From: an uncultured Cytophagales bacterium | GTDB taxonomy: Bacteria; Bacteroidota; Bacteroidia; Cytophagales; UBA9547 | Direction of reading: 5' to 3' | DNA length: 64,000 bases | Assembly (NCBI GenBank): GCA_945957555.1 | Contig: CAMFLX010000012.1 | Coordinates: 1-64,000, forward strand | The notes under the pieces: generated by a model | Seen by the model: the letters and a program-made list of their open reading frames with translations, nothing else | Told to the model about the DNA's origin: nothing | Databases searched by the model: none | Made by a program: the position numbers and the translations under genes | Shown: one piece after another, positions 1-64,000 of the stretch | Layout: every line of letters starts with the position of its first letter | Numbering within the stretch: the stretch's first letter is position 1

Positions 1-1
1 A

Positions 2-604
<603 letters not shown>

Positions 605-618
605 TTACTGTGTACAAT

Positions 619-652
619 AAAAAGGGCTCAGAAATTATTCTGAGCCCTTTTT
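619..652. terminator. Bidirectional intrinsic terminator between pgi and the DUF4421 gene
   Basis: A 14-bp perfect stem (AAAAGGGCTCAGAA / TTCTGAGCCCTTTT) with a 5-nt loop lies between two convergent genes. It is flanked by A- and T-runs, so it can end transcription on both strands. Confidence 0.9.
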
Positions 653-668
653 AGTTATGTCTAATCTC

Positions 669-1679
669 TTAATAGTCGACACTCCAGTCATCGTAAGTTT
701 TACTTACCCATTTCGGTGTATTGAATCTATAGCCAACCTCGATGGTGAAGAGTGAATAAGAATGGTCTATGGCAAACTTGTACATGTCGAATACTAGATT
801 TTCACTTTTTGCCGTTATTGCCGAAAAGAAGCGATTAGAGTTATAACCCATTGCAAATCTAAAATCTACAAATGGATTCACAGTGGTGCTTTCATATATT
901 CGATTCTTGTTTTTTTTGAGTTTATTGGCTTGTATGTCGGCTCCTATTGCCAAAATTCCAGTTATAAAACACCTTTTGAGAAAAACGGCTGTGCCGCTGA
1001 TGCCTGGTGCTATGCCTAACGCAATAGTTCTAGATCTATTGAATGCGTTTGTTTTCCTAAAGGGTTGTGTAAAGGAAGTGTCCAATACTGAGTTGTGTGC
1101 ATTGAATTTGGCCCCATATACATGTGTTACAAACAATGGACTCCAAGCGCTTTTGATTTGTCTATATGAATAGTTAAACGCCGCACCATAGGAAAATTTA
1201 TGGGCTTTGAACGTAAAAATGGCACCAAGAGTAATGATATCAGCATTAAGATCTTTTCGGAAGGGCAGTACTTGATTTGTGGAGTCGATTTTGGTGGCAT
1301 CAGCAAAGCCAGAATAGCTCCCATATTTTCCTTCAAAAGCCCACTTTTTATAAGTATAGCGCATAGATAGCGAACCGGTTTTGCTTTTGCCATATTGGTG
1401 CTTGTCATTGGTATAGATTGGCGTTCTTACCCCTATAGATATAGACAAGTTCCTGTAGCTCAAGTCTACCCCTGCCATGACACGTGTATTGGATACATAG
1501 TCCTGAAATTTATTAGAGGTATCAGTATTGGCATTTACTGTGAGGTTGTATTGGGGGATCCCAATCCAAGGATTGATAATAATATTGTGTCTGTATTGTT
1601 TTACATAGTTGGTGTCTAGCTGTTGGGCTCGAATAGAAAATAGAGCTATTAGGTATCCGAATAAAACATATTTTTTCAT
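669..1679 (-). CDS. DUF4421-family outer-membrane beta-barrel protein
   Basis: Likely an outer-membrane barrel of unknown function. The start at 1679 (MKKYVLFGYLIALFSIRAQ) gives a clean signal peptide; an upstream in-frame ATG at 1703 adds eight polar residues and looks less likely. The mature part alternates aromatic and polar residues in strand-like runs (NTRVMAGVDLSYRNLSISIG, KSKTGSLSMRYTYKKWAFEG, AKFNAH). It ends in strands rich in Tyr, Phe and Arg (FTIEVGYRF). The motif pattern of a YRNLSISIGV strand followed by KYGKSK-like and YTYKKWAFEGKYGSYSGF matches what I know of DUF4421 proteins in Bacteroidota. It stands alone on the minus strand. The barrel call is strong; the role is unknown. 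Confidence 0.7.
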   Translation of the reverse strand: MKKYVLFGYLIALFSIRAQQLDTNYVKQYRHNIIINPWIGIPQYNLTVNANTDTSNKFQDYVSNTRVMAGVDLSYRNLSISIGVRTPIYTNDKHQYGKSKTGSLSMRYTYKKWAFEGKYGSYSGFADATKIDSTNQVLPFRKDLNADIITLGAIFTFKAHKFSYGAAFNYSYRQIKSAWSPLFVTHVYGAKFNAHNSVLDTSFTQPFRKTNAFNRSRTIALGIAPGISGTAVFLKRCFITGILAIGADIQANKLKKNKNRIYESTTVNPFVDFRFAMGYNSNRFFSAITAKSENLVFDMYKFAIDHSYSLFTIEVGYRFNTPKWVSKTYDDWSVDY

Positions 1680-1878
1680 AGTTATTTTAGTGTTGTCATC
1701 CATTTATATCTGAGAAGCATCACTGTGTTATTCAACCTGTTGATTTGTTAGCTGTTGAATGACTCCTTTAATAAGAATGGTAGAAATTGTGGTTTACTTG
1801 TATATCTTTATTTTTGATTATTTGCTGGTACAAAGTAAGCTGATTATTTCTGGATTTAAAAGCGCTTTTTATCTTTTC

Positions 1879-1929
1879 ATCCATGTGCGTATTGCATCAC
1901 CTTTGAGTAGTGCTAAATCGCACATGGAT
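1879..1929. repeat. 11-bp inverted repeat (hairpin) just past the TolB-like stop
   Basis: ATCCATGTGCG (1879-1889) is exactly complementary to CGCACATGGAT (1919-1929) across a 29-nt loop. It begins eight bases beyond the stop of the minus-strand TolB-like gene. There is no T-run on the minus strand after it, so it is more likely an mRNA 3'-end stabiliser or an operator than a classical terminator. A self-complementary AAAAGCGCTTTT lies just beyond, near 1858-1869. The rest of 1704-1936 shows nothing else. Confidence 0.5.
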
Positions 1930-1936
1930 TAAGGTT

Positions 1937-2848
1937 TTATTTCAGTTTGTAGCTTACAAAGGCAAAACTTTTACTGTCTGGTGACCAAGAAGGTACATTG
2001 ATAGTGCCTTGTCCACCAAATAATTCCGCTAAAATTTTGATCTCCCCTCCTCCAATGGGCATGAGACGCAGTTTTACGTTTTTATTAGCTGGATGGTCTC
2101 CAGGGGCAACGTCAGCTGCATTGTAGGATACGAATACAATCCATTTACCATCTGGTGATGGGTGGGCAAACCAGTCATTGTACTCATCCGTGGTGACTTG
2201 CTCTTGTTCTGAGCCATCAGCTTTCATCCTCCAGATCTTCATCAATCCACTTCTTACTGAGTTGAAATAAATATATTTTCCATCCTTTGTATATTCTGGG
2301 CCGTCATCCAATCCTTTTTCAGAAGTAAGTCTAGTTTCTTGACCTCCTTTGCAAGGAATTGTATAAATATCATATTCTCCATTGCGTTCTGCGCAATAAG
2401 CCAAAGTGTTGCCATCGGGAGACCAGCCATGCCAATAAGAAGGGCCAAAGGAAGTCACCAGTTTAGGTTTACCACCCTTGATCGGCAAGCTATAGATCAT
2501 AGATTTGCCTGAAGCTGCCTCATGATGACTGATTACGATCTGTTTGCCATTAGGTGAAATACCATGATCATTATTACAGTGGTCTGCAAAGTCTGTATTG
2601 ATTTGTTTTGGTTTGCCACCTGTCACAGGTATGGTGTAAAGTTTACCTTGACTATTGTAAAGGAGGTATTTGCCGTCAGGTGACCAATTAGGAGCTTCGA
2701 AATGTGCCTCAGCTTTGTAGACAGTCGTACGTTGTCCTGTATCTAGTTTGAAGATTTCCAGCGTACTCTCCATAGTACTTTGGTGCTGCAAAAGTGTGCT
2801 ACTGCTTGTGACGAATAGCAATGAGAAAAGTGATATGATAGTTTTCAT
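1937..2848 (-). CDS. Exported TolB-like PD40 beta-propeller protein
   Basis: This 303-residue protein has an N-terminal hydrophobic signal ([20 protein letters not shown]) followed by at least six PD40 blades. The repeated signature is [76 protein letters not shown]. Several blades carry IP-KGG-E/K linkers. It resembles the propeller half of TolB and of S9 peptidases but has no catalytic domain, so a periplasmic binding or scaffold role is likely. No Pal or Tol partners are adjacent. A -10-like element (TAAAGATA read on plus, 2872-2879) lies upstream without a good -33 box. Confidence 0.85.
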
Positions 2849-3732
2849 TTTAATTTGTTTGTTTTGTTGGGTAAAGATATAAATAATTGAATATTTACTG
2901 AAGGCTTGCCGATTTTAAGAATAGTGTGCCCCTATTAAAAAAGATTTAGTACGACATTGCTAGTTAATTAGGTTAGGTTGTGTTAGATGAATTAGGAATG
3001 GACTTTGCCTCTATCCTGATTTTTTCGCGTAATTATCATCTTGTTCCGACTTAAAGAGCAGTTTGTAATTTAACAGAATAGATGATATGTATTTTTACTT
3101 GCGGAATCTTCTCATACTACTGAGTATTTGCTTCAAAATTTCTTAGATTACCATGGCTTTGACGTATTGCTTTGCATCTTTAAGGTGGGATTGAAAAATA
3201 TATTTTTTAAGACTCAGAAAAACAATTTCCTTTTCTATAAATAGTAGTAATTATTTAAAAATATATTACGTTGATATTATTTTTCTATACGATCTTTTTA
3301 GCTTAATATTTCTGTTATAGACAATTTTATTAGCAAATTCATATTTTAGTATCTGTCTTATGTGGTTTAAAAATCATATCTATTTTTGCTAGTTATTCCG
3401 ACTGATTTCGAGTAAATGAATATTTGTAATATTTTCTTTTTCTAATAACTGGTCATTTTGAGCAAATTTTAGCTAAGGAATTGTTATATGAAAATTTTGA
3501 AACTACGTATTTTCCCTGATGTTTAATTACGTACGTTTATTGGTTTGTATGCATTCGAATTTGGAAATGAAAGTATAATATATATATATTTGATGTCGAA
3601 ATTGTGCAAATAAAACCAATGTTATTATAGATTAAATCGTATTTGATATTATTTATATATATATGAAATGAGTTCGTATGAATCCTTTATTATCAATTGT
3701 CGTATTTATAACAAAAGTCTTATAAAATTCTC
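2849..3732. other. Long AT-rich gene-free region upstream of the giant adhesin
   Basis: About 880 bp without a convincing coding frame. It is very A/T-rich, with alternating AT tracts near 3576-3590 and 3649-3664. It holds one copy of a 25-bp sequence repeated at 41104-41128 (here 2965-2989). No clear Bacteroidota promoter was found close to the adhesin start, so a long 5' UTR or a regulated, non-consensus promoter is possible. Confidence 0.6.
2965..2989 (+). repeat. 25-bp dispersed repeat, copy 1
   Basis: This sequence, starting TAATTAGGTTAGG and ending TGTGTTAGATG, occurs again in exact reverse complement at 41104-41128. Both copies are in non-coding DNA. A T-run (3020-3025) follows about 30 nt downstream on this strand, but without a strong stem. 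Confidence 0.8.
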
Positions 3733-6700
3733 ATGAGAGGGTATAGTTTACTATGGAGAAGTCTGCTGTTTTTATTGATAGCAGCGATGTGTGAGGTTAA
3801 TGCTGCTACTTATTATTGGGTTGGTGGAGCATCGAATTCTTGGAATACTAGCGCTAACTGGAGTGCTACATTGGGCGGAGCAGGAGGAGCAGGTGTTCCA
3901 GGTGCTGCCGATAATGCTGTCTTTGACGGTTCCAATATTGGTGGAGGGGCCACAGGACCTGTGGCTATAGCCTTTGATAATAACTATACGGTTGGGGGAG
4001 TCTCTATCCTAAATTTCGGGGCGAATACGATCAGTTTAACCTCTACCTCTGCTGCAAATAGAACACTTACCGTTCAGCCGTCATCCGGGTCAACCACTTT
4101 TACAGTGGCATCAGGTAATACTTTACGGTTAAGTGGTCAAGCTACTTCAAATAGAACATTCAATTTAACAATTGGTACTGGTTGCGCTGCTACTATTGAT
4201 GGTACAGTGACAACCAATATGGGAGGTACGGCTATTTCTACCTTAGGTGTTTCTGGTACAGGTACAATAGCGTTTTCAGCTACTGGATTGTACATACACA
4301 ATGTAAATGGTGGTACAATACCTGCAGCTACATGGAACGCTGCAGCGGAATGTAGGGTTACGGGCACTACCGGTACGGCACCTACATTTCCAGCGACTAC
4401 AAGTTATGGGAACTTGACTTGGAATGCGCCTTCACAAACTATTGCTGCTGCTATCAATATTACTCCTTTTACGGTACAAGGTACTTGCAAGGTCACTTCT
4501 ACTGGTTCGGGTTCATTTGTGCTTAGAAGCTCTAATGCCTCAAGTGCACTTACTGTAGGTACTTTTCAAATGGATGGAGGTACTTTCAGTTTCTATACCT
4601 CAGCAAACAAACAAACTATTACGGCCAACATTACTACATTGAACCAAACAGCTGGTACCATCAATCTTAATGCAGGAGGTACTGGTACATCAGTTGTAAA
4701 TGTGAATGTTTCGGGGAACTTCACTCAAAGTGGAGGAACTTTAGAAATGGCTACATCTGCGACGACGGGTTCTGGCAATTTACTATTGGCAGGGGACTTA
4801 ACACAAACAGGAAGCCCAGTGATACAAAGAACAGGAGGAGCTGCCACCTCAAGAATAGAATTTAATGGTGCTAGTAATACACAAGTAACCACGGCAGCCA
4901 GTGGTATCGGTACCAATGTGAATATTACACTCAATAAAACTTCCAACAGCAATACACTGACACTGGCCAGTACCTTGTCTTTACCCAACAATTCTACTTT
5001 AACCCTTACCTCAGGGGTTTTGACACTAAATGGCAATACTTTGAATTTGGGAACTACCCAGAATATCTCTCGTGCTGGGGGAGCGAGTATAGATAACACT
5101 ACAGGTACCTTCAATCACGGAACTACAACTAACCTTTCTTATGTAGGTTCTGTCAACTTTCAAACAGGGGTAGAGTTGCCCACTTCTGCTTCTGTATTGG
5201 GAACATTAACTATAAACATGGGTACCTCTAACATAGTGACACTGGCAGCTAATGCAACCGTAAATGGTACCTTAACTGTGACAGCTGGAACTTTACAACT
5301 TAGTACCTTTGACCTTAACGCAGTTGGGACAACTAACTTAGCAGGTACAATAAACGATAACAGTGCAACAGGTACTAATACCTTTGCAAGTTTGACATTC
5401 ACGGGTGGTACGCTTCAATCTACTGCAACTGCACTTTACACTGTTTCAGGTGCTTTAAATGCCGCAACAGGAAATGGTACCATAGGGGCATGTGCGATTA
5501 CCGTTAATGGAACTACAACAATTTCCGCATCTAGAACTTTAACGATCAACAGTGCTACTGGTGCAAAATCTTTTGTTGATGTAACATTAAACGGTATTTG
5601 GACAAATTCAGGAAATGCTTCAATTGCGATCAGTGGTACATTAACTGTTAATACTGGCGCGACATTTACTTCAGGAACTGGCACTTATACACTTTCAGGA
5701 ACAGGCAAAAATATTGCGGGTTCTATTGCAAGTTTTACAATTTCCAGTTTGACGATTAGTGGTACATATACGCAAACAGTTACTGCACTTACAGCAAACA
5801 CTTTAAATGTGAGTGGTACCTTGACAAACAATACCGCATTGACCACTACCACACTTAATGTACTTTCTGGTGGTTATTTGAATACTGCAAATGCTTTGAC
5901 TAGTACTACCGCTACAATCAGTAATGGAGGACAACTAGATATCAATGCTGGTATTACTTTTACAGTAAATGGTTCGGTGAGCAATAGCGGTACATTTAAA
6001 GTAGTCGGTACTTCAGGCAATCCTGCAATCGTAACTAGGTCTGGGGCTAATTATACCATTTCGCAATCTGCGGGTACGTTTCATGCTCAGTATTATACAT
6101 TTTCAAACTTGGGTACCAACGGGATTACAATATCTGGAGGTGCTATAGATGGAACTAACAACTTTAGCAATGGTACTTTTACAACTAGCTCTGGCACTGC
6201 CACTGCATTTTTAACTTTATCAGGGTTAAACTTTTCTGATTTTACCGTTTCCAATGTAGTGTTTAATGCAAGTGCAACCAACAACGTAGTTCGTACTTCT
6301 GGTACAGGAGTGATTACTTTTGCGAATGCGACAGGAGTTATGTCCGGATACGGTTTTGAAAGTGATGTGCCTGCCTTTGGACAAAGTACTGGTCTTGTAA
6401 GGTGGACCTCTTCACCAGCTACATATTATTGGGTAGGTGGCGCAACGGCAAATAACTGGAACGCAGCAGGTGTTTGGGCTACTTCACTAGGAGGTTTAGG
6501 CGTTTCTGCCTTCTCACCGAGTAACTCAGATGTGTTTATTTTTGATGGAAGCAATATAGGTGGTGGCGCTACAGGTAATGTAACTGTAAACGTAAATGCA
6601 AACTACACTGTAGGTAGTGTACGCATTTTGAATTTTGGTGCGAATCAGGTCACAATGCAACCAAGTTCGTCGGGTACCGCCGCAACCTTGACACTGACGC

Positions 6701-9700
6701 TTGCTCCTAGCAGCGCAGACGTATTTACTTTGGCTTCAGGAAATACTTTAAATATAACGGGCAATACCACTACAAGAAACTTAACACTTTCCATTGGTGA
6801 TAACAGTACTGCAACTGTGGATGGTACCTTAAACATCAATACAAACTCAGGTGTTGGAGCATTTGTTGCCACTGGTACAGGTACTATAACTTTTGGAAGT
6901 TCTGGACTTTATGTACATGCTGTAAACGGAGGAACTATTCCGACCGCAACATGGAATGCAACTTCTGAATGTAGAATAACAGGTACAGTAGCCACGGCAC
7001 CTATTTTCGCCAATGCACAAACCTTCGGAAATCTTACATGGAATGCTCCTTCTCAGACAGTTGCAGCGGCGATAAATGTGGCAACACTTGCGGTAACTTC
7101 GACCTTTAAAATGGTTAATACCAATACGGGATCTGTGGTTTTAAGAAACTCAAATGCGGTTTCGGCATTGACGGTGGGTACTTTCCAAGTGGATGGGGGT
7201 ACTTTTACTGCTTACAATGCGGCAAATACTAATACCATTAGCATAACTGCAACTACCTACTCACAGTCAGCCGGTACCGTGAACTTGAATGCAAGTACTA
7301 CTGCGGGCTCGATTGTCAACTTTAACTTATCTGGAAATTTCACGCAGACGGGCGGTGTGTTTGACTTGGCTCCTACCAGCGCCACTGGACTAGGCGTATT
7401 GTATCTTTCTGGCAATCTTGTACAGTCTGGCTCGGCAATTCTTAGAAGAACAGCTGGTACTAACACAAGCAGATTAGAGCTGAATGGTTCAGCATCAACG
7501 TTTAGCACCATATCGGGTGGTTTAGGTACTGGCCTCAACCTTACGGTCAATAAATCTGCCTCAAGTACATCAGTACAGTTCTTGAGTGCTGTTTCCCTAC
7601 CTGCTTCCATGAGCCTTGTGTTAAGTAGTGGTGTTTTGGATCTAAATGGCAATACTTTGACTTATGGGACCTCAGTTGCATTGAATCGTTCTGGCGGTTC
7701 ACTGACTACCAATGGAGGAGCCTATGCTTATACAGGTTCAATAGATATTACTTACTCAGGTAACCAGGATATCACCACTGGCCCAGAAATACCAACACCT
7801 TCGAGTGCTCTTAATAACTTAACCGTATCAGTTGGGGCTGCCAATGTGGTTAGTTTGAATACTACTGCACAGGTAAACGGAAACCTTGGAGTTACCACAG
7901 GTACTTTATCATTGGGTAGCAATACTGCCAATAGGGTTTCAGCGGGAGGTACACTCACCTTAGCCGCCTCAACATCATTACTGATAGGAGGTACAGGTAC
8001 TTATCCTTCTAATTACTCCACATCAACATTGTCTGCTACCTCTACTGTAAATTACTTTGGAAGCAATCAAACTGTTAAAGGTGCTGTGACTTATGGTAAT
8101 CTTACCATTTCAGGTTCTGGTACTAAAACATTAGATGCAAACGTAACAGGCATCGCAGGTAATGTTAGTGTTTCAGCAGGTACTTTTGACTTATCTACTT
8201 TCACTTGTAACAGGAGTGCGAATACAGTGTCATTTACCTTGTCTTCTGGAACGACATTACGTATTGGTGGAACTTCTACTACTTTCCCAAGTGGTTTTAG
8301 TACCTACACACTTACAGGTTCTTCTGTAGAATACTATGGAACTACACAAACAGTAGCTGCTGTACCTTATAATGATGTCTTGATTTCTGGTTCAGCTACC
8401 AATGTGTCGGCGGCTGTTTCTATAAATGGCAATGTTGTGGTATCAGGTACAGGTAATTACAATCTTGGAACTGCAAATGTTACCCATACTATAGCAGGGA
8501 CGCTTACAGTAAGTGGAACTTTAAATTATGGATCTTCAGGAAACCAAACACTTACAGTAACCGGTAACTTGTTGGGTGCTGGTGTACTTAATATGAATTT
8601 TACAGGCACCAAAGTTTTGAATCTTGGTGGTGCAGATAACTCTGCTTTTGGTGGTACATTTACAGCAGGTTCAGGTACTGTAACTTATACAAGAGTTGGC
8701 GATCAAATTTTATTTGCAGGAGCCTACAACACTCTGAGCTTTACCAATTCTGGGAATAGAACGCTATCAGGCTTGAGTAGTGTGATTCAAAATTTCACCG
8801 TACCAACAGGTATTACTTTGAATCTAAACGGATTTAATTTCACAGCTTCAGGTACATTTACGGCTACGGGTACTACTTCTATTCCTGCTTCTTCTACCTT
8901 ATCTACTACTGGGGCCATCACAGTAGGTGGACAATTGAACGTAAGTGGTACGGGATCAACATTGACATCCGCAGGTAACATTACTATTAACTCTGGTGCT
9001 GCTTTGTCACTAGGAAGTAGTGCTACTTTGAACATGAACGGAACTACCATTACCAATAATGGTACTTTTAGTGCTGTTGGTACTGCTGGTAATGTGGCTA
9101 CGGTTACAACTTCTGGAGCGGGTTATGTCATCAACCAAACAGGTGCAGGTGCCGCAAGTGCTGTATTTGCAGCAAAATATTATGTATTCAATGCACTTGT
9201 TACTAATGGAATCACTATTTCTGCGGGTTCAATTGATGCAACCAATAATTTTAGCAATGGTACATTCCAAAATGGTACAGGAACAGCTTATCTTACACTG
9301 ACAGGATTAACGTTTGGTAATTTTACTGCATCAAATGTGGTCTTCAATGGTACAACACCTACCTACAACGTTGTAAGAACTTCAGGAACGGGAACCATTA
9401 CCTTCCAAGATTATTCTGGTGCAAGATCTGGACAGGCGTATGAAAACGATACAAATATTCCTGGTACGTTGATCAATTGGGGTATCTCAGGTAGTGTATT
9501 CTACTCTCAAGGTACTGCTGATTTCTATGTACTTTCTACTTGGAACTCAGCAAGAGATGGATCAGGGTCTGCCCCATCCAGCTTATCAAAACTAGCAGAT
9601 GCTTCAAGTGATTTCGTTGTGCAAGCAACACATACAGTAACTGTAAACAATAACTTGTCAATCAATGCATTGACAGTCGAGTCTTCTGGTTCTCTTATAG

Positions 9701-12700
9701 TTGGTGATGCCAGTGCTACACCAAGAACAGTCGCTATCAATGGTGATGTAACTATTCAGCCATCGGGCACTGTATCAGTTGCAAACTTCAATGCAGTACA
9801 CACCATAAACTTTACTGGATCTAGTTTTACCAACAATGGTTCATTTAGCTTATACAACACAAGTTTGCTCAAGTCTGCCATATTTAACTTCAACGGAGTT
9901 ACCATGACGGTGGGCGGTAGTGTTTCCCCAATATTTGCGTCGATAAATTTCAACAACCAAGCGCCACCTTATACAAATAGTACAGTTACTGCTTCAGTGC
10001 CAATGACGATAAAAGGTAATGTGGTCTTTGTTACAGGAGCTGTTTTCAATGATGGCGGTTTGACACACACTGTTGCTGGTAACTGGCAGCAAGCTACTGT
10101 TTCACAAATAAGTGGTGTGGGTACGATTCAATTCAACGGTAACAGCACACAACAAATTAGCACAGCAAGTACTTTTTACAACCTTACATTCAACGGTGGA
10201 AATGCTCCAAATATTAATGGTGCAATCACTGTCAATGGAAAACTGTATGTTACCAACAACACAAACGTGAGTACTGCTGTGGGCACACATACCTACAATG
10301 GTGATTTTACGGTTGATGCAGGAAGTTCTTATAACCAAACAGCTAATACAGCAACTTTTGCATCTAATGTTGCTACACAAAATATAGATTTCAGCAATGC
10401 TACATTTGCAACACTTACATTTACAGGTTCGGGGTTAAAAGCGACTTCTGGTAACCTCAGAGCAACGGCTGGAGTAACCATTAATACAGGTGCTACAGTG
10501 GATGGAGCAGGTTCTCATCAAATCACTGGTAATTTTACGGTAAATGGAACTTCGGCATGGACAGGTTTGGTAACCATGACTGGTGGTAACCTCACTTCCT
10601 CCAATGCAAGCATTGCCCTTGCTGGCCCACTTACAACTACTGGTAATGTCACCTTGGTCAATACTGTTGCTACCAATCCTATAACATTGACTATCGCAGA
10701 TAATTTTAATATCAATGTGGGTACATTTACCATTAGTAGCCCTGCGACAATCATCGGAAACACAGGATTTACAATGAATGTTGCAAATGGTGCTGCGATA
10801 ACAATGCTAGGTGCTAATAACTTCCCTACAGGTTTTGATTCATACAACTTTGTATTAGGTTCAACTGCAAACTATACTGCAACCACTGCACAGGCAACTA
10901 CGCAAGTGATAGCTGGAGGTGTATTTTATTCAAATTTGACCATTCAGAATAATAGTAAAACAGCTGGTGGCAATATTGATGTATTAGGCAATCTTACCTT
11001 TAACAACGCAGGAACGGTAAACACAAGTTTTGACCTATTGGGTATGACTTTGTCAGTAGAAGGAAATATCGTGATTGGTAATACTGGTAGTTCAATTACA
11101 TCTTCATTGGCTGGCAGCGTGTTGAACCTACGCGCTGTAAATGCGAACCAGACCATCGGCATTGGTACTTACAATTTAGGAACGATTGCTCTTACACAGT
11201 CTTCGCCTTCTACAGCAAGATCGAGGACATTTACAAATGGATCGAATATTACAGCGGTTAATTTCCAAGCAAGCAATCCAGCTGGGGATGCTGTTAATAG
11301 GCTTATAGTAGATTTGGGCACAAACGTTGTTACTGCTGGTTCTGGTGCTTCAGTATTCAGTTTAGGTGCTAATTCAGGAATTTATACTTCAGGTGCATCA
11401 AGTTTACAGACCACATTTGACGGATTTACCACCGTATCTATGAATGATTCATCATTTGTAAGATACAACAGTACGACACTTGCTCAAACTATTGCTAATA
11501 AAGCGGCAACTTCATACGGAACTCTAGAACTCTTAGGAAGTACGACTAAAACAGCTCTTTCTGCCTTGGATGTTAACGGCAGTATTTTATCTTCTGGCAA
11601 TACACCAGTATTTGTGGATGGAGGGTTTAATCATACAGTAGCAGGAAACTGGTCTTTAGGGGCTACTAACTATAGTATTGCTTTGGGAAGTTCAGGTACC
11701 ATTACAATGGATGGACTTGACCAGAGTATTGTAGGTAATGTGATCAATGTGGTGTTTGCAAATGGAGGCACTAAAACGGTGACAACGTCTAACCTTGTAG
11801 TTCAAAGAAATTTGACAATCAACTCGGGTGTGTTGCTTGATGCCAACATTAGAAACATATCAATTGCTGGAGATTGGGTACAACTTGGAACTGGTTCGTA
11901 TAATCAATCTACTGGTACCACCACCTTTAATGGGATCAGTGCAAGTCCTCAAAATATTACAATTGCAACACCATCTAGCAGTTATTTCGGTAATCTTACC
12001 GTCAATAGGGGAGATTTAGTAGGAAACCCAAGTACAAGTATCAAAGTACAGACTAATTCCAATGTTAGAGTTGCAGGAACCCTTAGGTTGAACAACTTTA
12101 ATGACAATCCTACCTGTAGCATACTAGTACCTTACGCAGATTTAGACATCACAGGAGACACCTTATTTGTTGGAGGTTCATTGGTAATTTACCCAACCTC
12201 AACTATGACTACACCCAATAGTACATTGGTATTGGCCAGTGAAACAGCACAAAATTTTTATATAGGTACACCAACAGTCACATTTAATAATCTTGTCTTT
12301 TCTGGTTCTGGTCTTAAGACATTTGCCAATGGAGGTTGGACAGCACCTGCTTGCGGAAGCTGGAACAATCCTGTGGTAGTAAATGGTGATTGGAAAATGG
12401 ACTTGGCAACCGTAAATGCTAGCTCGTTAACAGTTACAGTTTATGGAAGTTGGTATAATACAGGTGATTTTCAGCATAACAATACTGTGACTTTGTTAGG
12501 AATCGGTAAGACGATTTCCAATTCTACTTTCAATAATTTGACGCTTGGAGCAAGTGCTTCATATACTTTAACTGGAGATATAACTATTGCAAGTGCATTC
12601 AATATTTTAGCAGGTGGTTCATTAGATGTGAGTACCTCAAACTATAGTATTACTGTATCAGGTAATTATACAGTTGGTGGAACATTAAATACTCGTAGCA

Positions 12701-15700
12701 ATACTGTGTTTATTTCATCTGCAGGAAACAGTATGAATAGTGGAAAGAACCTTGGCAATAAATTTTACAATCTTGAGATCACCAATACTGGTTGTGGTGC
12801 AACTACAACACTTACTGATTCAATAAATGTTACAAACAATCTTACGATCAATGCAGGAAGACTCACTACAGGCGTTTATAGTGTACGTGTAGGTAATAAC
12901 TTCTATAATTATGATCAATATAATCAAAGTAGTGCAGCATCCCGTCTGACTTTTGATCCTATAGCAACAGGTACAAGAGCCTTTGTATGTTCTACTGCTA
13001 CAGCAACTTGTGGTGCAAGTACCTTTGGCAATACCGTGGTTGATATTGGTACAGCGAAACTTGTGCAATCTGGTGCATTGGCTATCAATGCCAATGCGTT
13101 TAGAATATTCTCTGGAACATATAAGCTTAATGCTAACACTTTGGATTTCAGCAATAGTGCAGCATCAATTTTGAGTATTAACTCAGGTGCGACAATTGAG
13201 GTGGATTCAGGAGCATCGTTATTGGTTAGAAACACAGTGACTAACCAAGGTGTATTTAAATTGGTGGGTACAGCTTCAGCACCTGCAACACTTGGGTCAT
13301 GTACCTCTTGCGGTACAGCAAATTACACTGTCTTGCAAAATGGGGCCTCTGCGGTGTTTCATGCTAAGAACTATCAGGTTCAGAGTTCGGGTACTTCAAC
13401 AACCAACTACCTTATTGACTTGCAAAATGGAACCCTCGATGCTTCAAATAACTTGTCTAAGGGCTCTTTTTCAAGTGCGACGACTACAGGTACTACAAGT
13501 GCGTACATTCGTTTTAGCAATTCTTTCTTGACGTCAGATGTCGTAGCTTCAGGTGTAACATTTAATAGTGGTAAACCACGAAATGTTGAAAACTTGGCTT
13601 CACCTAGTGTTTTTAATATATCGTTTGAGAACAGCTCTGGTTCTTTGGCTGGTTCTAGCTTTGAAACGGACAATCCTGCTAATGGTACTTCTACTGGTAA
13701 CATTCGATGGACTTTTAGCTCAACTGTTAAATTCTGGGATGGTAACGGAAGCGCAGCAAATACCTCGTGGAATACTGCTGCCAACTGGTTTCCTGACGGG
13801 GTACCTTCTGCTACTGATACTGTATATATAGACAATTCAAAATTAGTCGCTTCTTATGTAATTAATGTAGATGTTACTGATACTGCAAAAGTCGCCAAAC
13901 TTATCATGCAGCGCACTGGAGCAAACACCATTACCTTAAATGTGCTTGCCAAAAACCTTAAAGCGGTTACTGATATAAGTATCGCAACTGGTTGTACGGT
14001 AAATGGAGGTACGGGTAGTATTAGCTTAGGAGGAGCATGGTCTAACGGTGGTACATTTACACCTGGTACCTCGGTAGTTAATTTCTTAGGTAAAGGTTCT
14101 AGCTATAATATCTCCAATGGAGCATCTGCATTTAATAATATAGTGCTATCGGGTACTTCAGGAACAAAATACATCCTTGGATCATTGCTTACAGCTAATA
14201 ACGTAACCATAAATGTGGGTAATACCTTAGACGTATCTTCCGGTGCGTACAATGTGGTTGTTTCAGGTGATTGGTTAAACAATGGTTTGTTTGACCCAAG
14301 ATCGGGAAGTAATTCTACGGCCACATTTAATAGAGCGGGTGCACAATCGATTACTAATGGTCCTTTTAACTACTTCGTTACTTCAGGATCTGGTACTAAG
14401 ACGTTTAATAGTAACATGACCATTTACAGGAGTGTTACTATTGGATCTGGTACGGTACTGGATGCATCTACTAATTCAATGTATGTTGGATTGCACTGGA
14501 ACAACAACGCTACTGGTGGTTTTACACAAGCCTCTGATCAGTTTGTATATTTTAATGGCGGCGGACAGTCTATAGATAATGGTACTGCAACAACCACGTT
14601 TTCAAATGTGGTATTACTTGGCACAGGAACAAAAACACTCTTTAAAAACTCTGTTATAAACGGGCAGTTTTTGATAGCTCCATCTGGACTTACATTCAAT
14701 ATGCAAGATTTTCAGCTTGTTGGTAATGGCACCACAAGTGAATTTAATATTTCCTCAGCTTCGACAGTGTTGGTAGGTGGTACACAAAGTTTCTTGAATA
14801 ACTTTGTGACAACTAATTTGTCTGTAAACTCAACGATTCGTTATCAACCGTTTAGTTCGGCCTATGACAACGTTACTCAAACAATTATGACTTTGCCTAA
14901 CGGTAGTGCTTACGGTAATTTGGATTTGAGAGTAAGAACTGGTATCACTACAACTACTGTTAAAGATATTGCTAATGATATCATAATAGCTGGCAATTTG
15001 ACAATCAACGATATTTATACTCAGCTGAACGTCAATAGTAAGACTATCACATTGGGTGGTAATTTTGCATTCCCAACTGGTGGTACTAATGCCAATCTTG
15101 TGTGGGGTTCTAACGGTGCATTGATTCACAACGGAAGTGCTTCATATTATTGGCAAACTACTTGGAACATAGATGCAGACATACCTTCGTTCAACCATTT
15201 AATTTTGGCCGGTTCTCAACGTAAAAACATGAATGGTAACATGACCATTAATGGTAACTTAACTATACAAGGGGATGTGATTTTTGATATGAACACATTT
15301 ACCGTGACTGGTACAGCACCAGCCTTCATGCTTACTCAAAATTCATCAAGGATTGAATGTGCTGTGGCTAGCCCAAGTATAGCATTTCCTACAGGTTTTG
15401 GAACTTACAACATAGATCCAGGTTCTTTGACCTATCTGGATGCTGATGGTCCACAGGATGTATTTGCTACGCCATTTTACGGAAATCTCACTTTTGCTAC
15501 AACCAATACATCTACTCCTTTAAGGGCCATAAATTTGATTGGTGGCAATTTAAGGGTTGCTAACGATCTTAATTTTAGTAATACCACATTTGTAGACAAT
15601 GGATTTGATTTGAATGTTGGTGGTAACTTGTACACGAATGATTTCTATTTGCCAAGTGTTAGCTCAACATTAACACTTACAGGGGATAATCAACTTGTTC

Positions 15701-18700
15701 AAAACTTGTTAGCAAATGCAACACAGATCAATTTGAATAAATTCACAGTTTCTGGCACAGGTACTAAAACCCTTGGAAATGGAGCAGTTACTATCAATAT
15801 TGAAAATGATTTATTCATAGATACAGCTGTTACCTTAAATACAACTAGACCGTTGATATACAGTGGCACTTCTTGGAATAATCAAGGCTTGTTCAGTAAT
15901 ACTAACGCTACGACTTTTGACAATGCTGTAGCTGGCCAGAATGTAGTTGTAAATCCTGGTGCTTCAGCAGTTGGAAATGCTTTTGCAGCAGTGAATTTCA
16001 ATACTGCAGACACTCTCTTCTTTGTAAATAATGGTGGAGATTTTAATGGAGCTTTCAACATCAATTCTGGTGTAGTGAATATGGGTAGCGGGCTTGTCCA
16101 TAATATAGCTGGCGCAATTTCGGTTTACAGCACCACTCCAAATCCATGGTATGCCAATAACAGTAATTTGATATTTGATGGAGGTAACCAGACTATTCCT
16201 GTAGAGCTATATGCCAAAAATGTAACTTGTTCTAATGCAGGTACAAAAACCATGGCTTACAGTTGGTATGTACAAGATGTCACCGTAAACAATGGGGTAA
16301 CACTTACGAATGCATCAAGTGATACATTGTATGTATCAGGTAATTTTATCAATAACGGTACTTACAATGCAAATACTACTGTATTGGCTATGAATGCTAC
16401 AGGAGGCACGAAATTTATTACTACAGGAGCCAGCAACTTGTATGATCTTTCATTGATACCAACCGGAACGGTTACTTACAAATTGGGTTCTTCTTCCACA
16501 AGAGTTACACATGCTATAGATGTTAAAAATACAGCTAAATTAAAGCTCAATTCAAATACTCTTATCCATGGCAACACGGGTATTGCTAGTGGCAAGAGTC
16601 TCTATGTGGGGGCTACTGCAACCTTAGAAGTAGACACCAATGGAGCATTATTGTTTGATAGCCGAACCTCTGTAGCCACCGCAACAATTGATGGCCTTTT
16701 GAACATTAAAGGTTCATCTACTTCTATTGCATCCATTAGTAGATCTAACACTGGAGGGTATATTTTAATAGTGAACGGCAGTATCAATGCTAATAATTAT
16801 TTGATTGAATTTATGTCAACTGCTGGTTTGCAATTAACCGCAACTGCTACTGTACTGGGATTGTCCAACGGAACATATTCTAATTTGAACGCAACCGCTG
16901 GTTCTGCTTATATTACCTCCAACATAGTAGGTACGCCAGCTGATATTTCAAATGTCACTTTTAATTATTCTGGTGTACCTGTAGTAGGAAATCAATTTAA
17001 CTGTAAACATTTAGGTGCATCTACCATTACTTTCGTTTCACCAATTGCAGGAGCATTGTCTTGTCCAACTTATAAGTCGGGAAATGTAATAATGCCAAAC
17101 TGCTCCATTGCAACATGGATTGGGGTTACGGATAGTGATTGGAATAAAGGTACAAACTGGTCTACAGGGATAGTTCCAGATTCTTTGACAGATGTAATTA
17201 TTCCTATTCCATCAATTCCGAATCAAGGTAATTTACCAGTAATAAATATTAGTAATGCTTCTTGCAGAAATCTAAGTTTGACCAACGGTTCTTTATCATT
17301 GGCTTCAGGCGGACTGCTAAATGTTACAGGTGATGTATCTATTGGCACATCAGTAAGTGCTACTTTGGCAATGACCGACAATACCAATACCATTAGAGTA
17401 AAAGGTAACTGGACTAAAGGTACTGGTAGTTTCAATTTTGGTCCATTAGCATCTCCAGGAACTATTAACTTCTATTCAAGTGGATCTGTGAATATTAATA
17501 ATGGTACAACAAGCTTTGGTAGTGTTGTGTTTTCTGGATCAGGTGTTTACAATTTGGCCAATGGCAATACTATTAATGCCACAGGCAACTCCTTCAGTGT
17601 AAGAGGTAATTTTACGCAGACATTGGGTACTGTAGTACCTTCAATTGGGACATTGTTTGTTGAAGGTAATTTTACTAGAACTTCAGGAACATATTCACCA
17701 ATTGGAACCATAAACTTCAATGGAACTACAACCCAGAATATAACTGGTGCATCTGTAAACAATATGGTATTAAGCGGAAATAATACTCGGAACACTAGCG
17801 GAAATATTACCATTGCAGGAACTACAAGTATGACAAGTGGTAGTCTAGTCGCTCAATCTGGTAGTATCATATCATTTGGAGGAAATGTGAATTTAGCTTC
17901 TGGAACTACATTTAATGTAGGGAATTCTACCCATGTGTTCAATGGTGCATCTTGGACGGGTACGGGTGATGCCCTAGGCAATGGTTTTGTTTCTTTCAGT
18001 GGGGGAAATCAAACCTTGAATGCTTCAAACATGGTAGGAATTATCTATGCGGGTACAGGTACAAAAACACTCGCAGGTAATGTAACAATGACAGGTGATT
18101 TCTTCATTAATGCAGGAATCACTGCTTCAATGCAAACATTTACCATAGCAAATACCTCTGGCACTAGCCTGTTTGACTTGGGCGCAAATTCACTTGTGAA
18201 TGTATCAGGAGCCAATAATTTCCCTTCAGGATTTGTGGCTTATACTTTGGCATGCAATTCTACAGTGAATTACAATTCTTCTGTATTAGATCAATCAGTT
18301 GCTGCAGTTACTTACGGTAATCTCTCTGTCAATGGGGGTTACCCTTCTAATAAGAAAAATTTGGGTGGGAATATTGAAATATGTGGCAACCTTAACATTG
18401 CAGCAAACACTACGCTTGATGCAACAACTTCAAATTTCAACATATCTATTGGTGGTAATTTCAACAACAACAATACAAATGGTAGCTTTATCGCGAGACA
18501 AGGAATTGTTAGTTTTACAGGATCGGCTAATCAAAGTATTAATATAGGTACTTCAGGTACAGCAGGCACTAAAGATTTCTTTGGATTTGTTGTCAATAAA
18601 TCTGGAGGTTCTACCTCTTTTGCATCCTCTAACATTGTTAGGATTAAAGATGATTTGTTGGTTTCGGCTGGCTCAATGTCTTTAACTTCTCCAGACACTG

Positions 18701-21700
18701 TAATAGTTGGTGGTAATTTTCAAGCGACATTAGGAACATTTGTAAACAATTATAGTAGATTACTCCTTAAAGCAACAAATACTGGTACTTACCAAATTAG
18801 GACAAATGGTTCTCAGCTATATGACTTGATCATTAATTCTCCTGGTAGCACATACAATTTAGTTGATGATGCGATCATTAACAGAAATATGGATGTTAAA
18901 GCAGGAACGATAGTTGATATTGCAGGTTTTAGTCTTACCTTGGGTGACAACAACATTCGTACTACAAATATCGGTGGAACACTAAAAGTTGGTGCAGGCG
19001 GTCGTTTAGCTTTGGCAAATGGATATACATTTAATGTACAAACTACTGGTACACTTGATCTTATCGGAATCTCCGGCAATATTGCTACCGTTACTTCTGC
19101 TTCGGCAGGCTCAAGGTACAACTTTAATATCGATGGAAATATCGCTGCGAGCAATTATTTGTTCGAATACATGAGATCCAGTGGTATTAATTTAAGTTCC
19201 ACTGCGGTGATTGCCCCAAGACCAAACAACTTCAGTGATGGTACATTTGCCAATGGAACTTCTGGCGGTGTTTTCTTGAAAATTGAAAATGCGCAGTTCT
19301 CAACACCTGCAGGCGGAATAGATACCATAGTAAATGTTAACTTTAATAGCAATCCAGGCGGAGGAGCTAAAAACGTGGCAAAAACATCATCAGGCTCAGG
19401 AAGATTGGTATTTCATAACGCAAGTGGAAGCTTTGCAGGAGCCTCTTTTGAAAACGATCCGAACAACTTGATTGACTGGACAGGCAATTATACGCTTTAC
19501 TGGACAGGGTCAAATGGTATTAGTTGGTTTGATCCACTGAACTGGAATCCAAACTTGGTACCAACAGTGAATGATAATGCTATTATTGCAATAGTTACAA
19601 ATCAACCTGTAATCGATGACATTAAACCAAGTGGAGTACATGCAACTTGTAAAAACTTGACCATTAACCTTGGTGCTAACGTAACTATTAAATCAACAGA
19701 TGCTAAAAAGGATCTTGCGGTTGTGAACGACATCACAGTAAATGGTATATTAAAGTTAACAAACAGTACCGACACAATTTCCGTTGGTGGTAACTGGTTG
19801 AGAGGTACCTCAGGTTCTGTAATCTCGGGAAATGGATCTGTCGTTCTTGAAGCATCAACAGGAGTAAAGATCATAAATAATAGAACATCACAATTTGGCA
19901 ATTTGATCATCAATGGTGCTGCTAACTTCCAACTTGGTTCATCGACTATCATTAATAAGTCGTTAGTAATCAATACAGGTTCATTAGATGTTACCAACTC
20001 AAATAATTATAACTTGTCTGTAGGTGGAGATTGGATAAACAAGGGGCAGTTCTATAGTAGAGCAGGTACAGTGACTCTCAATGGTCAATGTGCAACATCC
20101 TACACTCTCAGACCCGGAAGCAATGGATCATTCAATAATTTGACGATTACACCATGTTCAAGCAGTATTTATAATTTATCAACAAATAACATTACTGTAA
20201 ATGGTACATTCACACTGAATACTGGAACATTTAATCTGAATACATTAACTTTCAACATGGGTAATGGTGCAGGTGCTGATGTGATGAATTTATATGGCAC
20301 CTTCAATATGAATGCAAACTCTTCTTTATTGATGGGAGCTAATTCATCAATAAATGTGCAAAGTGCAGGTCATTTTAAAATGATTGGAACGGACAGTATT
20401 AATACAGCCAATATTGGATTACAATCAAGTGGCAACTTTGGCTTTATTGTTAACTCTGGCGGACAGATTTCTGGTAACTTTTATTCAATACATGGAATAA
20501 ACACTTCAGGGCTCCTTATTAGATCCGGGGCTACTGTTAATAGTACAAATAATTTGTCTAACGGTTCGTTTTCCGGCGGAGCAGCATCTGGATCATATAT
20601 GACCCTTGAACATTCATTTACAGCACCAATTATTTTGGGCGTACAACAATGTGATACGATCAGGAAGGTAACATTCTCAACAGGCGTTACTAAAAATGCC
20701 ACTCGTATTACTGGCACTGGTTGTATTACTTTCAAAGATTCAAGAGGCACAGTGTCTGGATATTTGTATGAAAAGGATGAGTTGTCTCCAAGCTCTACAT
20801 TGGGTAGATTGAGGTGGTCTTATACCAATCCAACATTGAATTGGACTGGTGCGGCGCAGGATGGAGACTGGTTTAATCCTAATAACTGGAAGGATGCAAG
20901 CGGTAATTCTACATATTATCCAGATGCAAATACTGTAGTTATCATTGATAATGCGGCTATAGTTAATCCAAAAACATATCCAGTGATTAAATCAAGTAGT
21001 AATGTGGCTTGCCCATCTGGCACTTGTCCTACCACTGGTTTGGCCTTAGATGTCAGTTTGGCTAAACAAACTATATTAACAATTTCTGAGAATCGCAATT
21101 TGACCATAGCTCGTGATCTTACTATTACTGGAGGTAATTTTGTAGTAAATTCAGGATCCAACTCCACTGTGGATGTTCTCAAATCATTCACTCTTAGTAA
21201 TAGTAGTGGTATTACTGGTGGTTACAGTGCAGGAAACAGTATTTTAAATGTTTATAAAGATTTTAGTTCTAATGGATTATTTAGAGGACAAAGTTCAACT
21301 GTTAAAATGATGGCACCATCGGGTACTGTTAATATTTATAGTACTGGAGCCAATAGTTATTTCAGTAAACTCTTTTTTATGGGAGGAGCAAATTTCAGGC
21401 AATCAAGTACAAACACAGGTACTCTGAAAGTGAGAGATAGTTTATATATTAATAATGGAGCGACTCTTTCAAATACATCTTCTACCAACTATATTGTATT
21501 GGCAGGTAGCTGGACTAATAATGGGGTATTCTCCTCTGGCTCAGGCACTGTGTCATTTGACACCGTGTCTGCCTCACGCATTCAATATATAGGTGGGTCG
21601 ACAATTACCAATTTTAACATTTTGAACTTTAATGGTAGTGCTCAAAAGGTACTTACACAAGATATTAATGTAAATAGGTCTTGTACTATTGGTGGTGTTT

Positions 21701-24700
21701 CCTATGCAATCTTAAATATGAATGGAAGGAACATAAATGTAAATGGACCAACATTTATGATGTCCAATGTCTCAAGTCAAATTAGGCATAATGGATCAGG
21801 TACCGTATTTTTCAACAATTCGGGAACTCAAGATGTTTCAATGTCTGGTGTAGGTGCAAACAGAGCATTCTTTAATGTTGTTAAAACTGGTTCTGGAGTT
21901 TTAAGATTCAACTCAGATATTGATATAGATGGTGATTTCACAATTTCATCAGGTACCGTTCAAGGGTTGACGCGAACTCTGTATTTGGCAAAAAACTGGG
22001 TTAATAGTGGAACATTTACACCTGGAACTGGTACTGTGAGGTTTGATGGTACTAATCAAAATATTACAAATAATAGCGTGGAGTCGTTTTACAGACTTGT
22101 TGCTGCTGGTTCAAGATTAACCATTACCAATAATAATGTTAATGTGTCTAACAATCTCACAATTTCATCTGGAATTGTCTACAGTGGGTCTTACACTTTA
22201 GCATTGACCTCTGCTGCAGCAACATCTACTATTGCAGCTGGTGCCTATGTAGATGGATACTTCCAAAAGGCATTTAACGCAACTACTCCAAAGACAATCG
22301 AAGTCGGAGCCAATGGGGTTTACACTCCAGTTACTATTACACCAAGCACAGCTACCGCAGGATTTTTTAGAGTTAGGGCATTATATTATGATTCACCCAA
22401 CCTAAATCAAAGCTGTTTGGATACTACACTTACTGTTAATAGATATTGGGATGTAACAAAGAGTATTGGAGATTACAATATTAGCTTTACATATTCACCT
22501 GCTGTTACTAATGCTGGCGTTACAGCTTCAAGCCTAGGTTTGTACAATTATTCAGGTGGGGCATGGTCTACGATCAATACCGTGGTGGCATCACCTACAA
22601 GCACTTCACTATCAGCTACAGGCATATCCAGCGTAGGTCAATTTCAGATAGCGATGCCTAGGTTGTCAAGTGTTACTATTGCATCTTCCATTGTTGGTAC
22701 TGCATGTTCTGGAAGTCCATTTGTTTTTACAGCCACTCCAGTGCAAGCAGGCTCCTCTCCTTCGTATCAATGGAAGTTGAATGGAAGTAATGTTGGCACG
22801 AATCTTAGTACTTATTCAACTTCAGGTTTGCTTGCTGGTGATGTAGTAGGTTTGGTAATGACGGATGTTTGTAATGTAACAAGAAATAGTAATGACATTA
22901 CGATTACGATTGGAAACTCCAATACTTGGTTGGGGGCTTCTAGTACTGACTGGTTTACAAGTGCTAACTGGTCTTGTGGAATAGTGCCAAATAGTACGCA
23001 TGATGTCACAATCCCCAGTCCAGTCACTAATTATCCTGAAATTAACGCAACTGCAAGTACTAAAAATATTCAAATGAATAGCGGTAGTAAATTGAGTATT
23101 TTCTCCACAGGATTATTGAATGTTTCTGGTAATTGGACAAATAATGGTGTTTTAGATCCAAAAGATGGTTCGTCAGTTGTATTTGGTGCTTCTAGCGGTA
23201 CTCAAGTGATTAGTGGTGCCGCTAAGCAATATTTCTACAATTTGACAAAAAACGGCGCGGGTACTTTGCAGATAGGAGTTTCTTCTGACATTGAAATTAA
23301 AAGAGGCGGTGTCGTTAAGGTAAATGCGGGAGTATTTGATATGAATAACAGAACTGTTCTGCTTAAATCAAAAGTTGCTAACGCTCCAAGTTATACTGAT
23401 AGTACCGCAAGTTTAGGTGCAGTGCTAGGTACGATCATTAATGCAAGTAATTTTACACTTGAACGTTACAACTCGGCAGTTAGAGGCTACAGATACATCG
23501 GAGCACCAGTTGTGGGGCAAACATTTGCGAGATTTAAAGATAGTATTATTATTGCAGGACCTGCCTCAGGAGGTTTTGATGCACCGAATTCAAGTATAGC
23601 TACAGCAAAAGAATACCAAGAATCTAGAAGCTATATTTTAAGTAAAGGTTTTGTGTCTTTAGCAAATATCAATACAGTTGCCGCACCAGGCAAAGGATAC
23701 TATCTGTTTGTCCCAGGAAAGAGAACGACAGTTTATCCTGCAGCTGAAGCAGTGACCTTGCTGATGAAAGGAGCACCAGTTGTGGGTAATTTTAGTTTTT
23801 CATTAACATATACCACTGCTGGTTCATCTGGATGGAACCTAATCGCTAATCCATATCCGTCTGCTGTTGATTGGGATTTGTTCAAAACCACAAGCACTAA
23901 CTTGGATGGAGCGATCTACATTTGGGATCCACACATGGGTACATCAGGTGGTTATTATTCTTATGTGGGAGGTGTTGCATCTGATGCTAGAGCTAATGGT
24001 TCCATAATCTCTTCTTCTCAAGGATTTTTCGTGAAAGCATCAAGCTCGAACCCAACACTTTCAATAACTGAAAATGCCAAAGTTGGTACTTTGTTTGCGA
24101 ATTCGAATTTCAGGATGGCTGAACAAAGCTATATTACTTTCAAGATTACCAATCAAAATGGAGATATTGACTATACAACGGTTAGAGTTGATGATGGATC
24201 TGGGGGAAATCTATCTGCCTTGAAATTGGACAATACCAAAATTAATATGTATACCTTATCTTCGACTGGGGCTAAGCAATCTATTAATGTGGTTGCCGAC
24301 GGCGCTAATTTTGAATTGCCAATAAATATAGAGTCTAGTGGTTCTACTTCGTACATCTTAGAGGTAGTTAAAATAGGAGGTGGCATGAATAATGGTAATC
24401 TATTAAAGATTCGCGATCAGTCTACTGGCGTACTTATGGATGTATATGAAGGTATGAAAGTTTTGTTCACGCCTGATGGTAATTTAAGTAAATATGCCTT
24501 GGTAAAAACAGATGTTGGTAGTGTGGTAACATCACAATTAGATCCGAACATTGGTAATAACAGTTTACATGTTTATCCAAATCCAAGCCATGGCCACTTT
24601 GTAGTTTCTGCTAAAGTTGAAGGTTCTTATTCAATACACAACGAGATGGGTGTGACAGTTGCAAAGGTTAAATTGAATGCCGCAAATGGCTATAAAGCAA

Positions 24701-24786
24701 CAATAGATCATCTCGGTTCAGGAGTATATACTTTGTACGATCATAATGGTATCGCAACTTCACAAAAAATCGTTGTTGTTAAGTAA
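3733..24786 (+). CDS. Giant modular T9SS-exported beta-helix adhesin (7,017 aa)
   Basis: One uninterrupted 21-kb frame. Residues 1-24 are a signal peptide (two Arg, then SLLFLLIAAMCEVNA). The body is rich in Thr, Ser, Asn and Gly with short beta-strand repeats (SGNFTQ, NGTLTV, YGNLT) typical of right-handed beta-helix surface proteins. Eight entry modules with a W-x-G...W...NW core begin near nt 3808, 6421, 9496, 13726, 17110, 19490, 20830 and 22921. Six capping modules with a NNFSNG-like core close most blocks. Near the end come a post-helix module (22240-22659), an Ig-like stretch (22663-22918), a GWNLIANPYPSAVDWD module (about nt 23827-23880) and a T9SS sorting domain (VYPNPSHGHFVVS to KIVVVK, last 75 residues or so). 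The export route and surface location follow from the signal peptide plus sorting domain; adhesion is inferred from architecture. The binding target is unknown. Confidence 0.9.
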   Translation: MRGYSLLWRSLLFLLIAAMCEVNAATYYWVGGASNSWNTSANWSATLGGAGGAGVPGAADNAVFDGSNIGGGATGPVAIAFDNNYTVGGVSILNFGANTISLTSTSAANRTLTVQPSSGSTTFTVASGNTLRLSGQATSNRTFNLTIGTGCAATIDGTVTTNMGGTAISTLGVSGTGTIAFSATGLYIHNVNGGTIPAATWNAAAECRVTGTTGTAPTFPATTSYGNLTWNAPSQTIAAAINITPFTVQGTCKVTSTGSGSFVLRSSNASSALTVGTFQMDGGTFSFYTSANKQTITANITTLNQTAGTINLNAGGTGTSVVNVNVSGNFTQSGGTLEMATSATTGSGNLLLAGDLTQTGSPVIQRTGGAATSRIEFNGASNTQVTTAASGIGTNVNITLNKTSNSNTLTLASTLSLPNNSTLTLTSGVLTLNGNTLNLGTTQNISRAGGASIDNTTGTFNHGTTTNLSYVGSVNFQTGVELPTSASVLGTLTINMGTSNIVTLAANATVNGTLTVTAGTLQLSTFDLNAVGTTNLAGTINDNSATGTNTFASLTFTGGTLQSTATALYTVSGALNAATGNGTIGACAITVNGTTTISASRTLTINSATGAKSFVDVTLNGIWTNSGNASIAISGTLTVNTGATFTSGTGTYTLSGTGKNIAGSIASFTISSLTISGTYTQTVTALTANTLNVSGTLTNNTALTTTTLNVLSGGYLNTANALTSTTATISNGGQLDINAGITFTVNGSVSNSGTFKVVGTSGNPAIVTRSGANYTISQSAGTFHAQYYTFSNLGTNGITISGGAIDGTNNFSNGTFTTSSGTATAFLTLSGLNFSDFTVSNVVFNASATNNVVRTSGTGVITFANATGVMSGYGFESDVPAFGQSTGLVRWTSSPATYYWVGGATANNWNAAGVWATSLGGLGVSAFSPSNSDVFIFDGSNIGGGATGNVTVNVNANYTVGSVRILNFGANQVTMQPSSSGTAATLTLTLAPSSADVFTLASGNTLNITGNTTTRNLTLSIGDNSTATVDGTLNINTNSGVGAFVATGTGTITFGSSGLYVHAVNGGTIPTATWNATSECRITGTVATAPIFANAQTFGNLTWNAPSQTVAAAINVATLAVTSTFKMVNTNTGSVVLRNSNAVSALTVGTFQVDGGTFTAYNAANTNTISITATTYSQSAGTVNLNASTTAGSIVNFNLSGNFTQTGGVFDLAPTSATGLGVLYLSGNLVQSGSAILRRTAGTNTSRLELNGSASTFSTISGGLGTGLNLTVNKSASSTSVQFLSAVSLPASMSLVLSSGVLDLNGNTLTYGTSVALNRSGGSLTTNGGAYAYTGSIDITYSGNQDITTGPEIPTPSSALNNLTVSVGAANVVSLNTTAQVNGNLGVTTGTLSLGSNTANRVSAGGTLTLAASTSLLIGGTGTYPSNYSTSTLSATSTVNYFGSNQTVKGAVTYGNLTISGSGTKTLDANVTGIAGNVSVSAGTFDLSTFTCNRSANTVSFTLSSGTTLRIGGTSTTFPSGFSTYTLTGSSVEYYGTTQTVAAVPYNDVLISGSATNVSAAVSINGNVVVSGTGNYNLGTANVTHTIAGTLTVSGTLNYGSSGNQTLTVTGNLLGAGVLNMNFTGTKVLNLGGADNSAFGGTFTAGSGTVTYTRVGDQILFAGAYNTLSFTNSGNRTLSGLSSVIQNFTVPTGITLNLNGFNFTASGTFTATGTTSIPASSTLSTTGAITVGGQLNVSGTGSTLTSAGNITINSGAALSLGSSATLNMNGTTITNNGTFSAVGTAGNVATVTTSGAGYVINQTGAGAASAVFAAKYYVFNALVTNGITISAGSIDATNNFSNGTFQNGTGTAYLTLTGLTFGNFTASNVVFNGTTPTYNVVRTSGTGTITFQDYSGARSGQAYENDTNIPGTLINWGISGSVFYSQGTADFYVLSTWNSARDGSGSAPSSLSKLADASSDFVVQATHTVTVNNNLSINALTVESSGSLIVGDASATPRTVAINGDVTIQPSGTVSVANFNAVHTINFTGSSFTNNGSFSLYNTSLLKSAIFNFNGVTMTVGGSVSPIFASINFNNQAPPYTNSTVTASVPMTIKGNVVFVTGAVFNDGGLTHTVAGNWQQATVSQISGVGTIQFNGNSTQQISTASTFYNLTFNGGNAPNINGAITVNGKLYVTNNTNVSTAVGTHTYNGDFTVDAGSSYNQTANTATFASNVATQNIDFSNATFATLTFTGSGLKATSGNLRATAGVTINTGATVDGAGSHQITGNFTVNGTSAWTGLVTMTGGNLTSSNASIALAGPLTTTGNVTLVNTVATNPITLTIADNFNINVGTFTISSPATIIGNTGFTMNVANGAAITMLGANNFPTGFDSYNFVLGSTANYTATTAQATTQVIAGGVFYSNLTIQNNSKTAGGNIDVLGNLTFNNAGTVNTSFDLLGMTLSVEGNIVIGNTGSSITSSLAGSVLNLRAVNANQTIGIGTYNLGTIALTQSSPSTARSRTFTNGSNITAVNFQASNPAGDAVNRLIVDLGTNVVTAGSGASVFSLGANSGIYTSGASSLQTTFDGFTTVSMNDSSFVRYNSTTLAQTIANKAATSYGTLELLGSTTKTALSALDVNGSILSSGNTPVFVDGGFNHTVAGNWSLGATNYSIALGSSGTITMDGLDQSIVGNVINVVFANGGTKTVTTSNLVVQRNLTINSGVLLDANIRNISIAGDWVQLGTGSYNQSTGTTTFNGISASPQNITIATPSSSYFGNLTVNRGDLVGNPSTSIKVQTNSNVRVAGTLRLNNFNDNPTCSILVPYADLDITGDTLFVGGSLVIYPTSTMTTPNSTLVLASETAQNFYIGTPTVTFNNLVFSGSGLKTFANGGWTAPACGSWNNPVVVNGDWKMDLATVNASSLTVTVYGSWYNTGDFQHNNTVTLLGIGKTISNSTFNNLTLGASASYTLTGDITIASAFNILAGGSLDVSTSNYSITVSGNYTVGGTLNTRSNTVFISSAGNSMNSGKNLGNKFYNLEITNTGCGATTTLTDSINVTNNLTINAGRLTTGVYSVRVGNNFYNYDQYNQSSAASRLTFDPIATGTRAFVCSTATATCGASTFGNTVVDIGTAKLVQSGALAINANAFRIFSGTYKLNANTLDFSNSAASILSINSGATIEVDSGASLLVRNTVTNQGVFKLVGTASAPATLGSCTSCGTANYTVLQNGASAVFHAKNYQVQSSGTSTTNYLIDLQNGTLDASNNLSKGSFSSATTTGTTSAYIRFSNSFLTSDVVASGVTFNSGKPRNVENLASPSVFNISFENSSGSLAGSSFETDNPANGTSTGNIRWTFSSTVKFWDGNGSAANTSWNTAANWFPDGVPSATDTVYIDNSKLVASYVINVDVTDTAKVAKLIMQRTGANTITLNVLAKNLKAVTDISIATGCTVNGGTGSISLGGAWSNGGTFTPGTSVVNFLGKGSSYNISNGASAFNNIVLSGTSGTKYILGSLLTANNVTINVGNTLDVSSGAYNVVVSGDWLNNGLFDPRSGSNSTATFNRAGAQSITNGPFNYFVTSGSGTKTFNSNMTIYRSVTIGSGTVLDASTNSMYVGLHWNNNATGGFTQASDQFVYFNGGGQSIDNGTATTTFSNVVLLGTGTKTLFKNSVINGQFLIAPSGLTFNMQDFQLVGNGTTSEFNISSASTVLVGGTQSFLNNFVTTNLSVNSTIRYQPFSSAYDNVTQTIMTLPNGSAYGNLDLRVRTGITTTTVKDIANDIIIAGNLTINDIYTQLNVNSKTITLGGNFAFPTGGTNANLVWGSNGALIHNGSASYYWQTTWNIDADIPSFNHLILAGSQRKNMNGNMTINGNLTIQGDVIFDMNTFTVTGTAPAFMLTQNSSRIECAVASPSIAFPTGFGTYNIDPGSLTYLDADGPQDVFATPFYGNLTFATTNTSTPLRAINLIGGNLRVANDLNFSNTTFVDNGFDLNVGGNLYTNDFYLPSVSSTLTLTGDNQLVQNLLANATQINLNKFTVSGTGTKTLGNGAVTINIENDLFIDTAVTLNTTRPLIYSGTSWNNQGLFSNTNATTFDNAVAGQNVVVNPGASAVGNAFAAVNFNTADTLFFVNNGGDFNGAFNINSGVVNMGSGLVHNIAGAISVYSTTPNPWYANNSNLIFDGGNQTIPVELYAKNVTCSNAGTKTMAYSWYVQDVTVNNGVTLTNASSDTLYVSGNFINNGTYNANTTVLAMNATGGTKFITTGASNLYDLSLIPTGTVTYKLGSSSTRVTHAIDVKNTAKLKLNSNTLIHGNTGIASGKSLYVGATATLEVDTNGALLFDSRTSVATATIDGLLNIKGSSTSIASISRSNTGGYILIVNGSINANNYLIEFMSTAGLQLTATATVLGLSNGTYSNLNATAGSAYITSNIVGTPADISNVTFNYSGVPVVGNQFNCKHLGASTITFVSPIAGALSCPTYKSGNVIMPNCSIATWIGVTDSDWNKGTNWSTGIVPDSLTDVIIPIPSIPNQGNLPVINISNASCRNLSLTNGSLSLASGGLLNVTGDVSIGTSVSATLAMTDNTNTIRVKGNWTKGTGSFNFGPLASPGTINFYSSGSVNINNGTTSFGSVVFSGSGVYNLANGNTINATGNSFSVRGNFTQTLGTVVPSIGTLFVEGNFTRTSGTYSPIGTINFNGTTTQNITGASVNNMVLSGNNTRNTSGNITIAGTTSMTSGSLVAQSGSIISFGGNVNLASGTTFNVGNSTHVFNGASWTGTGDALGNGFVSFSGGNQTLNASNMVGIIYAGTGTKTLAGNVTMTGDFFINAGITASMQTFTIANTSGTSLFDLGANSLVNVSGANNFPSGFVAYTLACNSTVNYNSSVLDQSVAAVTYGNLSVNGGYPSNKKNLGGNIEICGNLNIAANTTLDATTSNFNISIGGNFNNNNTNGSFIARQGIVSFTGSANQSINIGTSGTAGTKDFFGFVVNKSGGSTSFASSNIVRIKDDLLVSAGSMSLTSPDTVIVGGNFQATLGTFVNNYSRLLLKATNTGTYQIRTNGSQLYDLIINSPGSTYNLVDDAIINRNMDVKAGTIVDIAGFSLTLGDNNIRTTNIGGTLKVGAGGRLALANGYTFNVQTTGTLDLIGISGNIATVTSASAGSRYNFNIDGNIAASNYLFEYMRSSGINLSSTAVIAPRPNNFSDGTFANGTSGGVFLKIENAQFSTPAGGIDTIVNVNFNSNPGGGAKNVAKTSSGSGRLVFHNASGSFAGASFENDPNNLIDWTGNYTLYWTGSNGISWFDPLNWNPNLVPTVNDNAIIAIVTNQPVIDDIKPSGVHATCKNLTINLGANVTIKSTDAKKDLAVVNDITVNGILKLTNSTDTISVGGNWLRGTSGSVISGNGSVVLEASTGVKIINNRTSQFGNLIINGAANFQLGSSTIINKSLVINTGSLDVTNSNNYNLSVGGDWINKGQFYSRAGTVTLNGQCATSYTLRPGSNGSFNNLTITPCSSSIYNLSTNNITVNGTFTLNTGTFNLNTLTFNMGNGAGADVMNLYGTFNMNANSSLLMGANSSINVQSAGHFKMIGTDSINTANIGLQSSGNFGFIVNSGGQISGNFYSIHGINTSGLLIRSGATVNSTNNLSNGSFSGGAASGSYMTLEHSFTAPIILGVQQCDTIRKVTFSTGVTKNATRITGTGCITFKDSRGTVSGYLYEKDELSPSSTLGRLRWSYTNPTLNWTGAAQDGDWFNPNNWKDASGNSTYYPDANTVVIIDNAAIVNPKTYPVIKSSSNVACPSGTCPTTGLALDVSLAKQTILTISENRNLTIARDLTITGGNFVVNSGSNSTVDVLKSFTLSNSSGITGGYSAGNSILNVYKDFSSNGLFRGQSSTVKMMAPSGTVNIYSTGANSYFSKLFFMGGANFRQSSTNTGTLKVRDSLYINNGATLSNTSSTNYIVLAGSWTNNGVFSSGSGTVSFDTVSASRIQYIGGSTITNFNILNFNGSAQKVLTQDINVNRSCTIGGVSYAILNMNGRNINVNGPTFMMSNVSSQIRHNGSGTVFFNNSGTQDVSMSGVGANRAFFNVVKTGSGVLRFNSDIDIDGDFTISSGTVQGLTRTLYLAKNWVNSGTFTPGTGTVRFDGTNQNITNNSVESFYRLVAAGSRLTITNNNVNVSNNLTISSGIVYSGSYTLALTSAAATSTIAAGAYVDGYFQKAFNATTPKTIEVGANGVYTPVTITPSTATAGFFRVRALYYDSPNLNQSCLDTTLTVNRYWDVTKSIGDYNISFTYSPAVTNAGVTASSLGLYNYSGGAWSTINTVVASPTSTSLSATGISSVGQFQIAMPRLSSVTIASSIVGTACSGSPFVFTATPVQAGSSPSYQWKLNGSNVGTNLSTYSTSGLLAGDVVGLVMTDVCNVTRNSNDITITIGNSNTWLGASSTDWFTSANWSCGIVPNSTHDVTIPSPVTNYPEINATASTKNIQMNSGSKLSIFSTGLLNVSGNWTNNGVLDPKDGSSVVFGASSGTQVISGAAKQYFYNLTKNGAGTLQIGVSSDIEIKRGGVVKVNAGVFDMNNRTVLLKSKVANAPSYTDSTASLGAVLGTIINASNFTLERYNSAVRGYRYIGAPVVGQTFARFKDSIIIAGPASGGFDAPNSSIATAKEYQESRSYILSKGFVSLANINTVAAPGKGYYLFVPGKRTTVYPAAEAVTLLMKGAPVVGNFSFSLTYTTAGSSGWNLIANPYPSAVDWDLFKTTSTNLDGAIYIWDPHMGTSGGYYSYVGGVASDARANGSIISSSQGFFVKASSSNPTLSITENAKVGTLFANSNFRMAEQSYITFKITNQNGDIDYTTVRVDDGSGGNLSALKLDNTKINMYTLSSTGAKQSINVVADGANFELPINIESSGSTSYILEVVKIGGGMNNGNLLKIRDQSTGVLMDVYEGMKVLFTPDGNLSKYALVKTDVGSVVTSQLDPNIGNNSLHVYPNPSHGHFVVSAKVEGSYSIHNEMGVTVAKVKLNAANGYKATIDHLGSGVYTLYDHNGIATSQKIVVVK
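3808..6404 (+). repeat. Adhesin supermodule block 1
   Basis: Entry module (TYYWVGG...NW...FDGSNIGGG), beta-helix, then a capping module from 5989 to 6404 ending FESD...GLVRW. It is colinear with block 2 over its first 1.5 kb, including shared VNGGTIP-ATWNA, YGNLTWNAPSQT and FDGSNIGGG segments. Confidence 0.85.
6421..9480 (+). repeat. Adhesin supermodule block 2 (paralogous to block 1)
   Basis: It starts TYYWVGGATANNW and keeps the order of block 1: FDGSNIGGG, NYTVG, ILNFGAN, VNGGTIPTATWNA, FGNLTWNAPSQT, SALTVGTFQVDGGTF. It then adds an extra beta-helix region before its capping module (9061-9480). This is an old internal duplication, since the copies are diverged at DNA level. Confidence 0.85.
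9496..22650 (+). repeat. Adhesin supermodule blocks 3-7 (more diverged)
   Basis: Entry modules begin at about 9496, 13726, 17110, 19490 and 20830. Capping modules lie at 13249-13710, 16693-17094 (degenerate), 19048-19479 and 20368-20817. Block 3 uses a different entry (FYSQGTADFYVLSTWN) that resembles the start of the second adhesin at 60888. Blocks shorten toward the C-terminus, and block 7 ends in a different module instead of a cap. Confidence 0.75.
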
Positions 24787-24805
24787 CGTTATCTAGCACT
24801 TGATC

Positions 24806-24840
24806 AAAAAGAGGGGTACAATTTTGTACCCCTCTTTTGT
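24806..24840 (+). terminator. Intrinsic terminator after the giant adhesin
   Basis: An AAAAGAGGGGTACA / TGTACCCCTCTTTT stem of about 14 bp with a 4-nt loop and terminal T-run, about 20 nt after the stop codon. Confidence 0.9.
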
Positions 24841-24995
24841 TTAATGAGGTCATTTTTTAAAGAAGCTGGCAGGTGTTAGTTATGTTCAATAACATTTTTC
24901 GGTTGCTTGTTGAATTGACAGCGATTGCCTTAGGATTATTTAAAATATTGACTCATAATTTGTATTTTCACGTCATATTATTAAACATACAAATT

Positions 24996-25967
24996 ATGAA
25001 TTATAGAAAATTTGGAAGACTGGGCTGGTTGGTCAGTGAAATTGGTTATGGAATGTGGGGTGCCAGTGGTTGGAAAGGCTCTGAAGATCTGCAATCAGAA
25101 AAGTCCTTGGATTTGGCTGTAGCGCAAGGTGTTAATTTTTTTGATACAGCTTGGGGCTATGGTGCCGGGCATAGCGAACAACTTTTGGGGAAGTTAATAA
25201 AGAGACACCCGAGCAAAAAGCTCTATAATGCCACCAAAATCCCACCCAAAAACTTTAAATGGCCCTCAAAACCCAATTATACATTAGGGGAATGTTTTCC
25301 AGAAGCCCACATTAGGGAATATACTGAAAAGAGTCTTCTTAATTTAGGTTTGGAAAAGATAGATCTCATGCAGTTTCATGTTTGGGAAGATGCTTGGGCA
25401 AACCATGAAGAATGGCAACGTGTGGTGGAAGATCTCAAAAAGGAAGGAAAAGTAACCTCATTTGGAATTAGCGTAAACCGATGGGAACCAGAGAACTGTC
25501 TTAAAACTTTAGAAACTGGATTCATTGATTCTATTCAAGTCATTTATAATATTTTTGATCAAGCACCCGAGGATAAACTTTTCCCTTACTGTAAGAAAAA
25601 TGGTATCGCAATCATAGCACGAGTTCCTTTTGATGAGGGGACGCTTACAGGTACGTTAACAAAAGATATGGTGTTTCCTGAGGGCGACTGGAGGGCGAGT
25701 TATTTTGTACCTGAAAATCTGAATGCTAGTGTGGATAGGGCGGAGGCTCTAAGGAAAATGATTCCTGCAGATATGACTATGGCAGAACTTGCCTTGAGGT
25801 TTATTTTGGAGAACGATATTGTGAGTACGACCATTCCTGGTATGCGTAAGGAAAGGAATGTCCTTGCAAATACGGCTGTGAGTGACACTAAAAAGGTTGA
25901 TCCTGCTCTCTTGCAGAAGCTTCGCGAGCATCGTTGGGACAGGCAACCTACTGAATGGTCTCAGTAG
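24996..25967 (+). CDS. Aldo/keto reductase
   Basis: NAD(P)H-dependent cytoplasmic reductase of the AKR superfamily (TIM barrel), 323 residues from the ATG at 24996. The catalytic tetrad is visible as D50 and Y55 (FFDTAWGYG), K81 (NATKIPP) and H128 (MQFHVWEDAW). A frame extends 41 codons upstream, but those residues are hydrophobic, unlike the family N-terminus, and the RKFGRLGWLVSEIGYGMWG start is standard. The sequence GFIDSIQVIYNIFDQ is the usual strand with the QVIYN motif. It is flanked by terminators, so it is probably transcribed alone. The substrate cannot be read from sequence. Confidence 0.9.
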   Translation: MNYRKFGRLGWLVSEIGYGMWGASGWKGSEDLQSEKSLDLAVAQGVNFFDTAWGYGAGHSEQLLGKLIKRHPSKKLYNATKIPPKNFKWPSKPNYTLGECFPEAHIREYTEKSLLNLGLEKIDLMQFHVWEDAWANHEEWQRVVEDLKKEGKVTSFGISVNRWEPENCLKTLETGFIDSIQVIYNIFDQAPEDKLFPYCKKNGIAIIARVPFDEGTLTGTLTKDMVFPEGDWRASYFVPENLNASVDRAEALRKMIPADMTMAELALRFILENDIVSTTIPGMRKERNVLANTAVSDTKKVDPALLQKLREHRWDRQPTEWSQ

Positions 25968-25992
25968 GGTAAGATCAAATCAATAAATACCC

Positions 25993-26031
25993 CCAATCCA
26001 TGACCTGTAAGTAGGTTGTGGATTTTTTATT
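25993..26031 (+). terminator. Probable terminator after the aldo/keto reductase
   Basis: Interrupted stem AATCCA-tg-ACCT / AGGT-tg-TGGATT followed by a run of T. The internal bulge makes it weaker than the others. Confidence 0.55.
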
Positions 26032-26066
26032 TATGTTAATGGATTGATTTTATTATATTTAAGTTT

Positions 26067-26735
26067 ATGAAATATGTGATTTTAAGTGTATTGATTGTTT
26101 TTTTATTGTGCTCTTGCCAAAAGGCCGATGAGGAGCGTGTTCTTTTTGAAGAACCACAGCCCGTAGCTGTGGATGATGAAAAGGTTTTTGACAAAACACT
26201 ACAAGGTGCTTATGTTTCATGTACAGACACTAATGAAAAACTCTATATTTATTCAAATAGTATGGTGTCTACCATTGATTATAATCATAAATCGTATCGA
26301 AAGGATTTAGCGCAAGATACTTCCATAAAAATCAATACCAATGATGATGAAGCCATACGCAGTTTTCTTAAAGATGAGGGGGCAGAGCGCATCTTTATTA
26401 AGGCAGATACTATTTATTATAGTTTAGGAAGGCAAGTTGATACCCTATTTTATGTTTCAGATCAAAATATTCTAAAGAAGTTCAAAGGGAGTTATTTTCT
26501 CAATAAAAGAAGAGAGACAGGATTGTGGACCTTAACGAAGCTTGAGAAAAGGAAAAAATACTTGATCTTCGAAAACATCATTCCAACAGATTCATTATTG
26601 AAATATGATTTTGTTAAAAAGGAAACGATGGATACCATAGTTGAAAAATATGTATTGACACCTGATCAGAAAGGATTCAAAAAGCTCAACCGATCGGAGT
26701 TTTTTATGAATACCAAGTGTTTTATCAAGATTTAG
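26067..26735 (+). CDS. Hypothetical lipoprotein
   Basis: A 222-residue protein with a lipoprotein signal: hydrophobic N-terminus (MKYVILSVLIVFLLCSC) with the lipidation cysteine most likely C17. No family recognised. The mature part is charged and rich in Lys, Asp and Thr, with predicted beta segments (TIYYSLGRQVDTLFYVS). A LWTLTKLEKRKKYLIF segment and an ILKKFKGSYFLNKR segment recall short 'wild-type beta-sheet' lipoproteins of Bacteroidota. It sits between the aldo/keto reductase and the GH3 enzyme and has no obvious operon partner. Confidence 0.7.
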   Translation: MKYVILSVLIVFLLCSCQKADEERVLFEEPQPVAVDDEKVFDKTLQGAYVSCTDTNEKLYIYSNSMVSTIDYNHKSYRKDLAQDTSIKINTNDDEAIRSFLKDEGAERIFIKADTIYYSLGRQVDTLFYVSDQNILKKFKGSYFLNKRRETGLWTLTKLEKRKKYLIFENIIPTDSLLKYDFVKKETMDTIVEKYVLTPDQKGFKKLNRSEFFMNTKCFIKI

Positions 26736-26760
26736 TGAAATTCTAAAGCAATTTTATTTT

Positions 26761-26792
26761 TTGCAAATGTCATCTGGTTGACATTATCTTTA
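26761..26792 (+). promoter_or_regulatory. Putative promoter of the GH3 gene
   Basis: TTG (26761-26763), 21-nt spacer, TATCTTTA (26785-26792). This is a 7/8 match to the Bacteroidota -7 element TANNTTTG, about 30 nt before the start codon. Confidence 0.45.
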
Positions 26793-26821
26793 CCTTAGAT
26801 TAATTAAACAAAACAAATTAT

Positions 26822-29077
26822 ATGAAAATCAATTATATAAAGCTCGTCATGTGGGCTCTAGTTGTATCCTTATGCGCCTATCGGGAAGGGTGGTCTCAAA
26901 CATCAGGTATTAAATTGGATGCTATAGAGAAGATAATCGAAGGTATGACCATTGAAGAAAAGGTTGGACAAATGACTAATCTTACACTTTTTTCGGTAGC
27001 CATAGAAACGGATAGTACCATTAGTTTAGATACAGCTAAACTTTATGAAGCTATTGTAAAAAAGCAATTGGGTTCCATACAAAATATCATTGGACGTGCT
27101 TATCACATGAAAGACTGGCACAAGATGATTACTGCAATGCAGAAAATGACTTTGGAGAAAACACGTCATAAAATCCCTTTTCTGTATTGTATAGATGCCG
27201 TTCATGGAGCCAACTATGTGTATGGAGCGACACAATTCCCTCATAATATTGCACTTGCGGCTACTTTTAATCCTGATCTCGCTAAAGAATGTGCTTCGAT
27301 TACTGCTGCAGAGACCAGAGCAGCAGGTATAAGATATAATTTTTCACCAGTGCTTGATGTGGGGCGCAATCAGCAGTGGTCTCGACTTGGTGAGACCTTT
27401 GGGGAAGACACATACTTGGTAACCCAGATGGGGACTGCCTCTATTAGGGGTTTTGAAGGGGGGGATGTGTCGAAGTCCAATAAGGTAGCAGCATGTATGA
27501 AGCATTTTGTGGGTTATTCGGTACCAAACAATGGAAAGGATAGAGCACCTGCAAACATTCCTGATATCGTATTGAGAGAGTACTTTTTGCCTCCGTTTCG
27601 TGAAGCCGTAAAAACAGGTGTTCATACACTTATGGTAAACTCAGGAGAGGTAAATGGTACACCAGTACATGCTAGTAAGTATTTGCTTACCGAGGTATTG
27701 CGTACGGAACTCGGTTTCAAGGGAGTAGTGATCAGCGATTGGCAGGATATCTTAAAAATGCATGAAAGACATCGTGTGGCAGCAAGTCACAAAGAAGCTG
27801 TTTTGCTAGCAGTGAATGCGGGTATTGATATGTGTATTGTACCTTTTGATTTCAGTTTTACTGACGACCTTATTGCTTTGGTGAGAGAGGGTAAGATTAA
27901 GGAAAGTCGTATTGATGAGTCTGTTCGTAGAATCTTACAAATGAAAAAAGATTTGGGATTATTCTCCAAACCATATCTAGAGCCTGAAAGTATGTCATAT
28001 TTTGCAAAGCCATCTTACAAAAAAACGGCTTATGCTGCAGCTGTTGAAGCCCTAACGCTTCTAAAGAATGAAGATAAGGTTTTACCCTTGGATCGTGACA
28101 AAAGGATATTGATTACAGGCCCAGCGTCTAATTTGCTTTCGGCGCTACATGGTGCATGGTCTTATTCTTGGCAAGGAGATAAGGAACATTTATATCCTGA
28201 TTCTTTGAATACACTTGCTGAGGTATTTGCGAAGAATAAAAGCGTAATGTATGAGCCGTCTCTGACCTTTAAGAATGATGTATGGGATAAAAATAAGGTA
28301 CTTGCTGCCGCAACAAATTCTGATATCATAGTCCTTTGTTTGGGGGAAGCACCCTATGCTGAAACACCTGGTAACATTCCAGATCTTGCTTTTGACCCCA
28401 ATCAGGTAGATTTGGTAAGGACGCTGGCTGTAACAGGTAAGCCTATCGTGGTGGTGTTGTTAGAAGGGCGTCCAAGAATTATTAGAGATATTGAGCCATT
28501 TTGTAAGGGGATCATACAGGCTTATTGGCCATGTTCTCAAGGTGCACAAGCCATATATGATGTCGTTTATGGCAAGTTTAATCCCTGTGGCAAGTTGCCT
28601 TATACGTACCCGCGTTTTAGTGGTACCTTAAACACCTACGATCATAAACTTTTGGATGAAGCCGTAGAAGTTGCTGAACCTTATAAATATGTATATGAGT
28701 TCAATCCTCAATATGAGTTTGGTCATGGACTGTCATATACCTCTTTTTCATATAAAGGATTGGCTATCGACAAGGATACATTGTCTGGGTCAGACAGCAT
28801 AAAGGTGTCAGTAACTGTAAGTAACACAGGTACAAGAGCTGGACATGAAGTGGTGATGTTATATTCTCGCGATTTATATGCTTCTATTACGCCATCAGTA
28901 AGAAGACTTAGGCGTTTCCAAAAGTTGTTTTTGAATGTTGGAGAAAGCAAGACCATTAGTTTTTATATCAAAAAGGAAGATTTAGCTTTTGTAAATGACC
29001 AAAAGAAGTGGATTACAGAAGCAGGAGACTTTGAACTCATGGTTAAAGACCTCACTAAGAAATTTTTTTATAAATAA
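26822..29077 (+). CDS. bglX: Glycoside hydrolase family 3 beta-glucosidase, exported
   Basis: Exo-acting beta-glucosidase or related exo-glycosidase, probably periplasmic. It has 751 residues with a signal peptide (to about residue 26, ending GWSQ). The GH3 N-terminal domain covers about 35-375 and includes EKVGQMTN, KIPFLYCIDAVHG, ALAATFNPDL, the active-site stretch KVAACMKHFVGY, and GFKGVVISDW with the catalytic nucleophile D306. The C-terminal GH3 domain follows (TLLKNEDKVLPLD onward, about 410-630), then a fibronectin III-like domain at the end (DSIKVSVTVSNTGTRAGHEVVMLYSRD). There is no T9SS sorting domain, so periplasmic action on oligosaccharides released by exported enzymes such as the GH5 at 45612 is likely. 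The exact sugar specificity is not readable, and bglX is used in the broad sense. Confidence 0.88.
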   Translation: MKINYIKLVMWALVVSLCAYREGWSQTSGIKLDAIEKIIEGMTIEEKVGQMTNLTLFSVAIETDSTISLDTAKLYEAIVKKQLGSIQNIIGRAYHMKDWHKMITAMQKMTLEKTRHKIPFLYCIDAVHGANYVYGATQFPHNIALAATFNPDLAKECASITAAETRAAGIRYNFSPVLDVGRNQQWSRLGETFGEDTYLVTQMGTASIRGFEGGDVSKSNKVAACMKHFVGYSVPNNGKDRAPANIPDIVLREYFLPPFREAVKTGVHTLMVNSGEVNGTPVHASKYLLTEVLRTELGFKGVVISDWQDILKMHERHRVAASHKEAVLLAVNAGIDMCIVPFDFSFTDDLIALVREGKIKESRIDESVRRILQMKKDLGLFSKPYLEPESMSYFAKPSYKKTAYAAAVEALTLLKNEDKVLPLDRDKRILITGPASNLLSALHGAWSYSWQGDKEHLYPDSLNTLAEVFAKNKSVMYEPSLTFKNDVWDKNKVLAAATNSDIIVLCLGEAPYAETPGNIPDLAFDPNQVDLVRTLAVTGKPIVVVLLEGRPRIIRDIEPFCKGIIQAYWPCSQGAQAIYDVVYGKFNPCGKLPYTYPRFSGTLNTYDHKLLDEAVEVAEPYKYVYEFNPQYEFGHGLSYTSFSYKGLAIDKDTLSGSDSIKVSVTVSNTGTRAGHEVVMLYSRDLYASITPSVRRLRRFQKLFLNVGESKTISFYIKKEDLAFVNDQKKWITEAGDFELMVKDLTKKFFYK

Positions 29078-29092
29078 ATTAGGCTTTAGATC

Positions 29093-29134
29093 AAGGCAGT
29101 ATGGTTGTTTCTAGAATAACTATGCTGCTTTTTA
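29093..29134. terminator. Probable bidirectional terminator between GH3 and the signalling operon
   Basis: AAGGCAGTATGGTT pairs imperfectly with AACTATGCTGCTTTT across an 8-nt loop, followed by TTTT. It lies between convergent genes. Confidence 0.5.
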
Positions 29135-29190
29135 TGGATTGATAAAACGGAACTTTAGTATTTGCTGGAATAGTACTGCGATCTTTAATA

Positions 29191-30336
29191 TCATAGTGAA
29201 TTCCTTAGTGAAACTGTGACTATAGTGCCCTTATTCGGTTCTGAAACTACATTGACATCCCCAGTTAGCTTTTCCAATGTTTCTTTTACGATATAAAGCC
29301 CTAGGCCAGACCCTTGACTCAATGAAGAGACCCTATAAAACATATCAAATATTTTATCAATATATTTTTCTTCGATTCCTATCCCATTATCTTCAATTTT
29401 GATGGTGATAGCATCTGGCATCACCTTTACATAGATATTTACAAAAGGATTGCTAATGTCTCTATTGTAATACTGGATTGAATTGGAGATAAGATTGTCT
29501 AAAATGGTCATAAGACGGCCTTTATCCCCATACCAAGGGCAGGCTTGTTCAATATTTATGTTTCTTTCTATTTGATTGATATTGGGCAAATATGAAAGCT
29601 TGTCTAAGACTTTGGTGATCACTTCATCGAAGTTGATCAACTCTCTTCTGATTTGGGTTCGATTGTTAATTGAATAATTCACTATTTCTTCCACAATCAT
29701 GTTGAGTTTGCCAATACTCACTCCCATCATTTGAAGATATTTTTCGAAATAATCGAACTTGCGCTCATTAAATTCAGTGGTGGTGAGTTCTATCAGGCCC
29801 AAAACAGAAGTAATGGGTCCCCTAAGTTCATGGGAAGCGCTGTAGACGAACCGATCCAATTCCTTGTTGGCCTTTGCCAATTCTTCATTTTGTTGTCTAA
29901 GCTTTTCAGTAATCGCCAATTGCTTTGCTTCTAGTTCCCTTTTTTTTGCCTCTAATTCTTTCTTCGTAAAAGCGTTTTTAATGGCAGTAGACAGTCTAGT
30001 GAGATTGTCCTTTAAGATGTAGTCATCTATTCCTTCATGTAAGCAGGTTACCGCAAACTCCTCTGAAACACTGCCAGTGATCAGAATAAAGGGTATTTTG
30101 AGGTTTTTTTGCTTAAATATTGAATAGGCTTCCAAAGAGTTAAACTGAGGCAGGGAATGATCCGACAATATCATGTCTGGCTCAAAGGTGTTTAACGCCT
30201 CAATAAAATCTTCTTTGCAGTCTACCCGAAGATCTTCAAAAATAAGGTTTGCTTTTTTTAAGGCAATTGTAATTAGCCCCGCATCCGATTCACTGTCTTC
30301 TATCATTAATATTTTCAAACGATTGTCCATGAGCAA
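29191..30336 (-). CDS. Receiver-histidine kinase (REC-HisKA-HATPase)
   Basis: A soluble 381-residue signalling kinase with no membrane segment. Residues 5-125 form a receiver domain with acidic pair E13/D14, phosphoacceptor D59 (ILSDHSLP) and K109. A coiled coil follows (about 125-160, ELEAKKRELEAKQL). HisKA has H169 in SASHELRGP, then the ATPase domain with NLISNSIQYY, DNGIGIEEK and GSGLGLYIVKETL. Such REC-HK proteins read the phosphorylation state of another kinase and re-signal. It is the last gene of a five-gene operon running from cheR. ATG at 30330 (two codons in) is an equally plausible start. Confidence 0.9.
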   Translation of the reverse strand: MLMDNRLKILMIEDSESDAGLITIALKKANLIFEDLRVDCKEDFIEALNTFEPDMILSDHSLPQFNSLEAYSIFKQKNLKIPFILITGSVSEEFAVTCLHEGIDDYILKDNLTRLSTAIKNAFTKKELEAKKRELEAKQLAITEKLRQQNEELAKANKELDRFVYSASHELRGPITSVLGLIELTTTEFNERKFDYFEKYLQMMGVSIGKLNMIVEEIVNYSINNRTQIRRELINFDEVITKVLDKLSYLPNINQIERNINIEQACPWYGDKGRLMTILDNLISNSIQYYNRDISNPFVNIYVKVMPDAITIKIEDNGIGIEEKYIDKIFDMFYRVSSLSQGSGLGLYIVKETLEKLTGDVNVVSEPNKGTIVTVSLRNSL

Positions 30337-30365
30337 TATCTTTTACATTTCAGCCATTTCATATT

Positions 30366-30791
30366 TTATTTCGAATGTTGATTGTATAAAATCCAATATA
30401 CACCAAGTTCAGCTACCGATTTTGTAAAGGCTTCTATAGCAACAGGTTTAACAATATAACTATTCACTCCTAGTTTGTAACATTCTTTAATATCAGGCTC
30501 TTCTTTGGAAGAGGTAAGCATGACTACAGGTATGCTTTGCGTACGTTCATCAGACTTCAATACCCTTAAGACCTCTATGCCACTCATCCTTGGCATTTTT
30601 ACATCCAAGAGAATAAGTTTGGGCAGGTTTAAACCGTCTGGAGAAAAGACAAAATCAAGAGCTTCCACACCATCTTCGAGGTGAAGCAAGCTGCTGGTCA
30701 GATTATTTTTTTTCAATGCCCGAATAGTCAAATCGGCATCATCAATATTGTCTTCTACAAGTAGAATGTCAACGATTTTTTTGGGATTCAT
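30366..30791 (-). CDS. Single-domain response regulator (Rcp1/CheY-like)
   Basis: A 141-residue lone receiver domain with no output domain. Phosphoacceptor D63 lies in [13 protein letters not shown]; the acidic cluster is VEDNIDDAD and the conserved lysine is in SYIVKPV. The long beta3-alpha3 region and the insert [11 protein letters not shown] are typical of Rcp1-type regulators paired with phytochrome-like kinases. Its ATG overlaps the stop of the upstream kinase by 4 nt (ATGA), so the two are translationally coupled and likely partners. Confidence 0.92.
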
Positions 30792-31918
30792 GAAGTTGTA
30801 TGTTTATGTTTTGACAATGAGAAGTAAAAAGTGGCTCCTTGGTTTACTTCGGCTTCAGCCCAGATAGTGCCTCCATGTTTAGAAATAATCCTTTGTACGA
30901 TGGCTAATCCAACACCAGTACCCTCAAAGTCTTTTTCTTTATGTAGTCGCTGGAAAACTCCAAAAAGCTTATTCACATATAACATATCAAAGCCTGCACC
31001 ATTGTCTTTGATATGATATATAGGCTGTAGACCATTAGATGAGCCGATCTCAATAATAGCCTTTTCGCGCTTCCGGGTATATTTTATTGCATTGGAAATG
31101 AGGTTAATCCATACCTGCTTCAGTAGGTTGATGTCTGCCATTTGGGTATGAAGATCCGAAATTTTAAATTCTATGTCCCTATTTTTCATCTGTTCTTGTA
31201 GCTCACCTATTACCGTATTCACAATGTCATTCATATTTACAAGGTCTTTGTTTAGCTCCTTACGCCCCACCTTTGAAAAGTCTAGTAGATCGTCTATTAG
31301 TCGCCCCATCATTTGTGCGTTGTTTTTGATCCGCTCCAAGCTTTTTTTACCATCCTCGTCTATCTTTTCATAGTAGTCCTCATACAACACTCTGGCATAG
31401 CCATCAATAGATCGAAGAGGCGCACGCAAATCGTGTGATACAGAATATGTAAATGACTCAAGTTCCTTGTTTACCAAGCCTAGTTCAAGATTCTTTTCTT
31501 GCAAGCTTTCATTAAGACTCTTAAGCATATATTCATTTCTATAATGGTCAACAAAGAGTTTGACTTTGTTGATTAAAATCTCTGGCTGAAAAGGCTTGGT
31601 GATAAAACTGAAAGCCCCTTTTTCGTATCCTTTAAAGACATTCAAGTTGTCTGTATATACACCAGAAATAAATATAAAAGGCAGGTTTGTCGTTTTTTCC
31701 TCTTCTCTTAATATACTAGCCAGTTCATAGCCATCCATTTCGGGCATTTGAATATCTATAAGGGCCAAAGCAAAGTCATGATGGAGTGTATGTTTAAGTG
31801 CTTCATTACCGCTCGTAGCTTTTACGAGTTCCACATCCATGTCTGCTAGAACAGTTTCAAGCGCGATCAGATTTTCTATGCGATCGTCAACTAGTAGTAT
31901 TTTGGGTTTATTTTCCAT
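30788..31918 (-). CDS. Receiver-histidine kinase (REC-HisKA-HATPase)
   Basis: A 376-residue soluble kinase. The receiver has D55 ([12 protein letters not shown]) and the lysine in [11 protein letters not shown] coiled coil is followed by HisKA with H162 ([16 protein letters not shown], the phytochrome-kinase style H-box). The ATPase domain has [18 protein letters not shown] and [18 protein letters not shown]. It begins 12 nt after the end of the hybrid kinase and overlaps the response regulator that follows, which places it in the middle of the phosphorelay operon. It is probably activated by the hybrid kinase upstream and passes phosphate to the lone receiver. Confidence 0.92.
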
Positions 31919-31930
31919 TTTATTAGGGTT

Positions 31931-34900
31931 TTATCTCTTGATCCATATTCTCATAAGGGAGAGTAACCTATCAATGTCTATGGGTTTGCTGAAATAATCG
32001 CTAGCCCCTGCTTCAATACATTTATTTTTATCTTCCTTCATGGCTTTAGCTGTAAGTGCGATAACAGGTAAGTCTATGAACTTAGACTGCTTCCTGATCC
32101 TGCGCATAGCTTCGTAGCCATCCATTTCGGGCATCATAATATCCATAAGCACTAAGTCAACTTCAGGATGTTTGTCTAAAGCTTCTAAGGCTTTAATGCC
32201 ATTCTCAGCTTTTATGATTTCCATTCCTGCTTCTTTTAAGACCTTTGAGAGGGCGAAAATGTTTCTCATGTCATCGTCCACCAACAAGATTTTCTTGTGA
32301 AGGAAAATCGCATCTTTATCATAGAGCTCTGTGATGATATGTTGTTGGTTCTCTGGTAATTTCTCGATGGTCCTGTGTAGGAATATTGCTGTTTCGTCTA
32401 AGAGTCTCTCTTCTGATTTTACACCTTTAATGATGATGGTTTCTGCATGGTTTTGAAGTATTTCGTTTTCTGCTTTAGTAAGTTCCCTACCTGTGTATAC
32501 TATTATGGGAGGGATGGTCTCTTTGTCTTCGCGTTCGAGTAATTCTATGAGTTGGAAGCCTGTCATGTCTGGAAGCCCGAGGTCCAACACTACACAGTCG
32601 ATATGATTGTTTTTAATAACATCTAATGCTTCTGTTCCCGAACCAGCTTCAAAACATTTTACATCAGTTTCTCCTATGAGGAGCTTAATTGATCGTCTTG
32701 AATTTTCATCGTCTTCCACAATGAGGAGATTTTTCAGTTTCCTGTTGATAAAGTTTTCAATTCTTAAAAATGCATTTTCAAGATCTATTCGATTTACAGG
32801 TTTACTAAGATATTCGACTGCACCTCTTTTTATGGTATCCAAAGTCCTGTCGGAAGCAGAGATTATGTGTACAGGAATATGTCTAAGAAAGGGATTGCCT
32901 TTAAGCGAAGCAAGAACTGCTTTGCCATCCATCAATGGTAATGTCAAATCTAGAATAATGGCTTTTGGGGCGTATTTTTCAGCAAGTAATAAACCTTCTT
33001 CACCTGTTGCTGTGACCAACACTTTAAATTTCCTTTCACGGGCTTGTTCCATAAGTATGTTTGCAAATACTTCATCATCCTCTATGATAAGAATACTTTT
33101 GTCACCTTTAGTAGTTTCAGCCCTATCGTCATCAAGTTTATAGATTGAGCGTTCTTCATTTTTAAGATTAGACTTATTTGAATATACGTTTACAGTATTT
33201 TCTTTAAATGTACTTTCTGTAATGGATATGGAAGCGTTTAGATTATTAGGGATGACAAGAGTGAAGGTAGAGCCAACGTCTGGCGTACTACTTAGAGATA
33301 TAGATCCATGTATGAGTTTCGCAAGCTCTTTGGATATGGATAGGCCGAGCCCTGTACCTCCATATTTGCGAGATGTACCACCTTCGGCTTGCTGGAAAGC
33401 TTCAAAGATAAGCGCGTGCTTTTCTGGAGATATTCCTATGCCGGTGTCTTTAACGCTGAACGCAATGGTATTTTCTGAATTTTTTTGTACAATAAGAGAT
33501 ATGCTGCCGTTTTGTGTAAATTTAATGGCATTGGAAATGAGATTTCTAATGATCTGTTCGAGCCTTTGCCTGTCAGTGAAAATGTGGTCAGGTAAATCAT
33601 TTTCGATTTTTGTAATGAATTTAAGCCCTTTCTTCTCCGCAATATGCCTGAAATTGCGTGAGATACTATTTGCGAAATCTTCAGTAGTTACTTTTTCTAC
33701 ATTCAACTCCATTTTTCCAGCTTCTATTTTAGAAAGATCTAGGACCTCATTGATCAATTGAAGCAAGTCTTGGCCACTATTGTAGATGATCTGGGCACTT
33801 TCTACTTGAAACTGTTCCAGGTTTTTCTTTTTGTTTTCTGCCAAATCTTTGGAAAGGATAAGTAGGCTGTTTAGTGGCGTCCTCAGCTCGTGAGACATAT
33901 TAGCTAAAAATTCTGACTTATATTTGCTACTGAGTTCAAGATCCAAGGTTTTTTTGTCAACCTCAGCTTTTGCCTTTTCCAGCTCTTTATTCTTGATCTC
34001 CACACTTAACGTTTGATGTTCCAATTCCTCATTGGCAGTTTGTAGTTCTTCTTGCTGCCTTTTCAGGTACCTTGCTTGTTCTTCAAGCTCCTCATTGCTT
34101 TGGCGTAATTCCTCTTGTTGTACTTCAAGTATCTCCGCCTGACGCTGTGTTTCCTCTAATAGTTCAGCAGTCTTTTGTTCTGCTCTCAGACCTTTTATAA
34201 ATGTGGCAATACCATTACCTATACTTTCTATAAATTCAAGGTTTAATGGCTCAAATTTATCCTTATTTAATAGTTCTACTAGAGCAATGGTTTGATTGTT
34301 GTGTACAAATGGAACTAGTAATATATGCTGAGGGGCTATAGAGCTCAGACCCGATTTGATTTTAATACTGCTATTTGGGAGGTCTTCTAGGAGTTGCTTC
34401 TCTTTTTGTTGTGCACATTGTCCCAGCAGTCCATCTCCCAAATAAAATGTTGAAGGGATAGTTTCGTCAACTTCAATTGCATAGCGACTTATCAATCTAT
34501 AGTTTAGGTCTTCCTTGGTTGTATACATGAGACCAGTCTGGGCTTTCATTACATGACATAGGTATTCTAAGATTTTACCACAAGCGGTAGTAAGGTCTTT
34601 TTCTCCTCTGATGATATTATTGAGTTCAGTATTGGCACTTAGGATGTAGTTTTGTTTGAAGAGCTCATTTCTACTTTTATTTGCTTCCAAGTTATACGCT
34701 TCTAAATCTGCATTAAGTTTGGTAAGTTCTTGCTGAATGGCAGTTTTAGTTTTAATATCTCTGGTGATGAAATAAAATGAAAGGAGAGAAACGAAAATTG
34801 CTATAAGTGAAGATGCAACAATAATTATTGGAGAATAATACGCATATTTGCTGACCTCGGTAGTCCTTATTTCTAAGAGCCTAAGTTCCTCTCCCATCAT

Positions 34901-35386
34901 TTTATTTATGATGTTTCGACATTGGATCATGATATCGCGCCCTTCTTTTAACATTTCCTCTGATGATTTCTGATATTTGTCGTAGTAGTCTAGAGTAGTG
35001 GCCATTTTGCGATACCTTGTCGCAACATTTGAAAGCAATAACTCTGCATCTTGTTGCTGAATTGGGTTGTCAGCAGTGAGGTGTTTGATTTTTTTACATA
35101 GTCCCAAGGTTTGTGATTCTCCATTCATATAGTTCTCCAAAAAAATCTTGTTACCAGTAATCATGTAACCTCTCTGTCCTGATTCTGCCGCTCTCATACA
35201 TGATAAGGTGTTTTCAAGAGTCATGAGTACTTCATTAGTATGGTCAACCAACCTCGACTGATCAATGAATTTTTGTAGACTGTAATAAGACACAATAGAA
35301 GATATAGTGAGGATGAACAGAGAAAAGCCCAGTCCTATTCGTATCTTTCTGTTAAGGTCAATTTTATTAAAATCTAATAATGCCAT
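31931..35386 (-). CDS. Membrane hybrid histidine kinase, CHASE3-GAF-HK-REC-REC-REC
   Basis: A 1,151-residue sensor kinase. TM1 covers about 15-37, a periplasmic CHASE3 domain about 40-180 (AAESGQRGYMITG signature), and TM2 about 184-208. A GAF domain follows (about 255-400), then a long coiled coil (about 403-490, repeated QQEELRQSNEELEEQ-type heptads). HisKA has H499 (FLANMSHELRTPLN); the ATPase has N619, the DTGIGI box at 647-652 and GTGLGL at 677-682. Three C-terminal receivers have phosphoacceptors D813, D935 and D1082, all intact. It is the central sensor of the operon, with cheR 53 nt upstream. Its architecture matches the large tandem-receiver kinases common in Bacteroidota; the signal sensed is unknown. 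Confidence 0.93.
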   Translation of the reverse strand: MALLDFNKIDLNRKIRIGLGFSLFILTISSIVSYYSLQKFIDQSRLVDHTNEVLMTLENTLSCMRAAESGQRGYMITGNKIFLENYMNGESQTLGLCKKIKHLTADNPIQQQDAELLLSNVATRYRKMATTLDYYDKYQKSSEEMLKEGRDIMIQCRNIINKMMGEELRLLEIRTTEVSKYAYYSPIIIVASSLIAIFVSLLSFYFITRDIKTKTAIQQELTKLNADLEAYNLEANKSRNELFKQNYILSANTELNNIIRGEKDLTTACGKILEYLCHVMKAQTGLMYTTKEDLNYRLISRYAIEVDETIPSTFYLGDGLLGQCAQQKEKQLLEDLPNSSIKIKSGLSSIAPQHILLVPFVHNNQTIALVELLNKDKFEPLNLEFIESIGNGIATFIKGLRAEQKTAELLEETQRQAEILEVQQEELRQSNEELEEQARYLKRQQEELQTANEELEHQTLSVEIKNKELEKAKAEVDKKTLDLELSSKYKSEFLANMSHELRTPLNSLLILSKDLAENKKKNLEQFQVESAQIIYNSGQDLLQLINEVLDLSKIEAGKMELNVEKVTTEDFANSISRNFRHIAEKKGLKFITKIENDLPDHIFTDRQRLEQIIRNLISNAIKFTQNGSISLIVQKNSENTIAFSVKDTGIGISPEKHALIFEAFQQAEGGTSRKYGGTGLGLSISKELAKLIHGSISLSSTPDVGSTFTLVIPNNLNASISITESTFKENTVNVYSNKSNLKNEERSIYKLDDDRAETTKGDKSILIIEDDEVFANILMEQARERKFKVLVTATGEEGLLLAEKYAPKAIILDLTLPLMDGKAVLASLKGNPFLRHIPVHIISASDRTLDTIKRGAVEYLSKPVNRIDLENAFLRIENFINRKLKNLLIVEDDENSRRSIKLLIGETDVKCFEAGSGTEALDVIKNNHIDCVVLDLGLPDMTGFQLIELLEREDKETIPPIIVYTGRELTKAENEILQNHAETIIIKGVKSEERLLDETAIFLHRTIEKLPENQQHIITELYDKDAIFLHKKILLVDDDMRNIFALSKVLKEAGMEIIKAENGIKALEALDKHPEVDLVLMDIMMPEMDGYEAMRRIRKQSKFIDLPVIALTAKAMKEDKNKCIEAGASDYFSKPIDIDRLLSLMRIWIKR

Positions 35387-35439
35387 AATAGTGTTTTATT
35401 CGGGTTTTTTCTCAATAGTTTCCGCTCTCGCAGAAGCAG

Positions 35440-36279
35440 TTAATATTTCTTAATGTATATTTTGTTTTTTGAGTCAACTACTTGATACCTGTCTGCCACA
35501 CTGCTGAATCTCAATGATTCGCGTGCCCCCAGACACAAATACCCTCCTTTTGCCAAGCTTTCATAAAAAAGTTCGTGCACCTTATTTTGTAAGTTCTGAT
35601 TGAAATAGATAAGCACGTTTCTGCATAAAATCAACTGCACTTCTGCAAAAACACCATCTGTGACCAAATTGTGATGCGCCCAGACAATATTTTTTTTTAG
35701 GGATTTGTCCATGATTATTTTGTCATATTTTGCAATATAATAATCGCTTAGTGATGTGTTGCCACCGGAAAGTTGGTGATTTCGTGTATATTGCTTAGTT
35801 TTTTGTTCTGGGTAAATACCTGCTTTGGCAGTATCTAGAACCTGCTGATTAAAATCCGTTGCATAGATTAAAGATCTATCATAAAGATTTTCTTCTGTAA
35901 GCAAAATGGCCATGGAGTAAACTTCCTGGCCTGTAGCGCAGCCTGCATGCCAAGTTTTGAGAAAGGAGTAGGTTTTGAGTCTTGGAATTACTTTTTCTCT
36001 GATGGCAGCATAGAAGTTGGGATCGCGGTACATTTCTGTAACGTTGATAGACAGGTCTTTTATAAATAAGGACGCAAACGATGTTGATGCCAGTATTTTT
36101 GATTGTAACGCTTCAAGCGAATCCAAATGTGACATTGAAATTCTATTCGTAATTCTACGTTTGATATGTGCTTGACTGTACGAGCGGAAATCGTAGCCAT
36201 ATTTATCAAATACGCTTTGTAGGAAATATTCAAGCTCTTCGTTGCCTATTTCTATTTTATATTGATTTTCATCAATCAT
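35440..36279 (-). CDS. cheR: CheR-type protein-glutamate O-methyltransferase
   Basis: SAM-dependent methyltransferase of the chemotaxis CheR family, 279 residues. The N-terminal helical domain has KYGYDFRSYSQAHIKRRI; SINVTEMYRDPNFY precedes the SAM-binding motif HAGCATGQEVYS (about 111-122). LILCRNVLIYFNQ and GGYLCLGARESL close the fold. Free CheR normally methylates glutamates on chemoreceptors or, in hybrid-kinase clusters, on coiled coils of the sensor. There is no CheB methylesterase, receptor, CheA or CheW here. It is the first gene of the operon that includes the CHASE3 hybrid kinase, so the coiled coil of that kinase is the obvious candidate substrate (inference). Confidence 0.9.
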   Translation of the reverse strand: MIDENQYKIEIGNEELEYFLQSVFDKYGYDFRSYSQAHIKRRITNRISMSHLDSLEALQSKILASTSFASLFIKDLSINVTEMYRDPNFYAAIREKVIPRLKTYSFLKTWHAGCATGQEVYSMAILLTEENLYDRSLIYATDFNQQVLDTAKAGIYPEQKTKQYTRNHQLSGGNTSLSDYYIAKYDKIIMDKSLKKNIVWAHHNLVTDGVFAEVQLILCRNVLIYFNQNLQNKVHELFYESLAKGGYLCLGARESLRFSSVADRYQVVDSKNKIYIKKY

Positions 36280-36657
36280 ATCAGTTCGGGTCCCTAATCG
36301 TCAAATAGAGTGTCTAGAGTTTTGTATGGGTTTAGTAATCAATATAAATTCTCCGCTTCAGATAACAGCTCTGATTTGAATAGACAAGAATATTTTAATA
36401 TGTAGTTTTAGGGAATTCTTGAATATACCTTTACCTTGAATTTGTATTACGTTACCATTACTAAAGTATGTATTATTTGTCAATCTCGCAATTTATATCG
36501 GTAAAAATTATAAGAAGTGTTCTTTGAGATTTATTATATAAATCAATAATTTTTCCTTTATGAGCAGGGGTCGTATACTAATTTTTGTTTTTTTTAATCT
36601 TTAATATTTGTTTTTATTATTATTTAGACTAATTTTAAATAGATAAAATTTGAGTCA
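36280..36657. other. Divergent intergenic region, cheR operon / tonB-like gene
   Basis: About 380 AT-rich bases separating two divergent transcripts. TTTG (36607-36610), a 19-nt spacer and TAATTTTA (36630-36637) form a plausible promoter toward the tonB-like gene. A TTTGAGTCAA decamer, also seen twice upstream of the GH5 gene, lies at 36649-36658 directly before the start codon. No clear promoter for cheR was found. Confidence 0.45.
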
Positions 36658-37473
36658 ATGGAACCGATATTTAAAAATGAATGGACCGATATAGTATTTG
36701 AGTCCAGAAACAAAACTTATGGAGCATATCAACTTCGTAAGTCTTATAACAAGAACATGACACTAGCTTTTCTCATCTCTATGAGTCCACTAGCTTCTGC
36801 TTTAGTTATCAATGGAATTTGTAGCAAGCCAACCACGGCTATATCTCCCGATAAAGGGGCAAATAAAGGAACTTTGACTATTTCTGAAATTAAGCCATTC
36901 AAAGATCAAGTCTTAATGGGGAAAACTGTTCAACCTAAGACTTCGACTGTTCCAAAGGTTGTTAAAAACGATACACTTTTATTTCAAGAGAAAAAAAGGG
37001 AGACAAGTGAGCAAACGACAAATTTAACGGATTCGGAAGTATCAAGCGATACCTTGGGTAGTGCAGGTACAGCAGGTAGCGGTTTTTCAAATGGCACAGG
37101 GAATGATACCACGGGTAATGTAGTAACACCAACTGTGAAGCAAAATGAATTTGTTAAAAATGACATAGTTTTATTGCCTGATCAAAAACCAGAATTTGTA
37201 GGTGGTGTACATCAGTATTTTGCGAAAAATTTTATCTATCCTTACGATGCCAAGATGAATGGCATACAAGGACGCATGGTAGTTCGTTTTGTGATAGAAA
37301 AGGATGGGAGCGTATCAGCCATTAGGTTTGTCAGTAAAAAGCTGGGCTTTGGTCTAGAGGAAGAGGTTGAACGTATTTTAAATGAAATGCCTAAATGGAA
37401 GCCTGCATTAATGGCTGGACAACCCGTTAGGTTCCAATTTTCTATGCCATTTGAGGTGAAATTGTCTGAATGA
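36658..37473 (+). CDS. TonB-family energy-transducer protein
   Basis: A 271-residue inner-membrane-anchored protein. The cytoplasmic start WTDIVFESRNKTYGAYQLRKSYNKN is the typical N-terminus of Bacteroidota TonB homologues. A single membrane segment follows (about 34-53), then a flexible spacer rich in Ser, Thr and Gly (about 60-180). The C-terminal TonB fold has FAKNFIYPYDAKMNGIQGRMVVRFVIEKDGS and WKPALMAGQPVRFQFSMPFEVKL (about 185-271). The proline-rich spacer of E. coli TonB is absent; the spacer is instead SAGTAGSGF-like. It probably couples the proton-motive force to outer-membrane receptors, but ExbB/ExbD and SusC partners are not in the window. Confidence 0.88.
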   Translation: MEPIFKNEWTDIVFESRNKTYGAYQLRKSYNKNMTLAFLISMSPLASALVINGICSKPTTAISPDKGANKGTLTISEIKPFKDQVLMGKTVQPKTSTVPKVVKNDTLLFQEKKRETSEQTTNLTDSEVSSDTLGSAGTAGSGFSNGTGNDTTGNVVTPTVKQNEFVKNDIVLLPDQKPEFVGGVHQYFAKNFIYPYDAKMNGIQGRMVVRFVIEKDGSVSAIRFVSKKLGFGLEEEVERILNEMPKWKPALMAGQPVRFQFSMPFEVKLSE

Positions 37474-37500
37474 GCCATACTTCTTGAGGTTTGTAAGCAT

Positions 37501-37535
37501 TGCCCTGATTATTTGTCAAAAAATCGGGGCATTTT
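37501..37535 (+). terminator. Intrinsic terminator after the tonB-like gene
   Basis: TGCCCTGATT pairs with AATCGGGGCA (one G-T pair) across a loop of about 10 nt, followed by TTTT. Confidence 0.75.
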
Positions 37536-37632
37536 CATATATATTTAGATATTTACGATTAACTTTATCATCCGTAATTCTGAAGTATTTTAATTTGGAT
37601 TGCTATATTCAAAAGTTAGTGAAGGTATTGTT

Positions 37633-38391
37633 ATGTCTAATATATCCATTGTTATTATTACTTACAACGAAGAAGAGTCTTTGGAAAAGACAATAAAGAT
37701 GGCTCGTAAACTTAGTGATGACGTCATAGTTGTGGATTCGTTCAGTACTGATAAAACTATTGATATTGCAAAGTTTTATGGTGCTACTATTTTTCATAGA
37801 AAATGGGAAGGGTATTCCAAACAAAAAAACTTCGGAAACAAACAAGCTAAACATGATTATGTGCTTTCTCTAGACGCTGATGAGGTGCTTTCTGATAAAC
37901 TTGTAAAGAGCATTAGAAATATCAAAGATGCTCCTAAGTTTGATGCCTATAAGTTTCAAAGAACTAATATATTTTTTGGTAAAAAGATACGTTATGGTTC
38001 CAATAAAAACGAAAGTGTAGTAAGACTTTTTAACAAAAACAAGATTACTTGGAATGGTGATTTGGTGCATGAGGGTTTGGAGCTCAAAGGGGCTTCTATA
38101 GGTAAGCTCGATGGAGAATTACTTCATTATACAGCAAAGAATACCAATGACTACTTACTCAAATCTAACAAGTATTCTACTCTTTTTGCGGAACAGCAAT
38201 TCAAGAAAAACAAGAAACCCAATTTTATAAAAATATACATCAGCCCAGTTTTCACGTTTATCAACGAGTACATTTTTAAACTTGGCTTATTAGATGGATT
38301 TGAAGGTTATTTTTTAGCAAGACAAAGTGCCAATTATTCATTTTTGAAGTATGCTAAATTAAAGATGATGTATCGTAATTCTAAACGATAG
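37633..38391 (+). CDS. Family 2 glycosyltransferase (WaaE/KdtX-like)
   Basis: A cytoplasmic or membrane-associated inverting GT-A glycosyltransferase, 252 residues from the ATG at 37633; an in-frame start 11 codons earlier gives a non-family N-terminus. SIVIITYNEEESLEKTI opens the nucleotide-binding fold. VVDSFSTDKT contains the acidic residue of the first DxS motif, and LSLDADEVL is the DXD-type metal site. The middle KWEGYSKQKNFGNKQAKHDYVL and the later VHEGLELKG match LPS-core beta-glucosyltransferases of the WaaE group. The C-terminal FINEYIFKLGLLDGFEGYFLA is a membrane-binding amphipathic region. A lipopolysaccharide or surface-glycan role is likely. Confidence 0.88.
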   Translation: MSNISIVIITYNEEESLEKTIKMARKLSDDVIVVDSFSTDKTIDIAKFYGATIFHRKWEGYSKQKNFGNKQAKHDYVLSLDADEVLSDKLVKSIRNIKDAPKFDAYKFQRTNIFFGKKIRYGSNKNESVVRLFNKNKITWNGDLVHEGLELKGASIGKLDGELLHYTAKNTNDYLLKSNKYSTLFAEQQFKKNKKPNFIKIYISPVFTFINEYIFKLGLLDGFEGYFLARQSANYSFLKYAKLKMMYRNSKR

Positions 38392-38484
38392 TCGTTTGTC
38401 CAATTGCTTATTACACTTTCTTAAGGTATTGAAGAGTAATGTTTTAAGTTTAAGTCCCAGTGTTAGGGTCGGTTAAGTGAAAAT

Positions 38485-38515
38485 TTGTCTTAGAAATGAA
38501 TATTTAATAACTTCG
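38485..38515 (+). promoter_or_regulatory. Putative promoter of the ZU5-like lipoprotein gene
   Basis: TTG (38485-38487), 20-nt spacer, TAACTTCG (38508-38515, 7/8 match to TANNTTTG), about 24 nt before the start codon. Confidence 0.45.
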
Positions 38516-38538
38516 TGAAGTTTATTCAAATTAAAAAT

Positions 38539-39441
38539 ATGAAAACAAAACACTTGATTGTTGTTGCATTGCTAAATATATTGGTTTTGGCATCTTGTAA
38601 AAAGACGGATCCGCTTCCGACGTTTGATGACGTAAACACTTTTTATGCTAACAATAAAACTGCTGCTATAGAATATATTATAAATGTAGATGGTAAGGCT
38701 GATACCATTCATACTAGCAATAATACAGAGATTATTTTCCCAGAAGGTGCTTTTAATAAGACAGGTGATATAGTCGTAAAAGTAAAAGAGATATCAAGTC
38801 CAGGTGAATTGGTACTAACTAATAATGCCAATAATATTGATAGTACTTTTAACAACAATCCTACCGTATTGGAAATCACTGCGGAGGCGGCACTTTTACA
38901 AACCGACAAAGTTTATAAAGTAAGTATGTTTAATAATGGTTATGCCTTCGATCGTTTGAGTACTGGCAATGTGGGTACGCCTTGGAGTATCGATAAGGCG
39001 GTAAATATTGCGGCTGTTGAGCCAGAGGCAGGAAACAATACGCCACTTGGTATTTATAACCAAGGGAGTAAGGTTGTTTTTACCTATAATAAGTTAGGGA
39101 TGATAGCACCGAGCAAAAACCCTTTTGTAAGCAAAGGAAAGAAGACCAAACTAGCTATTAAGGTTTATGGTTATACAAACACAAATAGTATCAATACTTA
39201 TGTGATCTCAAAAGAATTTAATTCAGTAAGCAAGGCAAGAAGGCTTACAGATAGTGAGTTTTTGAGCGATAGCGTTGCTTTGGGTACTGAATTACGCTTT
39301 GTAACCATCTGCTACAATCAATCCAAAAAATACTTAGGGTTGTCTAATGGTGTAGCAGATACAGTTGGTATTCCAATATCACTATTTGAAGTAAATTCTG
39401 AAGAAGAGATCAAAACCAAGGTGAATAATTACCTAAAATAA
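38539..39441 (+). CDS. Hypothetical lipoprotein, ZU5-like N-terminal part
   Basis: A 300-residue lipoprotein from the ATG at 38539 (MKTKHLIVVALLNILVLASC), with the lipobox LASC. An upstream in-frame ATG at 38515 would put a charged octapeptide before the signal, so it is rejected. The segment EIIFPEGAFNKTGDIVVKVKEI resembles the G-A-F plus G-x-V-x-V pattern of ZU5-type domains in Bacteroidota surface lipoproteins. The rest is predicted beta structure without a known family. It is followed by a hairpin (39467-39489) and then by a gene with its own promoter. Confidence 0.75.
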   Translation: MKTKHLIVVALLNILVLASCKKTDPLPTFDDVNTFYANNKTAAIEYIINVDGKADTIHTSNNTEIIFPEGAFNKTGDIVVKVKEISSPGELVLTNNANNIDSTFNNNPTVLEITAEAALLQTDKVYKVSMFNNGYAFDRLSTGNVGTPWSIDKAVNIAAVEPEAGNNTPLGIYNQGSKVVFTYNKLGMIAPSKNPFVSKGKKTKLAIKVYGYTNTNSINTYVISKEFNSVSKARRLTDSEFLSDSVALGTELRFVTICYNQSKKYLGLSNGVADTVGIPISLFEVNSEEEIKTKVNNYLK

Positions 39442-39466
39442 ACTAAGTTTTAAAATCAGACGTTAG

Positions 39467-39493
39467 ACCAAGATCATTTATGATTTGGTTTTG
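39467..39493 (+). terminator. Probable terminator after the lipoprotein gene
   Basis: ACCAA-g-ATCA pairs with TGAT-TTGGT across TTTA, followed by a short T-rich stretch. Confidence 0.5.
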
Positions 39494-39514
39494 GAGCATT
39501 ATTCAACAACGGAA

Positions 39515-39546
39515 TTGGATAAGTTTCCATTTTGGCACTAATTTTG
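39515..39546 (+). promoter_or_regulatory. Promoter of the thioredoxin-like gene
   Basis: TTG (39515-39517), 21-nt spacer and a full TANNTTTG match, TAATTTTG (39539-39546), 25 nt before the start codon. Confidence 0.65.
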
Positions 39547-39571
39547 AAAAAACAGAGATAAATATATTAAA

Positions 39572-40981
39572 ATGAAGTTTTCTAAGATTCTGGCTTTAAG
39601 TATGGTATTGTGGCTTACTCAAGCCTATGCTGATAAAAGTGTTGATGCATATAAATTAAGCTTTAGAGTGAAAGGTGTACATGATACGGTATGCTTTTTG
39701 GCTAACTACTATGGAGATAAGCAATACCTGAAAGATACAGCAGTATGTGATAGTAAAGGTAATTTTACATTTACGGGTACTTCTAAGCTACCAGGGGGAG
39801 TCTACCTAATCGTATTGCCCAAGAAGTATTATTTCGAAATCCTGATTCCCAGTGATAAAGAGCAGTTTTTTTCTGCGGAGACAGATACAGCAAACTTTGT
39901 AACGAATATGAAGGTAACTGGTTCTCCTGAGAATATTTTGTTTTATAGCTACCTCAACTATATTGGTGTCAAAAGTAAGGAAGTTGAAGGGATCAGAGCA
40001 GAGATCAAGAAAAGCCCAAAGGACTCTGCATCGCTTACTCAGAAGATGATCGCAATAGACAAGGAGGTCACACAGCATCGCAAAGATTTGATCAGCAAGA
40101 ATAGCAATACTTTTGTAAGCAAGCTTTTTAAGGCTTCTGAAGAAGTGGAAATTCCAACAAATCCGAACCCCAAAGATTCATTGTTTGCCTACAAGTACTA
40201 TAAGGCCCATTTCTTTGATAATATAGATATGAAGGATGATAGGATGCTTCGTACCCCAGTATTTCATGGAAAATTGGATCGTTATATCAAGAAAATGGTG
40301 TTGCAATTGCCAGATTCTTTGATTCCTGAGATTGATATGATCATTAAAAAGACAGAAGGTAGCAAAGAAATGTTTAAATACTGTGTTTGGTACTTGAATT
40401 ATACCTACGAAACCTCTCAACTAATGGGTATGGATGCAGTGTTTGTTCACATGGCAAAGAAGTATTATCTGGATCCTAAAAAAGTAGATTGGATAGATAG
40501 TACCACAAGGAGCAAGTTTAAAGAAAAGTATGATATCCTGAAAAATTTATTGATCGGAATGAAGGCGCCTAATGCATTCTTGGCAGATTCCAATAGTCAA
40601 TATATAAGGCTACATGACATCAAAGCAAAGGCGACGATTATGATTTTCTGGGATCCCAATTGTGGTCATTGCCAGAAGGAGGTACCCAAGTTCCATGAAA
40701 TGTATGTAGAAAAGGGATGGAAAAACAAAGGGATTGCAGTGTATTCTGTGAGTATAGATAGGGAGGAAAAGGATTGGAAGAAGTTTCTAAAAGAAAAGAA
40801 AATTACGACTTTTATCAATGTGTGGGATAAATTTACACATACCGATTTTCGAAAAATGTGGGATATATACAGCACCCCTGTAATCTATGTATTAGATGAA
40901 AAAATGATCATTAGGGCCAAAAGACTTGGAGTGGACCAGCTGGAAGAATTTTTGACCAATGGCATGAAAGTGCTACATTAA
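39572..40981 (+). CDS. Exported thioredoxin-like protein (DUF4369/DUF5106/thioredoxin fold)
   Basis: A 469-residue exported redox protein with a signal peptide of about 20 residues. A DUF4369-like N-terminal beta domain (about 25-115, DTVCFLANYYGDKQYLKDTAV) is followed by a helical DUF5106-like middle (about 120-320). The C-terminal thioredoxin fold (about 325-465) has the redox pair C364-G-H-C367 in FWDPNCGHCQKEVPKF and the conserved cis-Pro in YSTPVIYVLDE. This is the ResA/TlpA layout seen in Bacteroidota periplasmic thiol-disulfide proteins. It is monocistronic between its own promoter and terminator. The partner and direction of the thiol exchange are unknown. Confidence 0.87.
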   Translation: MKFSKILALSMVLWLTQAYADKSVDAYKLSFRVKGVHDTVCFLANYYGDKQYLKDTAVCDSKGNFTFTGTSKLPGGVYLIVLPKKYYFEILIPSDKEQFFSAETDTANFVTNMKVTGSPENILFYSYLNYIGVKSKEVEGIRAEIKKSPKDSASLTQKMIAIDKEVTQHRKDLISKNSNTFVSKLFKASEEVEIPTNPNPKDSLFAYKYYKAHFFDNIDMKDDRMLRTPVFHGKLDRYIKKMVLQLPDSLIPEIDMIIKKTEGSKEMFKYCVWYLNYTYETSQLMGMDAVFVHMAKKYYLDPKKVDWIDSTTRSKFKEKYDILKNLLIGMKAPNAFLADSNSQYIRLHDIKAKATIMIFWDPNCGHCQKEVPKFHEMYVEKGWKNKGIAVYSVSIDREEKDWKKFLKEKKITTFINVWDKFTHTDFRKMWDIYSTPVIYVLDEKMIIRAKRLGVDQLEEFLTNGMKVLH

Positions 40982-41010
40982 GATTTAGGGCAAGAAATAT
41001 TTGGAATGTC

Positions 41011-41038
41011 AGGGGCTCATTTGGGCCCCTTTTTTGTC
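41011..41038 (+). terminator. Intrinsic terminator after the thioredoxin-like gene
   Basis: GGGGCTCA / TGGGCCCC stem (one G-T pair) followed by TTTTTT. Confidence 0.8.
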
Positions 41039-41064
41039 TCAAAGCAATAAACTGTAGAATTCAT

Positions 41065-41102
41065 TGAAAAAAACAGACTCAAAGCATTGCTTTGAGTCTG
41101 TT
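41065..41102 (-). terminator. Orphan strong terminator facing the minus strand
   Basis: AACAGACTCAAAGCA (41072-41086) and its exact complement (41088-41102) form a long stem. On the minus strand it is followed by seven T (A-run at 41067-41073 on plus). No minus-strand gene lies to its right, only the 25-bp repeat at 41104-41128 and non-coding DNA. It would end a short, unannotated minus-strand RNA. Confidence 0.7.
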
Positions 41103-41103
41103 C

Positions 41104-41128
41104 CATCTAACACAACCTAACCTAATTA
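41104..41128 (-). repeat. 25-bp dispersed repeat, copy 2 (reverse orientation)
   Basis: An exact reverse complement of 2965-2989. Read on the minus strand, it ends one base before the strong hairpin at 41072-41102, so the two would be transcribed together. The remaining sequence to 41459 is AT-rich with no gene seen. Confidence 0.8.
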
Positions 41129-41459
41129 GTCTTTATAACACCTGAAATTAATAGAATGTTTTAGGGCGATAGAATTTTTCTAAAAATTAAATAATAGTGT
41201 TAGAAATTAATCACCTTGGATGCGGTGTTTGGTTTGTATACTTTCATGTGGACAAAATAATGTATTTAGAAATCGTATTAAGATCTATGAATATATGATA
41301 TATGGAGTTAGTGCTGATAAACGCTGATAATGAGTTCAATAATGTTAAAATTTGGAAAATGGTTATATTTGTTGCGGTTCCCATTAACATAGTACATCAG
41401 GTTGTATGGTTTCACCACTACCTCAACAACATTTGGGTAGCTTGATTTTTTGAATTGAT

Positions 41460-42765
41460 ATGCAAATAAAGCAATTTCTAAAGGGCCAATATCTGGTCAT
41501 CATCCTTTGTCTGGTACTGGGCATCCTACACAAGAACAAGAAATGGGGAAGCGCCACTGAATCATGGAACAATATCTGTTCCGACGGGCGCGGCTACTAT
41601 GCTTGGTTGCAGGCAACCAAGCATCTACCATGACCTCAATTTTGGTTTTCACTACACCATAGAAAAGGACGAGAGTTACATGCCCAATAAGGGATGTTAC
41701 CAGAACTAAATCAATACCTTTGACGGCCATAATACCAACAAGTACTATCTTGGTGCGGCGCTTTGCATGCTGCCCTTTTTCAGCACCGCGCACCTATACT
41801 GCAAGCTTACGGGTAGGTTTGGGGCCAATGGCTATACCACGCCCTATTTCATAGCCAACGGCGTTGCGGGCATGTGTTGGCTTTACCTCTGCATGTTTTT
41901 CTTCTGGCAGGTATTGACGGCCCTGAAAATCCGAACTGGTCAAGACTCTCAGCTCCGTGATCCTGCTCTTTGGCTCCAATGCCATCTTTTTCTCGGTCGA
42001 TGCACCGTCCTATTCACATATCTTCTCTTTCGGTCTTATCACAATATTCATTTGGGCCACGTTCAGGTTCCACCAGAGCGGGTCGTACCGATTTCTGTAC
42101 CTGATGGCCTTTTTCATCGGTTGGATCTTCATCACCAGACCCGTCAATATCACAGCATCCTCATATTTGTTCCCTTTCTGTTTGAAGCTAAACTCGGCAC
42201 CTTGGTACAAGAACTGCTGCAAAAGCCACACCGCTTGTTGGTCTTCTTGCATGTGGCTTGGTGCTGCCCATACTCCTGTTTTCCCTATATAAAATCTCCA
42301 CTGGCAGTTTCCTCGTGTACTCCTATGGGGAGGAAGGCTTTAACTTCCTACATCCACATATCTGGGACTTCCTAACGAGCTACGACAACGGACTGGTATG
42401 TGCCCGGACTGTTGATCCCCTTTATGGTTGTGTACTGGAGCCAGAGGAGCGAGCACAAGACTTTGGTATGGGGCATGGTAGCTACCATAGTGATAACGAT
42501 ATACATTCACTCCAGTTGGTGGTGCTTGAGCTATGGGGGCTCCTTTGGACCTAGGACCCTGCTGGATTTCCTATCCGTATTTGGTGTGTTGATCGCGCTG
42601 GGCTCGAGTGTTTCCAACAAGAAGATCGTTTATGGGCAATATGGACTCTACCTGTTTTGCATCATGTTGACCATGCTGCTACATGACCGCAAGACACATG
42701 TGAGGATGTTTGAGAGCCCTATCACCAGTACTGAGTATTGGGGATCAATGGGGCTTTGGGGATGA
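41460..42765 (+). pseudogene. Decayed multi-pass membrane glycosyltransferase
   Basis: Translating the plus strand and following homology-like text needs four frame changes and two stops. Frame 0 opens at 41460 (MQIKQFLKG..., SDGRGYYAWLQA) and stops at TGA 41631. The next frame continues IYHDLNFGFHYTIEKDESYM, has TAA at 41707, then NKYYLGAALCMLPFF and further membrane segments to about 41935. A third frame carries LLFGSNAIFFSVDAPSYSH, IFITRPVNI to about 42245. A fourth has SLYKISTGSFLVYSYGEEGF, and a fifth ends GLLIPFMVVYW, SWWCLSYGGSFGPRTLLDF. The pieces match a Bacteroidota family of polytopic proteins related to GT39/GT87 enzymes (DGRGYYAWL, NKYY, WW-YG-SFG-R). Local GC is about 47% (41881-41940) versus about 28% at 44101-44160. 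No functional product is expected. Confidence 0.85.
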
Positions 42766-42913
42766 AATAGCAGGTGAAATATTCGTAAGGGGTATATGGG
42801 TTTCTTAATCAATTTATTATGTGTATTTTTCGTTTTAAGCACAGCATATACAAGATAAGTTTGGTAACTTACTGTTTATTTTATAAATTCATTTTTAAAA
42901 ACCCTATTAAATA

Positions 42914-43969
42914 ATGAAAAAACTAATCAAAATCGTCTTCATAATATTTATTTGGAGCCATTTATCACTTTTTGCCCAAAAGAGAAGTTTCGTGCCTATC
43001 GCGATAGCTTGTGATATGGTGCATGAAGTTGAAATTCCTGTGGCACTGAAAACCTATAGAAGTGAAATAATTTCTAATATTTACCATGAGTTAGATCTTA
43101 TTGATGCAGCAAGGAAGATGCTGAGGTTGCCTGCACATGGGTATAGTTATCACGAAAAGAATCCCGATTTTTTGATTACGCTTATTGCCAATGATTTTGA
43201 GATCGTCAAGTTTAGCGAAAACCTTGGTAAGTTGGCTGGTAAAGATGTAGTACTTAGCTACAGCTTTGCGCCAGTACTCAAGATTCATAAGCCAAACGGA
43301 GAGTTGATTTATAGCAAGGAACTAAAGCAAGAAGATGCTAAAGTGTTGACTCGGAACGACTTTTTTCTTTTTCCAGAGCTTTATGAGACTTTTGTGACAT
43401 ACAAAAACCAGTCTGAAAAGATTGAGGAGGCCATTACTTATAATAAAAGGATCATTGGCTATAGGTTATTGAGCGAGACCTTGAAGGATGCGAGTGTATT
43501 CCTCGAAACTTGCACGTTTGATCAAAAATTTACTTTTGAAAGTGCTCTATGTTCGGCTAAAAAGAACTTTGATTATACAAGTTTAGATGCTTCAATGGAA
43601 AACTCTGCGGATGCAATTATGTCTCTGATGGCCTCTAACCCTAAAAGGAAAAAAACTGTGGAAGAGGTAGCCAAAGTTTTGAACAGTTATATGAACTTCT
43701 GGGAAGCGATGCTACATGAAGAAAATACTGTAAACGAAAATGCAAAAGTAAATAAGGAAGTAGCTCAAGGGATTTGTATGAATTTAGCGATTGCCTATCT
43801 TTTGAATAATAATATCCATGTTGCAAGTTCTTACAGTAACAGACTGCTTATACCTAATGATGGTGAAATAGAAGCTGAAGGGTCTTTTAAATATGCGGTA
43901 CTTCAGCTACAGAAGATGATAGACTTATTCGAACTTTATGAAGCGAGGATAAAGATAATTGGTTCTTAA
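42914..43969 (+). CDS. Unknown exported protein
   Basis: A 351-residue protein with a clear signal peptide (MKKLIKIVFIIFIWSHLSLFAQ). The family is not recognised. The first part (about 25-150) mixes strands and helices, with KNPDFLITLIANDFEI and VLKIHKPNGELIYSK suggesting a small beta domain. The second part (about 150-351) is helical, with repeated acidic-amphipathic helices and a stretch resembling tetratricopeptide-like pairs (NEAKVNKEVAQGICMNLAIAYLL type). It stands between the pseudogene and a GT39 gene, all on the plus strand. It may belong to surface-glycan assembly by position only. Confidence 0.75.
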   Translation: MKKLIKIVFIIFIWSHLSLFAQKRSFVPIAIACDMVHEVEIPVALKTYRSEIISNIYHELDLIDAARKMLRLPAHGYSYHEKNPDFLITLIANDFEIVKFSENLGKLAGKDVVLSYSFAPVLKIHKPNGELIYSKELKQEDAKVLTRNDFFLFPELYETFVTYKNQSEKIEEAITYNKRIIGYRLLSETLKDASVFLETCTFDQKFTFESALCSAKKNFDYTSLDASMENSADAIMSLMASNPKRKKTVEEVAKVLNSYMNFWEAMLHEENTVNENAKVNKEVAQGICMNLAIAYLLNNNIHVASSYSNRLLIPNDGEIEAEGSFKYAVLQLQKMIDLFELYEARIKIIGS

Positions 43970-44018
43970 ATGACCAATTGAAGATAATATTTGATTTAAC
44001 TCATATCCTTAAATCTAC

Positions 44019-44026
44019 TACCTTTG
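44019..44026 (+). promoter_or_regulatory. -7 element of the GT39 gene
   Basis: TACCTTTG is a full TANNTTTG match about 30 nt before the start codon. The nearest TTTG upstream is 25 nt away, longer than usual, so the -33 element is uncertain. Confidence 0.4.
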
Positions 44027-44056
44027 TGGCTTTGCCAATTGAAAATTTTACATTTC

Positions 44057-45532
44057 ATGAATAACAAGGTAGGTTCATCAGCCATAGATTTTTCAAGCCT
44101 AATAAAGTATTTTAAAATTATTTGGCTATTGATGTTTATTGGGCATGTGTTGTTGCTTCCGATGCCGATTATCGGTGGTGATGCCTGGCGAAATGCGCAG
44201 ACATATTCCGTGGCCAGGAATTTTGTAGAAGAAGACTTCGATATATTTAAGCCACGATATGATATGAGAATGAGATTAGAAGAGGGTTATTATCCTGGAG
44301 AATTTCCTTTGCAGACTGCAGTGATTGCGGGTGCGATGAAAGTGTTTGGAGTAAATATGGTAGTTGCTAGGGGAGTAAACTTGATTTTTGGAATTCTCTG
44401 TGCGCTACTTCTATATCACATAGTTGGTTTGCTCTTTCAAGATCAGCCCTTGGCCAGTTATTTGGCTGTTACCTTATTCAGTGTTCACTCTTTGTTTGGA
44501 TTTTTGATTTCGGCAATTATGCCTGAAATATTGTGTGCTCTTTTAAGTCTATTGTCTTTGTATGTGTATTTAATTTTTAAACCTTATTTTTTAAGAATCT
44601 TCATTACCTGTATCAGCCTTAGTCTTGCCGTTTTGGTAAAGCCTGCGGGTTTTTTGGTAGTGTTGGCAATTCTCTTTTTGAATAAAGACTTTAAGATTAA
44701 AACTGTATTTGAACTCTTAATTTATCTATTGATACCAGTCATAGTATTAAAACTTTGGCTATCACAAACAATGCAGTTTGAAAATTACCCTTATGGCAAT
44801 AACTACTCGCTCACTCACCATTATGCTCGTACTATGGATCAGTTTTTTGATGAATTGACATGGAATATGGTAATGGCTGCCATTGAAAAAAGCATTTTAC
44901 ATGGATTAAATGTAGCAGGTGTTGCAGTTCTGATATTTATGGTATATCATCACAAAAGAATTAGTTCTTTAATAAAGGAACATATGTATGTGCAATTGTT
45001 CCTACGATATAGACTGGAATTAGGTATGATCGTTTGGGCATTGGCAAATTTTGTGTTTTTAATTTATGCAGGAAATATACAAACAGATCAAACTTATTAT
45101 GCGATGCCATTGTGTTTACCACTCCTGATTTTAAGTGTAAAGTATGTTTCTCGATTTCACTATAAATGGATTATGGTCCTCGTACTTTTGCAGTTGGTTT
45201 GGAAATGGGGTTATCTTCAGTTGACGTATATTAAATATGTAGAAAACTGGGGTAATGTAAGACTAGAGCAATATACAAATCAATTTTCTACCAGAAACGA
45301 TCTCTTTTTGGTATACAACAACAGCTATGCAGACTTTACCTTATTGGGAAGGATAGGTAGAAAGGGGATAAATGTATGTAATGCGCATGATATCAACATA
45401 CTTAAAGCTGGGTTTAGGTACCTCTATATTGAGCAAAAGGATTTGAATTCAGAACTAGTGGGAGTACTTAAAAACTATAGACAAATTAGTTTTGGAACAC
45501 ATCTGTTTTATGACCTGAAAACGGAGCAATAG
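44057..45532 (+). CDS. Polytopic GT39-like glycosyltransferase (ArnT/PMT type)
   Basis: A 491-residue inner-membrane enzyme of the GT-C fold that would use a lipid-linked sugar donor in the periplasm. The start at 44057 (MNNKVGSSAIDF) is preferred to 44024, which adds eleven non-family residues. After TM1 comes the first periplasmic loop with the acidic catalytic-type motif GGDAWRNAQTYSVARNF and YYPGEFPLQTA, as in GT39 enzymes. About ten further hydrophobic segments follow (LIFGILCALLLYHIVGLLF, ILCALLSLLSLYVYLIF, LLILSVKYV and others). The C-terminal soluble tail ends in a small alpha/beta region. A lipid-A, glycan or protein modifying role is likely; the acceptor is unknown. Confidence 0.8.
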   Translation: MNNKVGSSAIDFSSLIKYFKIIWLLMFIGHVLLLPMPIIGGDAWRNAQTYSVARNFVEEDFDIFKPRYDMRMRLEEGYYPGEFPLQTAVIAGAMKVFGVNMVVARGVNLIFGILCALLLYHIVGLLFQDQPLASYLAVTLFSVHSLFGFLISAIMPEILCALLSLLSLYVYLIFKPYFLRIFITCISLSLAVLVKPAGFLVVLAILFLNKDFKIKTVFELLIYLLIPVIVLKLWLSQTMQFENYPYGNNYSLTHHYARTMDQFFDELTWNMVMAAIEKSILHGLNVAGVAVLIFMVYHHKRISSLIKEHMYVQLFLRYRLELGMIVWALANFVFLIYAGNIQTDQTYYAMPLCLPLLILSVKYVSRFHYKWIMVLVLLQLVWKWGYLQLTYIKYVENWGNVRLEQYTNQFSTRNDLFLVYNNSYADFTLLGRIGRKGINVCNAHDINILKAGFRYLYIEQKDLNSELVGVLKNYRQISFGTHLFYDLKTEQ

Positions 45533-45563
45533 GTGACATTGGGTATTATAAAAGGGTCTGCAA

Positions 45564-45603
45564 AAAAGACAAAGTCTAGCACGCGGCTAGATCTTTGTCT
45601 TTA
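45564..45603. terminator. Bidirectional terminator between GT39 and GH5 genes
   Basis: AAAGACAAAG-t-CTAG pairs with CTAG-at-CTTTGTCTTT across a 7-nt loop, with A- and T-runs on both sides. It separates convergent genes. Confidence 0.8.
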
Positions 45604-45611
45604 GGCTTTTG

Positions 45612-47330
45612 TTATTGTTTTACAATTTTTAGATATTGTTGACCAAGTTCATGTTTTATTTTAAGAATATATATTCCATGTGGTAACCCATTGCCCAAAA
45701 GGATTTGATCTTCAGATCTACCTTCAAGTACTGTATGGCCTTGTGAATTGTTCAAACTATAGTCAAAAATCCCTTCTTGCTGTATCATGATTGTAGAAGA
45801 AAATGGATTGGGATAGCCGATCAGTCTAGTATGCTCAACCATTTCATCATCTACCGCCACAGCATTGGGATCAACGAAGCTTATGTAATTGAGATTAAAA
45901 CCAGCTTGTTCCACCACAATACGTACTACGTGTGTGTCAAGCTGTTGTAAATCAATCTTGCCAAGTGAAAGGTCTGACCATGTTTGCCATCCATTAGTTT
46001 TAGGAACAATAATACTTCCGGTTACATCTATACTATCAAGCTCTATGTGAAACTTGCCTCCGCCAGAGAGTGACGCAACTCGCGCTTTGAGGTCAAAAGT
46101 TCCTGTTTGTACTACTTTTATGGTATAATTCATCCATTCATCTTTTTCAATATAGCCCACGTTATAGCCTTTGTTGGCATCTGTACAGACTTCTATGTCT
46201 ACCCCATCCGTTCTGTATTTACCTCCTAAGTTGCTATCATCAATATCATGATAGCTTTGTCCATCACATCCCTTATCATAATCCTCTGCCTCTATGGATC
46301 CGGGAAGTTGTGGAACCTTATAGGGCTCTGTCTTAAGCGTACATGGCTCAGGAGGCAATGGTGTCCAGTGCGGCCAATCAAGCATAAAGTTACGTACTTT
46401 TTTCCCAATGGTAGTAAGATCGGTACTTGTCCAATTGCCTTTAGGGTTAGCACTGGCTTTTAAAGATGACGGTGGTTCATCTTTTGTGAAAATAGACCAA
46501 TTGCACCAGCTGAGTTGGTTTTTTTTCATGAAATTCATCCAGTTGTCTAGGTCACTACTACTTCCCCAAAGGCCCCACTCACTCACAAATAGTGGTATAC
46601 CTTTATCAAGTGCTAACTGTGCTTTGTCACGTAGATATTGACCATGCATGCCTACATAAAAGTGTAACACATATGCAAGATTATTATCATTAATAGGATC
46701 ATTACCAGCTTCAAGAACTTCTTGGCTCCAAGTTCTTGTTCCTACAAGAATAAGATTGTCTGGATCTATGGCTCTGATTTCTTTAACAACATCGGTGGCA
46801 TAAGGCTTGATTTTAGTTGCCCATGTTGCGGTATCAAGAGGTTCATTGTAAATTTCATAAATCACATTGGGATATTGCCCATACTTTGTAGCCATTTCTT
46901 TAAAAAAGGCAATAGATTCAGTTTTGTAATTTTCAGCATGGTGGGAATGCCAGTCTATGATCACATAAAGTCCTTCAGCAATACAAGCATCCACTATGGT
47001 AATGACCTTCTGTTTTTCGCGATCGGGATTTGTAATGTACCCTCCTGTTTCATCTACGCCCATAGCCGCACGTATTATTTTGCTATTCCAGTCAGTCTTG
47101 AGCCAATGCACAACATCTGCATTGTAAAAAGTGGCACTCCATTGGCTCCAAAACAAACTGTTGCCGGCTAATGAAATGGCTGTATCGGCAGCACCCACTA
47201 TGTGGCTACCTTTAGTTTTAAGTAAGCCATGGATGGCCACTGGAGACCCCGTGGGGTTTTGGCCTAAGATGCTTATCGAAAGCCAAAGGCCACTAAGGAA
47301 CAAAATTTTTTTCATGTAATTAATCTTCAT
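45612..47330 (-). CDS. T9SS-exported GH5 endoglucanase with CBM6
   Basis: A secreted cellulase-type enzyme of 572 residues. A signal peptide ends near residue 23 (SISILGQ); ATG at 47315 (MKKILFLSG) is an equally good start. The GH5 catalytic domain (about 28-325) has RAAMGVDETGGY, IDWHSHHA, the acid/base E163 in YEIYNEP and the nucleophile E251 in FVSEWGLWG; DWHSHHA and VSEWG are hallmarks of subfamily-2 cellulases. A CBM6-type binding module follows (about 345-475, IEAEDYDKGC...YHD...VGYIEKDEWMNYT). The last 75 residues are a T9SS sorting domain (LIGYPNPFSSTIMI to QQYLKIVKQ). It probably cuts beta-1,4-glucan outside the cell. Conserved catalytic residues are intact. Confidence 0.92.
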   Translation of the reverse strand: MKINYMKKILFLSGLWLSISILGQNPTGSPVAIHGLLKTKGSHIVGAADTAISLAGNSLFWSQWSATFYNADVVHWLKTDWNSKIIRAAMGVDETGGYITNPDREKQKVITIVDACIAEGLYVIIDWHSHHAENYKTESIAFFKEMATKYGQYPNVIYEIYNEPLDTATWATKIKPYATDVVKEIRAIDPDNLILVGTRTWSQEVLEAGNDPINDNNLAYVLHFYVGMHGQYLRDKAQLALDKGIPLFVSEWGLWGSSSDLDNWMNFMKKNQLSWCNWSIFTKDEPPSSLKASANPKGNWTSTDLTTIGKKVRNFMLDWPHWTPLPPEPCTLKTEPYKVPQLPGSIEAEDYDKGCDGQSYHDIDDSNLGGKYRTDGVDIEVCTDANKGYNVGYIEKDEWMNYTIKVVQTGTFDLKARVASLSGGGKFHIELDSIDVTGSIIVPKTNGWQTWSDLSLGKIDLQQLDTHVVRIVVEQAGFNLNYISFVDPNAVAVDDEMVEHTRLIGYPNPFSSTIMIQQEGIFDYSLNNSQGHTVLEGRSEDQILLGNGLPHGIYILKIKHELGQQYLKIVKQ

Positions 47331-47353
47331 GTTTTTTGATGTATCTATTTGTA

Positions 47354-47399
47354 TTTTGAGTCAAAATATGGTTAAATGAAAATCCTATTTGAGTCAAAA
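47354..47399. promoter_or_regulatory. Paired near-palindromic operator candidate
   Basis: TTTGAGTCAAAA occurs at 47355-47366 and again at 47388-47399, exactly 33 bp apart (three helical turns). The core TTTGAGTCAAA is symmetric about its central G. The sites lie between the GH5 gene (minus) and dps (plus). A possible GH5 -7 element, CAAAGTTA on plus (TAACTTTG on minus), is at 47410-47417. The rest of 47331-47674 is AT-rich with no gene seen. Confidence 0.4.
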
Positions 47400-47674
47400 A
47401 CATAGTTTACAAAGTTATATAGCCCTATAGTTAGAGTATTACATTATTGATTCATTCAGTTTAAATATTGTCTCAAAAAATATTGCAAAAGGACTTTAAG
47501 GTTAAAAGGAGGTTTGTATTGTTTGAGGAATGTCGCTTGGTTATTGAACTACTTATCTAGATTAATTAGTGTATTATCAAGACAATATAGATAGTTTCTA
47601 TGTTTTTATAAAAAATATCAGTTTTTATCTATTATAAAAAGGGGCCACATTTGTATTTCTAAATATGAGATGGT

Positions 47675-48151
47675 ATGAAACTACGCAATTTAATAGGAAT
47701 AGAAAGTGATAAAGCACTAATACTGTCAGAGCGATTGAATATGCTCTTGGCGGATTATCAAGTTTTTTACATGAATGCCAGAAGTTTGCATTGGAATATT
47801 AGGGGTGATAAGTTTTTTGAGCTCCATGTAAAGTTTGAGGAATTGTATAATAACCTAATCATAAAAGTTGATGAGGTGGCTGAACGTATTCTTACACTTG
47901 GCTTTACGCCTATACACGCTTTTAGCGATTATTTAAAGATCGGTGAGATCAAAGAATCTAAGGATATCCACAAGGGTCTAGATGGTGTAGCCTTGGTTAT
48001 TGATTCTTTTCAAAAAATAATCCTGAAGCAACGCGAATTGTTAAAATTGTCAGGCGATGCAGATGACGAGGGGACTAACGCTCTTATGAGTGATTATATC
48101 AGGGAGCAAGAAAAATTAATCTGGATGTATACCTCATACCTTAACAAATAA
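47675..48151 (+). CDS. dps: Dps-family ferritin-like DNA-protection protein
   Basis: A 158-residue four-helix-bundle protein that stores iron as a dodecamer and shields DNA from peroxide. The DPS signature is visible as SLHWNIRGDKFFELHVKFEE, followed by DEVAERILTLGFTP with the interface ferroxidase residues. The length is typical. It lies divergent from the GH5 gene with a 344-nt AT-rich region between. CACATTTG (47646-47653) is near the -7 consensus, but its -33 box is poor. A strong hairpin follows the stop. Confidence 0.93.
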   Translation: MKLRNLIGIESDKALILSERLNMLLADYQVFYMNARSLHWNIRGDKFFELHVKFEELYNNLIIKVDEVAERILTLGFTPIHAFSDYLKIGEIKESKDIHKGLDGVALVIDSFQKIILKQRELLKLSGDADDEGTNALMSDYIREQEKLIWMYTSYLNK

Positions 48152-48166
48152 GGTAGTTAAGGAAAT

Positions 48167-48206
48167 GAGCGATTGGAATAAATTTATTTTCTATTTCAAT
48201 CGCTTA
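48167..48206. terminator. Bidirectional terminator between dps and the DinB-like gene
   Basis: GAGCGATTGGAATA pairs with TATTTCAATCGCTT across an 11-nt AT-rich loop, between convergent genes. Confidence 0.7.
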
Positions 48207-48225
48207 TGAATGTGATTGTCTTTTT

Positions 48226-48687
48226 TTATAATATTCCAAACTGCTTAAAATGATGTGTGAAGTGCTTAGAGTGTAAAATTTTCCACTCTTCGTAATTGAG
48301 CGCGCCCATTCTTGGATGAACTGGTCTTGCGTCTGTATTTTGTCTATGGTATTGGTCAAAATTATCCAATTCTACAAAAAGTTGGTTGATGGCATTTTGT
48401 AGGTTTTTATATTTTAAAGGATCTGGTTCCTCTCCCATGAGAGAACTTTTGATGCCCTGCATCATTTCCATATCTGTATAAATCAGCGCTTGCTTGGCTT
48501 TGAGCGAATTTTCTTCGCTGGTCTTAAGCTGCGCGAATTCTTTTCCATTGGTCATTTGGATAGTTTTTATCAAATGTTCGACCATTTGTTGGATATTCAT
48601 TTTCCCCCAAAGGGCAATTTGTTGGTTATCAATACGATTGAACAGGCTGAGAAGACTTTCTCTGTCATCAATATTTACAAATAGCAT
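48226..48687 (-). CDS. DinB-like DUF1569 protein
   Basis: A 153-residue cytoplasmic protein of the DinB/YfiT-like helical superfamily (DUF1569). These carry a metal-binding histidine triad, seen here as MVEHLIKT and later ILHSKHFTHHFKQFG. LALWGKMNIQQ-type N-terminal text (IALWGKMNIQQMVEHL) and HPRMGALNYEEW are typical. The family has a metal-site scaffold resembling bacillithiol transferases, but no substrate can be assigned. It is alone on the minus strand, convergent with dps. The upstream region 48688-48975 (288 nt) is AT-rich and holds nothing recognisable. Confidence 0.85.
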   Translation of the reverse strand: MLFVNIDDRESLLSLFNRIDNQQIALWGKMNIQQMVEHLIKTIQMTNGKEFAQLKTSEENSLKAKQALIYTDMEMMQGIKSSLMGEEPDPLKYKNLQNAINQLFVELDNFDQYHRQNTDARPVHPRMGALNYEEWKILHSKHFTHHFKQFGIL

Positions 48688-48975
48688 TGCTTATATTTTT
48701 ACCAAAGTTAAAAATACTTTTTCTAATTATCTGTCATTTTAGCCATTTAATAGCTGTTTATATAATTATATTTAGAAAAAATATAATATTTCCAAAACTT
48801 TTTGCTTTGATGGACGTTAGAGTACTATTAATAAATGTGGAGTTGTAAATGTGGCTATGGTAATTAATCCCGAATAAACAATTATCATTAATGACAGTCC
48901 TAGAGGCCTCTAGAATAACGTCGTAATTCATTCCCAATTATTTAGTATTAAAAAATCCCAAAAATTTAGTTTCTT

Positions 48976-50826
48976 ATGAAGGTACTATTATTAATCCTGC
49001 ATGCTGCAGTGCATAAATTTGCGTATTCGTCAGTATGGTTTGTGTCGTCCATGGTTATTGTATCACTGTCTTATGGGCAGCGACAATCGGAAAACAGTTA
49101 CAGGTCGCAATTTGGGCCTAATGCCCTCGTTGGTTTCCTGTCTTATGTGCCACCAGAATATAATTCGAACCCCACAAAATCTTTTCCTATATTGATTTTT
49201 CTTCATGGCATGGGAGAGAAAGTATGGAATCCTAAGGATTTGAGCCAATTGTATCGTGTTAAAACCAATGGCCCTCCAAAGTTGATAGATCGAGGTCAGG
49301 ACTTTCCGTTTATAGTTATTTCTCCTCAATGTCCTTTTCCAAGTTGGGATGAGGTTACCGTAGACAATTTTCAGACATCAGTATTAAAGCCTGGTGAATT
49401 TGTCGATGAAATAATCGAAAAGATGAAAACGCTCTACAGAGTTGATGTCTCTAGAATTTATATTACTGGATTGAGCATGGGTGGCGCTGGGGTCTGGAGC
49501 TATACATTGAAGCATCCCGAAAAGATTGCAGCATCGATTCCAATAGCGGGATGGGTGGGTAATGGCGATGTTTGTGCTATTGCTCAGAATAATGTCGCCA
49601 TATGGACCTTTCAAGGTGAGTATGATAGTGGTAATACCATACAAGGTGTGATCAATAATATAAATTCTTGCAAACCTGCACCAAATCCATTAGCGAAAGC
49701 TACTATTTATGCAGGGGTTGGTCATGACGCTTGGACTCGCACCTACGATAATACTGGGGCTGGTATAGCTCCTGACAATATTTATAATTGGTTGATGCGA
49801 CAGGCAAAGTCTTCTGTTATTAGCAATAGTTTGCCTATAGCCAATGCAGGTGAAGACCAAGTCTTGGTATTGCCAAATAATTCGGCTAAGCTCACAGGAT
49901 CCGCTCAGGATTATGATGGTACTATAGTTTCATATACTTGGACACAGACTGCAGGAGCGACAGTAGCATTGTCAGGTATGTCAACAAATACACTTGTGCT
50001 GTCAAATCTTGCAGAAGGTAGTTATGGCTTTAAGCTGACAGTAAAGGATGATAAAGGAGGTTTAGGCTTTGATGAAGTATGGGTAACTGTGAGTGTTCCT
50101 GAAGGTAGTGGTGGTTTATTGGCTGAATATTATTTAGGAGTTGACCTAAAAGGAACAGCCGTGAAAAGGACGGAGACTAATATTGCTTATGATTGGGGTA
50201 ATACAGCACCAATGGCCCAAATACCTACGGATAGGTACAGCGTTCGATGGACTGGGAAAATAACTCCTTTATATACAAATATTTATACGTTTTATACGCT
50301 TTCAGATGACGGTGTACGACTTTGGGTAAATGGTATAGCTGTAGTAAATAACTGGACATATCATGGGGTTACAGAAAACAGTGGTACTATTTCTCTTGAG
50401 GCTGGTAAAGCCTACGATATTAAAATGGAGTATTTCGAGAGTTCGGGATCGGCAATTGCCAAGCTTTTGTGGTCAAGTGTAAACCAAACCAAGGAAATTG
50501 TTCCGGCGATGGCTTTTTTAGGTCAAAATACCTCTACTGCCAGAAATATATCTATGGAGGAGGTGGTGGAAATGCAGACATTAACGGTCTATCCTCAACC
50601 AGCTGATGGTTTGGTGCAGTTTAGCTATAAAATCCGCGGAACTGCTGCTGTAACAATACAAATAGTTGATGCAATGTCCACTGTATATCAGCAGGATCAA
50701 TTTGAAGCGATTACACCCATTATATCTTATGGTATAAATTTACAGGATGTACCAAGTGGTTTATATTATCTTATTGTAAGCCAAGGAGATTCTAGGGAAA
50801 GAATAAAATTACTTGTAGCAAAATAA
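48976..50826 (+). CDS. T9SS-exported esterase with PKD and PA14 domains
   Basis: A 616-residue secreted alpha/beta-hydrolase. An N-terminal signal (to about residue 34, LSYGQ) precedes the esterase domain (about 45-270). LIFLHGMGEK is the oxyanion strand, and the nucleophile S167 sits in GLSMGG. D217 (FQGEYDSGN) and H250 (GVGHDAW) complete the triad; the layout is that of CE1/feruloyl-esterase and PHB-depolymerase-like enzymes. A PKD domain follows (about 286-380, PIANAGEDQ...VTVS), then a PA14 domain (about 385-520, LLAEYY...SDDGVRLWVNG). The last 80 residues are a T9SS sorting domain (LTVYPQPADGLVQFSY to RIKLLVAK). It would de-esterify plant polysaccharides outside the cell; the true substrate is unknown. 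Confidence 0.88.
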   Translation: MKVLLLILHAAVHKFAYSSVWFVSSMVIVSLSYGQRQSENSYRSQFGPNALVGFLSYVPPEYNSNPTKSFPILIFLHGMGEKVWNPKDLSQLYRVKTNGPPKLIDRGQDFPFIVISPQCPFPSWDEVTVDNFQTSVLKPGEFVDEIIEKMKTLYRVDVSRIYITGLSMGGAGVWSYTLKHPEKIAASIPIAGWVGNGDVCAIAQNNVAIWTFQGEYDSGNTIQGVINNINSCKPAPNPLAKATIYAGVGHDAWTRTYDNTGAGIAPDNIYNWLMRQAKSSVISNSLPIANAGEDQVLVLPNNSAKLTGSAQDYDGTIVSYTWTQTAGATVALSGMSTNTLVLSNLAEGSYGFKLTVKDDKGGLGFDEVWVTVSVPEGSGGLLAEYYLGVDLKGTAVKRTETNIAYDWGNTAPMAQIPTDRYSVRWTGKITPLYTNIYTFYTLSDDGVRLWVNGIAVVNNWTYHGVTENSGTISLEAGKAYDIKMEYFESSGSAIAKLLWSSVNQTKEIVPAMAFLGQNTSTARNISMEEVVEMQTLTVYPQPADGLVQFSYKIRGTAAVTIQIVDAMSTVYQQDQFEAITPIISYGINLQDVPSGLYYLIVSQGDSRERIKLLVAK

Positions 50827-50841
50827 AATTTTAGAGCTATG

Positions 50842-50872
50842 TAAAAAGGGGTGAAGCGATTCATTCCCTTTT
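50842..50872. terminator. Bidirectional terminator between esterase and SpoIIE genes
   Basis: AAAAAGGGGTGAA pairs with TTCATTCCCTTTTT around a GCGA loop, between convergent genes. Confidence 0.8.
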
Positions 50873-50890
50873 TATTCCAAAAAGAGAAAC

Positions 50891-52111
50891 TTAAAAATCA
50901 GAAAGACTTACCGAAAACATAGTGATGTCATCAGAATAAGGCTTGGTTCCTCGGTGTATATTGAGTTGATCTATAAGGTCTTTGTGCATGTTACTGAGCG
51001 GTTTTTCGATATTGTCTTTAATGACTTCTTCAATTTTTGCAACACTAAATTCTTCGTAGTTTTCATTAAAAGTTTCTGTAACACCATCAGTATACAATAG
51101 TATGACGGAGTTTTTAAGTTGAATCGTATTTGATTTTACTTTTGGGAGTTCATCAAAGGCACCCAAAAAAGTGCATCCTTCACTTAAATAATTGATTTCA
51201 AGTGTGTTTTTATCCACAAGTATGGGGTGATTATGACCCGCATTTATATATTCGATCTCTTTATTTCTAAGGTCTATTTTTGCAACGAAGAAAGTTATAA
51301 AGTGATCGCCTTGGGTATTTTTAATAATATGTCTATTGAGTTGTTTTACTGTATCTTCTAAACTTGTGCTGGAAGAGAGAAGTATTCGTAGGCTTGCTTG
51401 GAAGTTGGACATAAAAATTGCAGCCGGAATACCTTTTCCTGATACATCGGCTACACATATATAGTAAGTGTCCTCATCTGCTACTATAAGATCGTAATAG
51501 TCTCCACCTACCGTACTATGGGGTATGTAGGTTGAATAAAATTGACTTTGTCTGATATTCGGGAAATGCTTGGGAACGAGCTGAGATTGCACTTTGGAGG
51601 CAATTTCGAGCTCCTTTTTAAGAGCTTGCTGCTCGAGCTGTTTTGCAAATAGCCTTTTATTTTCTACTGCATAAAGGAGAACATTGCTCAAAGTTTGTAT
51701 GAAATCAAAACGTTCATTTCTAAGTTCTTCACCAAAAGTTTCGTCACCGTCTACGAACACATAGGCTAACACGTTATCTTTGTGATAAACTGGCAACACG
51801 ACATCAAAATCTTCAAAAATCAAACTGTATTTTCCACGAGGTTCATGTACGTGCTTAGGAATACTTTCTAACAATTCGTTGTTGACTTTTGAAAAGTCTA
51901 TATGACCACCAAAGTGTGTTGCGCATTCCCAATTATCGTTTTCTTTGACAAATAAAGCAACTTTTTTGATGAGGTGATTTCCCTTGAGTGTAAATTTGAA
52001 TATTTTGTAAAGATCTTCTTTAGACACATTTTGGCTGATTGCCGTAGTTATCTCCAAGAGGGCATTGAGTTCTAGTTTTTTAAGATATTCAGCACCTATC
52101 AATGGAGTCAT
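50891..52111 (-). CDS. GAF-SpoIIE (RsbU-like PPM) serine phosphatase
   Basis: A roughly 406-residue PP2C-type serine/threonine phosphatase. The start at 52111 (MTPLIGAEYLKK) sits one base after the permease stop (TAATATG), typical of coupling; the longer start at 52144 would overlap that gene by 32 nt. A GAF-like sensory half (about 20-190) is followed by a linker helix (QALKKELEIASKVQSQLVP) and the SpoIIE domain. Metal-binding motifs are intact: GGDYYD, ADVSGKG, YTDGVTE and PYSDDITM. Such enzymes dephosphorylate anti-anti-sigma-type partners. No anti-sigma or STAS gene is in this operon. It is the last gene of the GT2/OppC operon, an unusual setting. Confidence 0.9.
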   Translation of the reverse strand: MTPLIGAEYLKKLELNALLEITTAISQNVSKEDLYKIFKFTLKGNHLIKKVALFVKENDNWECATHFGGHIDFSKVNNELLESIPKHVHEPRGKYSLIFEDFDVVLPVYHKDNVLAYVFVDGDETFGEELRNERFDFIQTLSNVLLYAVENKRLFAKQLEQQALKKELEIASKVQSQLVPKHFPNIRQSQFYSTYIPHSTVGGDYYDLIVADEDTYYICVADVSGKGIPAAIFMSNFQASLRILLSSSTSLEDTVKQLNRHIIKNTQGDHFITFFVAKIDLRNKEIEYINAGHNHPILVDKNTLEINYLSEGCTFLGAFDELPKVKSNTIQLKNSVILLYTDGVTETFNENYEEFSVAKIEEVIKDNIEKPLSNMHKDLIDQLNIHRGTKPYSDDITMFSVSLSDF

Positions 52112-52112
52112 A

Positions 52113-53357
52113 TTATTTTTTGGAGCTATTGGGGTCATTGGCATCTCTCAGACCATTACCCAATAAGTTAAAACTCAAAACAAGTAATGAAATAGAAATA
52201 CTGGGGAATAAAATGAGGTGCCATTCGTCTTTAAGCCCCATAGACTTATATCCATCGTGAATCATCATGCCCCAGCTAGGCATAGGGGGCTGTACTCCCA
52301 ATCCTAAAAAGCTTAAACCCGCTTCTACTAATATTGCACTTGCAAAGTTAGATGTTGCGATCACAATCAAGGCACTGTATAAGTTAGGTAAAATATGTTT
52401 AAAAATGATGCGAAAGTCCGACATGCCTAAAGCCCTAGCGGCTTCCACAAACGTTTTTTCTTTAATGGTTAGGATTTGACCCCTCACTACCCGGGCTACT
52501 TCTACCCAAGTAGTGAGACCAACAGCTACAAAAGCTACCCAAAGGCCTTTGCCTAGTGCAAGACTGATGGCGATCACAAGCATGACACTCGGGATGGACC
52601 ATACTACTGTCATAACCCACATGATGGTATTGTCTATGATACCTCCAAAGAAACCAGCAAGTGATCCTAAAGTAATACCTACAACTAGGGAAATAAGGAC
52701 AGATACAAAGCCGATAGCTAAAGAGATTCTCGCACCAAATAATAGTTTGCTCAAAATGTCTCTACCAGATTTGTCAGTGCCTAGATAGTAAGTTCTATAT
52801 TCTATATTTTTTTCTTTGAAGTCCTTGATCAACTGTGAGGTAGTTGTCGTTTCTATCTTTCCTTTTGATGTGACAAAGGAAATTTTATCTCCTTCTATTT
52901 TAAAGTTGAGGGAGGAGTCTTTGCTCAAAAGATTGGTTTTACCTACATATAATGGATGTACCAAGGGCAACAAACTTGCACTTTCTTTATGCTCTCTGCC
53001 TCCAAACGGCACATATTCTACTTCAGTGCCTTTGATTTCATATTTTGTAATTGGAAGGATAGTGTATTCAGACTCTTCACCGACGAATATTTTTTCAAAT
53101 ATATTGACCTTGTCTACTTCTATACTCTTACGCGCTTTTAGGATTTGGACTTTGAAGCCAGGTAGTTTTTTTTGAATTTGAATAGCTCCGTCGTTAGCAT
53201 TAGGCGTAGAATCTGGCATGAGCAGATATCCAAGTATTGAAATGATTGTTACAATAGTAATGACAATAAGCCCGAAAACGGCAGGGCGGTTTTTGAGAAA
53301 TCGTTTCTTGCTGTAGTAAAATGGGGTTTTTACTTTGTCATCTACTTGTTTAGCCAT
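52113..53357 (-). CDS. OppC/DppC-like ABC permease with large periplasmic insert
   Basis: A 414-residue inner-membrane permease of peptide/nickel ABC importers, longer than the usual 300 or so. TM1 is at about 28-47. Then comes an insert of about 140 residues (about 49-190) before the canonical YLGTDKSGRDILSKLLFGAR start of the transport core. Five further TMs follow, with the EAA loop EAARALGMSDFRIIFKHILPN and the conserved LGLGVQPPMPSWG. No partner permease, ATPase or binding protein is nearby, so it must work with genes elsewhere. Adjacent-gene spacings are 6 nt upstream and 1 nt downstream, so it is transcribed with its neighbours. Confidence 0.88.
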   Translation of the reverse strand: MAKQVDDKVKTPFYYSKKRFLKNRPAVFGLIVITIVTIISILGYLLMPDSTPNANDGAIQIQKKLPGFKVQILKARKSIEVDKVNIFEKIFVGEESEYTILPITKYEIKGTEVEYVPFGGREHKESASLLPLVHPLYVGKTNLLSKDSSLNFKIEGDKISFVTSKGKIETTTTSQLIKDFKEKNIEYRTYYLGTDKSGRDILSKLLFGARISLAIGFVSVLISLVVGITLGSLAGFFGGIIDNTIMWVMTVVWSIPSVMLVIAISLALGKGLWVAFVAVGLTTWVEVARVVRGQILTIKEKTFVEAARALGMSDFRIIFKHILPNLYSALIVIATSNFASAILVEAGLSFLGLGVQPPMPSWGMMIHDGYKSMGLKDEWHLILFPSISISLLVLSFNLLGNGLRDANDPNSSKK

Positions 53358-53363
53358 TCCTGT

Positions 53364-53681
53364 TTATAATGAATTATGCCACATCAAGCCCTTTTTTGAC
53401 GCAATGTAATGATATTTTTTAAAATTTTGCTCAAATTCCTCTTCATTTTGTTCTACTTCTTCATCGAAATTTACCATTGTTTTTACCAAACCCGAGTCAT
53501 ACATTTTCCAAAGGTATCTTTGGAGTACGTTGCTTTCCAAATTAAGTTTCTCAGCAATGCCATCAAAAGTCTGAATAAAGTATAATTCTTCTAAGATATC
53601 ATAAAAAATGTCTTCCATAGACCCTAATATTTTTAGTAATTCATTTAGTTTTCTAAGAATAGACTCTTCCTTTCCATTCAA
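53364..53681 (-). CDS. Small winged-helix-like hypothetical protein
   Basis: A 105-residue soluble protein. No family recognised. A helical N-terminus (LRKLNELLKILGSMEDIFYDILEEL) is followed by a helix-turn-helix-like FDGIAEKLNLESNVLQRYLWKMYDSGLVKTM, then an acidic linker of repeated Glu (VEQNEEEFEQN) and a short basic tail. The layout of a small winged-helix with an acidic wing suggests a DNA- or protein-binding adaptor. Its ATG overlaps the upstream GT2 gene by 29 nt, and the permease starts 6 nt after it, so it is co-translated with both. Confidence 0.75.
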   Translation of the reverse strand: MNGKEESILRKLNELLKILGSMEDIFYDILEELYFIQTFDGIAEKLNLESNVLQRYLWKMYDSGLVKTMVNFDEEVEQNEEEFEQNFKKYHYIASKKGLMWHNSL

Positions 53682-54747
53682 AGCGACTCGTTTTTGCTAA
53701 AATGGCCACTAAAAGGCCATAAATCGGGTATACCGCCAAAATACAGAAGGATTTTAAAAGGAACAAGAGAGTTTTTGAGATATTTTTGAATTTCCCAAAT
53801 TGATTCATGTATATACTTAACAGAAAAAATAGTTCAAAACTAGTTTTAATAAAGAAAGACTTTGGGGATCCTGAAATTAAACAGCCTAGGAAGTAAATGT
53901 TTATGAGCATGAAGATAATACCTGCAATATTCATCGCAGGGTCGGACAGTTTACTACTTTTGCTTGCCCAACGTATTTTTTGATTCAATAATGTTCGTAC
54001 ATTGTGAGTAGGGGCTGAGTAAGTAACGGTTTCATTATGGTCGATATAGATGATACCTTTTGGGTCTATTTTTTTTATCTCTTGTAAAATGAATATATCG
54101 TCGCCAGAGGGGCTATTGTTATATATTTTTTCTGATAAAATTAAATATAAGTCTTTTTTAATAACCAGATTGGCGCCATTACACATGACTGGTTGCTGAA
54201 TAATTGCCATTGTCTTAGAAAATCCCCAGAGCAAAGTTTGTTCGATATGTTGGAAAAAGCCTAACATATGTGGATCAAAAGTATATAAAAATGGCCCTGC
54301 AGTCATCAACGTATTTTTTTTTGTGAAGGGCATGACCATAAGTCGGATCCATTTAGGTTTAACTCTGCAATCGGCATCTGTAAATAGTAATAATTCTCCT
54401 TTAGCGATTTTCGATCCGTATTTTAGGGCTTGTTTTTTGCCTTCAATATTATCGGGTAATGATACAGATATGAGTCGATTATTTTTAAGAGTTTCCACAA
54501 TCTTGAGACTATTGTCTGTAGAGTGGTCATTCACAAAAATGATCTCGTAATCATATGCGTAGTCTTGGGCGTAAAGGTCATTGATGAGGTCTGCTATTTG
54601 GCTTTCCTCATTACGATATGCAACAATAATTGATACTAAACCCCGGTACTCTTCAAAAGAATACTCTGTTGTCTGGTTTATGTATTTAAAAACAAAAAAA
54701 AGAATGATGCCGCAATAGGATGCTAACAGGAGTTTTTCAATATCCAT
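53653..54747 (-). CDS. Membrane family 2 glycosyltransferase
   Basis: A 364-residue processive-type GT2. An N-terminal membrane segment is followed by the GT-A domain: VSIIVAYRNEESQI, VNDHSTDNS, the DXD-type LLFTDADCRVK, PSGDDIF and the QxxRW motif as QKIRWASK. Two or three C-terminal TM segments complete it (IIFMLINIYFLGCLIS, SFELFFLLSIYM, LAVYPIYGLLVAIL). This matches cellulose-synthase-like or CapZ-type synthases that build and extrude polysaccharide. It is the first gene of the operon that continues into the winged-helix, OppC and SpoIIE genes. The product glycan is not known. Confidence 0.88.
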   Translation of the reverse strand: MDIEKLLLASYCGIILFFVFKYINQTTEYSFEEYRGLVSIIVAYRNEESQIADLINDLYAQDYAYDYEIIFVNDHSTDNSLKIVETLKNNRLISVSLPDNIEGKKQALKYGSKIAKGELLLFTDADCRVKPKWIRLMVMPFTKKNTLMTAGPFLYTFDPHMLGFFQHIEQTLLWGFSKTMAIIQQPVMCNGANLVIKKDLYLILSEKIYNNSPSGDDIFILQEIKKIDPKGIIYIDHNETVTYSAPTHNVRTLLNQKIRWASKSSKLSDPAMNIAGIIFMLINIYFLGCLISGSPKSFFIKTSFELFFLLSIYMNQFGKFKNISKTLLFLLKSFCILAVYPIYGLLVAILAKTSRFEWKGRVYS

Positions 54748-54889
54748 GAATCTTTTTCTAATCTAAAGCTTGCTACAAACGTGAAAATAGATAATGTTTG
54801 GCAGAAAAAGCTCTCTTTGTCATGAAATTGAGAATATTTTTTTTAAATATTTAAAAATAGTGCTAACTTGCGTGGCAATTTTTCAAACT

Positions 54890-55429
54890 ATGGCTAAAAA
54901 CGAGTTTCAAGAGTTTGACATCAACTTGTACCAGCTTAAGAATAGGCAGTATGAGTATGTGTATAATGTTGAGGATAGTTTTTTTTCAAAGTTTGAGAAG
55001 AGCCTTGTAGAAAAAGGTAGTGCGAATGTTAACGTGCAGCTTGTGAAAAGTGAGCATGGTATTGTTGTAGATTACCGTATTTCAGGATCGGTACAGTTGG
55101 TTTGTGACAAAAGCCTTGAAGTTTTTGATGAGCCAATAGAAGTACAAGAAACGGTAGTTTACAAATACGGTGATGTATACGAAGAAGTGTCTGAAAATTT
55201 GGTTATTATTAAGAGAGACACTCTAAGTATTAATCTGGCTCAAAATATATATGAGCTAATAGCTGTAACCATTCCGTACAAAAAAGTACATCCAAAGTAT
55301 AGGACAGAGGATGAAGATGAGAATGTTCAAGGTGGTGGAATCATTTATAGCTCTGTGGCGCCCGAAGCTGATCAGAAGGAAGAAATAGACCCACGTTGGG
55401 CGGAATTACTTAAATTAAGAAAAAATTAG
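54890..55429 (+). CDS. yceD: YceD/DUF177 protein
   Basis: A 179-residue cytoplasmic protein of the DUF177 family, almost always encoded just before rpmF and linked to large-subunit or fatty-acid supply (role not settled). The start at 54890 (MAKNEFQEFDIN) is preferred to 54794, which adds a basic-hydrophobic 32-residue tail of no family match. The pattern RISGSVQLVCDKSLEVFDEPIE is the DUF177 core, although only one of the usual metal-site cysteines is present. A promoter-like TTG...TAACTTGC precedes it. It heads the lipid gene cluster. Confidence 0.88.
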   Translation: MAKNEFQEFDINLYQLKNRQYEYVYNVEDSFFSKFEKSLVEKGSANVNVQLVKSEHGIVVDYRISGSVQLVCDKSLEVFDEPIEVQETVVYKYGDVYEEVSENLVIIKRDTLSINLAQNIYELIAVTIPYKKVHPKYRTEDEDENVQGGGIIYSSVAPEADQKEEIDPRWAELLKLRKN

Positions 55430-55448
55430 TAAATTTTAATTCAATAAA

Positions 55449-55640
55449 ATGGCACATCCAAAGTCGAGAATTTCGAAGCAAAGAAGAAACAAGAGAAGAA
55501 CTCACTACAAAGCCACACCTAAGACATTGGCAATATGTCCAACTACAGGTGAACCACACATTTACCATAGGGCGCACTGGCACGAAGGTAGATTGTACTA
55601 CAAAGGTAAAGTCGTGTTAGAAAAAGAAGCACTTGCATAA
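55449..55640 (+). CDS. rpmF: Ribosomal protein bL32
   Basis: A 63-residue large-subunit ribosomal protein. The N-terminus [17 protein letters not shown] is diagnostic, and [19 protein letters not shown] matches the Bacteroidota form, in which the paired CxxC zinc ligands are absent and a single Cys remains. It lies 19 nt after yceD and is followed by a promoter for plsX. Confidence 0.97.
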
Positions 55641-55655
55641 TTTTTTCGGTAATGA

Positions 55656-55687
55656 TTGTGATAATTAATATTACAATTGTACTTTTG
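55656..55687 (+). promoter_or_regulatory. Promoter of plsX
   Basis: TTG (55656-55658), 21-nt spacer and a full TANNTTTG match, TACTTTTG (55680-55687), 18 nt before the start codon. Confidence 0.6.
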
Positions 55688-55704
55688 AAAAAATAGTTAA
55701 TCTT

Positions 55705-56646
55705 ATGATTAAAATTGGTGTTGATGCAATGGGGGGCGATTTTGCTCCTGATGAGGTCATCAAGGGTGCCTTATTAGCAGCAAAAGAGCTATCTTCAGAA
55801 TCAAAGATGGTCTTGGTGGGGGACAAAAATACTATCCAGTCGTCTATTACTAGACATGGGGGTAACCACTCAGATTTTGAGATTATTCATGCAGATGAAT
55901 ACATAGGAATGCATGAGCATCCGACTAAAGCTATTTCATCTAAGCCTAACTCTACTATCATGGTTGCCTATAAGGCGCTAGCGATGAAAGAGTTAAGTGT
56001 ATTTTGTAGTGCAGGTAATACTGGTGCTATGATGGTGGGTGCCATGTTTACAATTAAGCCAATCGAAAAGATACTTCGTCCTGGTATTGCAGGATTTATT
56101 CCCAAGGTAAACAATAAATACGGTGTACTTTTAGATGTAGGGGCCAACGCAGAGTGTAAACCTGAGGTACTACAACAGTTTGCAGAATTAGGATCCCTGT
56201 TTTTCCAGCATGTTTTTAATGAAAGCAATGTAAGGGTTGGTTTGTTGTCACTAGGTGAGGAGGAGGAGAAAGGAACTCAAGTCATTCAAGCCACGCATCA
56301 ACTTTTAAAAAACAATAAGAATATCAATTTTATAGGCAATATTGAAGGACGTGATATTTTCCTAGACAAAGCAGATGTAATTGTTTGTGATGGTTACGTG
56401 GGTAATGTGGTCTTGAAAATGGCTGAATCGCTGTATCCAATATTAGACGAGAAGGGCTATAGGGATGATTTTATTGATTTATTTAACTGGAAGAATGTTG
56501 GAGGAAGTCCAATATTAGGAGTTAATGGCAATGTTGTTATAGGGCATGGTTCCTCTGATGCACAGGCTATTAAGAACATGATCTTGCAGTCAGAGAAGAT
56601 GGCAGACTCTAAAATAACTCAAAAAATTAAAGAAGCTTTCGCTTAA
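55705..56646 (+). CDS. plsX: Phosphate acyltransferase PlsX
   Basis: A 313-residue cytoplasmic enzyme making acyl-phosphate from acyl-ACP, the first step toward phosphatidic acid. The family start KIGVDAMGGDFAPDEVIKGAL is present, followed by the EYIGMHEHPTKAI and SVFCSAGNTGAMM motifs. GDGYVG-like DGYVGNVVLKMAE and NGNVVIGHGSSDAQAIKNMI complete it. The length is typical. It is followed 13 nt later by fabH. Confidence 0.97.
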   Translation: MIKIGVDAMGGDFAPDEVIKGALLAAKELSSESKMVLVGDKNTIQSSITRHGGNHSDFEIIHADEYIGMHEHPTKAISSKPNSTIMVAYKALAMKELSVFCSAGNTGAMMVGAMFTIKPIEKILRPGIAGFIPKVNNKYGVLLDVGANAECKPEVLQQFAELGSLFFQHVFNESNVRVGLLSLGEEEEKGTQVIQATHQLLKNNKNINFIGNIEGRDIFLDKADVIVCDGYVGNVVLKMAESLYPILDEKGYRDDFIDLFNWKNVGGSPILGVNGNVVIGHGSSDAQAIKNMILQSEKMADSKITQKIKEAFA

Positions 56647-56659
56647 GCCCATTTTTTAG

Positions 56660-57673
56660 ATGAATAAAATAAACGCTGCCATAACTGGCGTAGGTGGTTA
56701 CGTTCCAGAGTACAGGCTTACCAATGAGGAATTATCCAAAATGGTTGAAACTAATGATGAATGGATCGTTTCTCGTACAGGTATTAGTGAAAGACGTATA
56801 CTGAAAGGACTGGGAGATCACCCAGATGAGCAATTAGGTACGTCTCATATGTGTAAATTTGCCGTTGAGGAATTGCTTAAGAAAACCAATACTAACCCTC
56901 TAGATATAGATTTAATTTTAGTCGCTACCGTTACTCCAGATTATATATTCCCTTCCACAGCAAACATTTTACAAGACATGATCGGTGCGAAAAATGCATG
57001 GAGTTATGATTTGCAAGCTGCTTGTTCTGGGTTTTTATATGCATTGGCTACTGGTGCTCAATTTATAGAGTCTGGGAAATATAAAAAGGTTGTTGTGGTC
57101 GGTGCTGATAAAATGTCATCTATTATCGATTATACAGATCGAAAGACATGTATCATATTTGGAGACGGTGCAGGTGCAGTATTGCTTGAACCAACTACAG
57201 ATGGTACAGGAGTTCAGGATTTTATATTAAAATCTGATGGCTCAGGGGTTCAATATTTGAATTGTAAGGCTGGAGGCAGCAGAAAACCTGCTTCGATAGA
57301 AACAGTGCAGAATAAGGAACATTACGCTTTTCAAGAGGGGGCAACTGTTTTTAAATATGCAGTATCCAACATGGCAAATGTATCTGCCGAAATTCTTCTG
57401 AAAAATAATATAACGGGCAACGATGTTCAATGGTTGGTTCCTCATCAAGCAAATAAGCGAATTATAGATGCCACAGCCGAAAGGATAGGACTCAGTCCAG
57501 ATAAGGTGATGATGAATATCGAAAGATATGGCAATACAACCGCGGGTACTATTCCTTTGTGTTTTTGGGATTTTGAAAAGAAGTTTAAGAAGGGGGACAA
57601 CATAATACTTGCTGCTTTTGGTGGTGGATTTACGTGGGGGTCTTTATATTTAAAATGGTCATACAACGCTTAA
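56660..57673 (+). CDS. fabH: 3-oxoacyl-ACP synthase III (FabH)
   Basis: The condensing enzyme that starts fatty-acid chains with acetyl-CoA or branched primers and malonyl-ACP; 337 residues. The catalytic triad is visible as C122 ([12 protein letters not shown]), H262 ([10 protein letters not shown]) and N292 ([13 protein letters not shown]). The family start [15 protein letters not shown] is present. It is adjacent to plsX and accB in the classical cluster, 13 nt each way. Confidence 0.97.
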
Positions 57674-57686
57674 AATAGATAGTAAA

Positions 57687-58175
57687 ATGAAGGCAAAAGA
57701 AATTCAAGATTTGTTAGATTTTATAGCTAAAACAGGCTTAGAAGAAGTTAACATTGAAACAGAGCAATTTAAGGTAGCAGTTAAGAGGTCAGCGCAAACT
57801 TTGTCAGTTGCACCACCTCAAGTTGTTGTGCCTCAGATAGCTCAGCAGACCCCTACTCCAGTGCAGCAAACGGCACCTAAGGTAGCAACTGAAGCACCTA
57901 AGACAGTGGTGGAACCAATATCTGCTGCTGCAAGTACAATAACTATTAAATCGCCAATGATTGGAACTTTCTATACTTCTAGTAATCCTGCATCTCCAGC
58001 GTTTGTAAATGTAGGAGATGAAGTAAAAAAAGGTCAAGTTGTTTGTGTTATTGAAGCAATGAAGTTGTTTAATGAAATAGAATCTGAAGTTTCAGGTAGA
58101 ATCATAAAAGTTTTGGTTCAAAATGCCACTCCAGTAGAATACGATCAACCATTGTTCTTAGTAGAACCAATGTAA
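57687..58175 (+). CDS. accB: Biotin carboxyl carrier protein of acetyl-CoA carboxylase
   Basis: A 162-residue BCCP subunit. A proline/alanine/threonine-rich linker (about 40-80) leads to the biotinyl domain with the biotin lysine K126 in VIEAMKLFNEIES. The N-terminal KEIQDLLDFIAKTGLEEV helix is the dimer interface. It moves CO2 from AccC to the transferase for malonyl-CoA synthesis. Confidence 0.97.
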   Translation: MKAKEIQDLLDFIAKTGLEEVNIETEQFKVAVKRSAQTLSVAPPQVVVPQIAQQTPTPVQQTAPKVATEAPKTVVEPISAAASTITIKSPMIGTFYTSSNPASPAFVNVGDEVKKGQVVCVIEAMKLFNEIESEVSGRIIKVLVQNATPVEYDQPLFLVEPM

Positions 58176-58222
58176 TCCCTTATTTATCTATTTATTATAT
58201 AATAAAATAAAGAAGAGACGTA

Positions 58223-59572
58223 GTGTTCAAGAAGATATTAATCGCGAATCGCGGAGAGATCGCCCTAAGGGTGATCAGGGCTTGCAAAGAGTTAAATATA
58301 AAAACCGTTGCTATTTATTCAACGGCCGATAGGGAAAGTCTTCATGTAAAGTTTGCCGATGAGGCAGTTTGTATTGGACCTCCTACCAGTGCTCAGTCAT
58401 ATTTGAGTATTCCCAACATCATATCAGCGGCAGAAATCACCAATGCTGACGCCATCCATCCAGGTTATGGTTTTCTTTCTGAAAATGCAGAATTTTCTAG
58501 AGTTTGTCAAGAACATAAGATCAAGTTTATTGGCCCCACTCCAGAAATGATTAATGCGATGGGCGACAAAGCTACGGCTAAGGCAAATATGAAGAAAGCC
58601 GGTGTACCAGTAGTGCCTGGTTCTGATGGCTTGTTGGGTTCTATCGAAGAGGGTAAGAAATTGGCTGCTAAAATAAAGTACCCAGTTATCCTGAAAGCAA
58701 CTGCTGGTGGTGGTGGAAGAGGTATGCGTATAGCCAATAATGAATCTGAGTTTGAAAAGGCGTGGAATGATGCAAAGCAAGAGTCTGGCGCTGCGTTTGG
58801 CAATGATGCCTTGTACCTAGAAAAGTTTGTTGAAGAGCCAAGACACGTTGAGATACAGGTTTTAGGCGACAAATTTGGTAAAGTTGTTCACTTGTCTGAA
58901 AGAGATTGTTCAGTGCAAAGGCGTCATCAAAAGCTTGTGGAGGAAACTCCTTCTCCGGCAATGACCGATAAGCTTCGTAAGAAGATGGGTGACGCAGCTA
59001 AAGCTGGTGCTAAGGCTATTAATTATGAAGGTGCTGGTACTATAGAGTTTTTGGTTGATAAACATGGCGACTTCTACTTTATGGAGATGAACACCCGTAT
59101 TCAAGTGGAGCACCCTATTACTGAAGAAGTTACTGGTGTTGATTTGATTAAGGAGCAAATTAAAGTAGCTGCTGGTGGCAAAATTACTTTTGATGATCAG
59201 ATTCCTGTAGGTTATTCTATGGAAGTTAGGATTAACGCGGAGGACCCTGCAAATGGTTTTAGACCGGCAGCTGGTAAGATAACAAATCTTCATTTTCCTG
59301 GTGGTTTCGGGGTAAGGATAGATACCCATGTTTACAATGGCTATACGATTCCTCCAAACTATGACTCTATGGTTGCGAAGCTTATAGTTAAAGCTAAAAA
59401 TAGAGAGGAAGGTATTCAGAAAATGAAAAGAGCTCTACAGGAGTTTGTAATAGAAGGACCAAAGACAACAATACCGTTTCATTTGAAGCTCATGGATAAT
59501 GAGATTTTCAAATCGGGTAAGTTCAACACCAAGTTTTTGGATAACTTTGATTTCTCAGTATTAAAATCATAA
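58223..59572 (+). CDS. accC: Biotin carboxylase (AccC)
   Basis: A 449-residue ATP-grasp enzyme that carboxylates biotin. It starts with GTG ([16 protein letters not shown]) after an AGAAGAG-like sequence. Family motifs are intact: [54 protein letters not shown] and [17 protein letters not shown]. It ends the lipid cluster and is followed by an intrinsic terminator. AccA and AccD lie elsewhere. Confidence 0.97.
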
Positions 59573-59575
59573 TCT

Positions 59576-59602
59576 AAGCCCTTGCAAAAGGGCTTTTTTC
59601 TT
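59576..59602 (+). terminator. Intrinsic terminator after accC
   Basis: AAGCCCTT / AAGGGCTT stem with a GCAA loop and a T-run, four bases after the stop. Confidence 0.9.
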
Positions 59603-59664
59603 TTAATGTCATGTTACGAATTTGTAATGTAGATTCTCAATGACATTTATTATTTATAAAAGGT

Positions 59665-60546
59665 ATGGAATTATTAGATGGTAAAAAAGTATCAACTGAG
59701 GTACTTGCAGAAATTGCTCAAGAAGTTGTTTCTTTAAAACAACAAGGTGCGCGCGCCCCACATTTGGTAGCGGTTTTGGTGGGGACAGACGGTGCCAGTG
59801 AGACTTATGTAAATAGTAAGGTTAAGCATTGCGGTATCGTAGGTTTTGAATCAACTTTACTTAGATACAACGAGGATATTACTGAAAGGGAATTGTTAGA
59901 TGTGGTTCAACGACTGAATCAAGATCCTAATATTGATGGTTTTATAGTGCAACTGCCCTTACCAAAGCACATTGATGAAAGGAAGATAACCTTGGCAATT
60001 GCTCCTGAAAAAGATGTGGATGGGTTTCATCCAAGTAATGTGGGAAGACTTACTTTGGGATTGCCAACCTACGTTTCAGCAACTCCACTGGGTATCGTAG
60101 AGATATTGAAGAAATATAATATTGATACGGAGGGGAAAAACTGTGTGGTGGTCGGAAGAAGCAATATTGTTGGAACACCGATTGCTATTTTAATGACAAA
60201 AAACACTAATCCAGGAAACGCCACAGTTACGATTTGCCATAGTAAAACGAAAAATCTAAAGGAGATCTGTGCAACAGCAGATATATTGATTGTTGCAATG
60301 GGCAAACCAGAGTTTATTAAAGCAGATATGGTAAAACCTGGTGCTGTGGTGGTGGATGTAGGTATTCATCGTATCGCTGATGATTCTAAAAAGTCTGGAT
60401 TTAGATTGGTGGGTGATGTGAAGTTTGACGAGGTTGCTCCGAAAGCAAGTTTCATTACTCCCGTACCAGGGGGGGTAGGGCTTATGACAATTTGCTCATT
60501 GTTATTAAACACCTTGAAGTCTGCTAAAAAAGAGATATATTCTTGA
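59665..60546 (+). CDS. folD: Methylenetetrahydrofolate dehydrogenase/cyclohydrolase (FolD)
   Basis: A 293-residue bifunctional enzyme interconverting 5,10-methylene- and 10-formyl-tetrahydrofolate. Catalytic residues Y48 and K52 sit in [22 protein letters not shown], the [11 protein letters not shown] and [14 protein letters not shown] motifs, and [12 protein letters not shown] near the end are intact. The usual family PGGVGPMT is PGGVGLMT here. Its stop overlaps the following Rdx gene, so the two are translationally coupled. Confidence 0.97.
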
Positions 60547-60818
60547 AGTCTAGGATTGTTATAGAATATTGCCCAAAGTGTAGATGGCTTTTGAGAGCGG
60601 CTTGGTTACAACAGGAGTTATTGATTACCTTTGAGGAGGAATTAGAGGAAATCGCCTTAAGACCTTCAAATAATTCTGGAGAATTTATTATTTTTTTAGA
60701 TACGAATCTTATTTTTTCAAGAAGAGTAAGTGGTCGATTTCCTGATTTAAAAGAGCTTAAAAAGCTGATAAGAGATGAAATTGCCCCTAATAAATCGCTT
60801 GGGCATTCTGATTCGTAA
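60543..60818 (+). CDS. Rdx-family (SelT/SelW/SelH-like) thioredoxin-fold protein
   Basis: A 91-residue small redox protein. The Rdx redox motif C10-P-K-C13 in [21 protein letters not shown] is immediately after the first strand, as in SelW homologues that use Cys in place of Sec. The frame starts with TTG at 60543, inside the folD stop (TTGA), so it depends on reinitiation. The family body [15 protein letters not shown]...[15 protein letters not shown] is complete. The role is unknown; the coupling to folD is the only context. Confidence 0.85.
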
Positions 60819-60838
60819 TATTTTTTTAAACTAATAAT

Positions 60839-60870
60839 TTGAACATTGTTGCATTTCTTCCGTATTTTTA
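60839..60870 (+). promoter_or_regulatory. Putative promoter of the second adhesin
   Basis: TTG (60839-60841), 21-nt spacer, TATTTTTA (60863-60870, 7/8 match to TANNTTTG), 17 nt before the start codon. Confidence 0.5.
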
Positions 60871-60887
60871 CGTAGAAATTATGCAAC

Positions 60888-63800
60888 ATGAAATATAAAG
60901 TTATACTTATCTTAGCATTCGTATGCTCGATTGTCTATGGACAAACCACTGGTGATTTTAGATCCAATGTTACTTCTGGTACTTGGAGCACTTTGGCATC
61001 TTGGCAGAAGTGGAACGGGTCAGCTTGGGTTACACCAACTGCGGCAAATGATTATCCCGGAGGGTTGGCCTCTGGAGCAAACGTCACAATTCGTGATGGA
61101 CATACAATAACGATTAATGCTACTCCTGCTAATAACTTAGGAAGTCTAACCATAGGTGGGGGTGTGAGTGGTACATTGACTGGTGATGGTTCGATAAGAT
61201 CTGTGACTGTTTCTGGTAATCTTACAGTGAATGCGGCTGGAACTTTTGATCTTAACTCTAATAATATCACCGTTAACGGTACTTCTCAAATTAATGGTAT
61301 CTTATCTGACGGAAGCGGCTCCGGAACTAATATATTTGGAGGATTAGTGACAATATCAAGTACGGGAAACTTATCTACTGCGAATAATTCTAATTATACT
61401 TTTGGTGGTGGTATAACCAATGCTGGTACCTTTAACAAATCTGGTACTGGTACAGTAACTTTATCTGCAACACAAACAATTTCTTCTACTACGGCAATGA
61501 CCTTGGCTGGTAATCTAACGGCTAATGTCGGGGCTAATATTACTTATTCAGGGTCAAATACGATAACTCAAGCCAATTCATGCGTTTATAATGGTAATTT
61601 ATCAACGAGTAGCACAGTTCTGTTATCTATTACTGGAAGCTGTTCTGTTTCTGGTAATCTTAATATAGGTGCTGGGTCTACTTATAGGGCTTCAGGTAGC
61701 AATTTGACGATTACTGGTACTTCCACAGTTGCTGGTACTTTCGGAGATAATAACGATTCTGGAACTAATATATTTACGGGTGCTTTAACGGTGGGTAGCA
61801 CGGGTACTTTCTCCACTGCCAATGCTTCACCATTTACTTTTAGTGCAGGTATTAGTAATTCTGGAACCTTCAATAAATCTGGTACTGGGGCAGTAACCCT
61901 ATCTGCGACGCAGACGATTTCAACTTCTACGGCGATGACTCTTGCTGGGAACATCACTGCTAATGCAGGAGTTGATATTACGTATTCTGGTTCTAATACG
62001 ATTACATTAGCGGGAACTAATGTTTATAATGCAAATTTAAGTACTTCTGGGACAGTAAGTGTTTTGGCTAACGGTACAAATACCATATCTGGCAATTTGG
62101 TTGTAGGTCTTGGGTCTTCCTTGACAACATCTTCAAATAATTTAACAATAACAGGGACCACTACCGTAAATGGTACTTTTACAGATAATAGCAATACGGG
62201 AATTGATACATTTACAGGTGCTGTGACTGTGGGTACTAATGGTATATGGAATACTTCAGCATCAACAACTAATTCAAACGTTGTTTTTAAAAATGGTTTT
62301 ACTCATAATAATACGACTGCATCTGCCTTACAATTTGGCGGTGTTACGTTTAGTGGAAATGCGCAATCATTAAGCTCTGCCGCCGGTACTATAACTATTA
62401 CTCAGTTGGCTATTGGTAATGCTGGAGATGCATCATTGAATAATTACAATTTTAGTAACAACGATGTGACTGTAACTGGTAACTTAACCTTTGCTAAGGG
62501 TATAGTTGTCACAGGAAGTAAGAATTTATATGTGCAAGGCACGGTGAGTGGAGCCAGTACTACAGCGGGATGGGTGAATGGTATTCTGAAAAGAGCTGTG
62601 GGCACTACCGCTGTCGGTTCTAGTACAACAGTTACATTTGATATTGGTACTGCTTCAGCATATGGAGTCGTTTCATATATAGCCACAACTGTTACCGTTG
62701 CCGGTGTTACATCGATGGGCTATGTTTCTGGGGACCATCCTAATATTTCGAGTTCTTGTTTAAATAGTGCGAAGAGTATCAATAAGTATTTAAATTATGC
62801 CACGACGGCAACTATCGCAAGATTAGATGTTACCATTGGCTTTGTGGCGGCAGAACAAGATGGTTCACTAACTGTGGCGAATTTGATAGGGGGTATTTAT
62901 ACAGGTAGTACTTGGTTATATCCAAATGTGAACGGTACTCCGAGTACTAATGTTCCTTTAAGAGCAGTTTCAGTGGGTTCTGGTCAGGTTCAGCTTGCTG
63001 AGGTAAATACTAGCTTTACTCCAGCGGGTGATCCAAATGTATACGGGAATGGTGTATGGAATGGCTATTCGTACAATACTACTACCTCAACTTACAAAGG
63101 TTATTTTTCTTATAGTGGTGTATCTTTTGATACACGGACGTCTGATGTTTATGCTGTAAATGGAGACCCTTATGTTGTGAGTATGATTTCTAACTATCAA
63201 GGATGTCCAGTACTTATGGATAATTTTAATGTTAGTTTGAAGAGGACAAACTTTCCTACAGGTTATTATCAACTTGATTATAACGGCCATGACGATGGTA
63301 TGGTAGCATATATAAATGGTTCTATCATTAACGCTGCTAATAAGCCAACTTGGAATACAAGTGCAGAGACTAACTTATGGGTAGGTGAGCTCAATGCTTC
63401 TTCTCAGGTTGAGTTCAGATGGACAGAAGGTAGTGGGGGGCATTTTACTTCAGCGACATTCACTTTAGTAACGCCTGCAGCATTGGTTCCGGGTATAATT
63501 TCTGGAGATCAATCATTTTGCTCTAGTGAGTCAGCTATTAAGATTTTGTCATCATCAAGTGCAGCAACAAGTGGCTGTAGCTCCATTTCATATCAATGGC
63601 AATCATCTTTGGACAACAGCATATGGTCCGATATTTCTAGTGCCACAACCGCAACTTATACATTACCAGGCGGAATGACACAAACCACTTATTACAGAAG
63701 AAAGGCATTAGATGCTTGTAACAGAGTCGCTTATTCAAATGTAGTTACAGTTAGTGTGTTTTCATCTGCCCCCGGTGATCCTGCGGTATATGGTGATGGT

Positions 63801-64000
63801 CAATGGATTGCTTATGGATATGCAACGCAATCATTCACAAGTTATAAAGGATATATGACTTACAGTCCTTTGAGCTTTGATACAAGGACTACTGATTTAC
63901 TGTCAAATACGAGTAATATTTTAAACTATTCTCCAACGTATTTTGGGTGCACTATGCCTGCTGATAATTTTTCGGTAAGGTTTAAAAGAACCAATATTCC
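60888..64000 (+). CDS. Second large modular adhesin, N-terminal part (3' truncated)
   Basis: An open frame of more than 1,037 codons runs off the window. A signal peptide (MKYKVILILAFVCSIVYGQ) precedes a GDFRSN-type entry module (SGTWSTLASWQKW). A beta-helix region follows with a 146-residue repeat (first copy from about 61434, second from about 61872). Then come a post-helix module shared with the giant adhesin (62571-63006) and a PA14-like module (from 63027). An Ig-like stretch (SYQWQSSLDNS) and a second PA14-like copy (from 63774) follow, cut at the edge. No sorting domain is visible because the 3' end is missing. It is probably a T9SS-exported surface protein like the one at 3733; the binding target is unknown. 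Confidence 0.88.
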   Translation, partial: MKYKVILILAFVCSIVYGQTTGDFRSNVTSGTWSTLASWQKWNGSAWVTPTAANDYPGGLASGANVTIRDGHTITINATPANNLGSLTIGGGVSGTLTGDGSIRSVTVSGNLTVNAAGTFDLNSNNITVNGTSQINGILSDGSGSGTNIFGGLVTISSTGNLSTANNSNYTFGGGITNAGTFNKSGTGTVTLSATQTISSTTAMTLAGNLTANVGANITYSGSNTITQANSCVYNGNLSTSSTVLLSITGSCSVSGNLNIGAGSTYRASGSNLTITGTSTVAGTFGDNNDSGTNIFTGALTVGSTGTFSTANASPFTFSAGISNSGTFNKSGTGAVTLSATQTISTSTAMTLAGNITANAGVDITYSGSNTITLAGTNVYNANLSTSGTVSVLANGTNTISGNLVVGLGSSLTTSSNNLTITGTTTVNGTFTDNSNTGIDTFTGAVTVGTNGIWNTSASTTNSNVVFKNGFTHNNTTASALQFGGVTFSGNAQSLSSAAGTITITQLAIGNAGDASLNNYNFSNNDVTVTGNLTFAKGIVVTGSKNLYVQGTVSGASTTAGWVNGILKRAVGTTAVGSSTTVTFDIGTASAYGVVSYIATTVTVAGVTSMGYVSGDHPNISSSCLNSAKSINKYLNYATTATIARLDVTIGFVAAEQDGSLTVANLIGGIYTGSTWLYPNVNGTPSTNVPLRAVSVGSGQVQLAEVNTSFTPAGDPNVYGNGVWNGYSYNTTTSTYKGYFSYSGVSFDTRTSDVYAVNGDPYVVSMISNYQGCPVLMDNFNVSLKRTNFPTGYYQLDYNGHDDGMVAYINGSIINAANKPTWNTSAETNLWVGELNASSQVEFRWTEGSGGHFTSATFTLVTPAALVPGIISGDQSFCSSESAIKILSSSSAATSGCSSISYQWQSSLDNSIWSDISSATTATYTLPGGMTQTTYYRRKALDACNRVAYSNVVTVSVFSSAPGDPAVYGDGQWIAYGYATQSFTSYKGYMTYSPLSFDTRTTDLLSNTSNILNYSPTYFGCTMPADNFSVRFKRTNI

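Follow-up and report, generated by a model that had tools for sequence, protein, structure and literature searches.

We found that one intact open reading frame (positions 3733–24786, + strand) encodes a 7,017-residue protein in the 64,000-nucleotide stretch of DNA that was analysed (the window), which comes from an uncultured Cytophagales bacterium. On balance, and with appreciable doubt, we favour reading this protein as a giant surface stalk, exported by the T9SS, anchored at its C-terminus and probably serving as an adhesin. There is strong support for a mature protein made of right-handed parallel β-helices in series, each running from an entry module into wider rungs (the cap); we infer its adhesive role and the orientation of the rod. 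It belongs to an unnamed family of 4,300–7,000-residue proteins, with one gene per genome where checked, in which four units are fixed from the Cytophagales to the Marinilabiliales and Salinivirgaceae. Giant bacterial adhesins are usually viewed as expandable repeat arrays; this family shows the reverse behaviour. Our literature search found no named giant T9SS β-helix family and no experiment on any homologue.

The protein consists of six entry–helix–cap units, followed by entry 7 with a helix and a β/Ig-like region, and then by entry 8 with a short helix, a C-terminal region and a sorting domain; all of these features are on the + strand. A putative Sec signal peptide, clear by eye (MRGYSLLWRSLLFLLIAAMCEVNAA), occupies positions 3733–3807, and entry 1 comes directly after it. 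Ser, Thr, Asn and Gly make up 48.5% of the residues and charged residues 7.6%. Unit pairs other than 1 and 2 share about 22–30% identity, and the sole report of Tandem Repeats Finder on the gene is one short 21-bp repeat in two copies, which excludes a recent DNA repeat array. The entry–helix–cap unit as a whole had been described as lacking a named domain, and this agrees with our Pfam and NCBIfam scans of the whole protein, in which no family exceeded its cut-off and all three modules were left uncovered (an NCBIfam β-strand repeat scored 19.8 bits against a cut-off of 19.85). No clear rung period emerged when hydrophobic autocorrelation was computed across the helix regions.

Leave-one-out profile HMMs, with residue-shuffled sequences as controls, served to test the eight entries and six caps that we had delimited. 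The entries start at residues 26, 897, 1921, 3332, 4459, 5254, 5701 and 6396. Seven of the eight were recovered at 14–28 bits, the best shuffled sequence reaching 5.8 bits: entry 1 (3808–4017, 27.7 bits), entry 2 (6421–6642, 18.8 bits), entry 4 (13726–13932, 14.4 bits), entry 5 (17110–17322, 27.0 bits), entry 6 (19492–19707, 23.1 bits), entry 7 (20833–21087, 15.5 bits) and entry 8 (22918–23127, 22.8 bits). Entry 3 (residues 1921–1990, positions 9493–9702) was missed by its HMM, although it lies at the expected position. It begins FYSQGTADFYVLSTWNS... and does not contain the W-G...NW motif. Its match to the G8 domain (PF10162; E = 4e-4, 20.7 bits) falls under the curated cut-off of 22.9 bits, so that it may be called a variant entry weakly like G8. 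In relatives without extra units, this type of entry sits directly after the signal peptide. The preliminary description had listed eight 'W-G...NW' entries and six closing modules in the order given above. The intact reading frame and the recovery of all six caps and seven entries uphold the counts and the order, and all eight entry positions stand, but the motif does not extend to entry 3, and entry 2 has VW in place of NW.

A profile built from 40 entries was compared with solved chains. It matched a region of RemZ (E 2e-15), amnionless 6gje (E 0.013) and Mfa5 (E 0.051), and in 6gje the NW of the entry aligned with Asn35 of AMN. This residue is buried at the apex of the right-handed, pyramid-shaped β-helix 1 of amnionless (PMC6283879). 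Pfam matched Amnionless in three of the 40 entries and G8 in three, while the window protein itself scored 17.7 bits against Amnionless (PF14828), under the curated cut-off of 30.4 bits. These weak matches, together with the position of Asn35 at a β-helix apex, suggest that each entry opens the following helix at its N-terminal end and is distantly related to amnionless and G8. The likeness to Amnionless (PF14828; 6gje) and G8 (PF10162; TMEM2) lies in the alignment of the entry with the N-terminal start of a right-handed β-helix, but the matches stay under the curated cut-offs where a cut-off is shown. The solved amnionless and G8 proteins also differ from the window protein in that they come from animals and combine short helices with other domains.

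The caps lie at residues 753–892, 1777–1916, 3172–3327, 4321–4459, 5107–5249 and 5547–5696, and leave-one-out HMMs recovered them at 28–114 bits, against 5.0 bits for the best of 100 residue-shuffled copies. Unit 1 contains a putative β-helix (4018–5988), with 40% identity to unit 2 across 926 residues, and cap 1 (5989–6408, 113.9 bits), the predicted wide C-terminal rungs of helix 1. Helix 2 (6643–9060), the end of which was modelled from residue 1690 onward, forms one β-helix with cap 2 (9061–9480, 101.9 bits) in the model. Three helices whose unit lengths were compared across relatives come next: helix 3 (9703–13245; unit of 1,410 residues) precedes cap 3 (13246–13713, 58.1 bits), helix 4 (13933–16692; unit of 1,136 residues) precedes cap 4 (16693–17109, 28.4 bits), which clusters with other U4 caps, and helix 5 (17323–19050; unit of 787 residues) precedes cap 5 (19051–19479, 66.3 bits), the U5 caps forming one group with support 100. 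Helix 6 (19708–20370; unit of 446 residues) was assigned from the AlphaFold model, in which it forms one β-helix with cap 6 (20371–20820, 66.6 bits). A seventh probable helix (21088–22317) was recognized from its sequence pattern and has no cap match. The β/Ig-like region C-terminal of unit 7 (22318–22917) and the short helix with the C-terminal extracellular region (23128–24570) were assigned by sequence inspection.

Two junction regions were then modelled by AlphaFold with the relatives' sequences (26 and 14 aligned sequences). The model of residues 5060–5830, spanning cap 5, unit 6 and entry 7, reached pLDDT 89 and pTM 0.72, and that of residues 1690–2130, spanning the end of helix 2, cap 2, entry 3 and the start of helix 3, reached pLDDT 87 and pTM 0.65; these pTM values do not fix the angle between units. 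Foldseek alone returned no structural match better than E 1.1e-3, as may be expected for a long multi-domain solenoid. We read unit boundaries from the ranges of structural alignments with solved β-helices, obtained by applying VIA-align to the Foldseek candidates. Among the 50 rows listed for the first model, 44 solved chains superposed at an rmsd of 5 Å or less, the best being AlgE4 2pyh (Z 16.7, 293 residues, 3.6 Å). All 44 begin at model residue 207 or later and so lie beyond the first junction, and 40 of them extend no further than residue 647, the end of cap 6, solved β-helices being mostly single units and thus biasing alignments toward unit size. In the second model, helix and cap align as one β-helix (6e1r, Z 15.1, 213 residues, 3.1 Å), and this alignment ends at model residue 231, the boundary of cap 2 and entry 3. 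Twenty-four of the 42 low-rmsd rows for this model end there or earlier, and the longest spans 213 residues. Whole units thus superpose on solved right-handed β-helices, which places them among the right-handed parallel β-helix proteins. The alignment ranges of both models indicate that the cap is the last, wider-rung part of the same β-helix and not a separate closing domain, and that the chain break falls in the link that joins the final Trp of one cap to the first Trp of the entry after it. The predicted division of the chain into successive β-helix units, one helix per unit, thus agrees with the preliminary description, but its notion of the cap as a distinct closing piece does not survive. 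It had also named an unbroken helix through the W-G and cap segments as the observation that would count against it; in the models the helix continues through the cap and breaks at the boundary of cap and entry.

We then investigated the relatives of this protein. Because an alignment of 18 caps proved too variable to scan the collection, a profile from a six-row subset was used instead; its scan of 84,980 species genomes gave 30 loci. The carriers are about 30 Bacteroidota genomes, mostly MAGs, with a few labelled Chlorobiota. They include Cytophagales (Cytophagaceae, Cyclobacteriaceae, Fulvivirga, Reichenbachiella versicolor and Shiella aurantiaca) and, beyond this order, Marinilabiliales, Salinivirgaceae and others. 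Three loci from MAGs labelled Chlorobiota (L042, L058 and L061) are placed among Bacteroidota branches in the cap tree, and their membership may reflect horizontal transfer or misassignment. The distribution is patchy: a U6 profile at E 1e-30 matched eight of 395 genomes sampled in the phylum, and the cap profile at E 1e-3 matched 24 of 148 genomes in the order, some weakly. All cap matches fell within a single ORF in the window genome and in the six other genomes checked. Weak cap matches were also seen in other ORFs of 2,200–3,000 residues in the same order (L018–L029), which likely represent separate β-helix protein families.

Most relatives have a protein of about 4,300–4,700 residues with four caps. 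The cap-to-cap length is 1,137 ± 19 residues for U4 (n = 24), 779 ± 12 for U5 (n = 27) and, in the measurable cases only, 1,372 ± 25 for U3 (n = 5). For U6 it is 435 ± 7 (n = 26), a spread that is partly by construction, as the U6 range anchored the labelling; U4 and U5 are free of this effect. The coefficient of variation across U3–U6 is thus 1.5–1.8% at a median identity of 36–42%. An entry follows within 40 residues of 107 of 119 caps, and the Trp-to-Trp link from cap to next entry measures 7 or 8 residues in 104 of 110 junctions, indicating that the units abut closely. In a tree of 118 caps made by a quick method, caps cluster by unit position and not by organism. The U4, the U5 and the extra N-terminal caps form one group each, and the six labels require five changes, the minimum, compared with 69.9 in shuffles. 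Caps 1 and 2 of the window protein fall among the extra N-terminal caps, close to the U3 caps, and by this placement units 1 and 2 are extra N-terminal copies. It is strongly supported that units 3–6 and the tail form an ancient core whose order and lengths are fixed, and that some lineages have extended this core with further units at the N-terminus. The modules had earlier been called separable; the fixed order and lengths across distant Bacteroidota, and the grouping of caps by position, contradict this. Two deviations were seen. In a Cytophagaceae MAG (L044), extra N-terminal caps at residues 1081 and 2031 are near-copies (branches of 0.08) from a recent duplication, whereas the core units are old. 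In another locus (L036), an extra cap at residues 4143–4275 lies after unit 6, near the C-terminal end.

A tentative extension of these data, which we hold to be rather unlikely as it stands, is that the conserved U3–U6 core (about 3,700 residues) is a length-calibrated stalk, with each unit length selected to within about 2%. Such a rod would keep a fixed spacing between the outer membrane and the distal units, or would match a partner at its side.

The C-terminal end points to the T9SS. The sorting domain (24571–24777) passes the PF18962 cut-off (30.9 versus 27 bits) only when the last 100 residues are scored alone. PF18962 was matched at E 2e-5 or better in eight of nine relatives, six of them above the cut-off. 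The window genome (6.25 Mb, 413 contigs) has at least 150 PF18962 matches and encodes SprA (PF14349, E 9e-128, in a 2,443-residue ORF). With its sorting domain and the SprA of its genome, the window protein is a predicted T9SS cargo, and we infer export and anchoring from this domain and established T9SS biology.

Another reading, which we consider improbable, is that the protein is a SprB/RemA-type adhesin of gliding motility, moved over the cell surface by the gliding machinery. The best solved-structure sequence match of the entry is indeed Flavobacterium RemZ (8gl6 chain D), and GldJ-like genes occur in Cytophagales carriers, the window genome included. However, the RemZ match covers one entry module rather than the full protein, the giant gene has no PorP/SprF-like neighbour, and its CTD belongs to the PF18962 type and gave no CHU_C match. 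GldJ matches fall far under the model's cut-off in other carriers and were absent from all four sampled carriers of one group (f32), so a role in gliding alone is unlikely. Poorer still is the case for one continuous β-helix in which the W-G and cap segments are just decorated rungs. The continuity of the cap with the preceding helix in both models speaks for it, but low-rmsd alignments to single β-helices mostly end at the boundary of cap and entry, and nearly all those truly crossing it have an rmsd of 11–28 Å. Moreover, pLDDT dips to 64–70 at the junction of cap 2 and entry 3, and the entry resembles known N-terminal β-helix starts.

We give even less credence to a β-helix polysaccharide-active enzyme, or enzyme assembly, acting on uronic polymers. 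Polysaccharide lyases, epimerases and hydrolases account for many of the top fold matches, but matches to solved β-helices reflect a common fold, and no enzyme family was matched in Pfam or NCBIfam. Charged residues are few (7.6%), and most invariant columns of the alignment hold G, W, N or F; a conserved acidic/basic cluster was not seen. Ice binding, an idea prompted by a fold match to 3p4g (Z 14.7), was dropped because the TxT motifs of the window protein (195 versus a simple expectation of 139.5) are in only 1.4-fold excess.

The window protein was also compared with known surface proteins. RemA/RemZ-type T9SS proteins of Flavobacterium share with it T9SS export and one entry module (residues 891–966). 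Chain D of 8gl6 was deposited as RemA, but the bound substrate is identified in the paper as RemZ (Fjoh_0803), a 1,436-residue protein of which only the CTD is well resolved (PMC10994853). A single-sequence search of the U8–CTD stretch of the window protein against solved structures gave no match. Autotransporter and two-partner-secretion adhesins (Ag43, pertactin, HMW1, EtpA and Fap2) are likewise long right-handed β-helix surface rods, with fold matches at Z 11–15, but they lack an entry–helix–cap series of fixed order and are exported by routes other than the T9SS. Pfam and NCBIfam scans of the window protein found no autotransporter barrel family that could serve as a C-terminal translocator barrel. 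Giant1–5 of Apilactobacillus kunkeei are, according to the abstract, surface proteins of 3,000–8,000 residues with predicted β-solenoid parts (PMC12863079). They resemble the window protein in these respects, but belong to lactic acid bacteria without T9SS, have the solenoid as an N-terminal domain and, in that abstract, are not described as having an entry–helix–cap series.

If the protein is an anchored stalk, as we favour, the signal peptide would direct it through Sec and the sorting domain through the T9SS, leaving the C-terminal end at the outer membrane. The helices would stack outward as a stiff, jointed rod, with an entry shielding the helix core at each start. The conserved core would then be proximal to the cell, and extra units, in a lineage-dependent number, would lie at the tip. 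Cells, polymers or particles might be contacted along the rod or at its distal units; our analysis found neither a binding domain nor a ligand site in the window protein. This family offers a defined system for asking by what means the T9SS exports such long solenoids and stacks them, and whether selection acts on unit length. Entry and cap profiles would also mark the starts and ends of many unannotated Bacteroidota β-helices.

No gene neighbourhood is conserved across genera; conservation was seen within one genus only. In the window, the neighbours of the giant gene encode DUF4421, PD40 and aldo/keto reductase proteins. A cluster at 29191–36279 on the − strand encodes hybrids of response regulator and histidine kinase, a CheR methyltransferase and a CHASE3-GAF kinase that carries three receiver domains. 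Two further T9SS-type cargo genes lie near the giant gene (45612–47330 and 48976–50826), with PF18962 scores near the cut-off; their products are a CBM6-bearing GH5 cellulase and a PA14/PKD protein.
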